Shown piece by piece: positions 1 through 64,000 of a stretch of DNA of 64,000 bases. Position 1 is the first letter of the stretch, and every line of letters begins with the position of its first letter. The stretch comes from Corynebacterium occultum. GTDB taxonomy: Bacteria; Actinomycetota; Actinomycetes; Mycobacteriales; Mycobacteriaceae. The stretch lies in assembly GCF_009734425.1 (NCBI RefSeq), contig NZ_CP046455.1:1302001-1366000 (forward strand), given 5' to 3'. Both the position numbers and the translations under genes were made by a program. A model generated the notes under the pieces. The model ran no database searches. It was not told where the DNA came from and saw nothing but the letters and a program-made list of their open reading frames with translations.

Positions 1-634
1 CGTCGTCACGTTGATTTCAATATGGGTGGTGGCACAGGCGGTATTGCGTCTGGGCGGTGAAGTCGAGATCGACACCGACCTGATGCTGATCGTCGCGGTG
101 ATCGGCTTCCTGGCAAATGGTGTCTCTGCGCTGGTTTTGATGCGCCATCAGCATGGCAACCTCAATATGCGTGGGGCTTTCCTGCACGTGCTCAGCGACA
201 TGTTGGCCTCGGTGGCGGTGATCATCGCCGGCCTGGTCATCCGCTACACCGGCTGGATGCTCGCCGATACCCTGGCTTCCCTGGCGATTGCCGCGATCAT
301 CCTGCCGCGTTCCCTGGGGTTGCTGCGCGAGGCCCTGGAGGTGTTGCTGGAGCGGGTTCCCCGCGGCGTCGATACGCAGCAGCTGCAGGCGGGGTTGTTG
401 GGCATCGACTGTGTGCAGGAGGTCCATGACCTGCATGTGTGGAGTCTGGATGGCAAGGACATGCTGGCCACCGTGCATCTGGTGGTGGATACGGATTCGG
501 TCCAGGTGGGAAGCTGTGAGGTGCTGGATGCAGCTGACGCCATCTTCGCCGGTCAGGGAATCGGACATTCTACGATTCAGCTGGAAAATTCTGAACATCA
601 GCCCCATGAAAGTGCTGGCGGTCATCATCACTGA
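1..634 (+). CDS. Cation diffusion facilitator (CDF) metal efflux transporter, 5'-truncated by window edge
   Basis: The reading frame is already open at the first bases, so the start lies outside the window and only about 210 C-terminal residues are seen. CDF proteins are membrane antiporters that export Zn/Co/Cd/Fe in exchange for protons. Visible are three hydrophobic segments and, in the second of the fully visible ones, an H-V-L-S-D motif matching the HxxxD half of the family's transmembrane metal site. A cytoplasmic domain follows with the family signature around 'HDLHVWSLDG'. The tail is His-rich (ends GGHHH), as is common in metal exporters. The family call is strong; the metal is not determined. 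Confidence 0.9.
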   Translation, partial: VVTLISIWVVAQAVLRLGGEVEIDTDLMLIVAVIGFLANGVSALVLMRHQHGNLNMRGAFLHVLSDMLASVAVIIAGLVIRYTGWMLADTLASLAIAAIILPRSLGLLREALEVLLERVPRGVDTQQLQAGLLGIDCVQEVHDLHVWSLDGKDMLATVHLVVDTDSVQVGSCEVLDAADAIFAGQGIGHSTIQLENSEHQPHESAGGHHH

Positions 635-675
635 TTAGCGCGCTTCGATTCGCTTGATTGGCTACAGTCATACGC

Positions 676-2469
676 ATGGGATTTGCCACGCCGAGTTACA
701 CCTTGCCTGATCTTTTCGCCCGAATTGACCGGGGTGATCTGCAGCTCCCTGATTTTCAGCGCACCTATTCCTGGGATGTGGACCGGATCCGTTCCCTGCT
801 GGTGACCGTGCTGCGTGGTTACCCCATCGGTTCCCTGATGGCGCTGGACACCCGCAATGAGGCGATGCGTTTTCGACCCCGCCCCATTTCCGGGGCACCG
901 GACACCGGAGTGAACCCGGGCCTGCTGCTGCTCGATGGGCAGCAGCGTCTGACCACCCTCTATCTCTCCTTCACCGGTCGGGGACAGGTTCAGACCGTTG
1001 ATTCCCGCTCCAAGCGGGTCACCCGGAAATTCTTCGTGGATCTGCGTCGCGCAGTTCAGGAACCGGTGATGCCGGATGAGGCGGTCTTTTCCGTGGATGA
1101 ACATGGTGCGGTGATGTCGCACTTCGGCCCCGTCATTCCCGGCGGCCTCAGCGAACCCCGGGCGGCGCTGGAGAACTTCTGTGTTCCGGTGTCCGCACTG
1201 CTGGGGGATGAGTCCACGGACTTCCTTTTTGACCTGATCGAAAGGGCGGAACCGGAACTGCGTCAGCCCATCAGGAACTTCTACAATGATCTGCTGCGAC
1301 CCCTGTCGGGATATAGTGTGCCGATTATTCGGGTGGCCCGGGAAACTGCTCAGGGTGGGGTGGGGTCCATCTTCGCCCAGGCGAATTCCAGTGGTCTGCA
1401 GATGGACGTCTTTGAGCTTCTCACCGCTGTGTTCGCCAGTGAGGACCCTGACTTCAAACTCAATGAGCAGTGGCGCGGCACCCGTGCCCATCTGCGGGAG
1501 TACCCGGTGCTTGACGGCATCGGCCGGACTGAGTTTCTCACCGCCGTTTCCCTGCTGGTGACCGGTCGGCGCGGCCGGGCGACCGGGCACCGCGAGGACA
1601 TTCTCAAGCTGACCCTGGGGGACTACCGCCAAGCGGCGCAGGACATGCGCAGCGCCTTCCAGGACGCGGCTGTATTCCTCTCCCAGCGGTGCATCCTCAC
1701 TGCCGGTCAGGTGCCTTATCCGGCGCAGTTGATCCCCTTGGCGGTGATCCTGGCGATCCTGGCGGATGATCCGCAGGCACTGGCCAACACCCGCAGTTGG
1801 GACCGACTGCACCGCTGGTTCTGGTCCGGGGTCTTCGCTGAGCTCTACGGTTCCGCTGCGGTGATCACCCGCATGGGTTATGACGTTGATGAGGTCAGTC
1901 GCTGGGTGGCGGAGGAGGATGCGCGGGAGCCGAAGACGGTGCGGGATGCCGGGTTCAATGAATCCCGCCTGCTGAGCGTGAACGACAGCTCCGGGGTGTG
2001 GCAGGGAATTTATGCCCTCCTGATGGCCCGTGGAGCCCGGGACTGGCGCACCGCCCAACCCTTCGACCGTTGGACCCACGAAGATCTGGACACCGATTTC
2101 CACGCCATTTTTCCACGCGGCTGGTGTGAAGACCGCGAGGTGGATCTGATTCTGGCTGACAGTGTGCTCAACCGCACCCCCATGGGGCGCCGCACCCAGG
2201 TGATGCTGGATGGGGCTGCCCCGGGCCGCTACCTCAACCGGGTCCAGGACAAGTCCCTGATGGAGGACACGGAATTTGATCTGGTCCTGGCCAGCCATGA
2301 GCTGGACCCAAAACTCCTGCATGCCTCGGATGCGGAGGCTTTCTTCGCGGATCGTCGTCAACGTCTGCTGGGACTGATCGAGCATGCCATCGGCAAGCCG
2401 GCGATCCGGGACGTGGATGAGGCGGATCTCTCCGCCGGGGCTGAAGGTCCTGGGGCTTTTGTAGACTAG
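676..2469 (+). CDS. DUF262 / GmrSD-like nuclease-family protein, stand-alone
   Basis: 597 residues. The N-terminal DUF262 domain shows 'DFQRTYSWD' (about residue 27) and 'LLDGQQRLTTL' (about 79), the ParB-like NTPase motifs of the GmrS half of type IV restriction enzymes. Near residue 475, 'DFHAIFPRGW' resembles the His-centred motif of the DUF1524/GmrD His-Me-finger nuclease, followed by the usual Asn-containing stretch ('SVLNRTPMGRR'). Both halves therefore sit on one chain, as in single-protein GmrSD and BrxU-like enzymes that cut modified phage DNA. The ATG at 676 is chosen because TACAGT (663-668) lies 7 bases upstream, which fits a leaderless transcript; an in-frame TTG at 658 would lie before it. 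No partner restriction genes are visible. Phage defence is inferred. Confidence 0.8.
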   Translation: MGFATPSYTLPDLFARIDRGDLQLPDFQRTYSWDVDRIRSLLVTVLRGYPIGSLMALDTRNEAMRFRPRPISGAPDTGVNPGLLLLDGQQRLTTLYLSFTGRGQVQTVDSRSKRVTRKFFVDLRRAVQEPVMPDEAVFSVDEHGAVMSHFGPVIPGGLSEPRAALENFCVPVSALLGDESTDFLFDLIERAEPELRQPIRNFYNDLLRPLSGYSVPIIRVARETAQGGVGSIFAQANSSGLQMDVFELLTAVFASEDPDFKLNEQWRGTRAHLREYPVLDGIGRTEFLTAVSLLVTGRRGRATGHREDILKLTLGDYRQAAQDMRSAFQDAAVFLSQRCILTAGQVPYPAQLIPLAVILAILADDPQALANTRSWDRLHRWFWSGVFAELYGSAAVITRMGYDVDEVSRWVAEEDAREPKTVRDAGFNESRLLSVNDSSGVWQGIYALLMARGARDWRTAQPFDRWTHEDLDTDFHAIFPRGWCEDREVDLILADSVLNRTPMGRRTQVMLDGAAPGRYLNRVQDKSLMEDTEFDLVLASHELDPKLLHASDAEAFFADRRQRLLGLIEHAIGKPAIRDVDEADLSAGAEGPGAFVD

Positions 2470-2544
2470 GACCCCGTGGCAGGCTGATGCCCAGAGTCGG
2501 CCTGTGATTGTTTATCTTTTAATTCTTCAGTGAGAGGTTCCAGC

Positions 2545-4290
2545 GTGCAGCTTTCCCCCAAGCGGTTCCGTCGTCTTATCGCCATGACGAGTGCCGTGGT
2601 CATGAGTACGTCGGTGCTGGCAGCCTGCAGCAGTGGTGAGGGCGATTCGACCCAGACTTCCCAGGCTGCCGAGCAGGATGGTGTCTCCCAGGATCCTTCA
2701 GCCGCCCCCACCGGCCCCTATGCCGAGGCTCGGGCGGCGAATGTCAACCGCAATGTGGACCCCAAATTCGGGGAGACTCCCCGCGTGCTCGGAGAGGCCG
2801 GGGGCAGTGGGCTGGAGTCCAGCCGGCTCTTCTTCGATCAGTCCGACACCCTGGTCCTTTCCGGGCCCGGCGCCGCCGCCCAGTTGCGGGCCGCCTCCAT
2901 CGCGGTGGTCTCTCATGCCCCCGTGCTGCGTTTCCTTCCCGAGGATCGGGATGCGATCCTGGCGGAGATTGACCGCCTCGGGGTGAGCCAGGTGCTCACC
3001 GTAGGTCTGGTGGATTTCCCTGCCGCTGAGGGTTTTGAGGTCATGGCCGATGATGGCTCCCTGGAGGGGCTGGGTGAGCTGACGGCCAAGCAGTTCAATG
3101 AGAAGTCGGTGGGTTCCTACCAGGAGATGGTGGCCGCCACCGCCGCCCTGGACCCGGATGAGAATATTCTGCTGACCGCTGAGTGGGAGGAATTCCCTGA
3201 CACCCGGGGTGCGGAGGGCGAGAAGCTCCCCGCACTACCGGGGCAGTCCCGCCGGGATGGGGATGCCGCCCCGGTGATCATCGCCAGCCCCGCCTCCTCA
3301 ACCATTGATGTGGCCAATGCCCGAGCTTATGGGGGCGAGGTGCGGGTGATGGATTACCATGATCCGCGTCTGAACACCGAGACCATGGAGATGGTGGCCG
3401 GGCTCGCGGAGCACCCCCTGGTGGCGTTGGGTTCCCAGTTCGGCACGGCCGAGGAACTGGCGGAGAAGATCCGTCTGGGTGAGACGGTGACTGCCGAACT
3501 GCCGGGTGGGGGTGGCCTGGTATTCCCGGGTCGTCGCATGATCGCTCTCTACGGGCATCCCTCCGGCCCTGCGCTGGGTCTGATGGGGGAGCAGCCCCCG
3601 GCTGAGGCGGTGGCCCGGGTGCAGGAGTATGTGGACCAGTACCAGGAGTTCTCGGAGGAGCCGGTGATCCCCGCCTTCGAGATCATCGCCACCGTCGCCT
3701 CGGAGTTCCCCGGTGAGGACGGGGACTTCTCCAATGAGTTCCCGGTGGACGACCTGCGTCCCTATGTGGATGCCATCATCGACGCCGGTGGTTATGCGGT
3801 GCTTGACCTGCAGCCCGGCCGGGCCTCCTTCCTGGATCAGGCCAAGCGCTATGAGGAGCTGCTGAAGCTGCCGAATGTCGGCCTGGCACTGGATCCGGAA
3901 TGGAAGATCGGGCCTGATGAACAGCCGATGCAACGCGTGGGTTCGGCTGATGCGGCGGAGATCAATGAGGTTTCGGAGTGGCTGGCGGGACTGGTCGCCG
4001 ACAATGGCCTGCCCCAGAAGGCTTTTGTGCTGCACCAGTTCCAGCTGCAGATGCTGCGTGACCGGGAGCAGATCGACACCTCCCACCCGGAGCTGGCTTT
4101 TGTGCTGCACGCCGATGGCCACGGGTCCCCGGGGGAGAAGTTCGACACCTGGGGTGCGCTGCGTCAGGGCCTGGATGACAACAGCTATTTCATGGCCTGG
4201 AAGAACTTCATCGATGAAGATTTCCCGACTTTCACACCGGAGCAGACCTTCGAGGTCAACCCCCGTCCCTGGTTTGTCTCTTATCAGTAA
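2545..4290 (+). CDS. Secreted lipoprotein, cell-wall-binding-repeat-like, function unknown
   Basis: 581 residues. The N-terminus has basic residues, a hydrophobic stretch and a lipobox ending 'LAAC', so the protein should be lipidated and anchored outside the membrane. After an acidic, Thr/Ser/Gln-rich linker there is a segment (residues about 80-150) with the pattern 'VLSG...AAQLRAA...APVLRF...VLTVGL', similar to cell wall binding repeat 2 domains. The C-terminal half, with 'LDLQPGRASFLDQAKRYEELLKL' broken by 'GLALDPEW', looks like a sugar-hydrolase-type barrel, but I cannot name a reaction. The GTG at 2545 is preferred over the one at 2530 because GAGAGG (2531-2536) is a well-placed ribosome binding site. 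It lies upstream of serA in the same direction. Confidence 0.75.
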   Translation: MQLSPKRFRRLIAMTSAVVMSTSVLAACSSGEGDSTQTSQAAEQDGVSQDPSAAPTGPYAEARAANVNRNVDPKFGETPRVLGEAGGSGLESSRLFFDQSDTLVLSGPGAAAQLRAASIAVVSHAPVLRFLPEDRDAILAEIDRLGVSQVLTVGLVDFPAAEGFEVMADDGSLEGLGELTAKQFNEKSVGSYQEMVAATAALDPDENILLTAEWEEFPDTRGAEGEKLPALPGQSRRDGDAAPVIIASPASSTIDVANARAYGGEVRVMDYHDPRLNTETMEMVAGLAEHPLVALGSQFGTAEELAEKIRLGETVTAELPGGGGLVFPGRRMIALYGHPSGPALGLMGEQPPAEAVARVQEYVDQYQEFSEEPVIPAFEIIATVASEFPGEDGDFSNEFPVDDLRPYVDAIIDAGGYAVLDLQPGRASFLDQAKRYEELLKLPNVGLALDPEWKIGPDEQPMQRVGSADAAEINEVSEWLAGLVADNGLPQKAFVLHQFQLQMLRDREQIDTSHPELAFVLHADGHGSPGEKFDTWGALRQGLDDNSYFMAWKNFIDEDFPTFTPEQTFEVNPRPWFVSYQ

Positions 4291-4316
4291 CCTTTTTTGG
4301 GGAGGGCATGGGGATA

Positions 4317-4344
4317 CCATTAACTGTTGATTAACCGTTAATGG
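4317..4344. promoter_or_regulatory. Inverted repeat upstream of serA, possible operator
   Basis: CCATTAAC and GTTAATGG form a perfect 8-bp inverted repeat separated by 12 bases that again contain TTAAC-like halves. It lies about 60 bases before the likely serA -10 element (TAGCCT, 4391-4396) and is not followed by a T-run, so an operator is more likely than a terminator. The regulator is unknown. Confidence 0.4.
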
Positions 4345-4390
4345 GGGTAAGGTGGCGCGTCTCACTGTGCGTTATCGGGCTGTTATTCAG

Positions 4391-4396
4391 TAGCCT
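4391..4396 (+). promoter_or_regulatory. Predicted serA -10 element
   Basis: TAGCCT fits the corynebacterial TAnnnT pattern. Transcription from about 4403 would give a leader of about 100 bases before the serA GTG at 4505, which has a clear AGGAGA ribosome binding site at 4491-4496. Confidence 0.35.
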
Positions 4397-4504
4397 TGTA
4401 CTTTGTTGCACGCCACCCTGAGCCGGCGTGAGCCAACCTCCCATCCGACGCGGTCGTGCCGGTGTGGGACGTTGAAATTCTCAGAATGTCAGGAGATCAC
4501 ACCT

Positions 4505-6088
4505 GTGAGCCGTCCCGTAGTACTCATCGCCGATAAGCTTGCGCAGTCCACCGTGGATGCACTGGGAGATGCAGTGGAGGTGCGCTGGGTTGATGGCCCG
4601 AACCGCCCTGAGCTGCTCGCCGCGGTTGCCGATGCCGATGCACTTCTCGTTCGTTCCGCCACCACCGTCGACAAGGAGGTGCTGGATGCCGCCCCGAAGC
4701 TGAAGATCGTCGGTCGCGCCGGCGTCGGCCTGGACAATGTCGACATTGATGCCGCCACCGCTCAGGGTGTGATGGTGGCTAACGCCCCCACCTCCAACAT
4801 CCACTCCGCCTGTGAGCACGCGATCTCCCTGCTGCTGTCCGCCGCCCGCCAGATCCCGGCTGCGGATGCCACCCTGCGTGAAGGCGAGTGGAAGCGCTCC
4901 TCCTTCAAGGGTGTCGAGATCTTCGGCAAGACCGTCGGCATCGTGGGCTTCGGCCACATCGGTCAGCTGTTTGCTCAGCGTCTGGCTGCCTTCGAAACCA
5001 AGATCGTCGCCTACGATCCCTACGCCAACCCGGCTCGTGCCGCTCAGCTCAATGTTGAGCTGGTTGACCTGGATGAGCTGATGGGCCGTTCCGACTTCGT
5101 GACCATCCACCTGCCCAAGACCAAGGAAACTGCCGGCATGTTCGATGCCGAGCTGCTCGCCAAGGCCAAAAAGGGTCAGATCATCATCAACGCCGCCCGT
5201 GGTGGTCTGGTTGATGAGCAGGCACTGGCTGACGCCATCAAGTCCGGTCACATCCGTGGCGCCGGCTTCGATGTCTACGCCACCGAGCCCTGCACCGATT
5301 CCCCGCTCTTCGAGCTGCCCGAGGTTGTCGTCACCCCGCACCTGGGTGCCTCCACCGTCGAGGCTCAGGACCGCGCCGGTACCGACGTCGCCGATTCCGT
5401 CCTCAAGGGCCTGGCCGGCGAGTTCGTCCCGGATGCCGTGAATGTCTCCGGTGGCCGTGTCGGCGAAGAGGTTGCCGTCTGGCTGGACCTGTCCCGCAAG
5501 CTCGGTCTGCTGGCCGGCAAGCTGCTTCACGACGCCCCGAACACCCTCGAGGTTGTCGCCCGCGGCGAGCTTTCCACCGAGGAAGTTTCCGCCCTGGGTC
5601 TCTCCGCCGTCCGTGGCCTCTTCTCCGGCATCATCGAGGAGTCCGTCACCTTCGTCAACGCCCCGCGCATCGCTGAGGAGCGTGGCCTGAACTTCGTGGT
5701 GGAGACCGCCAGCGAGTCCATCAGCCACCGCAGCACCCTCCAGGTCACCGCCATCGGTGCCAACGGCGAGAAGGCCACCGTCGTCGGTGCCCTGACCGGC
5801 CTGGAGCGCGTCGAAAAGTTCGTCCAGATCAACGGCCGTGGCGTGGACCTGCGTGCCGAGGGCCTGAACCTCTTCGTCCGCTACACCGATGCCCCGGGTG
5901 CCTTGGGCAAGGTCGGCTCCCGTCTGGGCGATGCCGGCATCAACATCCAGGCTGCCGCCATGACCCAGGCAGCCAAGGGAGATGGTGGCGTTCTGATCCT
6001 GCGTGTCGAGTCTGAGGTCGGCGATGAGCTGGCTGAGCAGATCGCCGCTGATCTCAACGGTGAGGTCATCCAGCTGAACCTGGATTAA
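4505..6088 (+). CDS. serA: D-3-phosphoglycerate dehydrogenase
   Basis: 527 residues, the length of the long actinobacterial SerA (about 530). It oxidises 3-phosphoglycerate to 3-phosphohydroxypyruvate with NAD, the first step of serine synthesis. Visible in order: N-terminal substrate-domain part, Rossmann NAD-binding domain with 'GIVGFGHIG' (about residue 145), active-site Arg in 'INAARGGLVDE', the His in 'TPHLGAST', an intervening ASB domain, and a C-terminal ACT domain ('DAPGALGKVGSRLGDAGINI') of the type used for serine feedback control. The start is GTG at 4505 with AGGAGA 9 bases upstream; the frame is open further upstream, but that stretch looks like leader RNA. Serine inhibition is inferred from the ACT domain. 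Confidence 0.97.
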   Translation: MSRPVVLIADKLAQSTVDALGDAVEVRWVDGPNRPELLAAVADADALLVRSATTVDKEVLDAAPKLKIVGRAGVGLDNVDIDAATAQGVMVANAPTSNIHSACEHAISLLLSAARQIPAADATLREGEWKRSSFKGVEIFGKTVGIVGFGHIGQLFAQRLAAFETKIVAYDPYANPARAAQLNVELVDLDELMGRSDFVTIHLPKTKETAGMFDAELLAKAKKGQIIINAARGGLVDEQALADAIKSGHIRGAGFDVYATEPCTDSPLFELPEVVVTPHLGASTVEAQDRAGTDVADSVLKGLAGEFVPDAVNVSGGRVGEEVAVWLDLSRKLGLLAGKLLHDAPNTLEVVARGELSTEEVSALGLSAVRGLFSGIIEESVTFVNAPRIAEERGLNFVVETASESISHRSTLQVTAIGANGEKATVVGALTGLERVEKFVQINGRGVDLRAEGLNLFVRYTDAPGALGKVGSRLGDAGINIQAAAMTQAAKGDGGVLILRVESEVGDELAEQIAADLNGEVIQLNLD

Positions 6089-6117
6089 TTTCCCCCTCCC
6101 ATTGAGTGACCTAAATT

Positions 6118-6160
6118 CCCCGCCCGCCACATTCCCTGTGGTGAACGGGGAGTTTCTGCT
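6118..6160 (+). terminator. Probable serA terminator
   Basis: CCCCG...CGGGG arms (6118-6122 and 6146-6150) enclose a GCCACA/TGTGG inner stem, followed by a T-rich stretch. It is 30 bases after the serA stop. Confidence 0.5.
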
Positions 6161-6212
6161 TTCCGGCCTTGCCAGCGCAGCAACCGGAGTGGGGGAAGGT
6201 AGCGTGAGGAAC

Positions 6213-6269
6213 ATGACAGATCTTGATACGTGGCAGAACTCTTCGACAGGTGGCGGCACCCTTGAGTGA
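6213..6269 (+). CDS. Short upstream ORF (18 aa) overlapping the next gene's start
   Basis: ATG at 6213 preceded by GAGGAAC. The frame encodes 18 residues and its TGA (6267-6269) lies between two candidate start codons (TTG 6262, ATG 6271) of the membrane protein that follows. It could be a translational coupling leader or the original N-terminus displaced by a frameshift. Its coding status is unproven. Confidence 0.25.
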   Translation: MTDLDTWQNSSTGGGTLE

Positions 6270-6987
6270 TATGCAGGAACCGGTGGAGCAGGAGGCCGTG
6301 GCGCAGCCCGAGCCCAAGAAGGAACCGGAACTGCCCAGTTTTCTGGCGGAACCGAAGCGGGGGGACATCATCCTCTTCGTGCTGCTCTTCGCCATGGGCA
6401 TCTTCTCCCTGGCATTGATCCCACTGCGGGCCTGGCTACTGACCGAACCACTGGCCTATACGCTGCTGGTCGGTGGTTACACCAGTGCGGTGGTCTCCGG
6501 TGCGAATGCTTCCATCGGTAATGGCCATGTCCTGGTGTACCTGCTGTGCTCGGTGATCGGTGCGATCAAGTTCATGCCGGTCTACTGGCTGATGGGCAGG
6601 CGGTGGGGCATGGAGTTCATTGACATGTCCCTGCAGTACATGCCGCGGGCGCATCGCCTCTTCCAGCGGAGTGTCGAGTCGGAGTCCTCCCGCACCCTGG
6701 CTCTGGTGGTGGGGTTGATCCCCTTCGGCTACCTGCCCGGCCCGGTGCCGGGCACCATCGTCAATGCGGTGGCAGGTCTGTTGAAGATCCGTTTCCCGGT
6801 GATGATCGCGATCAACGTGCTCAGTATCCTGGCGGTCAATGGCTTGATGATGTGGCTGGGATTCAACTTCGGTGAGCAGGTGCTCAGCGTGGTTGAGGTG
6901 GTCAACCGTTATCTGCTGTGGTTCACCCTGGCGCTGCTGGGCGTGGTCTTCTTCCGGGCCTGGCGGCAGGCCAAGCGGAAAGCCTGA
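6262..6987 (+). CDS. VTT/DedA-like small membrane protein
   Basis: About 241 residues: an acidic, Pro/Glu-rich cytoplasmic N-terminus of about 30 residues, then five or six hydrophobic segments. The central motif 'GAIKFMPVYWLMGRRWG' matches the G...Y..GR..G signature of the VTT (SNARE-associated/DedA) fold, and 'IPFGYLPGPVPGTIVNAVAG' resembles the re-entrant Pro/Gly loop. Family members include undecaprenyl-phosphate and lipid scramblases. I infer a lipid-related membrane role but no substrate. The start is uncertain: TTG 6262 has AGGTGG 8 bases upstream, ATG 6271 is the alternative. It sits between serA and leuB in the same direction. Confidence 0.7.
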   Translation: MSDMQEPVEQEAVAQPEPKKEPELPSFLAEPKRGDIILFVLLFAMGIFSLALIPLRAWLLTEPLAYTLLVGGYTSAVVSGANASIGNGHVLVYLLCSVIGAIKFMPVYWLMGRRWGMEFIDMSLQYMPRAHRLFQRSVESESSRTLALVVGLIPFGYLPGPVPGTIVNAVAGLLKIRFPVMIAINVLSILAVNGLMMWLGFNFGEQVLSVVEVVNRYLLWFTLALLGVVFFRAWRQAKRKA

Positions 6988-7027
6988 CCCGTTTTCCGCA
7001 CCCCACCCCCCACCTGGAGGGGGCGGG

Positions 7028-7039
7028 GCGTCGATAAGC
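7028..7039 (+). repeat. Dispersed motif copy GCGTCGATAAGC
   Basis: Exact copy of the recurrent GCTTATCGACG element (read on the minus strand), between a membrane-protein gene and leuB. Here it lies in the loop of a possible GGGGGCG/CGCCCCC hairpin. See findings. Confidence 0.85.
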
Positions 7040-7075
7040 GCCCCCGGTTGCGGGGTGATGTGTGTGTCACCCTGT

Positions 7076-7081
7076 TAGTAT
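7076..7081 (+). promoter_or_regulatory. Predicted leuB -10 element
   Basis: TAGTAT lies 39 bases before the leuB ATG, giving a leader of about 33 bases that contains the ribosome binding site GAAAGGA. In C. glutamicum leuB is repressed by LtbR; the ltbR orthologue lies at 28386-29102. Confidence 0.4.
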
Positions 7082-7120
7082 CAGTAAAAAGTTCGCATGG
7101 TGAGAAAGGAATCCCACACA

Positions 7121-8137
7121 ATGAAACTCGCAGTTATCGGTGGCGACGGCATCGGCCCCGAGGTCACCGCTGAGGCACTCAAGGTTCTCAACACGGTCCG
7201 CGATGATATCGAGACCACCGACATGGACCTCGGCGCCGCGCGCTACCTGCGCACCGGTGACATCCTCACCGATGAGGACCTCAACGCCCTCAAGGAGTTC
7301 GACGCCATCCTCCTCGGCGCCATCGGCGCGCCGGGTGAGGTGCCCCCGGGCATCCTTGAGCGCGGTCTGCTGCTGAAGCTGCGTTTCGCCCTGGATCACC
7401 ACGTGAACCTGCGCCCCTCCAAGCTCTACGAGGGTGTGGAGTCCCCGCTGAAGAACCCCGGCAACATTGACTTCGTTGTCGTCCGCGAAGGTACCGAGGG
7501 TGCCTACACCGGCAACGGTGGTGCCATCCGCGTGGGCACCCCGCATGAGATCGCCAACGAGACCTCCGTGAACACCCGCTACGGTGCGGAGCGCGTCATC
7601 CGCTACGCCTTCGAGCTGGCCCAGACCCGCCGCAAGCACCTCACCCTGGTCCACAAGACCAACGTGCTGGTCCACGGTGGCGGCATGTGGCATCGCACCC
7701 TCAACGAGGTGGCCAAGGAATACCCTGAGGTCACCATCGACTACTGCCACATCGACGCGGCGACCATCTACCTGGTCACTAACCCCTCCCGCTTCGATGT
7801 GATCGTCACCGACAACCTCTTCGGCGATATCCTCACCGATGAAGCAGGCGCGGTCTCCGGCGGCATCGGCCTGGCCGCCTCCGGCAACATCGACGCCACC
7901 GGCACCAACCCCTCCATGTTCGAGCCGGTCCACGGTTCCGCACCGGATATCGCCGGCCAGGGTATCGCTGATCCTACCGCCGCGATCCTCTCCGCCGCAC
8001 TCCTGCTGCGTCACGTGGGCGATGATGAGAACGCCGCCCGCATCGAGGCCGCGGTGGCCGCCGATGTCGCAGCACGTGGGGATGCCCCGATGCGTACCAC
8101 CGAGGTCGGGGACCGGATCGCCGCCGCCCTGCGCTGA
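7121..8137 (+). CDS. leuB: 3-isopropylmalate dehydrogenase
   Basis: 338 residues, normal for LeuB (about 340). It oxidises and decarboxylates 3-isopropylmalate to 2-oxoisocaproate with NAD, the third leucine-specific step. Seen: N-terminal '[10 protein letters not shown]', the substrate-binding Arg region around '[19 protein letters not shown]', and the metal-binding/active-site block '[16 protein letters not shown]' with its Asp residues. The ATG at 7121 is chosen with GAAAGGA upstream; an in-frame ATG 24 bases earlier has no ribosome binding site. The partners leuCD lie about 22 kb downstream, so the leucine genes are split, as in C. glutamicum. It is followed by a strong terminator. Confidence 0.97.
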
Positions 8138-8160
8138 TTACCTCGGGAAAATTTATCGGA

Positions 8161-8192
8161 ACCGTCACCCTCCGGGGTGGCGGTTTTTATTT
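8161..8192 (+). terminator. leuB terminator
   Basis: ACCGTCACCC pairs with GGGTGGCGGT (one G-T pair) around a 4-base loop, followed by a T-rich tail. Confidence 0.85.
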
Positions 8193-8260
8193 TAACTACT
8201 GCGACATCCAGCTGCCCGGCGGACGGAGCGGCACTGAGGCCTGCCGAGAGGAACACAACC

Positions 8261-8285
8261 ATTGTTTTCTATATTGGAAAGCAAT
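8261..8285. promoter_or_regulatory. Operator-like inverted repeat over a leaderless promoter
   Basis: ATTGTTTTC and GAAAGCAAT form an 8-of-9 inverted repeat with a 7-base spacer. A -10 element TAGTGT (8285-8290) starts at its last base and is followed 7 bases later by ATG 8298, so a bound protein would block the promoter. The winged-helix regulator encoded two genes on (8750-9091) is the obvious candidate ligand; this is inference. Confidence 0.55.
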
Positions 8286-8297
8286 AGTGTCGGTTAT

Positions 8298-8753
8298 ATG
8301 CACAACCACGGTTCAGACATGAAGAAGTGGGATGTCTCACCTGAAGAGGCGAAAGATATCCTGGCTGATATTTCAGCCATCAACCAGGCGGCTGAGTGGA
8401 AACCGAGCCCCGGAGCAACCGCCCTCCTGGCGTTAGTTTTTGCCTCTCTGATCACGGCCGCTGTCTGGGAACTTTTCTTCTGGATGTTCGGTCTGCTGGC
8501 TCTACTTTTCCTCCTTCTTTTTCTGTTTCGCAGACAACTGATCAACCCCTACGTCCGGCACCGCCCCTGGCAGCCGCTGGGCCAGGAAAACCAGGGGCAA
8601 CAGAGTAAATGGTGGCTCACCTCAGGCTGGTCCCTCTGGATGCCGATGACGATCCTGCTCCCCGCTGAACCCAGATGGATCGGGCTCATCGCCGGGACCC
8701 TGGCCGGCCTGCACCTCTACCACGGACTCAAGACTGTCGGGGATTTCCGGTGA
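8298..8753 (+). CDS. Small membrane protein paired with a winged-helix regulator
   Basis: About 151 residues: a hydrophilic N-terminus ('KKWDVSPEEAKDILADI'), two closely spaced hydrophobic segments (about residues 40-80), an RH-rich loop, then two weaker hydrophobic segments near the C-terminus. I do not recognise a named family. Such proteins are often the target or cargo of an adjacent MarR/wHTH repressor. ATG 8298 is preferred because TAGTGT lies 7 bases upstream (leaderless); TTG 8262 with GAGAGGAA upstream is a second possibility but would place the operator inside the gene. Its stop overlaps the start of the next gene (GTGA), so translation is probably coupled. Confidence 0.65.
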   Translation: MHNHGSDMKKWDVSPEEAKDILADISAINQAAEWKPSPGATALLALVFASLITAAVWELFFWMFGLLALLFLLLFLFRRQLINPYVRHRPWQPLGQENQGQQSKWWLTSGWSLWMPMTILLPAEPRWIGLIAGTLAGLHLYHGLKTVGDFR

Positions 8754-9091
8754 ATGCTGAACTCGATCCCGTCATCCACCCGATCAACCGATTGCGTATC
8801 TGCGCAGCCCTGAAAGCGGCAGGAGCGACCGAAGGTGAGGGCCTCGACCGGGAGATGAAGTTCGCTACCCTCCGGGAAGTAACTGCGTTGAGTGCCGCCA
8901 CTCTGTCGAAGCAACTGGGAGTGCTCGGCTCTCACGGGTACATCACCCGTCACCGTGAATACGGTTCCAGTCGCGCCAAGGACACGGTGTGGGTATCTCT
9001 CACCCCTGCCGGAAACACCGCCCTGAACAGACATCTGGCCGCCCTGCGAAAGATCGCGGAGACCGCAGGGGGCGTCGATAAGCATGGCTGA
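8750..9091 (+). CDS. Winged-helix DNA-binding regulator (MarR-like, HTH_34 type)
   Basis: 113 residues, a single winged-helix domain. The recognition region 'TLREVTALSAATLSKQLGVLGSHGYI' is broken by a turn of the standard HTH type, and the wing contains 'HREYGSSRAKDTVWVSLTPAG', typical of the PF13601 group that senses state through protein partners or small ligands. GTG 8750 overlaps the previous stop. The operator-like inverted repeat upstream of the pair suggests autoregulation. The dispersed GTCGATAAGC motif makes up its last codons (9072-9083). Confidence 0.8.
   Translation: MNAELDPVIHPINRLRICAALKAAGATEGEGLDREMKFATLREVTALSAATLSKQLGVLGSHGYITRHREYGSSRAKDTVWVSLTPAGNTALNRHLAALRKIAETAGGVDKHG
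9072..9083 (+). repeat. Dispersed motif copy GCGTCGATAAGC
   Basis: Exact copy inside the last codons of the winged-helix gene. See findings. Confidence 0.85.
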
Positions 9092-9139
9092 CCGCACAAA
9101 AGCGGTCCGAGGGAACAACCCAGCCACTAAGCTGAGCCC

Positions 9140-10996
9140 ATGAGCGTTGAACTTGAGGAGGTCCGTGCCTTCCTGGCGGACAATGAGCCCTTCCTGCGGT
9201 TACCGGCCGAAGAACTGCAAACCCTGCCCGCCAAAATGAACATGAGCTACGCCCGCCGCGGAGAAACGATCCTGCGTTTCGGGGAGATCAATGAACAACT
9301 CCACATTATCCGCTCCGGGGCAGTGGACCTACTCGGGGAAGACGGGGTGCTGCTGGACCGCCGCGACGCCGGCCGTTCCTTCGGCTACTCCACCCTGGCC
9401 GGGGAACCCGAATCGCGCTACACCATCATCGCGGTGGAGGACTGCCTGCTGCTGAACCTGCCGGTAGCTGAATTCCAGGACATCTCGGAAAGACACCCCG
9501 ACCTGGCACGCTACTTCTCCAGCCAATCCCGCCGCATCCGGGCAGTGGCCGAAGAACTACGCCAGGACACCTCCGCGGCGGTGCTACGCACCAGACTGGG
9601 TGACTTCAAGATCCCGGAACCGGCACTCGTCACCTCAGACGCCACCATCCAGGCAGCCGCCCGAAAAATGAATGAACTCCGTGTCTCCTCCCTGCTGATC
9701 GGCTCACTCGAGAACCTGGAAGGCATCATCACCGACCGTGACCTACGGGGCAGGGTGGTGGCCGAAGGCATGGACATCAACCTGCCGGTAGCCGAGATCA
9801 TGACCACCAACCCACGGATCGGAACCTCCGACACCCTGGCCTTCGAAGCGATGCTGGTCATGGCGGAACTGCGCATCCACCACCTTCCCGTGGTGGACGA
9901 CGGAACAGTCACCGGCATCGTCACCGCCGCCGACATCATGCGCCTGATGGGCCAGGACCCGATCTACCTCACCGCTGATGTCTCCCGAAAAACCACTGTG
10001 GAAGAACTCAGCGGCTCCTTCACCAAAGCCTCTGAAATCGGTGTCCGCTTCATCGAACGCGGCGCCTCCTCAGAAGAAACCGCCGGACTGATGACCATCG
10101 TCGCCGACGCCATCGCCCGCCGACTACTGAAACTGGCAGAAGAAAAACTCGGGCCCCCACCCGTACCTTATGCCTTCGCCGTCCTCGGCTCCCAAGGCCG
10201 CCATGAGATGGGCTTCGCCTCCGACCAGGACAACGCCCTCATCCTGGACAACTCCTACCGAGAAACCGAACACGGAGCCTACTTCGCCGAACTCAGCGCA
10301 TTCGTCTGCCTCGGGTTGGACCGCGCCGGGCAGGTGCTGTGCCCTGGTGACATGATGGCGATGAACCCGGAATGGCGCAAGACACTCAGTGAGTGGGAGC
10401 AGACCTTCCATGTCTGGGTGACTGCCCCGGATCCGGATGCATTGCTGCACGCCCAGACCTTCTTCGATATCCGTGGGGTCTACGGGGAGCTGAGCCTGGC
10501 AGATCGGGTGCATGCCTCAGCGGTGTCGATGGCGAGTGGGGCGCGGCGGATGCAGGCACATCTGGCCACCCTAGCGGTGCGACGTGAACCCCCGCTGGGA
10601 TTCTTCCGTGGCCTGGTGGTGGAACGCAGTGGCGATTACACCAACACCCTGAACGTGAAGAAGGGCGGCACCGCCGGCATTGTGCAGATGGCGCGGCTCT
10701 TCTCTCTCCAGGCCGGGGTCAAGGCATTGGGCACCAGGGCACGGCTGAGTCTGGCCGCCGGGGGAGGAACAGTTTCCGATCGGGGTGCCCATGATCTGCT
10801 GGATGCCTTTGAGTTTCTCCGCTCGGTGACCTTCAAACACCAGGCGGAGCAGCTGCGTCATGATCAGACCCCCGACTACAACATCGACCCGGCGAAGCTG
10901 AGCAAAATGGACCGGGAGCATCTGCGTGATGCCTTCCAGATCATCAAGGGCATGCAGAACGCTCTGGCCACCCAGTACCCGGTGAGGAATATCTGA
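9140..10996 (+). CDS. cNMP-binding / CBS-pair / DUF294 nucleotidyltransferase-like signalling protein
   Basis: 618 residues with four blocks: a cyclic-nucleotide-binding-like beta-barrel (about 10-140), a CBS domain pair (about 155-270, with 'GIITDRDLRGRVV' and 'GIVTAADIMRLMG'), a GlnD-like nucleotidyltransferase core ('VLGSQGRHEMGFASDQDN', about 345-365, with the GS...DxD pattern) and a C-terminal DUF294 helical domain. The layout matches putative signal-transduction proteins widespread in bacteria; the nucleotide sensed and the target are unknown. ATG 9140 has TAAGCT 6 bases upstream (leaderless). The stop overlaps the ATG of the exonuclease gene by one base, so the two are one translational unit. 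Confidence 0.88.
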   Translation: MSVELEEVRAFLADNEPFLRLPAEELQTLPAKMNMSYARRGETILRFGEINEQLHIIRSGAVDLLGEDGVLLDRRDAGRSFGYSTLAGEPESRYTIIAVEDCLLLNLPVAEFQDISERHPDLARYFSSQSRRIRAVAEELRQDTSAAVLRTRLGDFKIPEPALVTSDATIQAAARKMNELRVSSLLIGSLENLEGIITDRDLRGRVVAEGMDINLPVAEIMTTNPRIGTSDTLAFEAMLVMAELRIHHLPVVDDGTVTGIVTAADIMRLMGQDPIYLTADVSRKTTVEELSGSFTKASEIGVRFIERGASSEETAGLMTIVADAIARRLLKLAEEKLGPPPVPYAFAVLGSQGRHEMGFASDQDNALILDNSYRETEHGAYFAELSAFVCLGLDRAGQVLCPGDMMAMNPEWRKTLSEWEQTFHVWVTAPDPDALLHAQTFFDIRGVYGELSLADRVHASAVSMASGARRMQAHLATLAVRREPPLGFFRGLVVERSGDYTNTLNVKKGGTAGIVQMARLFSLQAGVKALGTRARLSLAAGGGTVSDRGAHDLLDAFEFLRSVTFKHQAEQLRHDQTPDYNIDPAKLSKMDREHLRDAFQIIKGMQNALATQYPVRNI

Positions 10997-11667
10997 TGCT
11001 GACGGGACTGTTTCGTCGGGACCCGGCCAAGCAGGCGATCGGGGCGTTGCAGGAGTTCTACCAGGTGCCCGCCCAGGACCCGGATACCCCTTCCTCGGAG
11101 CTGAATCTACTGGCGGTGGATGTGGAGACCACCGGGTTGAAGGTGAACCGGCACCGCATGGTCTCCATCGGTTGGGTGCCGGTCACCGCCGGCATCATCG
11201 ACCTTTCCCAGGCAGGTTATGTGGTGTTGCGTGGGAATGAAGGTTTCAGTGTGGGTTCCTCGGCGGTGATCCATCAGCTCACCGATGATGAAATCGCCGC
11301 AGGCATCGGCCACCGCGAGGCCCTGGAACAGCTGCTGGAAGCGCTGCAGGGCCGGGTGATGTTGGCACATTTCGCGACCATCGAGCAGGATTTTCTTTCC
11401 CATGCCTGCCGGAAGTATTTCGGCGCTCCCTTGGAGGTGCCTACCGTGGATACCTTCGCGATGGAGCGTCGCCACATGGAACGTATGGCCACTTATCCCC
11501 GTGGGGAGGATCTCCGCCTGGCCCGGGTGCGGGAACGTTATGGGCTGCCGCGTTATGCCAGCCACAATGCGCTCGGTGATGCCCTGGCCTGTGCCGAGCT
11601 TTTCCTGGCGCAGTTGGCCCAGCTTCCGGCCGGACGGGTGGACAAGCTGAGGAGCCTCCAGGTTTGA
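10996..11667 (+). CDS. DEDD-family 3'-5' exonuclease (DnaQ/epsilon-like)
   Basis: 223 residues. ExoI motif 'AVDVETTGL' (about residue 37), ExoII around 'LAHFATIEQDFL' and ExoIII 'HNALGDALACAEL' give the D-E-D-D plus His set of DEDDh exonucleases. It corresponds to C. glutamicum dnaQ2-type genes that lie next to odx. Because it starts within the stop codon of the cNMP/CBS/DUF294 gene, the exonuclease is likely its functional partner; what it degrades is unknown. It is not the main replicative proofreader by context. Confidence 0.88.
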   Translation: MLTGLFRRDPAKQAIGALQEFYQVPAQDPDTPSSELNLLAVDVETTGLKVNRHRMVSIGWVPVTAGIIDLSQAGYVVLRGNEGFSVGSSAVIHQLTDDEIAAGIGHREALEQLLEALQGRVMLAHFATIEQDFLSHACRKYFGAPLEVPTVDTFAMERRHMERMATYPRGEDLRLARVRERYGLPRYASHNALGDALACAELFLAQLAQLPAGRVDKLRSLQV

Positions 11668-11776
11668 GCGCTTTGGATTTCTCATTCTGACCAGAAGCGC
11701 CATTCGCATTGCGAACAGGAGTTCACTTCAAGGGATTCTAGATTCCGGATTTTGTTGATGCGTGTACAATGAGGGC

Positions 11777-12583
11777 ATGCGTTTTGGACGAATTGCAACC
11801 CCTGATGGAATGTGTTTCTGCACGATCGAAGGCGAGGGTGATGATTTCTCGCAGCTCACCGCTAAAGAGATCAAAGACACTCCCTTTACCGAACCTGAAT
11901 ACACCGGCCGCGAGTGGCCGCTGAACGAGGTCAAGCTGCTGGCCCCGGTGCTGCCGAGCAAGGTTGTCGCCATCGGCCGCAACTATGCTGACCACGTTGA
12001 AGAGGTGTTCGCGAAGTCTGCGGAATCCCTGCCCCCCACTCTCTTCCTCAAGCCCCCGACCTCTGTGGTCGGCCCCGGTGCACCCATCCGGATTCCGGAC
12101 TTCGCCACCAAGGTCGAGTTTGAGGGTGAGCTGGCTGTCGTCATCGGCCGCCCCTGCAAGAACGTCAAGGCAGCGAACTGGAAGTCTGTGGTCCGCGGTT
12201 TCACCATCATCAATGATGTTTCCTCCCGTGACCTGCAGTTCGCCGATGGCCAGTGGGCCCGCGCCAAGGGGATCGACACTTTCGGCCCGCTCGGCCCCTG
12301 GATTGAGACCGACATCAACACCATCAACGTTGATGACCTCGACATCAAGGCCCGTTTGACCCACGATAGCGTCACCGAGCTGAAGCAGGACTCCAACTCG
12401 GAGCAGATGATCATGAAGATGGGTGAGATCATCGAGTTCGTCACCGCCTCCATGACCCTGCTGCCGGGTGATGTCATCGCCACCGGTTCCCCGGCCGGCA
12501 CCGCCGCAATGTTTGACGGTGACTTCATCGAGATTGAAATCCCGGGCATCGGCAAGCTGGGGAACCCGGTCGTCAACGCCTAA
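11777..12583 (+). CDS. odx: FAH-family oxaloacetate decarboxylase
   Basis: 268 residues. A fumarylacetoacetate-hydrolase fold with the family's metal-binding acid residues in 'VEFEGELAVVIGR' and 'INDVSSRDLQF', plus 'GIDTFGPLGPW'. The C. glutamicum orthologue in the same place (beside the DnaQ-like gene) was characterised as the soluble, divalent-metal-dependent oxaloacetate decarboxylase Odx, which also acts as an acylpyruvase; it turns oxaloacetate into pyruvate and CO2. The assignment here rests on family plus gene order. The start ATG 11777 has TACAAT (11765-11770) 6 bases upstream, a near-consensus -10 for a leaderless message. Confidence 0.88.
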   Translation: MRFGRIATPDGMCFCTIEGEGDDFSQLTAKEIKDTPFTEPEYTGREWPLNEVKLLAPVLPSKVVAIGRNYADHVEEVFAKSAESLPPTLFLKPPTSVVGPGAPIRIPDFATKVEFEGELAVVIGRPCKNVKAANWKSVVRGFTIINDVSSRDLQFADGQWARAKGIDTFGPLGPWIETDINTINVDDLDIKARLTHDSVTELKQDSNSEQMIMKMGEIIEFVTASMTLLPGDVIATGSPAGTAAMFDGDFIEIEIPGIGKLGNPVVNA

Positions 12584-12596
12584 GTACCCTGGTCTT

Positions 12597-13229
12597 ATGA
12601 CCACGCACCAGGATCGCCACCACGAGCACCACAACACCCACTCCCGCCAGGATGCCGAGGGCTTCTATGCGGGGACCGAGCCACGATGGTCGGGAGAGCC
12701 GAATCAGGCGCTGGTGCGGGAATTATCAGATCTGGCCCCCGGCCGCTGCCTCGATATCGGCTGCGGTGAGGGGGCCGATCTGCTGTGGCTGGCCAGGCAG
12801 GGTTGGGAAGCGCTCGGCATCGATTTCGCTCCCACCGCCGTGGCTCGCACCCAGGCGCTTATCGACGCCGCGAAGAGCGAGGACACCAACCTTCGTGCTG
12901 AGGCCCGCGAAGCAGCTTTCCCGGGATTAGGGGAAACCGATTTTGACCTGATCACCGCCTCCTACACCCAGATTCCCCGTTCGGCTGAAGCCGTTGCCGA
13001 GCTGCGCGGGTCCCTCAAGGTCGGTGGAACCCTCTTCATGGTCCACCATGTTTTCGGGCAGACTGAAGCAGCGCAGGCGGAAGGTATCATCCTGCCGGAA
13101 TGGTTGGCCTCTCAGCTGGGTGATGATTTCCGCGTGCTGAAGCTGGAGCTCAGCAGCCGGGATATCGCCACCGGGGCAGGTGCCCATCATCATGATGACC
13201 TGGTGCTGGTGGCTGTCCGGGAACACTGA
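12597..13229 (+). CDS. Class I SAM-dependent methyltransferase
   Basis: 210 residues. After a His-rich N-terminus ('HQDRHHEHHNTH') comes the SAM-binding motif I 'CLDIGCGEGADLLWLA' (about residue 50) followed by 'ALGIDFAPTAV', the acidic end of strand 2. The substrate is unknown. ATG 12597 has TACCCT 6 bases upstream, so the gene appears to have its own leaderless promoter although it is only 13 bases after odx. The codons for 'LIDA' at 12857-12868 carry a copy of the dispersed motif, using a CTT leucine codon where CTG or CTC would be usual. Confidence 0.85.
   Translation: MTTHQDRHHEHHNTHSRQDAEGFYAGTEPRWSGEPNQALVRELSDLAPGRCLDIGCGEGADLLWLARQGWEALGIDFAPTAVARTQALIDAAKSEDTNLRAEAREAAFPGLGETDFDLITASYTQIPRSAEAVAELRGSLKVGGTLFMVHHVFGQTEAAQAEGIILPEWLASQLGDDFRVLKLELSSRDIATGAGAHHHDDLVLVAVREH
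12857..12868 (-). repeat. Dispersed motif copy GCTTATCGACGC
   Basis: Exact copy inside the methyltransferase gene, extended to GCTTATCGACGCCGCG. See findings. Confidence 0.85.
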
Positions 13230-13240
13230 TCCGCTCTGGT

Positions 13241-13995
13241 TTAGAAGAGTGGTTCCTCCTCCCGGGTGTGTCCCTCCGGGGTCGGGGCGGTACGGCGTTT
13301 GTTGACCCGTTGGGTACGACGCTGCATAAACGACTGTGCAAACAGTGTGCTCGGACTGGACAAGGGCCCCCGCGGGTGGGTGACCACCACATCACCATCC
13401 GGATACACCCAGCTACACGCCCCCTGCGCATCCATCACCAGGTTCAGGTCCCCACGGGTTTTCCTCAGGGGATGCCTGCGACACAGACACTGCAGGTTAC
13501 TAGGGGTGGTGGGACCACCTGCGGTGTGGTTGAGCACGTGATCGACATCGCAGGCCTTGGCATCGATCCCGCAGTCCTCTGGCCCTCGACAGGTCCCGTC
13601 CCGACCTTTCAAGGCCCGGATGATTTCCTCGGTGGGCCGGTAGGCCAGGGTGGTGGCGTGGGCGGCGGCCGGGGGGGGGCGAGTTCTCCGAGAAGGTGGC
13701 GTAAGGAACCGGTGGATGGTTGTCGGCCCCGGGAGGGCTTCCGCTGGTTTGGTGGGGGTGCGGCGACGGTCGACCTGGGTGATGATGTCGGGGTCGTCCA
13801 CGGTGATCAGGGCGGGTTCGATGGTGCGCAGCTTCGGGTAGTCGAGCAGGCCCAGATGATAGTTGTACGTGATCCGGTGGGGGCGGCGAGGTGGGAGGTG
13901 GTGGTGTCGATATCGGCATCGTCGTCTGGGGTGACGGTGGTCCAGAAGGTCAGGTCCTGGCGTTGCAGTGGGTAGTCCAACAGGCGGTGGGGTCG
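13241..13995 (-). pseudogene. Broken HNH endonuclease (DUF222/13E12 family)
   Basis: Corynebacterial DUF222-HNH proteins are usually 350-450 residues. Here the C-terminal HNH part is clear ('ACDVDHVLNHTAGGPT', 'NLQCLCRRH', '...KTRGDLN'), but the upstream domain is split over frames: 'DLTFWTTVTPDDDADID' lies in one frame (about 13940-13890) and 'ITYNYHLGLLDYPKLRTIEP' in another (about 13865 onward). The N-terminal third is missing. A run of nine Gs (13671-13679, plus strand) lies in the middle of the gene. These genes are common repeated elements of actinobacterial genomes. I read this copy as a decayed pseudogene. Confidence 0.75.
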
Positions 13996-14203
13996 GTGTG
14001 GCGGCAGTAGGGGTGTGGGGTGGTGTGCATAGGCGTCCCTGGGCAGGCTCGTGCATGGAATGTGTGTTCGATTCTGAAGCTAGGACGCGGGCGGGACATG
14101 TCCACCACGCCGGGGGTGTCGCAAGAACATCGTCCCAGCTCACGCCACGAAGCAGTGGGGCACCCGTTCAGAAGTCCCCACCTACATACACGTTCCAAAA
14201 GAA

Positions 14204-14235
14204 AGAGGTCAGGAGAATGATTCCTCCTGACCTCT
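14204..14235 (-). terminator. Isochorismate synthase terminator
   Basis: AGAGGTCAGGAG and CTCCTGACCTCT form a perfect 12-bp stem with an 8-base loop; on the minus strand a TTCTTTT tail follows. Confidence 0.85.
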
Positions 14236-14251
14236 CAGCTAAAACCTTCTC

Positions 14252-15370
14252 TCAGAGCCCGAGGGAACGCAGGATGGTCCGCAGCTTCGCGGTGGTCTCA
14301 TCAAATTCCTGCTGGGCATCAGAGTCGGCGACGATCCCGCCACCAGCCCAGGCGCGGGCGGTGGTGCCGTCCTGGGAGACCTCGGCGCAGCGGATCGCCA
14401 CCATGTATTCACCATCCCCGGCGGCATCGCACCAACCAACCGCACCGGCGTAGAAGCCACGGTCGGACTCCGCCAGCCGGATGACATCCTCGGCGGCATC
14501 GGTGGGGGTGCCGCAGATCGCGGGGGTGGGATGGACGCGAAGGGCCAGTTCCAGGGCGCTGGTGGCCGAATTCTGCAGGGTGCCGATGATCGGGGTTGCC
14601 AGGTGCCACATCTCATTGGTGCGGGTCAGCTCGGGGTGCACAGGAATGTCCAGGCGGGAACAGAGCGGGCCCAGCCGTTCCCGGAGGTGGTCCACCACAT
14701 AGGAATGCTCCTCCAGATCCTTTGCGGAGTGGTGGAGCTGCTCACCGATCTCGGCATCACGCTGGGGGTCGGGGTGCCGGGCAGCAGAGCCTGCCAGGGG
14801 ATAGGCGGTGACGGTGGAACCCTGACGGCGCACCAGCACCTCGGGGGAGGATCCGACAAGCATGCGCCCCTCGAATTCGCCACCGGCGGGGCTGAGGTCA
14901 GCGATGAAGCCGTCCTTGTTATGGGAGTTGTCGATCAGGCGGGCTGCTACCAGACAGGGATCCACCGGCGGGTTGAAGCCGATTTCCACGGCACGGGCCA
15001 GCACCACTTTCTGGAGGCGGGAGTTGCGGATGGTTCCGATGGCGGCGTTGACCCGGTCCAGGTGCTCATCCGGGGCGGGGTCCAGTGCCAGCAGGGTGGC
15101 GTGCAGTTCACTGCCCGGTCCGAAACGGTAGTAGGAGTGAGGCTCCAGGGGGCCATTCTCCCGGATGATGTGTTCCGGCACGGTCAGTGCTGCGGGATCC
15201 TCCCGGGCGAAGGGGAGGGCTCCAACGATCATCTCCAGGCCGCCTCGGTGCAGGGCGTCCACCGCCTCCCAGGGGTTGGTGAAGGTCTCACGAGCCCCCT
15301 GGGTACGCACCGATCCATGGGCCCGGGAGAGGAGGAAATCGGGCGCGGTCGATGGTCGCTGTTCATGCAT
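14252..15370 (-). CDS. Isochorismate synthase
   Basis: 372 residues, a chorismate-binding enzyme of the MenF/EntC/DhbC group that converts chorismate to isochorismate for menaquinone (or a catecholate siderophore). Visible: 'LQKVVLARAVEI', 'MLVGSSPEVLVRR', 'AYPLAGSAARHPD' and the C-terminal active-site blocks 'HPTPAICGTPT' and 'DRGFYAGAVGW'. No siderophore genes are nearby, so menaquinone supply is the more likely role. ATG 15370 is preferred over TTG 15379; TAGACT lies 8 bases before it on the minus strand. It is transcribed divergently from the secreted esterase. Confidence 0.88.
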   Translation of the reverse strand: MHEQRPSTAPDFLLSRAHGSVRTQGARETFTNPWEAVDALHRGGLEMIVGALPFAREDPAALTVPEHIIRENGPLEPHSYYRFGPGSELHATLLALDPAPDEHLDRVNAAIGTIRNSRLQKVVLARAVEIGFNPPVDPCLVAARLIDNSHNKDGFIADLSPAGGEFEGRMLVGSSPEVLVRRQGSTVTAYPLAGSAARHPDPQRDAEIGEQLHHSAKDLEEHSYVVDHLRERLGPLCSRLDIPVHPELTRTNEMWHLATPIIGTLQNSATSALELALRVHPTPAICGTPTDAAEDVIRLAESDRGFYAGAVGWCDAAGDGEYMVAIRCAEVSQDGTTARAWAGGGIVADSDAQQEFDETTAKLRTILRSLGL

Positions 15371-15431
15371 GGTGATCAAGTCTAGCGGGAGGGAAGTTGC
15401 ATTAGCCCGATCGGTCGCCGAACATGCTCAG

Positions 15432-16400
15432 GTGGCTAAAAAACGATTCCTCACCCTCTTGTCTACCGGGCTGTTGATGCTCGGAATCTCCACCGCCGCG
15501 CCCTCTCAGGCACTGCCTGTGGAACTTTCCTCAAGCTCCTCCAGTTCTTCCAGCTCCGTGCTGCAGGACCTGCTCTCCAGCGTCGCACCGGAAGAGGAGG
15601 CACCGGGTAATGCGCCGAAGAACTTCCCCGGCTACCCGGAGATCACCCCGGACAGCACCATCCCACTGCAGGTTCTCATGCCTGATGGTGGGGAACGTGA
15701 GGTGATCATTTCCCTGCCGGAGAACTATGATCCCACCCGGTCCTACCCGGTCTGGCTGGCTTTCGCGGGCCGTAACATCTCCCCGGAGCACATGTCCACC
15801 GACACTGGTCTGCAGAATGCCTCAGATGCCATCGTCGCCTATGGTCGGGGCATCGGCAATGCCTGGGCCGGCGCACCCTATGCGACCACGACCATGGCGG
15901 AGGACATCGCCTACTCCCGTGCCGTGGTGGACCGCATCGCTGAGAACTATTCAGTGGACCGGGAGCGGGTCTATTCCATCGGACATTCCAATGGCGGCGG
16001 TTTCTCTCTGGCGCTGGCCTGTTTTGCCCCGGACCTGGTGGCGGGCGTGGCCAGTGTCTCCGGCATCTTCTATGAGCCGGGCACCCCGGTCTCCGGCCAG
16101 TGCGCGGCGCAGCCGGTGCCGACGGTGATCATCCACGCCCGTTGGGATGGCCTCTCCCACTTCAACGGCAACATCGCCCACGGCAAGCCCTATGTGGGTG
16201 CCAACCAGATGGCCGCGACGCAGGCTGAGATCAACGGCTGTGGGCCGGAGCCGCTGCGCACTGAGATCGCGGAGGGGTTGAGCCGCACCCAGTGGCAGGG
16301 TTGTGCCGCGGAGACGGAGTTGATCGTCTCGGACAACAATGTGCATGGCTGGCCGAATTATTCGGCCTTCGAGGCCTGGGACTTTCTCGCCCGGCAGTGA
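15432..16400 (+). CDS. Secreted alpha/beta-hydrolase (PHB depolymerase/LpqC-type esterase)
   Basis: About 322 residues. A signal peptide ('FLTLLSTGLLMLGISTA', cut near 'SQALP') is followed by a poly-Ser tract of about ten residues and an acidic linker, then a hydrolase domain. The nucleophile elbow is 'IGHSNGGGF'; later 'WDGLSHFNG' and 'NNVHGWPN' can supply the acid and His. The family includes polyhydroxybutyrate depolymerases and feruloyl esterases; the natural ester here is unknown. GTG 15432 is the chosen start since it begins immediately before the basic N-region of the signal peptide. Confidence 0.8.
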   Translation: MAKKRFLTLLSTGLLMLGISTAAPSQALPVELSSSSSSSSSSVLQDLLSSVAPEEEAPGNAPKNFPGYPEITPDSTIPLQVLMPDGGEREVIISLPENYDPTRSYPVWLAFAGRNISPEHMSTDTGLQNASDAIVAYGRGIGNAWAGAPYATTTMAEDIAYSRAVVDRIAENYSVDRERVYSIGHSNGGGFSLALACFAPDLVAGVASVSGIFYEPGTPVSGQCAAQPVPTVIIHARWDGLSHFNGNIAHGKPYVGANQMAATQAEINGCGPEPLRTEIAEGLSRTQWQGCAAETELIVSDNNVHGWPNYSAFEAWDFLARQ

Positions 16401-16410
16401 GCGGCGCGCG

Positions 16411-16422
16411 GCGTCGATAAGC
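16411..16422 (+). repeat. Dispersed motif copy GCGTCGATAAGC
   Basis: Exact copy in the short gap between the esterase gene and gltX. See findings. Confidence 0.85.
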
Positions 16423-16452
16423 GTGGGGTGAGGGTGGTCTACGATAATGGGC

Positions 16453-17934
16453 ATGTCTGAAGTTCGCGTACGTTTCTGCCCTTCGCCCACCGGTACCCCT
16501 CATGTGGGCCTGGTGCGCACCGCCCTGTTCAACTGGGCTTATGCCCGTCACACCGGAGGCAAAATGGTCTTCCGGATCGAGGACACCGATGCCGCCCGTG
16601 ACTCCGAGGAGTCCTACCAGGCGCTTCTCGACGCCATGAAATGGCTCGGCCTCGACTGGGATGAAGGTGTGGAGAAGGGTGGGCCGCACGAGCCTTATCG
16701 TCAGAGCCAGCGTATGGACATCTACCAGGATGTCCTGAAGAAGCTGATCGACGCCGGTGAAGTCTACCCGGCATACTCCACCGCCGAGGAGGTCGAGGAG
16801 CGCCACAAGGCAGCTGGCCGCGACCCGAAGCTGGGCTATGACAACTACGACCGCACCCTCACCGAGGAACAGATCGCCGCTTTCGAGGCGGAGGGCCGCA
16901 AGCCGGTCTGGCGCCTGCGCATGCCGGACAAGAACTGGTCCTGGAATGACCTGGTCCGCGGCGAGGTGGAGTTCAAGTCGGAGACCCAGCCGGACTTCGT
17001 GGTGGCCCGTGCCAACGGTTCCCCGCTGTACACCCTGGTCAACCCGGTTGATGATGCCCTGATGCGCATCACCCACGTTCTGCGTGGCGAGGATCTGCTG
17101 CCCTCCACCCCGCGTCAGCTGGCGCTTTATGAGGCGTTGCAGCGCATCGGGGTCACCGATTTCACCCCGCAGTTCGCCCACATGCCTTTCGTGATGGGGG
17201 AGGGCAACAAGAAGCTGTCCAAGCGTGACCCCCAGTCCAACCTCTTCAACCACCGCGATGCCGGCGTCATCCCGGAGGGCATGCTGAACTATCTGGCGTT
17301 GCTGGGTTGGTCGCTGTCCGCGGACCAGGACGTCTTCAGCGTGGGGGACCTGGTCAAGAACTTCGATATCGCTGATGTGCTGGGCAACCCGGCACGTTTC
17401 GATGAGAAGAAGATGCTGGCCATCAACGCTGACCAGATTCGACTGCTGCCGGCCGAGGAATTTGAGAAGCGCCTGCGGGACTACCTCAATGAATTCAGCG
17501 AGTTCCCCGCAGACTACCCGGCCGATAAGTTCAAGATCGCCGCCGAGTTGGTGCAGACCCGCATCAAGACCCTGGGTGATGCCTGGGGTCTGCTGAAGTT
17601 CCTGGTCATCGAGGACGCAGACCTGGTTCTGGATGAGAAGGCCGCCAAGAAGAACCTCAAGGAGGCCGCCATCGCACCCCTGGATGCCGGCATCGCTGCT
17701 CTGGAAGATGTCTCGGAGTGGGTCACCCCTGAGATCGAGGCCGCGCTCAACAAGGCCCTGATCGAGGACCTCGGCCTCAAGCCGCGCGTCGCTTTCGGTG
17801 CCCTGCGCGTGGGGCTGTCCGGGGAAGCCGTCTCCCCGCCGCTTTTTGAGTCCATGGAGCTGCTGGGCCGCGAGTCCACACTGACCCGACTCAAGGCCGC
17901 CCGCGAGGTAACCCCCTACGTGGCAGCTGAGTAG
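16453..17934 (+). CDS. gltX: Glutamyl-tRNA synthetase
   Basis: 493 residues. Class I synthetase charging tRNA-Glu. The HIGH-type motif is '[18 protein letters not shown]' and the KMSKS loop is 'KKLSKRDPQ'. It ends with the alpha-helical anticodon-binding domain. An in-frame ATG at 16447 begins only 1 base after the likely -10 element TACGAT (16440-16445); the ATG at 16453 is where a leaderless transcript would start, so I take 16453. Three tRNA-Glu genes lie within 10 kb downstream. It is followed by a strong terminator. Confidence 0.96.
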
Positions 17935-17946
17935 TACAGCTGGCTG

Positions 17947-17980
17947 AAGGCCGCCGAGGAAAGTTTCTCGGCGGCCTTTT
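17947..17980 (+). terminator. gltX terminator
   Basis: GGCCGCCGAG / CTCGGCGGCC perfect 10-bp stem, 8-base loop, TTTT tail. Confidence 0.9.
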
Positions 17981-17985
17981 CGCAT

Positions 17986-17997
17986 GCTTATCGACGC
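17986..17997 (-). repeat. Dispersed motif copy GCTTATCGACGC
   Basis: Exact copy between the gltX terminator and the end of the convergent XRE gene. See findings. Confidence 0.85.
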
Positions 17998-17998
17998 C

Positions 17999-18220
17999 CT
18001 ATTGCGCGGCGTCCCCCTCCGGGCTCCAACGCAGCAGGTCCCCGGGCTGGCATTCCAGCACCTTGCAGAGCGCCGCCAGAGTGGAGAAACGCACGGCCTT
18101 GGCGCGGCCGTTCTTCAGTACCGAAAGGTTCGCCGGGGTGATTCCGATTTTCTCCGCTAGTTCACCCACGCCCATTTTTCGCTTGGCCAGCATGATGTCG
18201 ATGTCGACGATGATCGTCAT
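17999..18220 (-). CDS. Short XRE/Cro-type HTH regulator (YozG-like)
   Basis: 73 residues, essentially only an HTH domain: 'MGVGELAEKIGITPANLS' with 'VLKNGRAKAVRFSTLAALCKVL' after it and the family ending 'CQPGDLLRW'. This type is typically paired with a DUF2975 membrane protein, as here; its ATG overlaps the DUF2975 stop by one base (TGATG). It probably controls the pair through the palindromes at 18699-18751 (inference). Confidence 0.88.
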   Translation of the reverse strand: MTIIVDIDIMLAKRKMGVGELAEKIGITPANLSVLKNGRAKAVRFSTLAALCKVLECQPGDLLRWSPEGDAAQ

Positions 18221-18690
18221 CAGATCACGCCCTCCAACTCGGATTCCAATTTCCGGGCCTGGGTGTCACGGTTGACGGCCTGGGCCAGCAGGGTGCGCTG
18301 GACATAAACCAGCAGAGCCACCCCGACCATGAGCATGGCGAGCAGAAGGCCGATGAGAACCAGTCCTGGAGCGTCATCAAGCTCTGCGGGGATATAACTC
18401 AGGGGCAGCATCAACACGGCAGTCACACCCATGGTGATGGCGATGATGTCCACCCAGCGGAAAGCCTGTCGGTTGAAGATCCGGTTCCCCGCCACCAGGT
18501 GCAGCAGGCGGAACACACAGAAAATAACCACTTCCACACACCCCAGGATGGCTATCACCAGCAATCCCATGGCGATGCCGGGCAGGGGAGCGCCGATCAC
18601 CTCCACGATGAGCACCACCTGCACTACCAGCGCGCCAAGGAAGGCGATCCCGAAGATGAGGCGTAATGCCAAGAGCATAAATGAGTTCAT
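18220..18690 (-). CDS. DUF2975 membrane protein
   Basis: 156 residues with four hydrophobic segments, and the 'LVAGNRIFNRQAFRWVDIIAI' block that marks DUF2975. The function of the family is unknown; the constant pairing with a mini-XRE regulator suggests a regulated membrane stress or signalling module. GAGAGG stands before the ATG. The upstream 60 bases are AT-rich and full of palindromes, unlike the flanks. Confidence 0.85.
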   Translation of the reverse strand: MNSFMLLALRLIFGIAFLGALVVQVVLIVEVIGAPLPGIAMGLLVIAILGCVEVVIFCVFRLLHLVAGNRIFNRQAFRWVDIIAITMGVTAVLMLPLSYIPAELDDAPGLVLIGLLLAMLMVGVALLVYVQRTLLAQAVNRDTQARKLESELEGVI

Positions 18691-18698
18691 GAGAGACC

Positions 18699-18751
18699 TC
18701 TCTAATATCTCTAATATCGAAACTTGATAGAAACATATCGAAATTCGATAT
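18699..18751. promoter_or_regulatory. Operator region of the DUF2975-XRE pair
   Basis: Contains a near-tandem CTCTAATAT repeat (18699-18718), an imperfect dyad TATCGAAACTTGATA (18715-18729) and a perfect dyad ATATCGAA-A-TTCGATAT (18735-18751). The two dyads share the half-site TATCGAA and have centres 21 bp apart, two helical turns. Confidence 0.65.
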
Positions 18752-18981
18752 ATTGGTCAATCTTTGGATCAACGCGTTCAGAGCTTGCGCACCCAATTCC
18801 CACACGTCCGACGCAGCTGAGCTCTGGTTAGGGTCGGAAAATCTGGGGGAGGTTATCGGGAAGTAGCTAATTTCAGGAGTTCCGCTGAGCGCGGTGAGCA
18901 TCTACCGGGCCCGATGGGGTGGGGCGGAAATCTCAGGGGGACAGGCCCTGATCTGCGGATTTGCCGCTTTGAGGCCATTAA
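18752..18981. other. Intergenic stretch, no gene seen
   Basis: Between the operator of the divergent DUF2975 gene and the tRNA promoter. Open frames here have no ribosome binding site or family resemblance. Confidence 0.5.
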
Positions 18982-19006
18982 GGTTATGGTATTCCTCGTT
19001 GAACAG
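18982..19006 (+). promoter_or_regulatory. tRNA-Gln/Glu promoter, copy 1
   Basis: A 25-bp block, repeated with one mismatch at 26807-26831, that contains the -10-like TATGGT (18985-18990) and ends 27 bases before the tRNA. Its conservation in both copies although the following leader differs argues that it is the promoter. Confidence 0.6.
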
Positions 19007-19033
19007 AGCGGGCCAACAGCCCGTAGAATTCAA

Positions 19034-19105
19034 TGGCCTATGGTGTAATTGGCAACACAGCGGTTTCTGGTACCGTCGTTCTAGGTTCGAGTCCTGGTAG
19101 GCCAG
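19034..19105 (+). tRNA. tRNA-Gln (CTG), copy 1
   Basis: 72 bases, class I cloverleaf: acceptor TGGCCTA/TAGGCCA with the U1-A72 pair typical of tRNA-Gln, anticodon loop TTCTGGT giving anticodon CTG, T-loop GGTTCGAGTCC, discriminator G. CCA is not encoded. tRNA-Glu follows 19 bases later. Confidence 0.95.
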
Positions 19106-19124
19106 CTGCGAAGAAATTCGCTGC

Positions 19125-19197
19125 GCCCCGTTCGTCTAGCGGCCTAGGACACCGCCCTCTCACGGCGGCGGCACGGGTTCAAATCCCGTACGGGGTA
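19125..19197 (+). tRNA. tRNA-Glu (CTC), copy 1
   Basis: 73 bases: acceptor GCCCCGT/ACGGGGT, anticodon loop CTCTCAC giving CTC, T-loop region GGGTTCAAATCCC, discriminator A. CCA is not encoded. Two further copies at 26956 and 27803 are identical. Confidence 0.95.
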
Positions 19198-19202
19198 CAG
19201 AT

Positions 19203-19244
19203 GCAGAAAAGTCAGGTCTTCGGATCTGGCTTTTCTGCTTTTCC
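19203..19244 (+). terminator. Terminator of the first tRNA operon
   Basis: GCAGAAAAG ... CTTTTCTGC with an inner CAGGTC/GATCTG stem closed by a TTCG loop, followed by TTTT. It starts 6 bases after tRNA-Glu. Confidence 0.85.
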
Positions 19245-19353
19245 AAGCCGGGTAGTCTCTGCGCTGGGGTTGACTGGATCGTTCGGCAGCTGCATATGGA
19301 TATACAATCACCAGTCCACCGCGCTGGTGCTCCGTGAATATTTCTCTGCGGGG

Positions 19354-19568
19354 AAGGCCCGGGAGCTGACTTCCTGGCTCAATATAGTCAGATTCAGCTC
19401 TCGGTGCTGCCACATCAATATCTGTCCCGCCGGATATCTGACATCGACACCCTGAACCGAGAACTCACATCGTGGCAAGAGAGCATCAACGTCGCTCAAG
19501 GCTCTGAGAACTGGCATTTCACTCTGGCGTGGAATAAGTCGGGGAGTCCGGTCCTCATCGCGTGTTGA
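19354..19568 (+). pseudogene. IS630-type transposase C-terminal remnant
   Basis: 'SWLNIV' (19372-19389) is followed, after a 2-base shift, by 'IQLSVLPHQYLSRRISDIDT' (from 19392) and, 15 codons later, '..ENWHFTLA', ending at TGA 19566. This matches the C-terminus of IS630/Tc1-like transposases (SWLN..E.ELS.L...CL.RRI.D...L...W...N....WQFT). Only about 70 codons survive and the catalytic residues are gone. It lies between the left tRNA repeat and jetA. Confidence 0.7.
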
Positions 19569-19645
19569 GTCGCTGCGCAAGAACGTTTCGATGACTTATT
19601 CGAGACTCCAGTAGGTGGCAGATAAGCTATGTCTGGGGCGCACGT

Positions 19646-19651
19646 TATCCT
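19646..19651 (+). promoter_or_regulatory. Predicted -10 of the Wadjet operon
   Basis: TATCCT ends 7 bases before the jetA ATG, the spacing of a leaderless transcript; no ribosome binding site is present. Confidence 0.5.
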
Positions 19652-19658
19652 TTAGCCC

Positions 19659-21179
19659 ATGAGTGCGGAGAGAACAATTGCTAATGCCCTGACTTTTAGT
19701 GAACTTGCAGCTAAAGAGCCGGCTTGGGCACTCCTGCGCGCGAAGAACGCCCCAGCCATCCTCACTGTTTTATCCGCAGTATTCCGGGGTGACAATCGAC
19801 AGGTTCCAGGCTCCGAGCTCCTCGCTGCGACTGCTCAAATCTTGCCGGAGGTTCGAGAACAGACCGGACTCGAGCTCAAGCTCAGCACCGAGGCATATAT
19901 CGAAGAATGGGTACGCAGCGGTTTTCTCACCCGCCGGGCCCCGCAGGACGCGCTGGAAGAGCTGTACGAACTGTCGCCCGGAGCCCATTTGGCACATGAC
20001 TTCGTGGAACAACTTCACACCCCTAAACGTGCTGTCACGCGCTCCCGGCTGAGCAATGTTTTTAATAGTCTGCGTGCACTGGAAGCGGATACGGATCCCG
20101 ATGAAAACCGTGCCATCGAACGCCTGGAGCGGCAACGCGATGAACTGCAACGGCGCATCGATTCGATCAGAGTCGACGGCGTGCGCATGGTAGACACCGA
20201 TGATGCTGTCGAACAGGCGCGCGAGGTTATTTCCCTTATTCGAGACCTTCCCACTGACTTTGCCCGGGTGCAATCGGAGATTGAACGCGAAGACCTGAAG
20301 CTGCGCGAACAGATCCTCACTGATGACCGCCGTGGCGCCGAAGTGCTTGAGGAGTTTTTCAACGGACTGGACCTCATCGACCAATCAGATGCTGGCCAGG
20401 CCTTCAATGGCTTTTACCGTCTCTTACTTGACCATCAGGAGTCGGCGAGGTTTGAGGCGACGCACTCCGAGGTTCTGAAGCGTGATTTCATCACCAACCT
20501 GGACTGGGAAGAGCAAGCCTTGTTGTGGGGGTTGATGACCACGCTGCGCTCGTCGGCTGGTGCAGTACAGGAGGCGAAGACCAGGCTGTCACGCTCCCTG
20601 CGTCGATTCGTGCAGTCCCGGGAAAACGAATCGCACAAAGGTCTGCTCGATTCCATCAAGAACGTGGAAGTCGCGGCGCTGCAGTTCACCAAGAATGGCG
20701 GTAAGACACGTCATACATTGGATATAGATCTCAGGTTGACCCGAGGTCAGTTCAGTACCGCCGCATCATGGACCCTGCGTGATCCCGCCGACTTCCACAT
20801 TGAGACCAACGTGCCGATTCATCAACCGGGACATCTTGATCCGCAAGAGCTTCGGGCGCGTCTGCGCGACACGGAAGTGGACTGGGGCGAATTACACCTC
20901 GCCATCAATGACCTTGTTGAGGAAGGACAACAACCCACCGTCGCGGAGGTTCTTCAGTCTCGGCCAGCCACTCAGGGCTTGGCCAGTGTGGTGGGACTGA
21001 TCCAGCTCGCCCGGCAACGCGGTAACCGTACAGAGGGCACTGAACTCCTGCGGTGGACATCACCCGAGGGGAAATTGCTGCAAGCCAGGTACCCAACTTA
21101 CGAGTTCCGCGAATATGTCCCGACCGTGACTCAACTATGGGACGACCAACCAACCATGAAAGACAACGCCAATGCCTGA
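19659..21179 (+). CDS. jetA: Wadjet subunit JetA (DUF3375, kleisin; MksF)
   Basis: 506 residues, normal length for the DUF3375 family. JetA is the kleisin that bridges the JetC ATPase heads and recruits JetB. Visible are a helical N-terminal domain, a charged coiled-coil-like segment at about 145-185 ('AIERLERQRDELQRRI'), and a C-terminal winged-helix-like region ending in 'YPTYEFREYVPTVTQLW'. It is the first gene of a tight operon; its stop overlaps jetB by 8 bases. Codon use (frequent AAT, ATA, TTG, AAA) looks less GC-rich than the core genes, in line with acquisition by transfer. Family call by resemblance and operon order. Confidence 0.9.
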   Translation: MSAERTIANALTFSELAAKEPAWALLRAKNAPAILTVLSAVFRGDNRQVPGSELLAATAQILPEVREQTGLELKLSTEAYIEEWVRSGFLTRRAPQDALEELYELSPGAHLAHDFVEQLHTPKRAVTRSRLSNVFNSLRALEADTDPDENRAIERLERQRDELQRRIDSIRVDGVRMVDTDDAVEQAREVISLIRDLPTDFARVQSEIEREDLKLREQILTDDRRGAEVLEEFFNGLDLIDQSDAGQAFNGFYRLLLDHQESARFEATHSEVLKRDFITNLDWEEQALLWGLMTTLRSSAGAVQEAKTRLSRSLRRFVQSRENESHKGLLDSIKNVEVAALQFTKNGGKTRHTLDIDLRLTRGQFSTAASWTLRDPADFHIETNVPIHQPGHLDPQELRARLRDTEVDWGELHLAINDLVEEGQQPTVAEVLQSRPATQGLASVVGLIQLARQRGNRTEGTELLRWTSPEGKLLQARYPTYEFREYVPTVTQLWDDQPTMKDNANA

Positions 21180-21915
21180 CTTCTTCGCCCCCTTCGACGA
21201 TGACAACCTCGAGTTCGATATTGAGGATGGCGCTGACAGTGCGGCCCTCGGCAACGAAGAGCATGCCCGACATCCCCTTGACTGGACAGGTGTTGCTTCC
21301 GGAGACCGCAGCACCTTCACTCCTGAGCAACGGCTCGCGATACGTGGGCTCCTGCATGGCCCCTTCATCTCTGGCGCTCAGGATAAGGACATGTACCACG
21401 AAGTATTAAGATCAGTAGGTGCTTTCCGCGCTTTTCTGGGCAACTTGATGGTGGAATTGGTCATCGACGAGGTCGGGGAGATTGCCTACCTTCGTGATTG
21501 GGAGCTGCTGCCGGAAGGCGCACCCTCGCTCTTCCGGCGCTCACCTCTCACACACATCCAGACCGCAATAGTGCTGAATCTCCGCAAGAAACTGGCACAC
21601 ACCATCAGCGGGGAGCGCACGATCGTGGATGCCAACCACGTCTTCGAGGAAACCCTGCCGTACCAGCAGAACAGGGGTACCGACCGAAGCAAACAGCGCA
21701 CTGATTTCGATAGTGCCTGGAAGTCATTGACCAGCCGAGGCGTGGTCAAAAGCACCCCCCTGGCTGGGCGGTGGGAGGTGTCTCCCGTGCTGGCCAGTGT
21801 CTTCTCAGCAGAGGAAATAGCGGCGGTACATCAGAGTTACAGCGAAATGCTGGAGCAGATGACACCCATGGACACCACCGTGGTGGATGAATTGATGGAG
21901 AGCGACGATGAGTAG
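21172..21915 (+). CDS. jetB: Wadjet subunit JetB (DUF4194, KITE; MksE)
   Basis: 247 residues, usual for DUF4194. JetB is the KITE (winged-helix dimer) subunit that binds the kleisin JetA. The recognisable core is around 'LRSVGAFRAFLGNLMVELVI', 'GEIAYLRDW', 'RRSPLTHIQTAIVLNLRKK' (broken here) and 'FDSAWKSLTSRGVVKSTPLAGRWEVSPVL'. Acidic extensions lie at both ends. It overlaps jetA and jetC by 8 bases on each side, so the subunits are probably translated in a fixed ratio. Confidence 0.9.
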   Translation: MPDFFAPFDDDNLEFDIEDGADSAALGNEEHARHPLDWTGVASGDRSTFTPEQRLAIRGLLHGPFISGAQDKDMYHEVLRSVGAFRAFLGNLMVELVIDEVGEIAYLRDWELLPEGAPSLFRRSPLTHIQTAIVLNLRKKLAHTISGERTIVDANHVFEETLPYQQNRGTDRSKQRTDFDSAWKSLTSRGVVKSTPLAGRWEVSPVLASVFSAEEIAAVHQSYSEMLEQMTPMDTTVVDELMESDDE

Positions 21916-24900
21916 AACAATTCCCGGACAGTTTCGGCTGTCGACCCTGCAGGTGTGTAACTGGGGCACATTCGACGGCGTCACCCGGTTTGATATTGCG
22001 GAGGATGGCTTCCTGATCTACGGCCCATCGGGTTCCGGCAAGTCCACGCTCATCGATGCGGTTTCCGCGGTGCTGGTGCATGCTCAGAAGCGTCGATTCA
22101 ATGCCGCGGCAGACAAAGATAACGCGGGCGGACGGAACCTGGTGTCCTATTGCCGTGGCGCATGGGCAAATGAAGAGAGCACAGAATTCAACGAGATCAC
22201 TCAGTCCTACCTCCGTGAGGGGCCCACCTGGTCGGGCATTTCTCTGACCTACCGCGACGGACTCGGCTCCACCGTCAATGTGGTGTATCTGATGTTCCTG
22301 CGTGCCTCCGCACACTCAGACGCGGACATTAAACGTCTCTTCATTACGCTGCCCGAAGAAGTCGATATCGAGAACTTCGAGTCACTCGCCAAGAACGGTC
22401 TCGACGTCGGTACGGCTAAAAGGCTGTTCCCGCAGGCTTACTGCATTGAGCACCGTCAGAAACAATTCCTCATCGACTTCAGCAACCGGATCGGTGTGGC
22501 TGACCTGGGCGCATGGGAGTTGTTGCACCAGGCCCAATCCACCAAAAACCTGGGTGATCTGAACTCCATGATCCGGGAATTCATGCTGACCGAGCCCGCT
22601 ACATTCCACGCCGCTAAGACCGCGGTGGACAATTTCACCGAGCTGGAAACTGCCTACCAGGCTGTTCTTAACGCGCGCCGCCAAATTGAATGCCTTATCC
22701 CGATCCGCGAGGCGGACGAACAACGCCGCGAAATTCGCAACGTCGTAGCAGAGGTTCAGGAGCAAATTGATGCGCTGCCACGGTTCATGTCGGATGCCAA
22801 GGAACAATATCTTGAGGAAGAAATCGCGGCTCTAAACCAGGAGTTGTTGGCACAAGACAACAAGAAGAGAATTCAACAGGCAACCGTTGACAGGATCCGT
22901 TCCACCATTACCGGCCTGGAGAGAGCTCTGGATGGCAATGAAAATGAAGCTATCCGCGCCGCAAAAACCGAAGTGGCGAACCTGAAGGATCAGCTTCACA
23001 CTGTGGAGGATAATGCTCGGAACTTTAATGACCGTGTAACCAGTCTTGGGAAGCAACTCCCCGCCACAGAATCAGAGTTTCTCGCACTACGTTCGACACT
23101 TGCTGAAAAACTCGATGAGTTCACGGCAGCCCGTGACCTGGCGGATGAGCGACGTATCCAGATTTCCACCAACTTGCAGAGCACCCGTCCGAAACTCCAG
23201 CAGGTGATCGCGGAATTACAGTCGGCGCAGAAGAATCGCTCCAGCATGGACCATGACAAATTGGTGGTTAAAGCAAGAATCTGCGAAGCAACTGGTATTC
23301 CAGCCCGCGAGCTTCCCTTCGTCGCCGACCTCATTGCCGTGCGTGAGGAGGAGAAGGAGCGTTGGCAGCCGGTTGCCGAACGCACCATGTTCAGCTTTGC
23401 CCGTGACATGCTGGTGCCCGAGGAACACTACAAGCAGGTGTCCCAGTTTGTGAACAGTGAGCACCTGGGCACCCGTCTGCAGTACATCCAGATCACCAAA
23501 GACGACGAATACAGCGCCAGTGTGCCATTCACACGCAACTCGTTGGCCAGTAAGTTCGAGGTCAAGGAGACACGCTTCCGTGCGTTTTTGGAGTACCGCT
23601 TGTCATCTCGTTTCGACCACTTGTGCGCCGTCACGATGGATCAGTTCCATGAGGCTCGTCGGGCGGTGACGGAAGAAGGCCAAATCAAAGACGGTGCCAA
23701 CCACACCAAGGATGACCGTTTCGATATCAGGGACAACCGCAAGTGGGTGCTGTCCGGGAATGTTGAGTTCAAAATCGAGCATCTGACGAAGCATGTCGGT
23801 GAGCTTCGCGAGGAGCTGGCGGGCCTCGAGGCTAACGATGCCGAACTCAAGAAGCAGATCGCTGATTATGACCACAGATGCACCGTCATGGAACGCCTCT
23901 TGGAAACCACCGCGTTTGCCGATATTGATGTACCGACCCGTAACCTGGGACTTCACCGCGCACAAAACCACTTGGACCAGCTTGAAAGCAAGGACACTAA
24001 GCGTGAACAGCTCAAAGCTGAACTGCGGAACGAGCAGAAGAAGCTAGAAGCAGAGGCGTCGATTCTAGAGAACGTGAGCCGGAGAATCCACGTCGATGAG
24101 GCCAAAGTCGAACAGCTCAACCGACAGCTGGAAGTTGTGGTCTTGGAAGTGGGGGCGCAACCTGATGTCGACGAAGTGGTGCGTGCCAAGCTGAGGAAGC
24201 GATCTCAGCCGCTCGTTGAGTCAATTACCTCGGATAACGTCGAGCGCGTTCACCGCGAAGTCAGTGCTCGACTCGTTGAGGAACGCAGCAAGCTGCGAGG
24301 CACGGAATCCTCCCTCAATAACGCGATCATCAACACGATGGAAAAATATCTGAACGAGTGGAGACACCGCCGCAGCGACCTGAGAGTGAATGCGGAATGG
24401 GCCCGTGACTTCGTGGCTGAGTTGGATAACCTGGAAGCCGAGAACCTCCCCAAATATGAAGATAAGTTCCATCAGAAGCTGCACGACGACACCATTCAAC
24501 CCCTCTCTCAGCTCTACAGTGACATCCGCAGTGCGACGTCCGCTACGCGGAACTCGATTGCCAACATCAACCAGACTCTCAATGAGGTGGAGTTTTACCC
24601 CGGTGTGAACCTGCAGATTGAGGTGAAAGAGGACCGCCCGAAGATTGCCACGGATTTCATCGAGAAGCTCAAAAATACAATTGAGGGTTCGCTCATCCCT
24701 GGGGACTTGGCGATGAGTGAGGATCGCTTCAAGCAGATGCGGGAACTAATCCACGAGTTGACGGTCTCAGACACCAATCCTCGACGAGTGCGTGACATGC
24801 GCATTGATACCCGCCGGCATGTGCGTTTTCATGGTGTGGAAATCAAGCACGACGGGACACGTGGACACGTGTATGAGTCATCCCGCGGATTGTCCGGTGG

Positions 24901-25264
24901 TCAGGCTCAAAAGCTGTCGTCGTTCTGCCTAGCTGCCGCGCTGAAATATCGACTGTGCGGTATGGGCATGTCTGAGATTCGGTCTCGTAACGCCATGATC
25001 CAACATGAAGGGTCCACATATTCGAAGTTCGGTACCATCATCCTCGACGAAGCCTTTGATCGGGCCGATGCCACCTTCACCAGAGCTGCCTTGGACGCCT
25101 TCACCGAGTTCGGCTTCCACATGATCATGGCTACGCCGGAAAAGCTCCTGCAGACTGTTCAGAGTTATATCGGCGGTGTGCTGTTGGTGGAATGCCCCGA
25201 CCGTAAATACTCCCTGTGCAGCCAACTAACCATTGAAGAAGCTCAGGAACATGAGGAACTGTGA
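21908..25264 (+). CDS. jetC: Wadjet SMC-like ATPase JetC (MksB)
   Basis: 1118 residues, about the length of C. glutamicum MksB. An SMC/MukB-type ATPase that extrudes DNA loops. Walker A '[10 protein letters not shown]' (residues 38-47) and, at the far end, the ABC signature 'LSGGQAQK' (about 995) and Walker B 'IILDEAFDRAD' (about 1045) come together in the head. Between them are two long coiled-coil stretches (about 220-420 and 620-760) around a hinge-like central region. All ATPase motifs appear intact, so the system is probably active. The stop overlaps the jetD start by four bases (GTGA). Confidence 0.95.
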   Translation: MSRTIPGQFRLSTLQVCNWGTFDGVTRFDIAEDGFLIYGPSGSGKSTLIDAVSAVLVHAQKRRFNAAADKDNAGGRNLVSYCRGAWANEESTEFNEITQSYLREGPTWSGISLTYRDGLGSTVNVVYLMFLRASAHSDADIKRLFITLPEEVDIENFESLAKNGLDVGTAKRLFPQAYCIEHRQKQFLIDFSNRIGVADLGAWELLHQAQSTKNLGDLNSMIREFMLTEPATFHAAKTAVDNFTELETAYQAVLNARRQIECLIPIREADEQRREIRNVVAEVQEQIDALPRFMSDAKEQYLEEEIAALNQELLAQDNKKRIQQATVDRIRSTITGLERALDGNENEAIRAAKTEVANLKDQLHTVEDNARNFNDRVTSLGKQLPATESEFLALRSTLAEKLDEFTAARDLADERRIQISTNLQSTRPKLQQVIAELQSAQKNRSSMDHDKLVVKARICEATGIPARELPFVADLIAVREEEKERWQPVAERTMFSFARDMLVPEEHYKQVSQFVNSEHLGTRLQYIQITKDDEYSASVPFTRNSLASKFEVKETRFRAFLEYRLSSRFDHLCAVTMDQFHEARRAVTEEGQIKDGANHTKDDRFDIRDNRKWVLSGNVEFKIEHLTKHVGELREELAGLEANDAELKKQIADYDHRCTVMERLLETTAFADIDVPTRNLGLHRAQNHLDQLESKDTKREQLKAELRNEQKKLEAEASILENVSRRIHVDEAKVEQLNRQLEVVVLEVGAQPDVDEVVRAKLRKRSQPLVESITSDNVERVHREVSARLVEERSKLRGTESSLNNAIINTMEKYLNEWRHRRSDLRVNAEWARDFVAELDNLEAENLPKYEDKFHQKLHDDTIQPLSQLYSDIRSATSATRNSIANINQTLNEVEFYPGVNLQIEVKEDRPKIATDFIEKLKNTIEGSLIPGDLAMSEDRFKQMRELIHELTVSDTNPRRVRDMRIDTRRHVRFHGVEIKHDGTRGHVYESSRGLSGGQAQKLSSFCLAAALKYRLCGMGMSEIRSRNAMIQHEGSTYSKFGTIILDEAFDRADATFTRAALDAFTEFGFHMIMATPEKLLQTVQSYIGGVLLVECPDRKYSLCSQLTIEEAQEHEEL

Positions 25265-26370
25265 AGTACCAGGAAGACGTGCGGTCTCAGGCTGAGGTGT
25301 TCTACCGGAACAACTACCGGACGTGGTTAAGAGGTGAGTTCTCCCCGCGCGCCATAGGGCTACAGCCGCCGACAGCCAAAGATGTCGCCGTCGATGGAGG
25401 TCGAGCAGTAAGGAACTGGTTGGCGCACTGGGACGGTTACCCAGGGATGGTGGATACAGTCTGCAAACGCATCGGACACTTGGGTACCTACGAAGTGCCG
25501 GCCAAGGTGGTATTCAACACTCCGGCTGCTGCCGCGACGGCCGCCGGCCGTGCTGATGAATGGATGCGGTTGCTTGAGGTACTGGACCTGCTTGTCGACG
25601 CGTTGGGGGATCAGGTGCGGGCGCCGCTTGCTGCGAATCCGCAATCGTGGGCGCAGTGGAACGACCGTGAGATCAGCCAGTACATAGCCGTGATTCGCTG
25701 GTTACGGGAGCATGATTCGGCGGGTTATTACATCCGTGAATTGCCCATCCGAGGGGTGGATACGAAATGGATTGAAACTCACCGGGTGGCAGTCAATTCC
25801 GTTTATCCCCTGCAGGGCTTCCGAGAGAAACCTGTCTTGGTGGAAGTACGCACGTTAGATCCTGCACTGCCGGTGGGGGATTTCAGTCATGTGTTGTGTC
25901 GGGTGGAGGAGTTATCCCCCCGACATGTAGCTGCGGACAACGTCATCATTATGGAAAACCATCATTCTTTCCTGGCCTTGCCGCCGATCAAGGGGACCTG
26001 GGTGCTGTTCGGCGGCGGGTACCGCGCTGACACGCTGGTGACTGAATTGGGGTGGCTGGCTGATAAGAATGTGTACTACTGGGGCGACCTAGACTCCCAC
26101 GGATTCAACATGGTCAGCAAGACCCGTGCAGTTCTACCGGCCATGCGGACAGTACTGATGGATCTGGACACTGCCATCCGGCATGAGGAACTGGCGGTCG
26201 AGGAGTCCACCGCATTGCCATATGACCCCGCGAATCTTGCTCCGGGGGAAAAGCAAACGCTGAGCTATTTGCGTGAGCGATCTCGGGGGCGATGCTTGCG
26301 GATCGAGCAGGAACGCATTGACTTTCAGTGGGTGTGCGCACAACTGGAGTCGCACGTGGGACATCGTTGA
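25261..26370 (+). CDS. jetD: Wadjet nuclease JetD (DUF3322/DUF2220, Toprim-like; MksG)
   Basis: 369 residues. The N-terminal DUF3322 part is followed by a C-terminal Toprim-like domain with the acidic residues in 'VIIMENHHS' (Glu, about 231) and 'YWGDLDSHGF' (DxD, about 275), the metal-binding centre of JetD/MksG. In known Wadjet systems it cuts small circular DNA once the JetABC motor stalls on it, so plasmids are removed and the chromosome is spared. GTG start overlaps the jetC stop. Catalytic residues are present, so no sign of decay. Confidence 0.92.
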   Translation: MKYQEDVRSQAEVFYRNNYRTWLRGEFSPRAIGLQPPTAKDVAVDGGRAVRNWLAHWDGYPGMVDTVCKRIGHLGTYEVPAKVVFNTPAAAATAAGRADEWMRLLEVLDLLVDALGDQVRAPLAANPQSWAQWNDREISQYIAVIRWLREHDSAGYYIRELPIRGVDTKWIETHRVAVNSVYPLQGFREKPVLVEVRTLDPALPVGDFSHVLCRVEELSPRHVAADNVIIMENHHSFLALPPIKGTWVLFGGGYRADTLVTELGWLADKNVYYWGDLDSHGFNMVSKTRAVLPAMRTVLMDLDTAIRHEELAVEESTALPYDPANLAPGEKQTLSYLRERSRGRCLRIEQERIDFQWVCAQLESHVGHR

Positions 26371-26806
26371 GTTGGCATAGGGCGGCTTGCTCTGACTTAC
26401 TCCGACTTGCAAGAGCGCGCCGGCGGCTGCTGACCTATCCTGTTGGAGACATTTATCTCATTAGCCCTGTTAGTTTTACCCTTTTCAAGGGTTTAGTGGC
26501 GCTTGACAGCACCTCGTATATGTTGCGGGATGATTGGCGTGCGACGGGGAAATGGTCAGGTGGGGGAGAGGTCTGAGGTGGGGATCCTATTTCAGGAGAA
26601 ATAATTACCGAGCCAGAACTGATGGTGATCTCCTGCCGGGCCACAACTTCCCATTTTTTACTTCTCTGGCCGTCCCGTTGCGTCTGCTTAGCGGCTGATG
26701 AATATCGTCCGTCCACGGAGGCCACGGACATCCCGCCGGAAAGTTTCGGGATTTTCCCGCTTCGGGGTGGGCTCTGGGGAGCGATTTGGTCGAATCACGG
26801 CCTTGT
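26371..26806. other. Intergenic stretch after jetD, no gene seen
   Basis: A weak hairpin ACCCTT-TTC-AAGGGT at about 26474-26488 may end the Wadjet transcript. The rest, up to the second tRNA promoter, shows no supported ORF and no transposase remnant that I can recognise. Confidence 0.5.
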
Positions 26807-26831
26807 GGTTATAGTATTCCTCGTTGAACAG
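26807..26831 (+). promoter_or_regulatory. tRNA-Gln/Glu promoter, copy 2
   Basis: 24 of 25 bases match 18982-19006; the -10 here is TATAGT (26810-26815), closer to consensus than TATGGT in copy 1. Confidence 0.6.
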
Positions 26832-26864
26832 CACTAGGGGATACACTCTGATGCGCGTTTTCAA

Positions 26865-26936
26865 TGGCCTATGGTGTAATTGGCAACACAGCGGTTTCTG
26901 GTACCGTCGTTCTAGGTTCGAGTCCTGGTAGGCCAG
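26865..26936 (+). tRNA. tRNA-Gln (CTG), copy 2
   Basis: Same sequence as the copy at 19034: anticodon loop TTCTGGT, discriminator G. Confidence 0.95.
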
Positions 26937-26955
26937 CTGCGAAGAAATTCGCTGC

Positions 26956-27028
26956 GCCCCGTTCGTCTAGCGGCCTAGGACACCGCCCTCTCACGGCGGC
27001 GGCACGGGTTCAAATCCCGTACGGGGTA
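26956..27028 (+). tRNA. tRNA-Glu (CTC), copy 2
   Basis: Same sequence as the copy at 19125. No clear T-tailed hairpin follows directly, unlike the first copy, so this transcript may run on into the gene-poor region. Confidence 0.95.
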
Positions 27029-27029
27029 C

Positions 27030-27665
27030 GATTAAGAAAAGGTCACTATCTTCTAACGGAGGTGGTGGCCTTCTTCTTGCTCCCAATAAGAGCACCCCCG
27101 CACCCGAACGAGTCAAGGCTGGTTTTCCTTGGCTTTCGGGGGACAGGGGGTATTTCTGGGTAACATGTTAGCGCCTGTTTGAGTTCACTCTCTTTTCAAA
27201 CCGATGTAGCACTCATATGCTTCAGGTAACGGAGAAATCCACAGCAAGGCTCCATCGGTACCGTGGAGTTTGACCGATTAGCTACCGGCCACTTGGAAGC
27301 CTCCGGAGACATTGGAATCAACGGATTGGAGAGCGAATGACGGCAAGTGGAACCAACACAACTTCCGGACACCTCGTAGGCGTTCACCCGGCAGCGGGCA
27401 TCGCCATAATCCAGACTTCCAAGCACTAGAGATGTGTGAAGTAGGAGCTAACCGAGTATATGACGTATCGAGAGTGTCACCCGAACCCCACGAATCACGA
27501 CCTTCGATAACCCACACCCGGCACATTATTCCCTTTAAGGGTTGAGGCGGACGGGATGACGAGAAGCATCACTACCTCGCATCTCAGATACTTCCGCACA
27601 CGACGTCGGAAAGCGGTGGCAGCAGGTCGAAGGTAACGGAATCGTCCAAGGTTCGGCCACTGCAG
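27030..27665. other. Gene-poor stretch between tRNA-Glu copies 2 and 3
   Basis: About 640 bases with only short open frames and no recognisable protein. One 30-codon frame at 27337-27429 has GGAGAG upstream but no homology I know. The stretch ends in a strong terminator (27666-27707), so it may be transcribed, either as a read-through from tRNA-Glu copy 2 or as an unknown RNA; otherwise it is decayed island DNA. Confidence 0.4.
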
Positions 27666-27707
27666 AACCCGTCCCCAGCTTCCCAGGGGGCGGGTTTCTC
27701 TTTGTCT
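27666..27707 (+). terminator. Strong terminator with no assigned gene
   Basis: AACCCGTCCCC pairs with GGGGGCGGGTT (11 bp, one G-T) around a 9-base loop, followed by TCTCTTTG. Confidence 0.7.
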
Positions 27708-27802
27708 TGGTTTACTCCCCTGATCAGCGGATTTGTTGAACTATAACCTTATCGTTTAATCTTTGTTCAGACCGCAGCGAGCAATCGTCACAGTCTGATC
27801 TA

Positions 27803-27875
27803 GCCCCGTTCGTCTAGCGGCCTAGGACACCGCCCTCTCACGGCGGCGGCACGGGTTCAAATCCCGTACGGGGTA
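27803..27875 (+). tRNA. tRNA-Glu (CTC), copy 3
   Basis: 73 bases, identical to the other two tRNA-Glu genes, here without a tRNA-Gln partner. It is likely transcribed from the AT-rich block near 27733-27760 (contains TATAAC). Confidence 0.95.
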
Positions 27876-27881
27876 CAAAAT

Positions 27882-27922
27882 AAATCTCCTCCAGGAAGAA
27901 ATTCCTGGGGGAGATTTTTCGT
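27882..27922. terminator. Bidirectional terminator, tRNA-Glu copy 3 / AHSA1 gene
   Basis: AAATCTCCTCCAGGAA pairs with TTCCTGGGGGAGATTT (16 bp, one G-T) with a 4-base loop; T-runs follow on the plus strand and the convergent gene ends just beyond. Confidence 0.85.
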
Positions 27923-27931
27923 TGCCCCGCT

Positions 27932-28375
27932 TCAGGCTTGGTGAGTCAGGTAGTCACTCAGATTGGCCAGGGCGGTGGTCATGCTTTCGCGTTGCCCCTC
28001 CGCGGTGATCCCGGACGGGGCATTTCTTGCACTGAGGGTGAGGAGGCTGCCGCCGGCCAGGGGCGCCAGTTCCCAGATGATCTGCAGGGTGCCGGCGAGA
28101 TCCGGATCCTCGGACTCAAAACTGAGGTTCATCACCAGTTTTTCTTCGGGGATGATCTCCACGAAGTGGGCATCCAGCACATCAGTCCGGTTGGAGGTCT
28201 GATCACTGTGGATCATCCGGAAGCCACCCTCCTCGCTGAGGACGAAGCCCTCGAAGCGGCAGCTCCAGCCCTCTGGCGGAAGCCAGGAACACAATGCTTT
28301 GGGATCCACCAGGGCGGTATAAACCTGGTTGGGGGAGGCGGAAATATGCCGGGAAAGGACATCGGTGCGGGACAT
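27932..28375 (-). CDS. SRPBCC/AHSA1-domain protein
   Basis: 147 residues, one START/Bet v1-like fold of the Hsp90-activator-homology (AHSA1) group: 'SPNQVYTALVDPKALCSWLPP', 'FRMIHSD..', 'FVEIIPEEKLVMNLSFES' and the C-terminal helix 'GQRESMTTALANLSDYL' are typical. Such proteins bind small hydrophobic ligands or act as toxin-like or regulatory partners; no specific role can be given. ATG 28375 has TAGACT 7 bases upstream on the minus strand (leaderless). It lies downstream of ltbR in the same direction with its own promoter. Confidence 0.85.
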   Translation of the reverse strand: MSRTDVLSRHISASPNQVYTALVDPKALCSWLPPEGWSCRFEGFVLSEEGGFRMIHSDQTSNRTDVLDAHFVEIIPEEKLVMNLSFESEDPDLAGTLQIIWELAPLAGGSLLTLSARNAPSGITAEGQRESMTTALANLSDYLTHQA

Positions 28376-28385
28376 GTCCCCGAGT

Positions 28386-29102
28386 CTAGAGCGCTGCGCT
28401 GAGCTTTTCCGAGGCCTGCAGAAGTTCGGTCGACCACTTGGCCCCGGGCTCCGGTCCCAACCGCTCCGCTGGCCCAGAGATGGACAGTACCGCCAGGAAA
28501 AGTCCGGCAGAGTTGAATACCGGGGAGGATAGGCTGGCCAGACCTGGTTCGCGTTCGCTGACGGATTCCGCCCAGCCCTGTTCGATCACCTGGCGTAGTT
28601 CGGCGGCGGTGAAGGCGGCGTCGGGAAGCAGGGCTTCGCGGAGCTGCTCGCTGGAGTGGGCGAGGAATACCTTGGCGGCGGAACCGGCGGTCAGCCTCAT
28701 CTGGGAACCCACTGGAACGGTGTTCTGCAGACCAGAGGGCGGTTCCTGGGCAGCGACGCAGGTGCGGGTGGTGTCGGTGAGCTGGTAGAGCTGCACCGAT
28801 TCCCCCGTGTGGTTCATGAGGGCGGCCATGACGGGGGTCGCGGCGTCGATAAGCTGGGTTTTTGCACCTGCGCCCAGTGTTGCCAGGGCGGAGCCGATGG
28901 ACCAACGGCCATCGGAGGTGCGCGCCAGGATGCGGTGGGTTTCCAGGGCGGTGGCCAGGCGGTGCACGGTGGCCCGGGGGAGTTCGGTATCCTCACACAG
29001 TTCGGCCAGCGAACGGGGATGGTCGGCTGCGGACATCATGATGGCGACCACACGGTCGAGAACCTTGATGCCGGAGGGGGTTGATGCGCTATACTGTCCC
29101 AT
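28386..29102 (-). CDS. ltbR: IclR-family regulator of leucine/tryptophan synthesis
   Basis: 238 residues: N-terminal winged helix ('RSLAELCEDTELPRATVHRLATAL' broken here) and C-terminal IclR effector domain ('SVQLYQLTDT', 'GSAAKVFLA', 'EPGLASLSSPVFNSAGLFLAVLSISGP'). Its place, divergent from leuCD, is that of C. glutamicum LtbR, which represses leuB, leuCD and the trp operon. TAATAT (29109-29114, minus strand) ends 6 bases before the ATG, so the message is probably leaderless and its promoter overlaps that of leuC. A copy of the dispersed motif lies in its codons for 'LIDAA'. Confidence 0.9.
   Translation of the reverse strand: MGQYSASTPSGIKVLDRVVAIMMSAADHPRSLAELCEDTELPRATVHRLATALETHRILARTSDGRWSIGSALATLGAGAKTQLIDAATPVMAALMNHTGESVQLYQLTDTTRTCVAAQEPPSGLQNTVPVGSQMRLTAGSAAKVFLAHSSEQLREALLPDAAFTAAELRQVIEQGWAESVSEREPGLASLSSPVFNSAGLFLAVLSISGPAERLGPEPGAKWSTELLQASEKLSAAL
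28843..28854 (+). repeat. Dispersed motif copy GCGTCGATAAGC
   Basis: Exact copy inside ltbR; read along the gene it is GCTTATCGACGCCGCG. See findings. Confidence 0.85.
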
Positions 29103-29128
29103 ACAACGATATTAGCATCCCATACTAT
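29097..29128. promoter_or_regulatory. ltbR-leuC divergent control region
   Basis: Two direct repeats TCCCATAC (29097-29104 and 29118-29125) spaced 21 bp, two helical turns. The first overlaps the ltbR start, the second the likely leuC -10 TACTAT (29123-29128). They are candidate LtbR sites for autoregulation and leuCD repression; no experimental link is visible here. Confidence 0.45.
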
Positions 29129-29178
29129 GAGAATTCAGCCCGATTCTTGTGGTGTGTGCAGAATAGAGGTGACTCCCC

Positions 29179-30630
29179 ATGACAGCGCCTGAGAAGACCC
29201 AGAAGCTGACCCTGGCCGAGAAGGTGTGGAATGACCACGTCGTCTCCAAGGGTGAGAACGGCGATCCGGACCTGATCTACATTGACCTGCAGCTGCTCCA
29301 CGAGGTGACCTCGCCGCAGGCCTTCGATGGTCTGCGTGCCGCCGGCCGCAAGCTGCGTCGCCCGGATCTGCACCTGGCCACCGAGGATCACAACGTGCCC
29401 ACCGAGGGTATCAAGACCGGTAGCCTGCTGGAGATCAACGACCAGATCTCGCGTCTCCAGGTGGAGACCCTGCGCAAGAACTGTGCCGAGTTCGGCGTGC
29501 GACTGCACTCCATGGGTGATGTCCGTCAGGGCATCGTCCACACCGTCGGACCGCAGTTGGGCGCCACCCAGCCCGGCATGACCATTGTCTGCGGTGACTC
29601 CCACACCTCCACCCACGGAGCCTTCGGTTCCATTGCGATGGGCATCGGCACCTCCGAGGTCGAGCACGTGATGGCCACCCAGACCCTCTCCCTCAAGCCC
29701 TTCAAGACCATGGCCATCGAGGTGTCCGGCGAGCTGCAGCCCGGTGTCTCCGCCAAGGACCTGGTTCTGGCCATCATCGCCAAGATCGGCACCGGCGGTG
29801 GCCAGGGCCACATCATCGAGTACCGCGGTGAAGCCATCCGCAAGCTCTCGATGGAAGCTCGCATGACCATCTGCAACATGTCCATCGAAGCAGGTGCCCG
29901 CGCCGGCATGATCGCCCCGGATGAGACCACCTTCGAGTACGTCAAGGGGCGCGAGATGGCCCCCACCGGCGCCGACTGGGACGCTGCCGTCGAGTACTGG
30001 AAGACCCTGGCCACCGATGAGGGCGCCGAGTTTGACACCGTCGTCGAGATCGACGGTTCCGCACTGACCCCCTTCATCACCTGGGGCACCAACCCCGGCC
30101 AGGGCCTGCCCCTGTCCGAGAATGTGCCGGACCCGGAGTCCTTCACCAACGACAATGACAAGGCAGCCGCCGAGAAGGCACTGACCTACATGGACCTGGA
30201 GCCCGGCACCCCGCTGCGCGATATCAAGGTCGATGTTGTCTTCCTGGGCTCCTGCACCAACGCGCGCATCGAAGACCTGGAGATCGCCGCCGAAATCCTC
30301 AAGGGACAGAAGGTCGCCGAGGATGTACGCATGATGGTCGTTCCCTCCTCCACCTGGGTCAAGCAGGAAGCGGAGAAGGCCGGCCTGGACCAGATCTTCA
30401 TCGAAGCTGGTGCAGAATGGCGGACCGCCGGTTGTTCCATGTGTCTGGGCATGAACCCCGACCAGCTCAAGCCGGGGGAGCGCAGCGCATCCACCTCGAA
30501 CCGTAACTTCGAGGGTCGTCAGGGGCCTGGTGGCCGCACCCATCTGGTGTCCCCGGCCGTCGCTGCCGCCACCGCCATCCGGGGCACCCTGTCCTCCCCG
30601 GCAGACCTCGCCGAAACCGCCGCGAACTAA
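29179..30630 (+). CDS. leuC: 3-isopropylmalate dehydratase large subunit
   Basis: 483 residues. With LeuD it isomerises 2-isopropylmalate to 3-isopropylmalate. The [4Fe-4S] cluster ligands are seen in '[13 protein letters not shown]' and '[11 protein letters not shown]'; '[14 protein letters not shown]' is the aconitase-family substrate loop. GAGGTGA stands before the ATG. leuD follows after 12 bases with AAGGAGAA, so the two subunits share a message. Confidence 0.97.
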
Positions 30631-30642
30631 GGAGAATCATCC

Positions 30643-31242
30643 GTGGAAAAATTCATCACCCACACCGGTGTCGGCGTGCCGCTGACCAGATCGAATGTCG
30701 ACACCGACCAGATCATCCCCGCGGTCTACCTCAAGCGCGTGACCCGCACCGGTTTCGAGGACGCCCTCTTCGCTGAGTGGCGCAAACAGGATGACTTCAT
30801 CCTCAACCAGGACACCTACAAGAACGGCTCCGTCCTGGTGGCCGGCCCCGACTTCGGTACCGGCTCCTCCCGGGAGCACGCCGTCTGGGCCCTGATGGAC
30901 TACGGCTTCAAGGTGGTCTTCGCCTCCCGTTTCGCCGATATCTTCCGTGGCAACTCCGGCAAGTCCGGCCTGCTGGCTGCCCTGATGGAGCAGGCGGACA
31001 TTGACCTGCTGTGGAAGCAGATGGAGCAGGAGCCCGGCCTTGAGCTGACCGTGGACCTGGAGTCCCGCACCGTCACCGCCGGCACCAACACCTACACCTT
31101 CGATGTTGATGACTACACCCGCTGGCGCCTGATGGAGGGTCTCGATGACATCGGACTGACCCTGCGCAAGGCTGATGAGATCTCCGCATTCGAGGAGAAA
31201 CGCGCCCCCTTCAAACCGGTGATCACCGCACTGGCTGAATAA
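30643..31242 (+). CDS. leuD: 3-isopropylmalate dehydratase small subunit
   Basis: 199 residues, the swivel-domain subunit of the LeuCD enzyme. '[16 protein letters not shown]' and '[17 protein letters not shown]' are diagnostic. GTG start with AAGGAGAA at 30629. A terminator follows 30 bases after the stop. Confidence 0.97.
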
Positions 31243-31271
31243 GCATCGCCGGTAGTTTCCAGACAGCCAAG

Positions 31272-31325
31272 AGCTCCGCCCCACCTCCCTTATCTGTAGG
31301 GGAGTGGGGGCGGAGCTTTCTTCTT
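31272..31325 (+). terminator. leuCD terminator
   Basis: AGCTCCGCCCC / GGGGCGGAGCT 11-bp stem with an inner CACCTCCC/GGGGAGTG stem and a TTTCTTCTTC tail. Confidence 0.85.
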
Positions 31326-31840
31326 CACTCCTCAGGACTTTAACCCCAAAGGCCGAAAAACAGAGGCATCTTGGGGCGTAGGGATATCTCCCGGACACAG
31401 ATCATCAGCTTCAGCTGATGAGGATGCACCCGGATGATAATCGTCCCAGTCAGACCGCGGGTCCGAAAGAAACCGAAAAGGTCCAGGAGAACGCTCCCTG
31501 ATGATCCGGCCGTTGAGCACGCGGAGAACGCGCTGCGTCGGACCCGGAAAATAACCCCGTTGGAGCACCCAGGAACTGGGGCAACTGCTCAACGACGCCC
31601 GCCATTGCACAGCTCGGCGCTACGCCATATTTATCAGCCCTCACCGTGCAGGAGAGGAAACTGGGTAAAGCAGCGGTGGGTGCACCCCCTCCAGCCAGCA
31701 GAGCGAGATTCTTCGTGCTGATGTTTTATCCCGGACGGTATCTTGGCGGTTAGCGCTGCAGTGTTCGCGGTGCTGGGCAAAAATCAGGTGGAAGAAGGAG
31801 AGGGTCTGCCCTGGACCCGCGAAAGTCTTCAGGAAAACCC
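31326..31840. other. Intergenic stretch, no gene seen
   Basis: Contains a perfect 18-bp dyad CATCAGCT-TC-AGCTGATG (31403-31420) of unknown role. No supported ORF. Confidence 0.5.
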
Positions 31841-31996
31841 ATGAGCAAGGACCCGGTTGAAATTGGCGCAGACATCAACCGCACCCCGGAAGGGGAGAGT
31901 AGCTGTTTCAACATGGAAAATGCGCCGGAAGAAGAAAAGCGCCGCGTCTCCGAACTCAAGGATGCCAGGAACCGCTCTTTCTTAAAGAACAGATAA
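31841..31996 (+). CDS. Small charged hypothetical protein (51 aa)
   Basis: ATG 31841 with AGGAAAA upstream; the product is acidic in the middle and basic at the end ('NAPEEEKRRVSELKDARNRSF'), likely helical and soluble. It is 75 bases before a YihY-family gene in the same direction and may share its transcript. No family recognised, so coding is probable but not certain. Confidence 0.45.
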   Translation: MSKDPVEIGADINRTPEGESSCFNMENAPEEEKRRVSELKDARNRSFLKNR

Positions 31997-32071
31997 TGGC
32001 TGGCCAGGAAAGATCGTGGGAACCTACCTGTCGATGATTTTCCCGTTCCCGGAAAAAGGAAAGGACCTCAT

Positions 32072-33271
32072 ATGTCGAACGACCGGATTGAAGACACTCT
32101 GGACTCAGTGCACGCCCCTGAACCGGAAAGTGATCAAAAACCAGATACCCCACCCAAGCTCGCCGGTTCCAGTTGGGCATACGCGCTGAAGCGGTCGACG
32201 AAGGAGTTCTCCAGCGACGGATGTCTTGATCTTGCGGCCATGCTGACTTACTACACGGTGTTGTCGCTGGCCCCGGCTCTGCTGGCGATCTTTTCGATTA
32301 TTTCTCTGGTCTTTGCTTCTAACGCGGGCACCGTCACCACAGTGGTGGATGAATTCGCCCGCGAATATGTCCCCGCTGATTACCAGGTGCTGGTTTCCGA
32401 TCTGGTGGATACCCTTATCGGCTCGGCCACCGGTGGGGTGATTGCCTTGATCATTGGTATCGCCACTGCACTCTGGTCAGCTTCAGCGTATGTCAAGGCG
32501 TTTTCCCGTGGCTCCAACATCATCTACAACCGTGCCGAGGGGCGAGGTCTGATCAAGCAGACCGGCACGATGCTGCTGACCACTCTGGCGATGTTGTTCG
32601 GCATTGTGGTGATCTTGGTTTCGCTTGCTCTTAATGAGACGCTGGTGTCTGGTCTGCTCAGTCCCATCGCTGAACCACTCGGGTTAGGCGGCACACTGGA
32701 GTTCCTCCTGCGTCATTTCCTCCCGGTGTGGGCCTGGGTGAAGTGGCCATTTATTGGGGTGTTGATCATTGTGCTGATCGCGACTCTCTACTATTTCACT
32801 CCCAATGTTAAGCCTCCTAAGTTCTCCTGGATCAGTCTTGGGTCCATTGTCGCGATTATCGGCATTGTGATTGTCAGCGGTGCCTTGTACGTCTACTTCG
32901 CGTTCTTCGCCGGCTACAGCTCTTATGGGGTCATCGGTGGTGTGATGGCATTGCTCTTTACCCTCTGGGTCTTTAACATCATGCTGCTGCTGGGTGTGGA
33001 GATAGATGCGGAGGTGGAACGGGCCCGGGAGTTGCAGGCTGATCTGCCTGCCGCGGACAATATTCAGCTCCCGCCACGCGATACCGCCGGAGTGGAGAAG
33101 CAGAAGAGGACGCAGGAAAAACTTGCCGATGAAGGAGAGGATTTGAGGACACAGCATCAGGACGTTAATGCCTCAGGGGAGAAAAAGCGGAGCCCCACCA
33201 GTGGGGATGAAGACCACATCGAACAGGACGACACGGCCGGTGAGGGATCTTCACCTCAGAAGGGCCGGTGA
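32072..33271 (+). CDS. YihY/BrkB-family membrane protein
   Basis: 399 residues. A charged N-terminus of about 45 residues is followed by the YihY (formerly 'ribonuclease BN') domain with six hydrophobic segments: 'DLAAMLTYYTVLSLAPALLAIFSI' is the family's opening helix, broken here by its polar face, and 'SYGVIGGVMALLFTLWVFNIMLLLGVEIDAE' ends it. A hydrophilic tail of about 70 residues rich in Lys/Glu/Asp follows. The function is unknown; members were once mis-assigned as RNase BN and some are envelope or virulence factors. AAGGAAAGGAC precedes ATG 32072. Confidence 0.88.
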   Translation: MSNDRIEDTLDSVHAPEPESDQKPDTPPKLAGSSWAYALKRSTKEFSSDGCLDLAAMLTYYTVLSLAPALLAIFSIISLVFASNAGTVTTVVDEFAREYVPADYQVLVSDLVDTLIGSATGGVIALIIGIATALWSASAYVKAFSRGSNIIYNRAEGRGLIKQTGTMLLTTLAMLFGIVVILVSLALNETLVSGLLSPIAEPLGLGGTLEFLLRHFLPVWAWVKWPFIGVLIIVLIATLYYFTPNVKPPKFSWISLGSIVAIIGIVIVSGALYVYFAFFAGYSSYGVIGGVMALLFTLWVFNIMLLLGVEIDAEVERARELQADLPAADNIQLPPRDTAGVEKQKRTQEKLADEGEDLRTQHQDVNASGEKKRSPTSGDEDHIEQDDTAGEGSSPQKGR

Positions 33272-33538
33272 ACTGGGAAACCGAGCCACTCTGGCCGGAT
33301 GCGGAAGCCCGCCGCTGGCCAGCACTCGCCCCACACCACCAGACTCTTGCCCCTTCGGGTAGCAGGCGGCAGAGAGAAACTCACCGTGCAGTTCCAATTG
33401 TTCTCTCATCGAATATTTGAAATGTCTGGTTCCGTCGGGAAAACAGCCGAGCTTATCCGGTAGTCCCCTCTCCGTGAGAGAAGGAAAGATCAGGCGGAAC
33501 CCCACTCCGCAGGCATCAGGCCAAGGGCAGGCATCATC

Positions 33539-34107
33539 ATGAAACACCCCATTGCTCTGGTCACCCTCGCCCTGAGCTCCACCCTGGTGCTGGCCGCCTG
33601 CCCCGATGACACCGCATCCGACGAATTCGCCATACACGATCAACCCATGTCTTCCGGGAACATGAATGCCGAAAGATATGATCATCCGAGAGACGGGGGT
33701 GCACCGCCAGCAGGGATTGCCGTGGCGGATAATCCGACCTACCCGTTGGGCATCGAGGTGATTCTCATGGCTGATCATATGCCCGGGACGGACGGAGCCA
33801 CAGCAAGGATCTCAAGTGCTTTTGACACCACCACGTATTCGGTCAGCTACACCCCGGCTGGTGGGGAGCCGATCACAGATCACCGGTGGATCGTCCCCGA
33901 GGAGCTCGTGGATCCGGGTGAGGCTCCGTTGCCGGAGGGGACCGAGGTGATCTTAGATGCTGAGCATATGCAGGGGATGAAAGGGGCGGAAGCGACATCG
34001 ACTACTCAACAGAAGAAACGGTGCACATGGCCGATCTGGCCACTGGTGGTATGACGATGCGCAACCACAAGTGGGTCATCGAGAGTCAGATCAGGACCGC
34101 AGAATAA
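33539..34107 (+). pseudogene. DUF1541 (YdhK-like) lipoprotein with a frameshift near its end
   Basis: Signal peptide and lipobox ('LVLAAC') start at ATG 33539. The body shows the duplicated DUF1541 pattern 'PLGIEVILMADHMPGTDGATARI...YSVSYTP..GEPITDHRWIVPEEL' and again '..GTEVILDAEHMQGMKGAEA'. In the first frame the protein stops at 34054 after unrelated residues, but a one-base shift near 33995-34000 restores 'YSTEETVHMADL' and '..MRNHKWVIESQI', ending at TAA 34105. So one base is missing relative to the ancestral gene. It may be a real inactivating mutation or a sequencing error. The family is exported and linked to metal or stress response in some species. Confidence 0.75.
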
Positions 34108-34206
34108 AACGGAGATAACAGGCCTGCAGTTCACCGGGTATCCGGGGGTGCTGGGTGGCCGGCCCATTTTCCCTCTCAGCTCATCCTCCGGAAAAGGGCA
34201 TGAAAA

Positions 34207-34234
34207 AACGCCAGGGAGGCTGGACCCTGGCGTT
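34207..34234 (-). terminator. Terminator of the 34.3-kb membrane protein gene
   Basis: AACGCCAGG / CCTGGCGTT stem; on the minus strand a TTTTTT run follows directly. Confidence 0.85.
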
Positions 34235-34251
34235 GTGGAGAAAGGGTTAGT

Positions 34252-34599
34252 TTACCAGAAGACGGCGATGGCCACGTTGATCAGGGTCAGCCCACCGACA
34301 GCATGGGCCATGCCGGTGGGAACCGGCTCATTCTTGGCAACCTTGCGGCGACCGAGGACCGCGGCCACCAGAACACCGATCAGCAGAACCAGCTTGATGC
34401 CGATCTTGATGTGGTTGACGGTGCCGTCACCCATCTCAAGGGAGCCGACCATTGCCAGGCCGGTGACCAGCATGACCCAGGCGCCGATGTGCTGCCACTG
34501 GCTCACGGCCGGGTTCTTGAAGGTTGCCAACCAGCCGCCGAGCAGAGCTGCGGTGCCCAGGATGTGGAAGAAGAGGAAAAGGGTGTGAAGGAGATCCAT
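34252..34599 (-). CDS. Small four-helix membrane protein
   Basis: 115 residues, four hydrophobic segments separated by short loops ('TFKNPAVSQWQH', 'EMGDGTVNHIK', 'RRKVAKNEPV'), including conserved-looking His residues in helices 1 and the loops, as in small haem- or quinone-linked membrane proteins; I cannot assign a function. An ATG at 34608 overlaps a -10 element TAGCAT (minus strand); the ATG at 34599 is 7 bases after it, so the leaderless start 34599 is preferred. Confidence 0.75.
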   Translation of the reverse strand: MDLLHTLFLFFHILGTAALLGGWLATFKNPAVSQWQHIGAWVMLVTGLAMVGSLEMGDGTVNHIKIGIKLVLLIGVLVAAVLGRRKVAKNEPVPTGMAHAVGGLTLINVAIAVFW

Positions 34600-34654
34600 A
34601 ACAGTCATGCTAACTTTTTAAACCCGACCCGGCGAAACCAGTGGGGCCAGTCAC

Positions 34655-35653
34655 CTATTTGGCTGGCAGCGGACTGGCCAGGTAGTCCGCGCCGGTCAGC
34701 TCCCCATCGGTGAAGCTGAGCACCCAGACACTCGCCTTCTTCGCTTTGACCTCATCGATCGGCAGCCGACCGACGGAGGAGAGCCAGGCGATCAGGTCGG
34801 GGATGATGATGCCCTGGCCGATGATCACCGAAACCCCACCCGCGAGGATTAACTCATTGAATCGACGCTGCACCACCGTCATCTGACTGAGCCAGGCATC
34901 ATCACCGAAGATCGGATCCACCTGCACCTCGACCTTGAGCTCATCGGCCAGGGGCGCGGCCGTCGCCTGGCAGCGTTCCGGCACAGCCGAGTAGATGGCG
35001 GTGGGCTTATAAGGCAACAGCATCGGTACAAGCATCTCCGACTGACGGCGCCCCTTCTTGTCCAGGGGGCGCTTATTGTCATCACCCTCCCAGTTGCGGC
35101 GCTGATGGGCGCGACCATGACGAACGAAGAGGATGCGGGTGGTGGCTGGCAGGTTGAAACGCTTCCTCGCCTTGTCCAGAACCTGGCGATCCACCTCATA
35201 ACTGAGCAGGGTGCGAGCCTCCTCATAAGGCAGCCAACGGATCTCATCGACTTCCTCATTAGGCTGGAACTCCCCACCCAGCACCTGCCCGGTCCAGTAG
35301 TAGACCACCTTGGTCCGGCCCATCACCGGGTAATGCACCTTGCCCAGCAGCTTGCCCAGACGGATCTCATAACCGGTCTCCTCGAGGATCTCGCGGGCGG
35401 CGGTGGTGGGCAGCGATTCGCCAGGATCCACCTTGCCCTTGGCCAGGGACCAGTCGTCATAGTGGGGGCGGTGGATCACCGCCACCTCAAGAGTGTCCGG
35501 ATCAGCGAGATCCCCACGCCAGAGCACCGCGCCGGCGGCGAGGGTCGGCTTCTTGAACTCGGCGCCGGGGTCACTGGGGATGACCTGATGACGGCCGGTC
35601 ACCACGCATTCCCCATTCTGGTCCTTGTCCGTCTCATGCGTTGCCTTGCTCAT
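34655..35653 (-). CDS. Two-domain Nudix hydrolase / histidine phosphatase (MutT1-like)
   Basis: 332 residues. The N-terminal Nudix domain has the box 'GKVDPGESLPTTAAREILEETG' (split here for length: G-x5-E ... REILEETG), and the C-terminal half begins with the phosphatase RHG motif 'LFVRHGRAHQRR' with a second His in the later part replaced by 'IIGQG'. It resembles mycobacterial MutT1, which cleans 8-oxo-dGTP and related nucleotides in two steps. The loss of the canonical second-half His suggests the phosphatase step may be altered. ATG 35653 (AAGGCAGG upstream) is preferred; upstream in-frame ATGs exist at 35752 and 35791. Confidence 0.82.
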   Translation of the reverse strand: MSKATHETDKDQNGECVVTGRHQVIPSDPGAEFKKPTLAAGAVLWRGDLADPDTLEVAVIHRPHYDDWSLAKGKVDPGESLPTTAAREILEETGYEIRLGKLLGKVHYPVMGRTKVVYYWTGQVLGGEFQPNEEVDEIRWLPYEEARTLLSYEVDRQVLDKARKRFNLPATTRILFVRHGRAHQRRNWEGDDNKRPLDKKGRRQSEMLVPMLLPYKPTAIYSAVPERCQATAAPLADELKVEVQVDPIFGDDAWLSQMTVVQRRFNELILAGGVSVIIGQGIIIPDLIAWLSSVGRLPIDEVKAKKASVWVLSFTDGELTGADYLASPLPAK

Positions 35654-35878
35654 GTCCTGCCTTAGGATCGGGTGGCCCTCATCGACCCCCGGGGAAGAAT
35701 TAACCTCCCGGGAAACCGCTGAGGGTGAATCATTGATTTCAGTGTGCACCATCATCGCGCAGAATCGTGGCGCGCGCATCGCAGGACACACCCGTCCAGT
35801 GGTACCGGAGACAGCGTTCCGTAGAATCTCGGGAGCACGGCTAAGTATTTTCTAGGTTGGGTGGAAGGCGGACATCAC

Positions 35879-36877
35879 ATGGTCAACGTTTCGGTGATGG
35901 GGGCAGGATCCTGGGGGACCACCCTGGCAAAGATTTTCGCGGACGCCGGCAACCGGGTCACCCTCTGGGCACGGCGCGAGGAACTGGCCACCACCATCCG
36001 GGAGACCCACACCAACCCCGACTACCTGCCCGGCATTGAACTACCTGTCGCCATCAACGCCACCACCGACCCGGCCGACGCCCTCGACGGGGCGGAGATC
36101 GTGGTCTTCGCCGTCCCTTCCCAGACCATGCGCGAAAACCTCAGCGCCTGGCGAGAGCTGCTCCCGGCCGACGCCACCCTGGTCAGCATCTCCAAGGGCG
36201 TGGAGAAGAACACCCACCTCCGGATGAGCGAGGTCATCGCTGAACTCACCGCTGTGGACCCGCAGCGCATCGTGGTGCTCTCCGGACCCAACCTGGCCCG
36301 TGAGATCGCCGAGGAACAACCCGCCGCCACCGTCATCGCCGGGGTGGACGAGAACCGCGCAAAACTGGTGCAGGCGGCGGTGGCCACCGCCTACCTACGG
36401 CCCTACACCAACACCGATGTCATCGGTGCGGAAATCGGCGGCGCCTGTAAAAACGTCATCGCTCTCGCCTGCGGCATGGCGGCCGGCAGGGGACTGGGTG
36501 ACAACACCCTCGCCACCGTCATCACCCGCGGACTCGCCGAGATCACCCGCCTGGGGGTGGCCCTCGGAGCAGAGGAACGCACCTTCGCAGGGCTCGCCGG
36601 CCTCGGCGACCTAGTGGCCACCTGTACCTCCACCCTCTCGCGTAACCGCAGCTTCGGGGTCCGCCTCGGAGAGGGCGGCACCCTCGAAGAAGCCATGAAA
36701 GCCACCAAGGGACAGGTCGCCGAAGGCGTCATCTCATCCTCCTCAATCTGGCAGCTGGCCCAGGAACACCAGGTGGAAATGCCCATCACCCAGGCGGTCT
36801 ACGCCGTCTGCCACCGCGGCATGGAGGTCGGCGACATGGTGGTCGCCCTCATGGGGCGATCCCGCAAGGCCGAATAG
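35879..36877 (+). CDS. gpsA: Glycerol-3-phosphate dehydrogenase [NAD(P)+]
   Basis: 332 residues. It makes sn-glycerol-3-phosphate from dihydroxyacetone phosphate for phospholipid synthesis. NAD(P)-binding '[15 protein letters not shown]' at the N-terminus, the catalytic Lys in '[17 protein letters not shown]' and '[11 protein letters not shown]' are present. ATG 35879 follows GGAAGGCGGA; the frame is open to 35861 (GTG). ddl follows on the same strand with its own likely promoter, an order shared with C. glutamicum. Confidence 0.96.
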
Positions 36878-36938
36878 TCCCACAAATCCGGGGGTTGCTG
36901 CCCACCCGTGTCCGGGGTCACGGCTAAGCTGCCAACTT

Positions 36939-38012
36939 GTGAGCAACATCGAGCAGCAGCGAATCCGAGTCGCCGTCATCTACGGCGGCCGCAGCCCCGA
37001 GCACTCCGTCTCCTGCGTCTCCGCAGGTGCCGTGATGAGCCACCTCGACCCCGAGAAGTACGAGATCATCCCGGTCGGCATCACCCAGGAGGGAATGTGG
37101 ACCATCGGTGAATCCGACTACTCCCGCCTTCGAACCCAGGACCGGGTCCTGCCCGTGGTCGAGGCCCGCGAGGAACTCAAACTCTCCCTCAACCCCGGAC
37201 AGCGCGGCCAATTCCACACCACCGATGGTCAGCTCCACGCCACCGCAGATGTCATCTTCCCCGTCCTCCACGGCCCCTGCGGAGAGGACGGCACCATCCA
37301 GGGACTCTTCGAACTCTCCGGCGTGCCCTACGTGGGCAATGGTGTCCTCGCTTCCGCAGCCGGCATGGACAAGGAATTCACCAAGAAGCTGATGCTCGCC
37401 GTCGGCCTGCCCATCACCCCGGAACTGGTGCTGCGCGCCGGGGAGGAGTTCCCGGCGAAGGAGAAGGAGCGCCTGGGGCTGCCCGTCTTCGTGAAGCCGG
37501 CCCGGGGTGGTTCCTCCATCGGCATCTCCAAGGTCACCGCCTGGGAGCAGCTGAATGCCGCCATCGCCCTGGCGCGTGAGCATGATGAGAAGGTGATCAT
37601 CGAGGCGGAGATCGTCGGTGATGAGGTGGAGGTCGGTGTGCTGCAGCTTGCCGACGGCCGCGTCATCGCCTCGGTGCCGGCGATGCTGGAGCACACCTCC
37701 GAATCCGCCGAAGGTTTCTACGGCTTCGAGACCAAGTACCTCGATGATGTGGTCACCGCCGCCATCCCCGCCCCCTACAGCGAGGAGGTCACCACCAGGC
37801 TGCAGGAATTGGCGGTGCACACCTTCACCGCCCTGAACTGTGAGGGCCTGGCCAGGGTGGATTTCTTCCAGACCGCCAAGGGCCCGGTGCTCAATGAGAT
37901 CAACACCATGCCGGGTTTCACCCCGATCTCCATGTACCCCCAGGTTTTCGCCGCCAGCGGCGTCGACTACCCCGAGCTTCTCGACGCCCTCGTCCAGCGC
38001 GCCCTGCGCTGA
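36939..38012 (+). CDS. ddl: D-alanine--D-alanine ligase
   Basis: 357 residues. ATP-grasp enzyme making D-Ala-D-Ala for peptidoglycan. Seen: 'IYGGRSPEHSVSCVSAG' at the N-terminus, 'VLHGPCGEDGTIQG', 'VKPARGGSSIGISK', and the metal/substrate site 'LNEINTMPGFTPISMYP'. GTG 36939 with TAAGCT 8 bases upstream. The stop codon abuts the stop codon of the convergent DUF3515 gene with no base between, so there is no room for a separate terminator. Confidence 0.96.
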   Translation: MSNIEQQRIRVAVIYGGRSPEHSVSCVSAGAVMSHLDPEKYEIIPVGITQEGMWTIGESDYSRLRTQDRVLPVVEAREELKLSLNPGQRGQFHTTDGQLHATADVIFPVLHGPCGEDGTIQGLFELSGVPYVGNGVLASAAGMDKEFTKKLMLAVGLPITPELVLRAGEEFPAKEKERLGLPVFVKPARGGSSIGISKVTAWEQLNAAIALAREHDEKVIIEAEIVGDEVEVGVLQLADGRVIASVPAMLEHTSESAEGFYGFETKYLDDVVTAAIPAPYSEEVTTRLQELAVHTFTALNCEGLARVDFFQTAKGPVLNEINTMPGFTPISMYPQVFAASGVDYPELLDALVQRALR

Positions 38013-38981
38013 TTACTGCTCTGCGGTGTGCGCCGCGATGGCCTCACCCAGGGTGACCACCGCTGAGTTACCTGAGGCCTGGGGGACATTGACGGCGATG
38101 TCGATGTCACGGCCCAGGGCGAACCAGGTGGAGGACGTGGTGCCATTGGCCAGGGTGGTGTCCTCGAACCAGGGGATCTCGTTGACCTGGTTCAGGGTCT
38201 CACCGGCACGGTAGTTCGCCGGGGGCTCAACCCCGCAGTGCAGGACCACCGGCTCCAGACCGGTGGAGATCCAGGCCGCGGCGGTCTCAGGGTTCAGACC
38301 AGTCCCCTCGATATCGGCGCGGGTGTAGGTGAGGTCGCTGCCGAAGCTTTCGGGGAGGTTGTTCATCAGCTCGGCGCAACGCTCACCGGGATCCGCCACC
38401 TCAGCCATATCTGCCAGGGGAGTGGGGAAGGGTTGCACCTTCTCCTCCGCAACAGTGGCGAGGGCTGCCGCGAGATCAGCGGCCGGCGCGGCGGTGTCCA
38501 TCGCCAGGGCATCCTCTGACACCCGGTAGAGGGTCAGTGCGATATTGGGACTGCGGTTGACGGTGTACCAGGTCTCCAGAGAATCACCCGCGGTCGGATC
38601 AACCACCTGCAGCCACTCTGTTCCCGCAATCTCCTGGATTTCAGAGAGTGCAGTGTACTGGAAGGGCAGGTTCACCCCGCAGCGCAGGGTCAGCTCATCC
38701 TGCTGGCCGCTGATCCAGGCGGCGGTACCGGCCGGAACTGGTTCCGCCAGCTCGGCGCGCTGCAGGCCGGCAACCTCCTCGGGGAGTTCCTCCAGCACGG
38801 CGGCACAGGTCGGGTTATCGGAGTCGGTGCCCGGCAGTTCAGAGATCTGCACGGGGGTGCGTCCCGCCTGATCAGAAACATAGCGGGCACCAAAAAGCAC
38901 GCCCAGAACCAGCAGAAGGGCAAGCCCAAGGGCGATCAGTGCCGGCGTGCGGCTAAATTGGGTGGAGTTGTCGGTGCTCAT
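38013..38981 (-). CDS. Membrane-anchored protein with two DUF3515 domains
   Basis: 322 residues: a short N-terminus, one hydrophobic anchor (about 12-35), then two similar halves. Each half has Cys-Ala near a 'LPEE/LPES' block, an 'AAWIS' motif followed by a '..L.CGV..P' Cys, and 'TW(Y/F)...R...IA(L/V)'. The usual actinobacterial DUF3515 protein has one such unit of about 160 residues, so this is an internal duplication. The paired Cys residues suggest a disulfide outside the membrane. DUF3515 genes often sit between ddl and thiL; function unknown. ATG 38981 preferred over 38990. Confidence 0.82.
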   Translation of the reverse strand: MSTDNSTQFSRTPALIALGLALLLVLGVLFGARYVSDQAGRTPVQISELPGTDSDNPTCAAVLEELPEEVAGLQRAELAEPVPAGTAAWISGQQDELTLRCGVNLPFQYTALSEIQEIAGTEWLQVVDPTAGDSLETWYTVNRSPNIALTLYRVSEDALAMDTAAPAADLAAALATVAEEKVQPFPTPLADMAEVADPGERCAELMNNLPESFGSDLTYTRADIEGTGLNPETAAAWISTGLEPVVLHCGVEPPANYRAGETLNQVNEIPWFEDTTLANGTTSSTWFALGRDIDIAVNVPQASGNSAVVTLGEAIAAHTAEQ

Positions 38982-39023
38982 GACCTCCAAGCCTATCGCT
39001 GGAGGGAAGGAAGGTAGGAATCT

Positions 39024-39977
39024 GTGCCCAGCTCAGCAGGACCCACGATCGGAGAAGCCGGCGAACATGCCGCCATTGCGGAAATCATCGCCGCCGCCCC
39101 CTCCTCACGCAATGGGGATGATGCGGCTGTGCTGACCCAGGCCACCCCCAACTCCCGGACCGTGGCCACCGTGGACATGCTCATCGAGGGCCGTCATTTC
39201 AACCTCGAGTGGTCCACCCCGGCCGAGATCGGGCACAAGGCGATCGTGCAGAACTTCGCTGATATCCAGGCGATGGGAGCACGTCCCATTGCCGCTCTCC
39301 TGGCAATCTCCGCCCCGCCGAGCACTCCGCTCTCCTTCCTCCGTGAGTTGGCCACCGGGGTTTCCGAGCGGGTCAATCAATTCTCCGCCGAACTTGTGGG
39401 CGGTGATCTGACCGCAGGCGATAACCTGGTGGTTTCGGTCACCGCGATCGGCCTGCTGGGTGGTTCCCTGCCCGAACTGACCCTGGACCGCGCCAAGTCA
39501 GGGCAGAAGGTGGTGGCCTCCGGGAAGATCGGCGCCTCCGCCGCCGGCCTGGCCCTGCTGCAGCGTTTCGGCCGGGACTTCCCCTTCCAGTTCACTGAGC
39601 TGGTGGCATCCCACTGCACCCCGCATCTGTCCCCTGGGCGGGGGGTGATTGCACGTGCCACCGGTGCCACCGCCATGACCGATAACTCCGATGGCCTGAT
39701 CGTGGATCTATCCACCATCGCCAAGCGTTCCGGAGTCAATATCGACCTGAATCGTGAGGCGATCGCACCTTCTCCACTGATGGTGGAGGCCGGGGAACTC
39801 CTGGGTGTCGACCCCTGGGAATGGGTGCTTACCGGGGGAGAAGACCACACCATGTTGGCCACCACCGCTGGGGAAGCTCCCTCCGGGTTCCGCAGCATCG
39901 GCAAGGTGCAGCGCGGGGAAGGCGTGAGCATCGACGGGCAGGAACCGGAGTATGAGACCGGGTGGGTGAGTTTCTAG
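39024..39977 (+). CDS. thiL: Thiamine-monophosphate kinase
   Basis: 317 residues. ATP-dependent phosphorylation of thiamine phosphate to the active cofactor. 'NGDDAAVL' (about residue 30), 'ATVDMLIEGRHF', 'GGDLTAGDNLVVSVTAIG' and 'LTGGEDHTMLAT' are the PurM-like fold motifs of ThiL. GTG 39024 is the start. It is divergent from the DUF3515 gene with a 42-base gap that must hold both promoters. Confidence 0.95.
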   Translation: MPSSAGPTIGEAGEHAAIAEIIAAAPSSRNGDDAAVLTQATPNSRTVATVDMLIEGRHFNLEWSTPAEIGHKAIVQNFADIQAMGARPIAALLAISAPPSTPLSFLRELATGVSERVNQFSAELVGGDLTAGDNLVVSVTAIGLLGGSLPELTLDRAKSGQKVVASGKIGASAAGLALLQRFGRDFPFQFTELVASHCTPHLSPGRGVIARATGATAMTDNSDGLIVDLSTIAKRSGVNIDLNREAIAPSPLMVEAGELLGVDPWEWVLTGGEDHTMLATTAGEAPSGFRSIGKVQRGEGVSIDGQEPEYETGWVSF

Positions 39978-40349
39978 CTACCGGCGCCGGAGAGGTGCAG
40001 CTCGATCCCGTTTCGGTTGAGTCCCGGAGAGTGGCGTTTCTGCCTTTCGATAAAACAGGCGGCGTGATGGTGTCAGGGATCAGCACTGGGCCCGATGTTG
40101 AGTCTGGCTCACAGGACCTTCTGAAGAGCTTCGCCGGCATCGGACTGAAAGTGCCCACCGGGCAGTGATCTTCCCGTTCTCAATACAGATACGTTGCCGC
40201 ATTGTCGAGGTGCTGAGCCGCAGGCCGGACGGGGTCAGGGTTTTCTCGGATAAGTACTGAAAAGAGTCCCTGATGCCCCGTGCCCTCTCCGGTGTTTCTT
40301 CGGTGGGATCGGACAATTCCCCGTCCAGGTAGTGCTTACCGGGGAGGGG
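39978..40349. other. Stretch between thiL and arsC with competing weak ORFs
   Basis: A 68-codon plus-strand frame (39962-40168) overlaps the end of thiL, and a minus-strand frame (40080-40316 and upstream) follows arsC. Neither has a recognisable family or a convincing ribosome binding site. The minus frame ('GELSDPTEETPERARGIRD') looks protein-like and could be a decayed gene behind arsC. Confidence 0.35.
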
Positions 40350-40775
40350 TTAGGTCATGGATGAGGAGAGGTCAGTGATCAGACCCTGGACCCGGGCGTC
40401 GATGTCATCGCGGACCAGACGCATGCGCTCCAGACCCTCGATACCGCGCTCCGAGGGTTCGTCGGTGACCCAGCGTTCCAGGGTGCCCTGGGCGTCGGCG
40501 GGCATCTCCAGCTGGGCATCGGCACCGAGGATGATCACCCGGTCGACGCGCTTGAGCAGTTCGGGATCAATACCCTTGGGCGAGCCCTTCGACATGTCGG
40601 CACCAGCCTCGGCGATGACCTCGATGGATGCGGCGTTGAGCTTGGCACCCGGCTTGGTGCCGGCGGAATGGATCTCGAGCTGCTCGCCGGCGTGTTTCTC
40701 GGCGAGCGCTGCGGCCATCTGGGACTTGCCGCCGTTGCCGACGCAGAGGAACAGGACAGAAGGTTGGTTGCTCAT
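40350..40775 (-). CDS. arsC: Arsenate reductase, LMW-phosphatase fold (arsenate-mycothiol transferase type)
   Basis: 141 residues. The P-loop '[15 protein letters not shown]' (Cys near residue 11) is that of low-molecular-weight-phosphatase-like ArsC proteins; in Corynebacterium these use mycothiol to reduce arsenate to arsenite. ATG 40775 with GGAGA upstream. It overlaps acr3 by four bases (ATGA), so reductase and exporter are translated together and arsenite is exported as it forms. Confidence 0.88.
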
Positions 40776-41902
40776 GAGGGGATGGTCTCCTTGTTGTGAG
40801 AGGGCTGGGAAGAAGTAGAACGGGTAGGCGGCAGGGTGGGATCGCCGGGGAAGAGTTTCGGTCCCAGCCACAGCATGACGTAGACCAGGCCGACGAGCAC
40901 AGGAATCTCGATCAACGGGCCGATTGTGCCGGCCAGGGCCTGGGCAGAGGTTGCCCCGAAGGTACCGATGGATACTGCGATAGCGAGTTCGAAGTTGTTG
41001 CCCGCGGCGGTAAAGGATACTGAAGCCGACTGGGCGTAGCCCATGCCGGAGAGCTTGGAGGCGGCCAGGGAGACGAAGAACATGCCGACGAAGTAGATCA
41101 ACAGCGGTACGGCCAGACGTACCACGGTCCAGGGCTGGGAGGTGATCTGCTCGCCCTGCAGGGAAAACAGCAGAACGATGGTGTAGAGCAGGCCGATCAG
41201 GGACAGCGGGGAAATGGCGGGCAGGAACTTCGACTCATACCAGCGTCGCCCCTTGGTCTTCTCGCCGATGACACGGGAGAGCACACCGGCGAGCAGGGGG
41301 ATACCGAGGAACACGAGCACCGAGGTCACGATCGACCAGAAGGAGAATTCCGCGGAGGTGGTCTCCAGGCCCAACCAGGAGGGCAGCACCTGGAGGTAGA
41401 ACCAGCCGAGGACGCCGAACATGATGACCTGGAAGATGGAATTGAGGGCGACGAGCACGGCCGTTGCCTCCCGGTCACCGCAGGACATGTCACTCCACAC
41501 CAGCACCATGGCGATACACCTGGCCAGTCCCACGATGATCAGGCCGGTGCGCAGTTCCGGTTCTTCGGGCAGGAAGGTCCAGGCCAGGGCGAACATCAGT
41601 GCCGGGCCCACAATCCAGTTGAGGATGAGTGAAACACTCATCAGGCGTTTGTCCTGGGCGATTTGTCTGGTCTTGTCGTAGCGGACCTTGGCCAGTGGTG
41701 GGTACATCATCACCAGCAGTCCCAGTGCGATCGGCAGGGAGATCCCACCGACCTCCATGGAACCGAGGAAAGTGGACAGTCCGGGGACGCCGCGGCCCAG
41801 AAGGAGGCCGAGCGCCATCGCGAGGATGATCCAGACCGGAATATATTTGTCGAGGAAGGAAATGCGGGCGGGTTGTACCCGGGTCTGGGTGGGTGCGTTC
41901 AT
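40772..41902 (-). CDS. acr3: Arsenite efflux transporter, ACR3 family
   Basis: 376 residues with ten hydrophobic segments. The key Cys of the family is in '[15 protein letters not shown]' (about residue 128) and the conserved Glu is in '[15 protein letters not shown]'. Exports As(III). It is transcribed divergently from arsR; the gap of 82 bases holds two operator-like inverted repeats. Confidence 0.95.
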
Positions 41903-41919
41903 GCGTCACCTCTCGGTAG

Positions 41920-41937
41920 TATTGATGCTTGTCAATA
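41920..41937. promoter_or_regulatory. ArsR-type operator 1
   Basis: TATTGA-N6-TCAATA perfect inverted repeat 18 bases before acr3. It fits known ArsR/SmtB boxes. Confidence 0.65.
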
Positions 41938-41952
41938 CTCAAACTACTTCCC

Positions 41953-41972
41953 ATATCGACATGCGTCAATAT
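41953..41972. promoter_or_regulatory. ArsR-type operator 2
   Basis: ATATCGAC-ATGC-GTCAATAT, one mismatch between arms. It abuts the arsR -10 TATAGT (41972-41977), so binding would block arsR. Confidence 0.65.
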
Positions 41973-41984
41973 ATAGTGGGGGGC

Positions 41985-42332
41985 ATGACCACCGCACAGA
42001 TTCTTCCTCTGACCGACCTGTCCGAGTGTTGCACGCTCGCCACCGGCCCCTTGGCCGATGATGAGGCGGAGCGATACGCCGCCCTGTTCAAGGTGCTGGC
42101 CGAACCGGTACGGTTGCGTCTGCTGTCCCAGTTGGCCGCCGGTGGCTGTGGGCCGGTCAGTGTCAATGAGCTCACGCAATTGATGGGGTTGAGTCAGCCG
42201 ACAATCTCCCATCACCTGAAGAAGATGACCGACGCCGGTCTGCTGGAGCGCACACGCGAGGGCCGCACCGTCCTGCACCGGGTACGTCCGGAGCTGTTCG
42301 CTGAGCTGCGCACCGTCCTGCAGATCGGCTGA
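41985..42332 (+). CDS. arsR: Arsenic-responsive repressor
   Basis: 115 residues. ArsR/SmtB winged helix: 'LFKVLAEPVRLRLLSQLA', 'NELTQLMGLSQPTISHHLKKM', wing 'LERTREGRTVLHRV'. The Cys pair 'SECCTLATG' near residue 13 precedes the HTH and could bind As(III), as in C. glutamicum-type ArsR. ATG 41985 is 7 bases after TATAGT (leaderless), so upstream in-frame starts are not used. It controls both directions of the locus by inference. Confidence 0.92.
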   Translation: MTTAQILPLTDLSECCTLATGPLADDEAERYAALFKVLAEPVRLRLLSQLAAGGCGPVSVNELTQLMGLSQPTISHHLKKMTDAGLLERTREGRTVLHRVRPELFAELRTVLQIG

Positions 42333-42340
42333 TCGCACCC

Positions 42341-43345
42341 ATGACGCAACATGGCGAGGACATCTACGAGGCAATCATCATCGGCGGTGGTCAATCCGGC
42401 CTGGCCACCGCCTATTATCTGCTGCGGGCAGGGGTGAACACCCTGGTTCTGGATGATCAGCCTTCCCCTGGTGGGGGATGGCGGCACGTCTGGCCGTCGA
42501 TGACGTTGTTTTCCACCGCCGAATTTTCCAATCTGCCCGGCTGGCCCATGCCTTTTTATGAGGGGTTCCCCCCGGCTTCCCATGTGGTGGACTATCTCAC
42601 CGCCTATGAGCGGCGTTACCAGGTTCCGGTGGAACGCCCGGTCACCGTTGACAGAGTCGATTATGACGGTGAGTACTACCGCATTCAGGCAGGGGAGCGG
42701 GCGTGGTCGGCCAAGAACATAGTCTCAGCTACCGGCACCTGGTCCGCCCCCTTTGCCCCGACCTATCCTGGAATATTTGCCGGCACCCATTGGCATTCAG
42801 CTAACTATCCCGGTGTCGCACCCTTCCGGGGTGAGCGTGTGGCGGTGGTGGGTGGGGCCAATTCCGGAGCCCAGATCGCCGCGGAGCTCACCCGGGTGGC
42901 GGAGGTGACCTGGTACACCCGTGAGCAACCGCGCTGGATGCCTGATGAGGTGGATGGTCGGGTGCTGTTCCGCCGCAACCGGCAACGCGCCCTGGCCATC
43001 CAGCGCGGTGAACCTGATCCCGGGGCAGATTCAGAGCTGGGCGATATTGTGGTACTCCCCGAAGTGCGCGAGGCCCGGGACTCAGGCAGGTTGGTGGCCA
43101 CGCCGATGTTTTCCTCCCTGGATGAGGTCGACGCTGACCACCTGATCTGGTGCACCGGGTTTCGCCCGGCGATCAGGCCGGTACGTCGACTCCTCGCCAA
43201 TGGTCCGCCGAAACATCCGGGCCTCCATGTGGTCGGTTACGGCGACTGGACAGGTCCGGGGGCAGCAACGATCACCGGTGTCGGACCTCATGCCAAACAG
43301 GCCGCTCAGAAGATCGCCGCATCGGTGGGCAAGACCGTGAAATAA
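42341..43345 (+). CDS. arsO: Flavin-dependent monooxygenase, ArsO type
   Basis: 334 residues. FAD-binding 'IIIGGGQSGLATAYYLL' at the N-terminus, NADPH-binding 'VAVVGGANSGAQIAAEL' (about 168) and 'WCTGFRP' near the C-terminus give the two-dinucleotide fold of flavin monooxygenases. It starts 9 bases after arsR, so it belongs to the arsenic operon. ArsO proteins occur in ars clusters; their reaction is not firmly known, possibly on organoarsenicals. The name is by context. Confidence 0.75.
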   Translation: MTQHGEDIYEAIIIGGGQSGLATAYYLLRAGVNTLVLDDQPSPGGGWRHVWPSMTLFSTAEFSNLPGWPMPFYEGFPPASHVVDYLTAYERRYQVPVERPVTVDRVDYDGEYYRIQAGERAWSAKNIVSATGTWSAPFAPTYPGIFAGTHWHSANYPGVAPFRGERVAVVGGANSGAQIAAELTRVAEVTWYTREQPRWMPDEVDGRVLFRRNRQRALAIQRGEPDPGADSELGDIVVLPEVREARDSGRLVATPMFSSLDEVDADHLIWCTGFRPAIRPVRRLLANGPPKHPGLHVVGYGDWTGPGAATITGVGPHAKQAAQKIAASVGKTVK

Positions 43346-43474
43346 CTCGCCACGGCGGGGGCGGCGCAGAGTAGTGCGGCAACGACTAAAAAACGTAGCC
43401 AATAAGTGCGCCAGGTGACCGGAACTCCTGCCCTTTTTGCTACCGAACTCTCCCTTGGAGCGACCGCCGCAGCC

Positions 43475-43486
43475 GCTTATCGACGT
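43475..43486 (-). repeat. Dispersed motif copy GCTTATCGACGT
   Basis: Exact 11-mer, extended to GCTTATCGACGTCGCG, between arsO and a convergent small gene. See findings. Confidence 0.85.
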
Positions 43487-43528
43487 CGCGAGGCCACCCA
43501 CCACGCCTTGCTCAACTCCGCCTTCCGT

Positions 43529-43780
43529 TTAAACCCGATCGTGCTTCCTGCTCCGCACCCGGAAAAGAGTCCAGATGAGCAGCCCCAGCACCGGGGCAAG
43601 AAGGGTCACCAGGAACCAGAGGCAGGTGTCCACCCGAGAGGCACCGCGACGCCGCTCCGCGAAAGCCACTGTTCCGGCGATCAGCAGAAAGATCAGCGGA
43701 ACAGTCATCCAGACGATGTCATAGGTGGCGGGGAGGAGAATACTGTCCGAACCCTCCAGGGGAAGTTCTGTTGTGGTCAC
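43529..43780 (-). CDS. Small two-helix membrane protein
   Basis: 83 residues, two hydrophobic segments with basic ends ('FAERRRGASR', 'FRVRSRKHDRV'); the second resembles the PLDc_N-type 'LLAPVLGLLIWTLF' helix. GTG start at 43780 with AAGGTGA upstream. Function unknown. Convergent with arsO, divergent from ung. Confidence 0.65.
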   Translation of the reverse strand: MTTTELPLEGSDSILLPATYDIVWMTVPLIFLLIAGTVAFAERRRGASRVDTCLWFLVTLLAPVLGLLIWTLFRVRSRKHDRV

Positions 43781-43904
43781 CGCGTCACCTTAATTCTTCT
43801 GAGCTTCATTAACCGCCGGAAACTATAGCGATACTCGGGGTGCACCGAGAGGGGATGTATTGCCCACCCCCCAGTCACCCTCCCCAGGCCCTAGAATCGG
43901 GCCC

Positions 43905-44576
43905 ATGAATGAGCACCAAGACCTGCCGGTACACCCCAGCTGGCTGCCTGCCCTTGAGCCGGTGGCTGATCAGATCCACCAGATGGGGGATTTTCTCCGC
44001 GCCGAGAGTGATGCCGACCGGGGTTATCTGCCCGCCGGTGGTGATGTGCTGCGTGCCTTCACCCACCCCTTCGAGGAGGTGAAGGTGCTGATCATCGGCC
44101 AGGATCCCTATCCCACCCCGGGGCATGCGATGGGACTGAGCTTCTCCACCCAGCCGGGGGTACGCCCTCTGCCGCGCAGCCTGGGAAATATCTTCAAGGA
44201 ACTCAGTACCGATCTGGACATCCCCACACCCACCGACGGAGACCTGAGCCCCTGGTCGCGGCAGGGGGTGGCACTCTTCAACCGGGTGCTTTCGGTCCAA
44301 CCCGGCAAGGCCGGCTCACATCGTGGCAAAGGGTGGGAGGAGATCACCGAGGTGGCGATCCGGGCGCTTGCGGCCCGTGAGCTGCCACTGGTGGCCATCC
44401 TCTGGGGCAGGGATGCCCAAGCCACCCAGAAATTCCTCGGCGACACCCCCTGCATCACCTCCCCGCATCCTTCACCCCTGTCCGCCTCCCGTGGTTTCTT
44501 CGGTTCCCGCCCCTTCTCCCGCGCCAATGAACTTTTGGCAGCCCAGGGCGCTGAAGCTGTGGACTGGCGGCTGTAG
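43905..44576 (+). CDS. ung: Uracil-DNA glycosylase
   Basis: 223 residues, family 1 UDG that removes uracil from DNA. Water-activating loop '[13 protein letters not shown]' (about residue 67) and the minor-groove loop '[13 protein letters not shown]' are intact. ATG 43905 is 7 bases after TAGAAT (43892-43897), a near-perfect leaderless promoter. Confidence 0.96.
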
Positions 44577-44587
44577 ACTCCACATAT

Positions 44588-46138
44588 ATGTCCTATCCCA
44601 CCGAGCTCGATGGCCCCCGGATGCGCAATTGGGCGGTCCGGGCCGTCGCGGAACTCTCGGCGCGCCGCGCCGAGATCAACGCCCTCAACGTCTTCCCGGT
44701 ACCGGACGCCGACACCGGTTCCAACATGACCCACACCATGGAGGCGGCGTTAAGGGAGGTGGAGAAACTTGATGAGAAGGAAGCCAAGGATGCGGTCCGC
44801 GTCGCCGAAGCCCTGGCCGTCGGCTCGGTCCGTGGGGCACGTGGCAACTCCGGGGTGGTGCTCAGCCAGGTGCTGCGCGCCGTGGCGCAGGCCGCGGTCG
44901 ACGGTCGGGTGGACGGGGCGTCGATAAGCCAGTCCCTGTCCATTGCGGTGCAGCTGGTCGACACCGCGATCTCCGACCCCGTCGAAGGAACCGTCATCAC
45001 GGTGCTCCGCGCCTCCGCCATCGCCGCCCGAGACATCGGCGGTGAATTGCATGAGGTGGTCGCCGCCGCCGTGCACGCAGCCCGGATCGCCCTGGCCAAA
45101 ACCCCTTCCCAACTCGATGTACTACGCGAAGCCGGGGTCGTGGACGCAGGCGGCCAGGGTTTCGTGGTGATCATGGAAACCCTGCTGGCCGAAATCGAGG
45201 GCGGCACCATCCGGGAACTGCCCATCGGGGTGGAAAGCCACGGCAAGGTCATCCCGATAGAGGTCATGTTCTACTTCTCCGGCCCGAAACTGGATGAACT
45301 GGAACAGGAACTCCACGACCTGGGTGACAGCCTGCTGATCGCCCGGGATTCGGATATCGGCGGCACCGTCCACATCCATTCCTCCCAACCCGGCGCGGTC
45401 ATCGAGCAGGCCTATGCGATGGGGGCGGTTTCTGAGCTGCGCCTGGAGGTCCTGCCTGAGGCCCCGCAGGTTGCCCCACCCACCAGGGTGGTCGTCGCGA
45501 TCACCCCACGTGGTTCGATCGCCCAGCTCTACCGGGAGTCCGGTGCCCTGGTGGTCAGTCCCGGTGGGGATGTGGTCTCCGAGATCATCGCCGCGGTGCG
45601 CCGCAGTGGGGCGGAAGAGGTCATCCTCCTGCCCAATGGGCTGCTCAACCGTCGTGAAATGGTGTCGGTGGAAAAAGCCAGCCATGCTTTCGAACAGACC
45701 ATCACGCTTCTGCCCACCGGCCGGCTGGTCAGCGGCATCGCCGCACTGTCCGTCCATGATCCGGAGGAACCCCTCGGGGTGGCCGCCTATGCGATGGCAG
45801 AGGCCGCGGGTGCGATGCGCACCGCCATTCTGCGTCGCGCGGAAAAGGCCGCGTTGACCCAGGTCGGGCCCTGCGCACGCGGGGATATCCTCGCCACCAC
45901 CCAGTTGGGTGAGATCATCCTGGTCGCCGAGGATCTCATCGACGCCCTCCTGGGTACCTGTCGCCGCCTACTCGAGGCAGGTGGGGAACAGGTCACCCTG
46001 CTCGCCTCCCCGAAGGTGATCGGCAAGCTCAAGGGGGAAGAGATCGTGAAGAATCTGGGGCGCACCGGGGTGGGTGTCGAGGTGATGATCTATCCTGCAG
46101 AGGGAATGGAACATCTGATCGAAATCGGCGTGGAATAA
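44588..46138 (+). CDS. DAK2-domain protein, FakA/YloV-like fatty acid kinase component
   Basis: 516 residues. The N-terminal DAK phosphotransfer domain has 'INALNVFPVPDADTGSNM' (about 35-52), the ATP/metal site of dihydroxyacetone-kinase-like proteins, then 'VRGARGNSGVVLSQ'. The C-terminal part matches the FakA/YloV type, which in Firmicutes phosphorylates fatty acids bound to FakB (DegV). No FakB is in the window. TAGACT (44574-44579) lies 8 bases before the ATG. recG follows in the same direction. Confidence 0.85.
   Translation: MSYPTELDGPRMRNWAVRAVAELSARRAEINALNVFPVPDADTGSNMTHTMEAALREVEKLDEKEAKDAVRVAEALAVGSVRGARGNSGVVLSQVLRAVAQAAVDGRVDGASISQSLSIAVQLVDTAISDPVEGTVITVLRASAIAARDIGGELHEVVAAAVHAARIALAKTPSQLDVLREAGVVDAGGQGFVVIMETLLAEIEGGTIRELPIGVESHGKVIPIEVMFYFSGPKLDELEQELHDLGDSLLIARDSDIGGTVHIHSSQPGAVIEQAYAMGAVSELRLEVLPEAPQVAPPTRVVVAITPRGSIAQLYRESGALVVSPGGDVVSEIIAAVRRSGAEEVILLPNGLLNRREMVSVEKASHAFEQTITLLPTGRLVSGIAALSVHDPEEPLGVAAYAMAEAAGAMRTAILRRAEKAALTQVGPCARGDILATTQLGEIILVAEDLIDALLGTCRRLLEAGGEQVTLLASPKVIGKLKGEEIVKNLGRTGVGVEVMIYPAEGMEHLIEIGVE
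44918..44929 (+). repeat. Dispersed motif copy GCGTCGATAAGC
   Basis: Exact copy inside the DAK2 gene, encoding 'ASIS'. See findings. Confidence 0.85.
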
Positions 46139-46163
46139 CCGCCGCAGAACGAAGGAGCTGCAG

Positions 46164-48299
46164 ATGCTGGGCTGGAGCGATGAGCGGAAACTGGCCGATA
46201 TTCTTCCCGCCAAGGAAGCCCGGGCCATCAAGAAGGCCTTCGGTTACACCACCGCGGCGGAACTGCTCCAGCACTATGCCCGGGACTACTCCCGCCACGG
46301 CTCCGGTGTCAACGTCGAAGCCGCCGCGGAAGGGGATGTGGTCACCTGCGTCGGCGAGGTGACCTGGGCGAACACCTCCTACACCTCCACCGGCAAGCTG
46401 ATGCACCGCATCGTCATCTCCGATGGCCGCACCATGCTCACCGCCACCTTCTTCCAGGCCAAATTCCCCGCCACCCAGCTCAAGGTCGGGGTGCGTGCGA
46501 TGTTCTCCGGCAAGCTCGGTTTCTACCGTGACACCCCCCAGATCTCCCACCCCGACTACCTCCTGCTTCCCGCCGAGGACCAGCGTGGTGCCACCCGGAA
46601 AGTTGGGACTGGTGGGCTCCGGAACCTCGCCGCCTACGGTGACATCTCAGATGTGGATGCCCTGCTCTCCGAACGGGATTTCCTCGCCGTCTACCCGGCC
46701 AAGAAGGGCATGACCTCCTGGCGGCTGATGGGTGCCATCCACCAGGTGCTGGCCACCCTGCCGAAGGTCGAGGAGCCACTCGGCTTCACCCCCGAAGGCA
46801 TGGTCAGCTTTGATGATGCCATCCGGGGCATCCACGAACCCGGCCCCGAAGGCCCCGAAGCGCACCGCCGCCGCCTCAAGTACAACGAGGCCTTGAGCCT
46901 GGCCATTGTCATGGCGCTACGCCGCGCTGACACCGAGAACCGCAGGGCATCAGCCTGCCCGCCGATTGCCGGGGGGCAGCAGGAACGGTTGCGCGCCGGG
47001 TTGCCTTTCCCGTTGACCCGGGGTCAGGAGCAGGTGATCGCGGAGATCACCGCGGATCTTTCCGCTGTCACCCCGATGAGCCGCCTTCTTCAGGGTGAGG
47101 TGGGTTCGGGCAAAACTGTGGTGGCCCTGCTGGGCATGCTGCAGGTGGTGGATGCGGGGCGGCAGTGCGCCATGCTGGCACCCACCGAGGTGCTCGCTGT
47201 GCAGCATGGTAGATCTTTGACCACCATGTTGATGAACGCCGGGGTGGAAGCCTCGGTGGTGGTGCTCACCGGGTCCATGTCCGTGGCCCAGAAACGTCAG
47301 GCCCTGCTTGATATCGTCTCCGGGCAGGCCGACATCGTGGTGGGTACCCATGCCCTGATCCAGGACACCGTGGAGTTCTTTGATCTCGGCATGGTGGTGG
47401 TGGATGAGCAGCATCGTTTCGGTGTGGAGCAGCGGGATCGGCTGCGTGGCAAGGGGCGGGATGAGATGACCCCCCATCTGCTGGTGATGACCGCAACGCC
47501 GATTCCACGCACCATCGCCATGACCGTTTTCGGTGACCTGGCGGTGTCCACCCTGCGGGAGTTGCCTGGGGGGCGTAAACCCATTCAGTCCTCGGTGGTG
47601 CCGGCGACCCTGCGGCCGAAGTGGATGACCCGGGCCCTGGAGCGGATCCGGGAGGAGGTCGAGGCCGGGCATCAGGCCTATGTGGTCTGTCCCCGCATTG
47701 AGAAGGAGGGCGGGGTGCTGGCGGTTCATGATGCGTTCAGCCGGTTCTCTTTCGAGGGCCTGAGCCTTGCGGTGCTGCATGGCCGGATGAGTGGTGAGGA
47801 GAAGGATCGCGTGATGGCGGATTTCGCCGCAGGCGGCATTGACATCCTGGTCTCCACCACGGTCATCGAGGTTGGTGTGGATGTGCCCAATGCCACCGTC
47901 ATGCTGGTGCTGGAAGCCGAGAACTTCGGGGTCTCCCAGCTGCACCAGCTGCGGGGTCGCGTCGGTCGAGGGGGGCACGCCTCCCTCTGCCTCTTCCACA
48001 CAGGTATCGAGGATGAGCTGCATCCGGCACTGGGCAGGTTGCAGGCCATCGCGGACACCTCTGATGGTTTCCGTCTGGCGGAGATCGATCTCCTTTCCCG
48101 GCAGGAGGGTGATGTGCTGGGTACCAGTCAGTCCGGCACGGACCGAAAGGTCAAGATGCTGTCCTTTACTGAGGATCTGGAGATCATTGAACAGGCGAAC
48201 CGGGATGCTGCCAGGCTGGTGGCCCGGGACCGCGAGCTGGCGGAACGTCTGGTCACCGATATCGCCGTGGACAACCAGGAGTACCTGGAGAAGAGTTAG
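46164..48299 (+). CDS. recG: ATP-dependent DNA helicase RecG
   Basis: 711 residues. Branch-migration helicase that regresses stalled forks. N-terminal OB/wedge domain ('GEVTWANTSYTSTGKLMHRIV' broken here), helicase motif I 'LLQGEVGSGKT', motif II 'VVVDEQHRFG', motif III 'MTATPIPRT', motif VI 'QLRGRVGRG'. AAGGAGC precedes ATG 46164. It is probably co-transcribed with the DAK2 gene 25 bases upstream. Confidence 0.96.
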   Translation: MLGWSDERKLADILPAKEARAIKKAFGYTTAAELLQHYARDYSRHGSGVNVEAAAEGDVVTCVGEVTWANTSYTSTGKLMHRIVISDGRTMLTATFFQAKFPATQLKVGVRAMFSGKLGFYRDTPQISHPDYLLLPAEDQRGATRKVGTGGLRNLAAYGDISDVDALLSERDFLAVYPAKKGMTSWRLMGAIHQVLATLPKVEEPLGFTPEGMVSFDDAIRGIHEPGPEGPEAHRRRLKYNEALSLAIVMALRRADTENRRASACPPIAGGQQERLRAGLPFPLTRGQEQVIAEITADLSAVTPMSRLLQGEVGSGKTVVALLGMLQVVDAGRQCAMLAPTEVLAVQHGRSLTTMLMNAGVEASVVVLTGSMSVAQKRQALLDIVSGQADIVVGTHALIQDTVEFFDLGMVVVDEQHRFGVEQRDRLRGKGRDEMTPHLLVMTATPIPRTIAMTVFGDLAVSTLRELPGGRKPIQSSVVPATLRPKWMTRALERIREEVEAGHQAYVVCPRIEKEGGVLAVHDAFSRFSFEGLSLAVLHGRMSGEEKDRVMADFAAGGIDILVSTTVIEVGVDVPNATVMLVLEAENFGVSQLHQLRGRVGRGGHASLCLFHTGIEDELHPALGRLQAIADTSDGFRLAEIDLLSRQEGDVLGTSQSGTDRKVKMLSFTEDLEIIEQANRDAARLVARDRELAERLVTDIAVDNQEYLEKS

Positions 48300-48327
48300 A
48301 CCCGGGGGCTGCGTTAAGCTGGGGATC

Positions 48328-48540
48328 ATGAAAATTTGCGCACCCTTCGCAGGCATCGTGCACTATCGGGTCGCCGAGGGCGCCCTGGTGAACACCGGTG
48401 ATGAACTGGCCACCGTCGAAGCCGTGAAACTGGAGGCCCCTGTGCTCGCCCCCGGCCCCGGGGTCGTCGCCAAGCTGGCGATGGCGGACTTCACCGACGT
48501 CATCGGTGGCGAAGAACTGCTCGAACTCAAGGAGGCTTAA
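48328..48540 (+). CDS. Single-domain biotin/lipoyl carrier protein
   Basis: 70 residues, only a biotinyl domain: 'ICAPFAGIVHYRVAEGALV', then the attachment site 'EAVKLEAPVLAP' where the Lys would carry the cofactor, and 'GVVAKLAMADFTDVIGG'. The usual AMKM is AVKL here, still a plausible biotin site. The carboxylase it would serve is not nearby. TAAGCT (48315-48320) lies 7 bases before the ATG (leaderless). rsmD follows after 6 bases. Confidence 0.8.
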   Translation: MKICAPFAGIVHYRVAEGALVNTGDELATVEAVKLEAPVLAPGPGVVAKLAMADFTDVIGGEELLELKEA

Positions 48541-48546
48541 GACACC

Positions 48547-49143
48547 ATGGGACAGACCCGCATCATCTCCGGCGAAGCCCGGGGCCGCAAGATCAACGTG
48601 CCCCCGGCCGGTACCCGACCCACCAGTGACCGTGCCCGGGAAGGGCTCTTCTCCTCCCTGCAGGTCCGCTTCGGCTTTGAAGGTGCCGTCGTCCTCGATC
48701 TCTTCGCCGGATCCGGGGCACTCGGTCTGGAAGCCGCCTCCCGCGGCGCCGAGGAAGTCGTCCTGGTGGAAAGTGACCCCCAGGCAGCTGAGATCATCCG
48801 CGCCAACATGACGGTGGTCCGACACCCCCGCACCAGCCTGGCGGAAATGAAATGCTCCACCTACCTGGCCTCGGCCCCCCTGGAGCACTTCGACATGGTC
48901 CTGGCCGACCCACCCTATGAACTGGCCGAGGAATCCGTCCGCGACATGATCGAGGCACTGCGGCCTGCACTTATCGACGGCGCGGCCGTGGTCGTTGAAC
49001 GGCACGTAGACTCGCCCGAGACGGACTGGCCGGCGGACTTCGTGCCGACCACCCAGAAACTGAAGAAGCGCACCTACGGCATCGCCCGCATGGACATGGC
49101 TGTCTTCCACCGTGAAGGTGCCGAAGCGCACCCGAAGAACTGA
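48547..49143 (+). CDS. rsmD: 16S rRNA (guanine966-N2)-methyltransferase
   Basis: 198 residues. 'RIISGEARGRKI' N-terminus, SAM motif 'VLDLFAGSGALGLEAASRGA' and catalytic 'LADPPYEL' are typical of RsmD. AAGGAGG precedes the ATG. It is followed at once by coaD, a common bacterial pair. A one-mismatch form of the dispersed motif lies at 48969-48979. Confidence 0.94.
   Translation: MGQTRIISGEARGRKINVPPAGTRPTSDRAREGLFSSLQVRFGFEGAVVLDLFAGSGALGLEAASRGAEEVVLVESDPQAAEIIRANMTVVRHPRTSLAEMKCSTYLASAPLEHFDMVLADPPYELAEESVRDMIEALRPALIDGAAVVVERHVDSPETDWPADFVPTTQKLKKRTYGIARMDMAVFHREGAEAHPKN
48969..48979 (-). repeat. Dispersed motif, one-mismatch copy (CACTTATCGACGG context)
   Basis: ACTTATCGACG differs from the core in the first base only and continues GCGCG, close to the extended consensus. 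Inside rsmD. Confidence 0.5.
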
Positions 49144-49163
49144 CAGATGAAGGTAGTTGAGTG

Positions 49164-49646
49164 ATGAAGGCAGTGTGCCCGGGCAGTTTTGACCCGGTGA
49201 CCACGGGACACCTGGACATCTTCGCCAGAACCGCCGCCCACTTCGAGGAAGTGGTGGTGCTGGTGACCGGAAACCCCGCCAAGAGAACGGGCCTGTTCAG
49301 CATTGAGGAACGGATGGACCTGATTCGGGAAGTCACCGCCGACATCCCCAACCTCAGGGTGGACAACTGGGCCGGTCTGCTGGTCGACTACACCAGCGCC
49401 CACGGCATCAATGCCCTGGTCAAGGGGCTTCGCAGCTCCCTGGACTATGAATATGAACTGCCCATGGCCCAGATGAACCGTCGCCTGACGGGAGTGGACA
49501 CCTTCTTCCTGCTCACCGATGAAAAATACGGCTACGTCTCATCCAGCCTGCTCAAGGAGGTGGCCAGGTACGGCGGGGATGTCTCCGGACTGCTGCCCGA
49601 ACCAGTGGCCAAAGCCGTTGAGGTCAGGTTCCGGGAAGAGAACTAG
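49164..49646 (+). CDS. coaD: Phosphopantetheine adenylyltransferase
   Basis: 160 residues. Makes dephospho-CoA from 4'-phosphopantetheine. 'PGSFDPVTTGHLDIF' is the nucleotidyltransferase GxxH region and 'VSSSLLKEVARYGGDVSGLLPEPV' (broken here) the C-terminal signature. ATG 49164 with GAAGG upstream is preferred over GTG 49161. Confidence 0.96.
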   Translation: MKAVCPGSFDPVTTGHLDIFARTAAHFEEVVVLVTGNPAKRTGLFSIEERMDLIREVTADIPNLRVDNWAGLLVDYTSAHGINALVKGLRSSLDYEYELPMAQMNRRLTGVDTFFLLTDEKYGYVSSSLLKEVARYGGDVSGLLPEPVAKAVEVRFREEN

Positions 49647-49949
49647 CGCGGCCGGACGGCTGCTGCGCTACCCTCAAGGAAGCACCGCATCGTGGTTGCT
49701 GGGCGCTTCCGGCTTTGCCGTGGGTGTTCCCGATTGAACTGATGCGGACCGCTACGGCACGGCCTTACCAGGCCAACGGGGTTCAAGTCCCCTCCCTCCT
49801 GAAATGGGTTGCCGTCCGACTGGAACTTCTCCGGCGGCGGCCAGTGGCCCGGCCCGATCCTGTGCGCCAGGCACAGGGGACGCACCGATGCCCCGCCTCT
49901 GTCCGGCCCCGGGCCGGCGGCAACCCCCTGAACTTTACTGGGTGATCGC
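49647..49949. other. Stretch after coaD with a tRNA-like fragment
   Basis: A segment near 49750-49800 carries a T-arm-like GGGGTTCAAGTCCCC and a GGCC-TTACCA-GGCC stem-loop, but no matching acceptor 5' strand and no D-arm. It looks like a tRNA relic, not a working tRNA. No coding region seen. Confidence 0.3.
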
Positions 49950-50678
49950 ATGGGCATCTTCCGTTCTCGTTCCGCCGACCGCGGCTGGACCATGTATTCG
50001 CCGCTGTCAAGCGGCACAAGGTGGCAGCAGGGGTCCTTACGCTCTCCCGTGCCGCAGGTCGGACACGCCGTGCTGCGCCAGCGGGAAGGTGGGATCACCC
50101 GTCTTAGGGCTCGTGAGCTCTCCCGCCCGGGGGACCGTTTTCTACAGGTCGATCTGCGCCGACGTCTGATCCAGATGCACCCCCAGTCGATCCCCACCGC
50201 CGATGCGATGACCGTGACCATCACGCTGGCACTTTCGGCGCGCACCATTGAACCGGTCTCCTTTATCTCCGATTCCCAGGGCCCCGATGAGGAGATCTAC
50301 CTCACCGCCCAGATTGCGCTACGCGAACTCGTCGCCGGACTCCCGTTGGAGTCCTTTGTCGGCGCCCGCATCGACCTGGCCCCGGTACTGACGGCCGCGC
50401 AAGAGGCTGCCGCAGCCGTCGGTGTGGAAGTAGCCGCCGTCCTGCTCAAGGATGTCAGTCTCCCTGCGGAATACTCCTCCGCGCTGCAGGAGTCCTTGGT
50501 GGCCAAGGTGAAATCCGAGACGGACCTGGAACGCGCCCGCAACGAGGTCAAGACCACCCGGGCACGGTTGGCCAGCGCCAAGGTGCTGGAACAGAACCCC
50601 GTGCTGGCGAAGATCCGGCTGCTCGAGGCACTACCACCGGGCTCGATCATCGAGGTCCGCGGCGAACCGTCCTCCTAA
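49950..50678 (+). CDS. SPFH/Band-7-like protein without membrane anchor
   Basis: 242 residues. The first 50 residues are polar (no transmembrane helix). The middle ('VDLRRRLIQMHPQSIPTADAMTV' region and 'IALRELVAGLPLESFVGARIDL') matches the SPFH domain, followed by a coiled coil ('KSETDLERARNEVKTTRARLASAK') and 'LEALPPGSIIEVRGEP', the usual slipin-type end. Such proteins scaffold membrane microdomains but normally carry an anchor, so this one may bind a partner. ATG 49950 chosen; the N-terminus is uncertain. Confidence 0.72.
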   Translation: MGIFRSRSADRGWTMYSPLSSGTRWQQGSLRSPVPQVGHAVLRQREGGITRLRARELSRPGDRFLQVDLRRRLIQMHPQSIPTADAMTVTITLALSARTIEPVSFISDSQGPDEEIYLTAQIALRELVAGLPLESFVGARIDLAPVLTAAQEAAAAVGVEVAAVLLKDVSLPAEYSSALQESLVAKVKSETDLERARNEVKTTRARLASAKVLEQNPVLAKIRLLEALPPGSIIEVRGEPSS

Positions 50679-50822
50679 GGTGCCGTTGCACAGCGGAATG
50701 CCCGTTGAAAAGAGACGGTATTCCTGGCGGGCAGCTCATGGGGGATGATGATCTAATCAATCCCAGTTTTAACCACCGGTGTTGCAATGACCCCTGGAAT
50801 CCGACTCTTAAGCCGAGGCAGG

Positions 50823-50857
50823 AAAAAACCCGGTCATCCAGAGTTGGATTGACCGGG
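50823..50857 (-). terminator. Terminator of the ABC importer operon
   Basis: CCCGGTCA ... TGACCGGG stem with an inner TCCA/TGGA pair; on the minus strand a TTTTTT run follows. Confidence 0.85.
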
Positions 50858-50885
50858 CCGCAGACTCTTCACCAGCTGAAAGCGA

Positions 50886-51650
50886 CTAGAGCAGGTTGGA
50901 GAGGAAAGCCCTAGTGCGTTCCTGCTGGGGGTTCTCCAGCACCTCCTGCGGAGTGCCTGCCTCCACGACCACGCCGCCGTCCATGAAGACAACCTGGTCG
51001 GCGACTTCCCGGGCGAAGTTCATCTCATGGGTGACCACCAGCATGGTCATGCCCTGGTTCGCCAGGTTCTTCATCACGCGCAGCACCTCGCCGACCAACT
51101 CGGGGTCCAGTGCGGAGGTGGGCTCATCGAAGAGCATCAGCTTCGGTTCCATGGCCACGGCGCGGGCAATGGCCACACGCTGCTGCTGACCACCGGAGAG
51201 CTGCACCGGGTAGGCGTCGGCCTTGTGCGCCAGACCCACATCGGCCAGCAGTTCCATGCCACGGGCCCGGGCCTGCTTGGGATTGACACCCTTGACCTGG
51301 ATGGGCGCCTCGATGATGTTCTGCAGGGCGGTGCGGTGGGGAAAGAGGTTGAACTGCTGGAAGACCATGCCGATATCAGCACGCTGCCGGGCGGCGTCCT
51401 TCTCGGAGATCTCGTAGAGGTTACCGTCCTTCTCGCGGTAACCGATCAGTTCACCGTCGACATAGAGTCGGCCGGCGGTGACCTTCTCCAGGTGGTTCAC
51501 ACAGCGCAACAGGGTGGACTTGCCGGAACCGGAGGGACCGATCAGGCAGGTGACCTGTCCGGGTGCCACAGTCAGGTTGATGCCCTTGAGGACCTCGAGC
51601 TGGCCGAAGCTCTTGTGGACCTGCTGGGCCTGGATCATGGGGGTGCTCAT
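50886..51650 (-). CDS. Polar amino acid-type ABC transporter, ATP-binding protein
   Basis: 254 residues. Walker A '[14 protein letters not shown]', Q-loop '[14 protein letters not shown]', signature '[14 protein letters not shown]', Walker B '[12 protein letters not shown]' and the H-loop 'VVTHEMNFA' are complete. It matches GlnQ/GluA-type ATPases. Last gene of a three-gene importer operon, two bases after the permease gene. Confidence 0.94.
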
Positions 51651-51652
51651 GT

Positions 51653-52591
51653 TTAGTGGCCCTTCTTCTCGGGTTCGGGGATGACGGTGATATTGCCCGG
51701 CAGGGCACCCTCGGCATCAGCCAGGGCAGCAAGCTGACGGCCAGTGAGTTCCCGGGTGGCGCCGCGTTCGAAGTGCTTCTCCAGGTAGTACTGGCCGACC
51801 ATGAGGATGGAGGTGATTACCAGGTACCAGGTGGCGGCGACCAACAGCATGGGGACCGGGTCGAAGAGGGCGTTGGCGATGTCCATGGAACGGCCGTAGA
51901 GCTCCAGGGAGTAGGGGACCGCCACCACCAGGGAGGTGGTTTTGAGCATGGAGATCAGCTCATTGCCGGTCGGGGGGATGATGATGCGCATCGCCTGTGG
52001 CATGACGGTACGGCGCATGGTCATCCACCAGCCCATGCCCAGTGCCTTGGAGGCCTCGAGCTGGCCCTCGGGGACGGACTGGATTCCGGAGCGGACGATC
52101 TCAGCCATGTAGGCGGCCTCATTGAGACCCAGACCGATCACGGCCAACAGGAACATATTGGAGAACAGACCCTGCAGGTCGAATTCCGCGAAACCAACGT
52201 TGATGGTCTGATACAGGGAGCCGAGCAGGCCCCAGAACACCAGCTGGACATACACCGGGGTGCCTCGGAAAACCCAGAGGAATACCCAGGCCACACCCTG
52301 GAGGACAGGGTTGGGGGACATGCGCATGATCGCCATGATGGCGCCCAGCACCACACCGATGATCATGGAGAGCACGGTCAGGGCGATGGTGTGCAGCGCG
52401 GCGGTGGCGATGCGGGTGTCGAAGAGATAGGCGCGGTAGGTGTCCCAACCGTAGGCCTCATTGGTCAGGGCACCGATGATGAACCAGGCGAAGAGCGCCA
52501 GGATGATGACGGCGGCGATCCAGCGCCCGGGGCGTCGGAGCGGGATGGCCTTGATGGGGGCGGTCCCGTTCGCGGTGAGGGAAGTTGTCAT
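51653..52591 (-). CDS. Polar amino acid-type ABC transporter, permease
   Basis: 312 residues, with an N-terminal hydrophobic segment and a core of five helices of the HisM/GlnP type. The cytoplasmic EAA loop '[26 protein letters not shown]' (broken here) contacts the ATPase. One permease only, so it probably forms a homodimer. C. glutamicum has the same operon (binding protein, permease, ATPase) in this place. Confidence 0.93.
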
Positions 52592-52651
52592 GGCAGGAGA
52601 CTTTCTGGGTTTTAAGAGTCTGCGGGGCTTAAAGCATTAAGCACTAGATGA

Positions 52652-53587
52652 TCAGGGATTCAGGTAATCCGTGGCGGCCGGGATGGGTGCTTCATTGATC
52701 AGGGCCTGATCCAACAGCCCCTCCTCGATATTCCACTGGGCCAGCACATCGGCATAGTCGCCGCTTTCGATCAGGTACTGCAGCGCCTGGGCGAAGGCGT
52801 AGCCGAGTTCGGAGTTCTTGGTGAAGGCGTAGCCATAGGGCGCGGCCTGAAACATCTCACCGGTCAGTTCCATCCGACCCTCGGAGCGTTCCACGGCCCA
52901 GGCGGTGATGGGGGAGTCAGCGGAGAAAGCATCGGCCCGGCCGAGCACCAGGGCGGTGGCGGCGGTGTCGGAGCTGTCATAGGAGAGCACCTCAATGGGC
53001 TCCTTGCCCTGCGCGATGCAGTCCTCGGATTTCGGCCGGACATCATCGGTCTCGGAGACGGTGGTGCGCTGCACGGCGACACTCAGACCACAGGCATTGT
53101 CGGGGTCGATATTGTCCCCGGGTTGTTGCGCCCACTGGACACCGGCATAGAGGAAGTTGATGAAGTCATAGTTCTCGCGGCGTTCCTCGGTGTCGGTGAA
53201 GCCGGAGCCTCCGAAGTCGAGGGTGCTGGCGGACACCGCCGGCAGGATCATGGCGAAGTCCTGCTCCACGGGGCGTAACTCCAGTCCGAGTACCCCGGCG
53301 GCGGCACGGGCCAGGTCGACCTCCATGCCGATGATGGAACCATCGGAGTCCTTGAACTCGAAGGGGGCGAAAGGTGGGTTGGTGCCCATGGTCAGTTCAC
53401 CTCGGGCGGCGATCTCATCGGGGACGAGGGCGGAAATTTCCGGGACCTCGGCGGGGACGATCGCTTCCCAGCCTTCCGGATTGCCCTCTTCCACGTTGGT
53501 CACGCAGGCACTCAGCACCATGGCGGAGGTGATGATGGCCCCCACCGGCAAGACCCGGTGCCGTAATCGTGAATTTGGTTGATGCAT
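52652..53587 (-). CDS. ABC transporter solute-binding lipoprotein (amino-acid type)
   Basis: 311 residues. Signal peptide with lipobox 'VLSAC', then an SBP family 3 fold: 'RGELTMGTNPPFAPFEF', 'GMEVDLARAAAGVLGL', 'TEERRENYDFINFLY'. ATG 53587 is 7 bases after TACAAT on the minus strand (leaderless), and fits the signal peptide. First gene of the importer operon. The substrate is not determined; polar amino acids are the family norm. Confidence 0.92.
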   Translation of the reverse strand: MHQPNSRLRHRVLPVGAIITSAMVLSACVTNVEEGNPEGWEAIVPAEVPEISALVPDEIAARGELTMGTNPPFAPFEFKDSDGSIIGMEVDLARAAAGVLGLELRPVEQDFAMILPAVSASTLDFGGSGFTDTEERRENYDFINFLYAGVQWAQQPGDNIDPDNACGLSVAVQRTTVSETDDVRPKSEDCIAQGKEPIEVLSYDSSDTAATALVLGRADAFSADSPITAWAVERSEGRMELTGEMFQAAPYGYAFTKNSELGYAFAQALQYLIESGDYADVLAQWNIEEGLLDQALINEAPIPAATDYLNP

Positions 53588-53669
53588 GGGCAAAATTGTA
53601 GCCGCAACCTGTTTCCCGGCTGGAACCGGAGGATAAGGTTGCGGCTGTCCACATAGTGGAGGGGAAGGG

Positions 53670-54626
53670 TTAGACGGGTTTGGTCTCCTCGAGCACCACG
53701 GACTCCTTCGGGCCGAAACGCTCGGCGATGATGAAGCCCAGCACCACCACAGCACCCAGAACGATCATGCCGACCACACCCCAGACTTGGCCAGAGGGGG
53801 CGAGCAGTTCCGCATCGGAGCTCTGCCACGGCCAGAGGGCACGCAGGGAACCGAGCATCAGGCCGGACATGAACACCAGGGTGACGGTGCGGTAATTTTC
53901 CAGAATCCAGGTCAGGGCCTTGATGAAGAGGATGACACCGAGCAGGGCGCCGAGGATGAACACACCGATGACATCCCACTCCCGGTTGGAGAGGGAGGAC
54001 ATGATCGGGGCGTAGAGGCCCACGGCGAGCAGGAAGAAGGAACCGGAGATGCCTGGCATCACCAGGGCGCAGACCGCGACGGCGGCGGCCAGGAAGATGA
54101 TGGTCAGGCTGGGGTTCTCCTGCGGTGCGGAAGTGAAGCCGGTGCCGATGAAGGAGATGACTGCACCGAAGATGAAGAGGAAGATCGCCAGCGGCAGCTT
54201 GCGGCGCAGATCTTTCGGATCCACCATGCCCAACGGCACCCAGATGGACATGGCGACCATGCCCAGGAAGAGGCCGCGGGCGATCTGCGGGTAGTCCTCC
54301 ACGAAGTTGGAGAGGACGGTGGACATGGTGAAGACCATGAAGACCATGCCGATGCCGACTGCGGCGAGGAAGAGCCAGTCCACCTTGGCGATGGCCAGGG
54401 ACAGGCGGGCGCGGTCCTTGACCGCGGTGCGCGCGACGTCAATAAGCGCGTTGCCGGTCGCCAGGGCCCGCTCATAGATGCCGACAACCAGTGCCACGGT
54501 GCCACCCGAGATGCCGGGGACAAGTTCGGCCATGCCGATCAGGGCACCCCGGATCAGGTTGGCAAGGGTACTGAGGAAGGTGTTTCTCGCCCGTCTCGGA
54601 TAGACGTGCTGTGGTGTGGTTGTCAT
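53670..54626 (-). CDS. DUF368 membrane protein (polyprenyl-phosphate translocase family)
   Basis: 318 residues, eight to nine hydrophobic segments with the two inverted-repeat signatures 'GMAELVPGISGGTVALV' and 'ALVMPGISGSFFLLAVG'. DUF368 proteins such as PopT recycle undecaprenyl phosphate across the membrane for wall synthesis in other bacteria; in Corynebacterium the carrier would be decaprenyl phosphate. The VTT-like protein at 6262 belongs to the other superfamily with this role. ATG 54626 precedes the basic N-terminus. Confidence 0.88.
   Translation of the reverse strand: MTTTPQHVYPRRARNTFLSTLANLIRGALIGMAELVPGISGGTVALVVGIYERALATGNALIDVARTAVKDRARLSLAIAKVDWLFLAAVGIGMVFMVFTMSTVLSNFVEDYPQIARGLFLGMVAMSIWVPLGMVDPKDLRRKLPLAIFLFIFGAVISFIGTGFTSAPQENPSLTIIFLAAAVAVCALVMPGISGSFFLLAVGLYAPIMSSLSNREWDVIGVFILGALLGVILFIKALTWILENYRTVTLVFMSGLMLGSLRALWPWQSSDAELLAPSGQVWGVVGMIVLGAVVVLGFIIAERFGPKESVVLEETKPV
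54436..54446 (+). repeat. Dispersed motif, one-mismatch copy (CGTCAATAAGC)
   Basis: Minus strand GCTTATTGACG, one mismatch to the core, continuing TCGCGCGC as in the extended consensus. Inside the DUF368 gene. Confidence 0.5.
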
Positions 54627-54748
54627 GTCTGGAGGAAGGTCCCGTTCTACTTGAATCGATGGTTGGGGATCGAACGGACAGTTTAGGCCACCAGTAGCCT
54701 GCGGGGGCAATGCAAAAATCTTCTCGAAGCCCCGGAGTGACGAAAAGC

Positions 54749-54781
54749 AGACCCGGGGACGCAGTGCACGTCCCCGGGTCT
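54749..54781. terminator. Bidirectional terminator
   Basis: AGACCCGGGGACG pairs perfectly with CGTCCCCGGGTCT around a 7-base loop. T-rich tails on both strands. It serves the minus-strand secreted-protein gene. Confidence 0.8.
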
Positions 54782-54815
54782 GTCCTTTTCCATGGTGTCT
54801 GAGTTGGTGTGTGGC

Positions 54816-55379
54816 CTAGCTGCTCATCAGGGTGCGCAGGCTGGAGGTCTTGCCGGGAGTGGAGGTGTCTCCGGAGCGCGGGGTGGTGTAGACGGCCTCC
54901 AGATAGGGGGTCTGATTCGCGCGGGGCTGCTCACAGAAGACTGCGACAGCCGGGACGATGGCGTTGCTGCCCAGCGGGACGCTGTCGGTGGTGGTGTCAC
55001 CTTCGGCGAAGTAGCCGATGTGCTTGTAGGTGCGACGGGAATCCAGGAAGGTGTTGTCACGCCAGTCAGCGTTGATCTCGTCGTAGACACGCTTCTGATC
55101 CTCGGCTGTGGAGGCATCGGCGATCTGGGTTTCGATGCCGCGGATCACGTGCTCGGCGCCGACCATCGCACGGCACTCGACCACACCCTCGCCCCCGGTG
55201 TACTCGTGATCGGAGGTGAAGGTGACCTTGATGCGGTCTCCGGTGCCGGTCACGGAGACCTTGGAATCGGTGTCGAGGTGGAGATAGTCGTTCTCCGCTG
55301 CGTTGGCTGCGGTTGCGGTGGTGACGGTCAGGACGGATGCAGTGGCGGCCACGATCAGGGCCTTAGTGAGTTTGTGCAT
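54816..55379 (-). CDS. Small secreted protein, function unknown
   Basis: 187 residues. Clear signal peptide ('LIVAATASVLTVTTATAANA', cut after ANA). The mature part is polar and contains two Cys ('VVECRAMVG', 'AVFCEQPRA') likely to form a disulfide. No family recognised. Two inverted repeats lie upstream (55396-55415 and 55432-55457), so expression is probably controlled. Confidence 0.8.
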   Translation of the reverse strand: MHKLTKALIVAATASVLTVTTATAANAAENDYLHLDTDSKVSVTGTGDRIKVTFTSDHEYTGGEGVVECRAMVGAEHVIRGIETQIADASTAEDQKRVYDEINADWRDNTFLDSRRTYKHIGYFAEGDTTTDSVPLGSNAIVPAVAVFCEQPRANQTPYLEAVYTTPRSGDTSTPGKTSSLRTLMSS

Positions 55380-55395
55380 GCCACCATTTGTAGCT

Positions 55396-55415
55396 GAGAA
55401 AGAAATTAGTTTCTC
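55396..55415. promoter_or_regulatory. Inverted repeat 1 upstream of the secreted-protein gene
   Basis: GAGAAA-N8-TTTCTC, perfect 6-bp arms, 17 bases before the start codon. Confidence 0.45.
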
Positions 55416-55431
55416 GTCTTCAAGTAAGCCT

Positions 55432-55457
55432 TTTCATTAACTTCAATCTTAATGAAA
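55432..55457. promoter_or_regulatory. Inverted repeat 2 upstream of the secreted-protein gene
   Basis: TTTCATTAA-N8-TTAATGAAA, perfect 9-bp arms in an otherwise irregular AT-rich block. Same 8-base spacer as repeat 1. The regulator is unknown; it does not match a DtxR box. Confidence 0.6.
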
Positions 55458-55890
55458 TCTCAGCAATGGGGGCATTTAAGGTATGACCTTAGGGGTTGTG
55501 CTGCGAGGTGGGGATTGATGTTTTAGTGTGGACAATTCACATTTCCCGGGATGAGGTGGTGCCGGAGTGGGATAAATGCAGCTCAAGGTGAGTTTTTTGG
55601 GGCTCGGGCGGATAATTTACGGAGAGGGTGGGCGGTTGTGGCGGCCGGAAAGTTTCCTGGCGTCACCCCCACCTGGCTGGTGGCGGGGGAGGTTAGGTCT
55701 GGCGCGAATGGGGGCAGCTGTCGGGGGTGGCGGAAGTCCTCGTTGTCGGGGTCATTTTAGCTGCTAAAGTATGGTGTCGAAGAAAATGGGGGCAGGGGTT
55801 ATGGGTGTTTCCCCCAATTGGGGTTGCAAAAATTGGGTGAGAATGTATGGGTGACGTCTGAATCGGGGGCAGGGCTTGTGGGTTACTCAG
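55458..55890. other. Intergenic stretch, no gene seen
   Basis: G-rich on the plus strand with repeated 'GGGGGCAG'-like words and short frames that lack ribosome binding sites. In C. glutamicum ATCC 13032 a prophage lies close upstream of polA, to my recollection; nothing phage-like is visible here. Confidence 0.45.
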
Positions 55891-55900
55891 ACAATGAAGA

Positions 55901-55944
55901 AGCCCATCTGTCTTCCTCAGGTGGGTGGGAAAGGCGGATGGGCT
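55901..55944 (-). terminator. Terminator of the 94-aa secreted protein gene
   Basis: AGCCCATC / GATGGGCT arms with a 28-base interior; a short T-containing tail on the minus strand. Confidence 0.5.
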
Positions 55945-55960
55945 GTTTATCTCCGCAGGT

Positions 55961-56245
55961 TTAGCGCAGCGCACCGGTGATCGTGGTGATGATGATGCCG
56001 AGCAAGGTCGTCACCACAGCGCCGATCAGCCAGTCCTTGCCCAGATCGGAACTACCCTGCTGCAATTCCGCCTCAGTGCCCGCACCCTCCTGGAGATCAT
56101 CCACGGCACTGCTGCCGATCTTGAACTCCGCCGGCAGGGTCTCCAACGAACCCTGGACCTCCTCGGAGCTTTGGGCGTGGGCAACCGGAAGGGTGCCGAG
56201 CGTCAGGGTTGCAGCGGTGGCCAGGGCAATGAGGGAACGACGCAT
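55961..56245 (-). CDS. Small secreted or membrane-anchored protein (94 aa)
   Basis: Signal peptide ('LIALATAATLTLGTLPVAHA'), a Glu/Gln/Ser-rich middle of about 45 residues, and a C-terminal hydrophobic helix ('WLIGAVVTTLLGIIITTITGAL'). The build resembles small corynebacterial surface or pore-forming peptides, but no family is recognised. GGAGC-type ribosome binding site before ATG 56245. Confidence 0.7.
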   Translation of the reverse strand: MRRSLIALATAATLTLGTLPVAHAQSSEEVQGSLETLPAEFKIGSSAVDDLQEGAGTEAELQQGSSDLGKDWLIGAVVTTLLGIIITTITGALR

Positions 56246-56382
56246 GGAAAAGGCTCCTTGATAAATCCGTGGTGAAGCTTGTGGGTGGTGCTTTCAGTGG
56301 ATAAGGGTAGTCTGCCGCGGATGGAGGGTGGGTGTGGGATGCAGTACCCGACCCGGTCACCCCTTGAGGGTAGCTAAGGGAA

Positions 56383-56422
56383 AACCCCTCCTGGCAGGAA
56401 GATCTTCCTGCCAGGAGGGGTT
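56383..56422 (-). terminator. Terminator of the tRNA at 56426
   Basis: A perfect 40-bp palindrome (AACCCCTCCTGGCAGGAAGA and its complement) followed on the minus strand by TTTTCCC. It begins 4 bases after the tRNA CCA end. Confidence 0.9.
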
Positions 56423-56425
56423 ATA

Positions 56426-56502
56426 TGGTGCCCCAGGTGGGACTCGAACCCACACTGGACGGGTTTTGAATCCGTTGCCTCTGCCAATTGGGCTACTAGG
56501 GC
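56426..56502 (-). tRNA. tRNA with anticodon CAA (Leu) but short variable loop
   Basis: 77 bases including an encoded CCA. Acceptor GCCCTAG/CTGGGGC, discriminator A, anticodon loop TTCAAAA giving CAA, T-loop GGGTTCGAGTCCC. A leucine tRNA should be class II with a long variable arm; this one has only 4-5 bases there and a mismatch at the base of the anticodon stem. See findings. Confidence 0.85.
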
Positions 56503-56654
56503 TTAATTCCAGGTTGTGATGGAGAGTTTAGACCAGCTCGAGTTTAGGGCGCCAATCACCCACCCGGAAAGCCCCCTGCAGCGGGCGGAAGGCGGCGTTA
56601 AAGTGGCGGTACACTAGGGGGGAAACTAATCCTGGTGTGCTCGTGTGGGGGAAG

Positions 56655-57494
56655 ATGATGCGGACGATAGTGATCACCGGAGCCAGTGATGGAATCGGTG
56701 CCGAAGCAGCCCGGCAGCTATCAGAAGCCACCGTAGATAAAGATCAGCAGCTGGTCCTGATCGGCCGTTCCCCGGAGAAGACCCGCCGTATCGCGGAAGA
56801 ACTCGGGGCAGCCCACCATCTGGTCGACTACACCAGCCTGGATTCCGTCAGGGTGCTGGCAGCTACCCTCAATGAGAAATATGGGCGCATCGATGTGCTG
56901 GCCAATAATGCCGGGGGAGTGTTCAGTGGCCCGGTCCGCACCGTCGATGGTTTCGAGCGCACCTTCCAGGTCAATTATCTGGCACCTTTTCTGCTGACCC
57001 ATCTGCTGATGGAGAAGCTGATGAGCAGTCAGGCGAATGTGGTCTTCAACTCCAGCTTCACCTCCTGGATGATGGGGAAGATTGATCTCCATGACCTCAG
57101 TGGCTGGGGAAATTTCAGCATCAACCAGGCTTATGCCAACTCCAAGTTGGCGGTCAACATCTTCAGTGAGCAACTGCATCAGCGCTATCACCGGCAGGGG
57201 ATCTCCACTGTGTCCTTTTCCCCGGGGATGGTGGCCACCAATGTGGTTCGGGAATCCGGTTATGAGCCTGGCCCGAGGCTGAAGAAACTGGCGGCACCCT
57301 TTCTCACCCCACTGGATCGTGCCGGTGGCCGCCTGGCGTATTTCATCAGCGGTGAACCGGGCCGGGACTGGGAGTCAGGAAAATTCTATGGCTCGAACCT
57401 CAAGCCCGGTCGCCACACTAAACTCTCTCAGAGCCCCCGCCTTTCGGAACGGGTCTGGGAGCTCAGTTCTCAGATGCTGGCCATTCGCTGGTGA
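56655..57494 (+). CDS. Short-chain dehydrogenase/reductase
   Basis: 279 residues. NAD(P)-binding 'TGASDGIGAEAARQL', 'NNAGG' after 'IDVLA', and the catalytic Tyr-x3-Lys in 'NQAYANSKLAVNIF'. The long C-terminal part resembles retinol-dehydrogenase/protochlorophyllide-reductase-like SDRs. Substrate unknown. ATG 56655 with GGGGAAG upstream. polA follows on the same strand with its own promoter. Confidence 0.88.
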   Translation: MMRTIVITGASDGIGAEAARQLSEATVDKDQQLVLIGRSPEKTRRIAEELGAAHHLVDYTSLDSVRVLAATLNEKYGRIDVLANNAGGVFSGPVRTVDGFERTFQVNYLAPFLLTHLLMEKLMSSQANVVFNSSFTSWMMGKIDLHDLSGWGNFSINQAYANSKLAVNIFSEQLHQRYHRQGISTVSFSPGMVATNVVRESGYEPGPRLKKLAAPFLTPLDRAGGRLAYFISGEPGRDWESGKFYGSNLKPGRHTKLSQSPRLSERVWELSSQMLAIRW

Positions 57495-57564
57495 GCCGTG
57501 GGGAAGCGGCGTTCGGTAATACCCCTGCCCCGCTGGGTCCTCCCCTTGACCTAGACTCGGCAGG

Positions 57565-60267
57565 GTGAGTGAGAACACCGATCTGAACACGACTGACAGC
57601 ACCGGCGAGCGGCCGCGCCTCCTGCTCATCGACGGCCATTCGATGGCTTTCCGGGCATTCTTCGCGCTGCCGGCCGAGAACTTCTCCACGACCGGCGGGC
57701 AACACACCAACGCCGTCTACGGCTTTCTCTCGATGCTGGCCAATATCCTCAAGGAGGAGCAGCCGAGCCATGTCGGCATCGCCTTCGACGTGGGGCGGAA
57801 GACTTTCCGCACCGATCTTTTCCCGGCGTACAAGGCTCAGCGTGAGGCCACCCCGGAGGAGTTCAAGGGGCAGGTCGGCCTGATCAAGGAGGTGCTGGAA
57901 TCCCTCGGCATCACCACCATGGAGCAGGAAAATTATGAGGCCGATGACATCATCGGCACTCTGGTCACCCAGGCCCGATCCAACTATGAGACGGTCATCG
58001 TCACCGGTGACCGTGACTACCTGCAGCTGGTCGATGAGAACACCACCGTGCTCTACCCGATGCGTGGGGTGTCCACCCTGCATCGCTTCACCCCGGCGGC
58101 AGTGGAGGAGAAGTACGGCCTGACCCCGCAGCAGTACCCGGATTTCGCGGCCCTGCGGGGCGATCCCTCCGATAACCTGCCAGGTGTTCCCCGCGTTGGT
58201 GAGAAGACCGCCACCAAGTGGATTCTGGAGTACGGCTCCCTGGACAATCTGCTGGATAATGCCGACAACATCAAGGGGTTGGCAGGTGAGAACCTCAGGG
58301 AGCGAATCGACCAGGTTCGGATGAACCGTGATCTGACGGCCATGGTCACCGACATGGATCTGCCGCTCGGGCCAGATGATCTGGTTCCGGGTGAGGCGAA
58401 TGTCGCCGCTATCGCCGAGCGTTTCGATGAGCTGCAGTTCGGCACCAGCCTGCGGGAACGCATCCTCGCCTCCGTCAACGCGGACAATGGCGCCCAGGTC
58501 GAGCCGGTCCCAGCCGCTGAGGTCACCATCGACACCGGTTCGCTGGCCGAGTGGCTGACTGCCCGTGAGGGACAGCCCCTGGCCATGGCGGTTGCTGGTG
58601 TCGGCACGCCCGCCAGCGGTGACGCGGACGCCCTGGCGCTTATCGACGTCGCGCACCACGCCTTCGCCGCCGATCTCGCCGAGATCAGCCCGGCGGAGGA
58701 AAAGGTCCTGGCACAGTGGTTGAGTTCCGAATCCCCGAAGATCCTGCACGAGGCCAAGTCCGTCTTCCACATGCTCGCCGGCCGTGGTTTCGAACTGAAC
58801 GGCATCAGCCATGACACCGCCATCGCCGGTTACCTGTTGCGGCCTGGCCAGCGCACCTATGAACTCAAGGATGTCTACCAGCGTCACCTCCAACGCCAGC
58901 TGTCCGACCCGGAGGAAGCCGCCACCGGACAACTCAGTCTGTTGGACAGCGGGGAAGCCTCCCGCGCCCTGGTCGATCAGGCCCTGGCCATCCTGGAGCT
59001 GGCGGAGGAGCTGACTGTCCTGCTCCAGGAGATCGACAGTTTCGAGCTCTACGCCGACCTGGAACTGCCCCTGGTGGGGATCCTGGCACGCATGGAGGCC
59101 GCCGGCATCAAGGTGGATGTGCCCACCCTGGAGGAACAGCTGGAAAGCTTCGTGGAACAGGTTGCCGAGGAAGAGTCCGCCGCCCGGGAGCTGGCCGGTG
59201 ACCCCAGCCTCAACCTCTCCAGCCCCAAGCAGCTGCAGGTTGTCCTCTTCGAAACCTTCGGCATGCCCAAAACCAAGAAGACGAAGACCGGTTACTCCAC
59301 CGCGGCCAAGGAGATTGAAGCTCTCGCGGTCAAGCATCCCCACCCCTTCCTTGACCACCTCCTGGCACATCGCGAGTACCAGAAGATGAAGACCACCCTG
59401 GAAGGGTTGATCAAGACCGTCAACGGTGACGGGCGAATCCATACCACCTTCAACCAGACGGTGGCCTCTACGGGGCGACTCTCCTCCACGGACCCGAACC
59501 TGCAGAACATCCCGGTACGTACCCCGGCGGGCCGGAAGATCCGCTCCGCCTTCGTGGTCGGCGAGGGCTATGAAACCCTGCTCACCGCCGACTACTCCCA
59601 GATCGAGATGCGCGTGATGGCACACCTCTCCGGCGACCCGGGGCTGGTGGAGGCCTACCAGGCGGGCGAGGACCTCCACAATTACGTCGGCTCCAAGGTC
59701 TTCGACGTGCCCATCGACGGGGTCACCCCGGAACTGCGCCGCCGCGTGAAGGCCATGTCCTATGGCCTGGTTTATGGACTCTCCGCCTTCGGTCTCTCCC
59801 AACAGCTCAATATCTCCCCGGCGGAAGCCAAGCAGACGATGGAGAGCTACTTCGAACGCTTCGGTGGGGTCAAACGTTACCTCGCCGAGGTGGTCGATGA
59901 AGCCCGCCAGGTTGGCTACACCTCAACGCTCTTCGGACGTCGCCGCTACCTTCCGGAGCTGACCTCCGATAACCGCGTGGCCCGGGAGAATGCCGAACGT
60001 GCCGCCCTCAACGCCCCGATTCAGGGTACCGCGGCTGACATCATCAAGGTCGCCATGATCCGCGTGGACCGTGAACTGCGCAAGGCCCAGGTCACGTCCC
60101 GGGTGCTGCTCCAGGTCCATGATGAACTGGTCGTAGAGGTCTCCCCGGGTGAGCTGGAACAGGTCCGGGGCATCGTGGAAAAGGAGATGGACTCCGCGAT
60201 CACTCTGGCGGTGCCGCTCGAGGTGTCTGCCGGGCATGGATTGAACTGGGACAACGCCGCGCACTAG
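57565..60267 (+). CDS. polA: DNA polymerase I
   Basis: 900 residues. N-terminal 5'-3' exonuclease ('LLIDGHSMAFRAFF', 'EADDIIGTL', 'VTGDRDYLQL', helix-hairpin-helix 'GVPRVGEKTA'), a middle 3'-5' exonuclease-like domain in which the D-x-E proofreading residues are not evident, as in other actinobacteria, and a polymerase domain with motif A 'ADYSQIEMRVMAHLSGD', O-helix 'RRVKAMSYGLVYGLSAFG' and motif C 'QVHDELVVEV'. GTG 57565 is 7 bases after TAGACT (57552-57557), leaderless. A dispersed-motif copy lies in the degenerate exonuclease region. Confidence 0.96.
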   Translation: MSENTDLNTTDSTGERPRLLLIDGHSMAFRAFFALPAENFSTTGGQHTNAVYGFLSMLANILKEEQPSHVGIAFDVGRKTFRTDLFPAYKAQREATPEEFKGQVGLIKEVLESLGITTMEQENYEADDIIGTLVTQARSNYETVIVTGDRDYLQLVDENTTVLYPMRGVSTLHRFTPAAVEEKYGLTPQQYPDFAALRGDPSDNLPGVPRVGEKTATKWILEYGSLDNLLDNADNIKGLAGENLRERIDQVRMNRDLTAMVTDMDLPLGPDDLVPGEANVAAIAERFDELQFGTSLRERILASVNADNGAQVEPVPAAEVTIDTGSLAEWLTAREGQPLAMAVAGVGTPASGDADALALIDVAHHAFAADLAEISPAEEKVLAQWLSSESPKILHEAKSVFHMLAGRGFELNGISHDTAIAGYLLRPGQRTYELKDVYQRHLQRQLSDPEEAATGQLSLLDSGEASRALVDQALAILELAEELTVLLQEIDSFELYADLELPLVGILARMEAAGIKVDVPTLEEQLESFVEQVAEEESAARELAGDPSLNLSSPKQLQVVLFETFGMPKTKKTKTGYSTAAKEIEALAVKHPHPFLDHLLAHREYQKMKTTLEGLIKTVNGDGRIHTTFNQTVASTGRLSSTDPNLQNIPVRTPAGRKIRSAFVVGEGYETLLTADYSQIEMRVMAHLSGDPGLVEAYQAGEDLHNYVGSKVFDVPIDGVTPELRRRVKAMSYGLVYGLSAFGLSQQLNISPAEAKQTMESYFERFGGVKRYLAEVVDEARQVGYTSTLFGRRRYLPELTSDNRVARENAERAALNAPIQGTAADIIKVAMIRVDRELRKAQVTSRVLLQVHDELVVEVSPGELEQVRGIVEKEMDSAITLAVPLEVSAGHGLNWDNAAH
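58638..58649 (-). repeat. Dispersed motif copy GCTTATCGACGT
   Basis: Exact 11-mer in polA, encoding 'LIDV', extended to GCTTATCGACGTCGCG. See findings. Confidence 0.85.
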
Positions 60268-60381
60268 AGTATCGATGGGCGGGGACGGGGTGGTTGCCTG
60301 GGTTTGAGGCGGGAATTTTTAGAAAAATTGATAAATTCATGATATGAAAATAGTTCTTTCCTACGAACCGTGAGGAATGTA

Positions 60382-61335
60382 ATGCTCAATTTCCAGCGTG
60401 TGGCTGCTGTCGGCCTTGGTGCAGCAGTGGTGGCGACTGCTCTGACCCCCGCGGCCAATGCGATGATCGCGCCCAGGGACGTGGTCATCGTCATGGACAC
60501 CACTTCATCCATGCGCAACGAGATCGCCTGGGCCAAGGAGGATGCCCGGGACATCGCCCAGCAGGTGCTCTCATCCCACCCGGATTCGCGGGTTGGCTTC
60601 GTGCAGTACAAGGACTGGGCCAGCCCGATGCCCAATGGCAGGGGCCAGCTGGCCGGGGCTGTTTCTGAGTTGCCGCTAACCAGAAATGCCGCTGAATTCA
60701 CCTCGGTGGTGGCTTCGTTGAGGACTGATGATCCGGGTAACACCAGCATCCCGGAAGCAGTCTATTCCGGCATCCTGGTTGCGGTGGACCAGCAACCCTG
60801 GCGCGAGAACGTGGGGCGAAACATCATCGTTATCGGTGATGCCCCAGCGGATGACCCGGAATACAAGACCTGCCTGAGCAAACAGGATGTGATCGCCGCC
60901 CTGGATCCCCGGGACCTGAGCATTCGGATCAATCAGGACCACGGTTTCGGTTATAACCCTAACCGCAACGTGGCGGACTGTACCCGGGAGATGCCGGCAG
61001 GCCCTTCCATTCCGCTCAACGGGGAGAAGCAGCAGCTGATGAAGCCCCGGGTGGACATCCTCTCCCCGGATGGTGACCCCGGCCCGGAGCTCAGGGAGAT
61101 CGCGCAAACCTATGGCGGTAAGAGCTACGAGTACGGCGATAATCCGACCTGGGGAATCACTGATGTGCTCGATGACATCTACATCGGTGGCTCGCCCCTG
61201 ATCTCGGGGAGTTCCGGAAGCTCCCAGATCACCCTGGATGATGCCAACAGCTGGATTACGGCACTTTCCGCCATCATCGGCACCCTGACCGGTCTGGCGG
61301 GGATACTCGGCCCGCTGCTTCGTCAGTTCGCCTAA
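60382..61335 (+). CDS. Secreted von Willebrand factor A-domain protein
   Basis: 317 residues. Signal peptide to about 'ANA', then a VWA domain with a MIDAS-like 'VMDTTSSM' (DxTxS), later 'RTDDPGNT' and 'IIVIGDAPADD'. A C-terminal hydrophobic segment ('WITALSAIIGTLTGLAGILGPLL') could anchor it. VWA proteins bind metal and protein ligands outside the cell; partner unknown. GAGG before ATG 60382 supports this start over GTG 60370. Its stop overlaps the stop of the convergent methyltransferase gene. Confidence 0.82.
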   Translation: MLNFQRVAAVGLGAAVVATALTPAANAMIAPRDVVIVMDTTSSMRNEIAWAKEDARDIAQQVLSSHPDSRVGFVQYKDWASPMPNGRGQLAGAVSELPLTRNAAEFTSVVASLRTDDPGNTSIPEAVYSGILVAVDQQPWRENVGRNIIVIGDAPADDPEYKTCLSKQDVIAALDPRDLSIRINQDHGFGYNPNRNVADCTREMPAGPSIPLNGEKQQLMKPRVDILSPDGDPGPELREIAQTYGGKSYEYGDNPTWGITDVLDDIYIGGSPLISGSSGSSQITLDDANSWITALSAIIGTLTGLAGILGPLLRQFA

Positions 61336-62099
61336 TACGGTAACCGGGCAGTGAAGATCGCGGTGCCGGGGAAGATCCGCCCCCGCTCCGGAGACCACTG
61401 ACCCCAATTCTGGGTCAGCTCTTCGGGCCACTCCGGTTCAAGCATGTCTTCGATGATGAAACCGGCTTTTCCCAACGCCCGGATGTGATCGCCGACCTTG
61501 TGCTGGAATTCGGCGTAGGTGGGGGTGCCCGCCTCATCGAATTCGGTGTAGCCCTCCTCGAAGTAGCTGGCGTAGACCTGGAAGGAATTCGGGTCATCGA
61601 CGAAGATCCACCGCATCGGATGGTTGACCGAATAAACGAAACGTCCACCCGGAACCAGTACCCGTGACACCTCGGCGAAGAGGGCGTCCAGGTCACGGAT
61701 GAAGGGGATGGCCCCGAAGGCGGAGAAGGCCACTTCGAAGGAATGGTCCAGGTAGGGAAGGTGCAGGGCATCGGCCTGTACCAGGTGGGCCCCATGATTC
61801 TTGCCCGCCCGGGCCAGCATGCCGGCGGAGAGATCGAAGGCGGTGATGAACCCGACCCCGTCCTCCGCCAACCAGCGGGAACAGGGTGCGGAGCCACAGC
61901 CGATCTCCAGAACTCGGGACTCCGAGACATCACCGAGTAGCCTGACTTCGCCTTCTGTAAGCATCTCGGGGCACCAATTGAAACCCTGTAGATATTCCGG
62001 GTGGGCCCGGTGGTAATCCTCGGCATCGCTATCCCAGTGAAAGCGGTTTGCACGTGCGATTTCCGGGGCTGAAGGGGGTGGTGGGAAAGAGTTCGACAT
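61332..62099 (-). CDS. Class I SAM-dependent methyltransferase
   Basis: 255 residues. 'WDSDAEDYHRAHPEYL' N-terminus, SAM motif I 'VLEIGCGSAPCSRWLA' (about 68), 'AFDLSAGMLARA', 'LVQADALHLPYLDHSFEVAFSAFGAIPF' (broken here). It resembles a widespread actinobacterial methyltransferase near polA and rpsA; substrate unknown. ATG 62099 has TAGAAT 7 bases upstream on the minus strand (leaderless). Confidence 0.88.
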   Translation of the reverse strand: MSNSFPPPPSAPEIARANRFHWDSDAEDYHRAHPEYLQGFNWCPEMLTEGEVRLLGDVSESRVLEIGCGSAPCSRWLAEDGVGFITAFDLSAGMLARAGKNHGAHLVQADALHLPYLDHSFEVAFSAFGAIPFIRDLDALFAEVSRVLVPGGRFVYSVNHPMRWIFVDDPNSFQVYASYFEEGYTEFDEAGTPTYAEFQHKVGDHIRALGKAGFIIEDMLEPEWPEELTQNWGQWSPERGRIFPGTAIFTARLPY

Positions 62100-62136
62100 G
62101 ATGAAGATTCTATTTGCCTGCGCTGGGAAAACCCAC

Positions 62137-62142
62137 TATGGT
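62137..62142 (+). promoter_or_regulatory. Predicted rpsA -10 element
   Basis: TATGGT; transcription from about 62149 would give a leader of about 148 bases before rpsA, long for this genome and holding a short ORF. Confidence 0.4.
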
Positions 62143-62197
62143 TTAGGAAGCGTATCCACGCCCTGGAGGGTGCCCGGTCTTAATAGGAGGACTTGGC

Positions 62198-62218
62198 ATG
62201 TTCTGGAGTGAGATCTGA
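62198..62218 (+). CDS. Candidate 6-codon leader ORF upstream of rpsA
   Basis: ATG-TTC-TGG-AGT-GAG-ATC-TGA (MFWSEI) preceded by a perfect AGGAGG at 62186-62190/91. A full-strength ribosome binding site on so short a frame in an S1 leader suggests a regulatory role. Unproven. Confidence 0.3.
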   Translation: MFWSEI

Positions 62219-62296
62219 AGCCCTGAGGATCAGGGAAGAGGAGAGATGCGTTCCTGTCCGTTTTCTATCTCCTATCCATTTCGGAGCAAATTACAT

Positions 62297-63760
62297 ATGC
62301 CCACCAACAACGCACCTCAGGTAGCCATCAACGACATTGGCTCCGCTGAGGACTTCCTCGCCGCGATCGACGCGACCATCAAGTACTTCAACGACGGTGA
62401 CATCGTTGAAGGCACCGTTGTCAAGGTTGACCGCGATGAGGTCCTGCTCGACATCGGCTACAAGACCGAGGGTGTCATCCCCTCCCGCGAGCTCTCCATC
62501 AAGCACGATGTCGACCCGGATGAGGTCGTCCAGGTTGGCGACGAGATCGACGCACTTGTCCTCACCAAGGAGGACAAGGAAGGCCGTCTGATCCTCTCCA
62601 AGAAGCGCGCACAGTACGAGCGTGCATGGGGCGCCATCGAGGAGCTGCAGAAGAACGACGAGCCGGTCACCGGTACCGTCATCGAGGTCGTCAAGGGCGG
62701 CCTCATCCTGGACATCGGTCTGCGCGGCTTCCTGCCGGCATCCCTCGTTGAGATGCGTCGCGTCCGCGACCTGGAGCCCTACATCGGCCAGGAGCTCGAA
62801 GCCAAGATCATCGAGCTGGACAAGCAGCGCAACAACGTTGTCCTGTCCCGCCGTGCACACCTCGAGCAGACCCAGTCCGCGGTCCGCTCCGAGTTCCTGC
62901 ACCAGCTTCAGAAGGGCCAGGTCCGCAAGGGCGTCGTGTCCTCCATCGTCAACTTCGGCGCCTTCGTCGATCTCGGCGGTGTCGACGGCCTGGTTCACGT
63001 TTCCGAGCTGTCCTGGAAGCACATCGACCACCCGTCTGAGGTTGTCACCGTTGGCGACGAGGTCACCGTGGAGGTGCTCGACGTCGATCTCGACCGCGAG
63101 CGCGTCTCCCTGTCCCTGAAGGCCACCCAGGAAGATCCGTGGCGCGTCTTCGCCCGTACCCACGCTGTGGGTCAGATCGTCCCGGGCAAGGTCACCAAGC
63201 TGGTTCCCTTCGGTGCGTTCGTTCGCGTCGAAGAGGGAATCGAGGGTCTGGTCCACATCTCCGAGCTGGCTCAGCGCCACGTCGAGGTCCCGGACCAGGT
63301 TGTCACCGTCGGCGAAGAGGCAATGGTCAAGGTCATCGACATCGATCTCGATCGTCGTCGTATCTCCCTGTCCCTCAAGCAGGCTGACGAGGACTACACC
63401 GAGGAGTTTGACCCGTCCAAGTACGGCATGGCCGACTCCTACGACGAGCAGGGTAACTACATCTTCCCTGAGGGCTTCGACGCCGAGACCAACGAATGGC
63501 TCGAGGGCTTCGACGAGCAGCGTCAGGCATGGGAGGCACGCTACGCAGAATCCGAGCGTCGCTTCCAGCTGCACACCGCTCAGATCGAGCGTCACCGTGT
63601 CGCCGCCGCCGAGGCTGCCGAGCAGTCCGCCACCAACTACTCCTCCGAGTCTGAAGAAGCAGCTCCGGCTTCCCAGGACGCAGAGGTTGAGACCACCGGT
63701 GGTTCCCTGGCTTCCGACGAGCAGCTCGCTGCTCTGCGCGAGAAGCTGGCCGGCAACTAA
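62297..63760 (+). CDS. rpsA: 30S ribosomal protein S1
   Basis: 487 residues with four S1/OB repeats (about 36-105, 123-190, 208-276, 293-362), typical of actinobacterial S1, and an acidic, Ala/Glu/Ser-rich tail. S1 brings mRNA to the ribosome. ATG 62297 gives the standard N-terminus and has CGGAG upstream; an in-frame ATG at 62246 with GAGGAGAG upstream would add 17 residues and may be a second start. Codon use is strongly biased, as for a highly expressed gene. Confidence 0.96.
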   Translation: MPTNNAPQVAINDIGSAEDFLAAIDATIKYFNDGDIVEGTVVKVDRDEVLLDIGYKTEGVIPSRELSIKHDVDPDEVVQVGDEIDALVLTKEDKEGRLILSKKRAQYERAWGAIEELQKNDEPVTGTVIEVVKGGLILDIGLRGFLPASLVEMRRVRDLEPYIGQELEAKIIELDKQRNNVVLSRRAHLEQTQSAVRSEFLHQLQKGQVRKGVVSSIVNFGAFVDLGGVDGLVHVSELSWKHIDHPSEVVTVGDEVTVEVLDVDLDRERVSLSLKATQEDPWRVFARTHAVGQIVPGKVTKLVPFGAFVRVEEGIEGLVHISELAQRHVEVPDQVVTVGEEAMVKVIDIDLDRRRISLSLKQADEDYTEEFDPSKYGMADSYDEQGNYIFPEGFDAETNEWLEGFDEQRQAWEARYAESERRFQLHTAQIERHRVAAAEAAEQSATNYSSESEEAAPASQDAEVETTGGSLASDEQLAALREKLAGN

Positions 63761-63798
63761 GAGGTCCGCCACCAGGGTCTAGCACCCTGATGCGCCCA

Positions 63799-63840
63799 CG
63801 AGCCCTACCCCAGGATAAATTCCTGAGGTAGGGCTCGTTT
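63799..63840 (+). terminator. rpsA terminator
   Basis: CGAGCCCTACC(C)CAGGA pairs with TCCTGAGGTAGGGCTCG, followed by TTTCGCTTTTTC. Confidence 0.85.
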
Positions 63841-64000
63841 CGCTTTTTCTGGTGGGGTACTGCAGCACCGGGATCTGTGGCGGTGTTACTGCCCTGTTCC
63901 CGAAGTGGACTCTGGATACACCGTATTTCCGGGGCAAAACTTCAGACTGATCGTAGCTGCCCCTCCCAGAAAAAGAGGTGGCCGTGACTTCCCATAGCCC
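63841..64000. other. Window end, possible start of a next gene
   Basis: A GTG at 63985 with AGAGG upstream opens a frame to the window edge. Too little is visible to call a gene. Confidence 0.25.

Follow-up and report, generated by a model that had tools for sequence, protein, structure and literature searches.

What maintains a short word, GCTTATCGACG, that recurs throughout a stretch of the Corynebacterium occultum genome? In the window, by which we mean the whole 64,000 nucleotides analysed, exact and one-mismatch matches to this 11-mer number 18 (9+9), against a shuffle mean of 0.6, and none of 100 shuffles reached 18. The original prediction had placed the word far above chance; both the shuffles and the genome counts given below bear this out, with an excess larger than claimed. 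All nine exact copies that it listed are present, four plus-strand positions being correct and five minus-strand positions lying one base too low.

Four of these copies are intergenic by the gene caller: 7029..7039 (minus strand; 3' bases CCCCG), 16412..16422 (minus; immediately upstream of gltX, ORF 16447-17934; 3' bases CCGCG), 17986..17996 (plus; downstream of gltX), and 43475..43485 (plus; an ORF ends at 43345 on one side and ung lies at 43860 on the other). Five had been placed between genes, and the minus-strand copy at 9073..9083 is ambiguous in this respect, lying between the long ORFs 8262-8753 and 9140-10996 and yet inside a called ORF to which it is antisense. Sense coding copies occur at 12857..12867 (plus; LIDA frame; 3' bases CCGCG), at 28844..28854 (minus) in ORF 28386-29102, which is similar to IclR-type regulators (NCBIfam matches under cut-off), and at 58638..58648 (plus) in polA; four of 80 named polA loci have it at that same codon position, base 5 being G or C. 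The copy at 44919..44929 (minus) is antisense in a YloV/DAK2-domain gene (44588-46138). One-mismatch copies had been undercounted, since the window holds nine where two were given, one of them at 54436 instead of 54437. Variant cores lie on the plus strand at 5524..5534 (GCTTCACGACG), 16623..16633 and 37976..37986 (both GCTTCTCGACG), 25590..25600 (GCTTGTCGACG) and 37646..37656 (GCTTGCCGACG), and on the minus strand at 27604..27614 (GCTTTCCGACG), 28619..28629 (GCTTCCCGACG) and 48465..48475 (GCTTGGCGACG).

Abundance in the genome and the genus

Genome-wide counts were compared with the word read backwards, together with shuffles. The C. occultum genome (3,218,058 bases) contains 265 exact 11-mers (135 + 130 by strand) and a single reversed word (1 + 0), and refutation by a genome count near expectation therefore fails. 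A Markov comparison, made in a 104-kb sample, gave 10 observed copies against 0.08 from a fourth-order model. A wider word, GCTTNNCGACG, has 748 copies in the C. occultum genome (control 67), and the 11-mer is only its most frequent local form. C. glaucum DSM 30827 contains 720 copies of GCTTRTCGACG. The wider word reaches at least three times its control in 173 of 242 Corynebacterium genomes, with 115 to 1,964 copies in each of these (median 1,076), and the 11-mer is found only 0-7 times in the 348 genomes of 30 other genera.

A repeat unit with longer homology was rejected as the source of these copies: the printed flanks of the C. occultum copies differ, and the copies are therefore not one long repeat, although in the relative G152 two of 36 copies have a common upstream flank. 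One-off copies are also in excess and graded by position, as expected of an uptake sequence. In the 80 named polA loci, where orthologous copies are included more than once, we counted 109 exact words, 84/48/30 changes at base 5, 28/12/1 at base 4 and 15 T>G changes at base 3, each remaining single-base change being seen at most 10 times.

Genic context and flanking sequence

The coding copies had been said to impose a LIDA or LIDV reading. In a 364-kb sample of the C. occultum genome, chosen partly at known copies, 19 of the 21 copies that are coding in sense orientation do use this frame; another 11 lie antisense in coding sequence, and intergenic copies make up 16 of the 48. Enrichment between genes is present in this genome, G056 and G129 and absent in G152 and G237, and it is likewise absent from the 80 polA loci, where 10 of 107 exact copies are intergenic.

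Agreement among the bases that follow the core was confirmed in 66 copies, with C at a frequency of 0.91 at the second base and C (0.56) or G (0.39) at the third. More broadly, the 3' side of the core is rich in C and poor in G over about 10-30 bp in most sampled genomes, though not all: the tract is not seen in G188 or with the G012 dialect, and is weak past +21 in C. occultum.

Codon usage was rejected as the origin of the 3' tract, the upstream skew being about zero and the tract occurring in sense, antisense and intergenic copies in similar form (pooled, six genomes). The C-rich, G-poor composition might also suggest an element acting at the RNA level, such as a terminator or a Rho-utilisation-like signal. 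This is highly improbable given the equal tract in the three classes and the antisense orientation of 144 of the 388 coding copies in the same six-genome pool.

Strand, spacing and extrachromosomal DNA

Mixed orientation had been held to argue against a KOPS-like polar signal, and we likewise reject such a signal: in each of six bins covering the initial 2.35 Mb of the chromosome (3.1 Mb in all), copies are divided evenly between the strands (chi-square p 0.94), with no polarity towards dif. Strand totals of GCTTNNCGACG over the 173 positive genomes are similarly matched (92,130 vs 92,211). Spacing in the C. occultum chromosome is slightly even (CV 0.90), with 9 neighbouring pairs under 1 kb where 16 were expected, and pairs closer than 200 bp show no excess (1 vs 3.3 expected).

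The word is scarce on extrachromosomal DNA, chiefly on the plasmid of C. occultum itself, which encodes RepA, ParA and a TrwC relaxase and carries 1 copy against 26.2 expected from chromosomal density (p 1e-10). Across five public plasmids, 48-100% of each being covered, 249 kb contain 13 copies; set against a control of 4 rather than against their own hosts, depletion there is not total. Two phages, with 86 kb in all too small a sample, contain 1 copy.

Chi sites, the signals of RecBCD and AddAB, are likewise polar short words spread across the chromosome, and their sequences too vary among bacterial groups. The word could accordingly be read as a Chi-like recombination hotspot, serving as a strand signal for a helicase-nuclease of the RecBCD or AdnAB type; its polarity, its chromosome-wide occurrence and its rarity on the plasmid and phages would suit this. 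However, the established Chi words are shorter and in many cases favour the leading strand, whereas the present word (265 vs reversed control 1) is longer and lacks strand bias in every bin of the tested chromosome part, and we regard a Chi-like role as unlikely.

A methylation-linked or HIP1-like repeat had also been proposed; it would be kept up either through mutation bias or through an orphan methyltransferase. HIP1 of cyanobacteria (GCGATCGC; PMC4390886) is, like the Corynebacterium word, short, very frequent and typical of a single bacterial group, and the high frequency of the present word both inside and between genes is in keeping with such a repeat. HIP1 is, however, a palindrome linked to methyltransferases, whereas the Corynebacterium word is polar and asymmetric, not a palindromic octamer, has a one-sided 3' tract and is nearly absent from a plasmid of the same cell. 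We consider this explanation very unlikely.

Lineage dialects

In some Corynebacterium genomes the word gives way to related ones. The form GCTTGYCGATG occurs 232-508 times in each of 14 of the 242 genomes and at most 71 times in the remaining ones; standard 11-mers number 1-13 in 13 of these 14 and 45 in G024. The latter holds both forms, with 352 copies of the standard class (control 74) and 307 of GCTTGYCGATG, and dialect exclusion is therefore imperfect. A second form, TGACGYCGCGG, is supported by one genome, G012 (520 copies, control 6; at most 51 in other genomes), and a third, TGGACGCCACY, by two genomes (160 and 70 copies; controls 2 and 5). When aligned by eye, the dialects fit one 16-base frame without gaps. 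The genus thus shows lineage dialects with a common core, although 53 of 242 genomes are without any recognised form. Samples of G007, G011, G018, G021, G043, C. marambiense and C. sp. SN15 yielded no convincing dialect. Weak hints were seen in G007 (CGACGCCAC) and SN15 (GGACGCCGCG, 22 vs 3.7), and longer repeats dominate the samples of G018, G021 and G008.

Dialects bear on a further explanation, in which the word is the binding site of a sequence-specific chromosome-organising or self-marking protein, such as a nucleoid-associated protein or condensin loader, for which some 1,000 chromosomal sites would be required. Scarcity on the plasmid, the likeness of the two strands and the slightly even spacing are all consistent with this. 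Yet nine fixed bases are stricter than is usual for such proteins and, as a matter of argument, closely related species could come to differ in dialect only if many sites changed together under selection. We view this role as possible though rather improbable.

A putative DNA uptake sequence

Among the interpretations first offered, uptake fits best with the dialects, the near-absence from the cell's own plasmid and the graded one-off variants. By analogy, the abundance, strand parity, dialects and plasmid scarcity of the word behave like those of the DNA uptake sequences of Neisseriaceae and Pasteurellaceae. We therefore propose, with a probability of roughly 0.65, that Corynebacterium has independently evolved a DNA uptake-sequence system in which this word serves as the core. 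In such a system, a receptor belonging to the transformation machinery, on the cell surface or on a pilus, would favour DNA bearing the cell's own dialect, so that cells could distinguish related from foreign DNA, and favoured fragments would enter via Tad-type pili, ComEA and ComEC. Because these imported fragments would recombine into the chromosome, biased uptake would spread and repair copies of the word (molecular drive), and a shift in receptor preference would shift the copies too, giving rise to dialects and to a barrier between species. Almost no copies would be expected on plasmids, or on any other DNA with which the imported chromosomal fragments do not recombine.

With slightly less confidence, we suggest from the genome comparisons that this would be the first uptake-sequence system in Actinomycetota, and the first in any bacterium whose outer membrane contains mycolic acids, consisting of GCTTNNCGACG with a G-poor 3' arm and a putative receptor of a Tad-pilus/ComEA/ComEC importer, its dialects drifting or switching between close species as a sexual barrier. 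Among the papers listed in a literature survey, mostly or wholly without subscription journals and preprints, there was no report of a Corynebacterium uptake sequence, of the word as a motif, or of natural transformation in the genus.

The uptake signal sequences (USS) of Pasteurellaceae have AT tracts as their flank, and paired copies occur in terminators. The Corynebacterium word is similar in its short core, about a thousand copies and a flanking tract on one side; unlike USS, its flank is C-rich and G-poor, its sequence is unrelated, and its close pairs are not enriched (spacing alone was compared). USS (AAGTGCGGT) has about 1300 copies in H. influenzae, according to passages of PMC5217627. 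Neisseriaceae DUS are 10-12 bp words in eight dialects with the receptor ComP, and Neisseria also has many one-off copies (PMC3630211). The Corynebacterium word resembles them in being very abundant and short, with lineage dialects around a common core and many one-off copies. It differs in sequence and in phylum, in having a core with two free positions and, in most sampled genomes, a one-sided C-rich tract, and in its function being putative. ComP_DUS (PF16732) gave no member over cut-off in 11 genomes, nor in 14 control genomes, leaving the power of the search unproven.

If this uptake reading is true, natural transformation would be widespread in Corynebacterium, an industrially and medically common genus in which it would be gated by sequence, and gene exchange between species would be predictable from their dialects. 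Recalcitrant laboratory Corynebacterium could become easier to transform with donor DNA that carries a dialect word. Uptake words would have a further evolutionary origin, behind a different kind of outer membrane, allowing molecular-drive theory to be tested independently of Proteobacteria.

Competence machinery and sister species

Competence machinery, as an uptake system would require, is present: C. occultum has a Tad locus, comEC and a comEA whose product combines an SLBB with a helix-hairpin-helix domain. ComEC and the T2SSE (TadA-type) ATPase were each found in 34 of 34 genomes tested, equally in those without the word, and this machinery is therefore no predictor of the motif; we rejected it as a gene-presence correlate. 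The Tad neighbourhoods of 16 genomes showed no clear correlate either, some genes in these GC-rich loci having been called on the wrong strand. When the Tad and Com proteins of C. macginleyi were compared with those of C. tuberculostearicum, no outstandingly divergent receptor candidate emerged. The polA tree places C. macginleyi, whose form is GCTTGYCGATG, as the sister of C. tuberculostearicum and C. kefirresidentii, and at three of six C. macginleyi sites C. tuberculostearicum has GCTTGCCGACG.

Abundance and spelling of the repeated word

All nine exact copies of the 11-mer listed in the original prediction are present in the window, though its minus-strand coordinates were one base low. 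Nine one-mismatch copies accompany them, giving 18 matches compared with 0.6 in shuffled sequence (0 of 100 shuffles reached 18). The window spans positions 1,302,001-1,366,000 of a 3,109,186-base contig, and exact copies number 135 and 130 on the two strands of the whole C. occultum genome, against one copy of the reversed word. A wider word with two free central bases, GCTTNNCGACG, occurs 17 times in the window and 748 times in the genome (reversed control, 67). This wider word reaches at least three times its control in 173 of 242 Corynebacterium genomes (denoted by G-numbers), with a median of 1,076 copies (range 115-1,964) and summed strand counts of 92,130 and 92,211. Its central bases are biased by species, the commonest pair being AT in C. 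occultum (48 of 103 sampled copies) and the high-copy congener G152 (37/75), GA in G056 (29/98) and G237 (19/74), and GC in G188 (17/37) as well as C. tuberculostearicum. In six genomes chosen by eye (G056, G070, G071, G167, G168, and G237), more than 1,400 copies are present, of which just 2-4 have AT. Since the central bases vary in this way, the 11-mer first noticed is the locally commonest spelling. Across 348 genomes of 30 other genera, the exact 11-mer was found at control-like levels of 0-7 per genome. Within the genus, 16 of 242 genomes have GCTTNNCGACG less than 0.6 times as often as its reversed control (e.g. G058, G037, and G107; 8 vs 61 in one example), as if avoided there.

Word statistics in genomes without the 11-mer identified other spellings, or dialects: GCTTGYCGATG in C. 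macginleyi, TGGACGCCAC in C. falsenii, and TTGATGACGYCGCGG in G012, where TGACGYCGCG occupies 52 sites in 80 kb. GCTTGYCGATG is present at 232-508 copies in 14 of the 242 genomes and at most 71 in the others; the standard 11-mer occurs in those 14 genomes 8, 13, 45, 3, 4, 4, 1, 7, 5, 7, 12, 8, 10, and 10 times. The genome with 45, G024, also has 352 copies of GCTTNNCGACG against a control of 74 and thus bears both forms. TGACGYCGCGG has 520 copies in G012 and at most 51 in every other genome, while TGGACGCCACY has 160 in G050, 70 in G072, and 49-59 in G121, G233, and G203 (controls 18-27). Aligned by eye, the dialects fit one gapless frame (GCTTATCGACGYCSCG, GCTTGYCGATGCC, nnTTTTGGACGCCAC, and nnTTGATGACGYCGCGG, the T run of nnTTTTGGACGCCAC being a tendency only), sharing G8, A9, G11, and C13, with T4 favoured. 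Taken together, 189 of 242 genomes carry some form; 53 have no recognised form, eight of them at 1.5-3 times control.

Evolutionary history

Presence of the word, set at 100 copies of GCTTRTCGACG, was mapped onto a polA tree of 51 rows (C. occultum and 50 of 80 named loci), where it requires four changes compared with a shuffled mean of 14.4 (0 of 500 shuffles were as low). By this cut the word is missing from the jeikeium/urealyticum/glyciniphilum and pygosceleis/meridianum/marambiense groups, as well as from mendelii, 122RC1, and ES2730 (11, 41, and 39 copies). The dialect has switched in C. macginleyi, which nests in the tree next to C. tuberculostearicum and C. kefirresidentii. The C. tuberculostearicum homologue reads GCTTGCCGACG at three of six C. 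macginleyi sites, differing at the dialect letter; two of the remaining sites are degenerate and one is unmatched.

Genomic placement and the 3' tract

Among 48 exact copies in 364 kb of the C. occultum genome, sampled partly at known copies, 21 are sense, 11 antisense, and 16 intergenic, and 19 of the 21 sense copies use the frame read as LIDA or LIDV. Intergenic GCTTNNCGACG exceeds expectation in C. occultum, G056, and G129, and does not in G152 and G237; exact copies in the 80 polA loci show no intergenic excess (10/107). In polA, up to 15 loci share the word at the same codon positions, and between loci it is gained, lost, or altered in its letters. Over the first 2.35 Mb of the C. occultum chromosome, spacing is slightly evener than random (CV 0.90) and strands are balanced in six bins (p 0.94), which indicates no replichore polarity there, whatever the origin position.

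The first five bases 3' of the core in C. occultum are C (0.62), C (0.91), C/G, C (0.70), and C/G (66 copies), and the tract is weak past +21. In G152, a G-poor, C-rich stretch extends to about +40 (GC skew -0.35 to -0.50) and has faded by about +70, with none upstream of the core. Pooling C. occultum, G152, G001 (in its own dialect), G056, G237, and G129, skew at +21 to +41 is -0.22 for sense (244 copies), -0.20 for antisense (144), and -0.15 for intergenic copies (104), and upstream skew is near zero; the element is therefore polar where the tract is present. The similar skew in all three classes, together with the near-zero upstream values, rules out codon usage as the source of the tract. 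The tract also follows the GCTTGYCGATG dialect; it was barely seen in G054, and not seen in G188 or with the G012 dialect. Among the 80 named loci, where orthologous copies are not independent, it lies 3' of base-5 and base-3 variants and is missing past the first bases in base-4 variants.

Plasmids and phages

Genes for RepA, ParA, and a TrwC relaxase lie on the second C. occultum contig, of 108,872 bp. This contig has no exact 11-mer against 9.3 expected (p 9e-5) and one GCTTNNCGACG against 26.2 (p 1e-10). In the 248,672 bp covered by stretches of five public Corynebacterium plasmids there are 13 copies, about one per 19 kb (reversed control 4), and two phages hold one in 86 kb. The C. occultum plasmid also carries apparent transposase and catabolic genes, and the nearest ParA found comes from a C. 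faecale plasmid (84%).

Wadjet systems act on plasmids. At 19659-26370 of the window, four adjoining genes match DUF3375, DUF4194/MksE, an SbcC-type ATPase, and JetD, a complete-looking putative Wadjet (JetABCD) operon in a stretch of lower GC (about 0.55). Separately, an 80-kb sample of G008 contains words that recur 23 times, e.g. TACCCCTGATA and ATTTCTCACTA, and look like a CRISPR array.

Possible mechanisms

The word and its dialects, the strand parity, the one-off spectrum, and the near-absence from the resident plasmid are all observed. The best reading, in our view, is that the word is spread by preferential uptake of DNA followed by recombination, in the manner of a DNA uptake sequence; the receptor, uptake bias, and competence that this would entail are inferred. 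The main rival is a chromosome-organising protein that binds the word. As an argument, the dialect switch among close relatives speaks for drive rather than for selection working slowly on a thousand sites. A Chi-like signal ranks next.

Neisseriaceae and Pasteurellaceae have known uptake words (PMC3630211). Among the papers listed by our literature search, judged mostly by title and abstract, there was no report of an uptake sequence in Corynebacterium and none giving this word as a motif. Five papers that contain the exact 11-mer or its complement have titles on Legionella, Arabidopsis (two), a duck virus, and boron transport, and one Corynebacterium paper contains a 10-base part. A motif survey including Corynebacterium genomes names, in the sections available, CRISPR pairs alone for that genus (PMC5217627).

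In support of spread by uptake, machinery for DNA import can be recognised in C. occultum, where comEC adjoins comEA, whose product combines SLBB and helix-hairpin-helix domains, and a Tad locus includes genes for an ATPase, TadB/C-like proteins, and an Flp-type pilin as well as small pilin-like genes. ComEC and the Tad ATPase are found in 34 of 34 genomes tested, word present or absent. No ComP_DUS member scored over the cut-off in 11 genomes, nor in 14 control genomes. Flp-pilus-dependent transformation was reportedly studied in Micrococcus luteus. Transformation that depends on Flp pili has been reported for Actinobacteria (PMC4322843), which means that the phylum has a route of this kind. 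In C. tuberculostearicum, a HAD-type phosphatase-like gene and a cold-shock-like gene (named by resemblance) near the Tad locus are unmatched in the C. macginleyi stretch. In the jeikeium/urealyticum/glyciniphilum group, ComEC frames measure 647-795 aa, apart from CNJ-954 with 530; elsewhere they measure 350-582 aa, save in C. mendelii (679).
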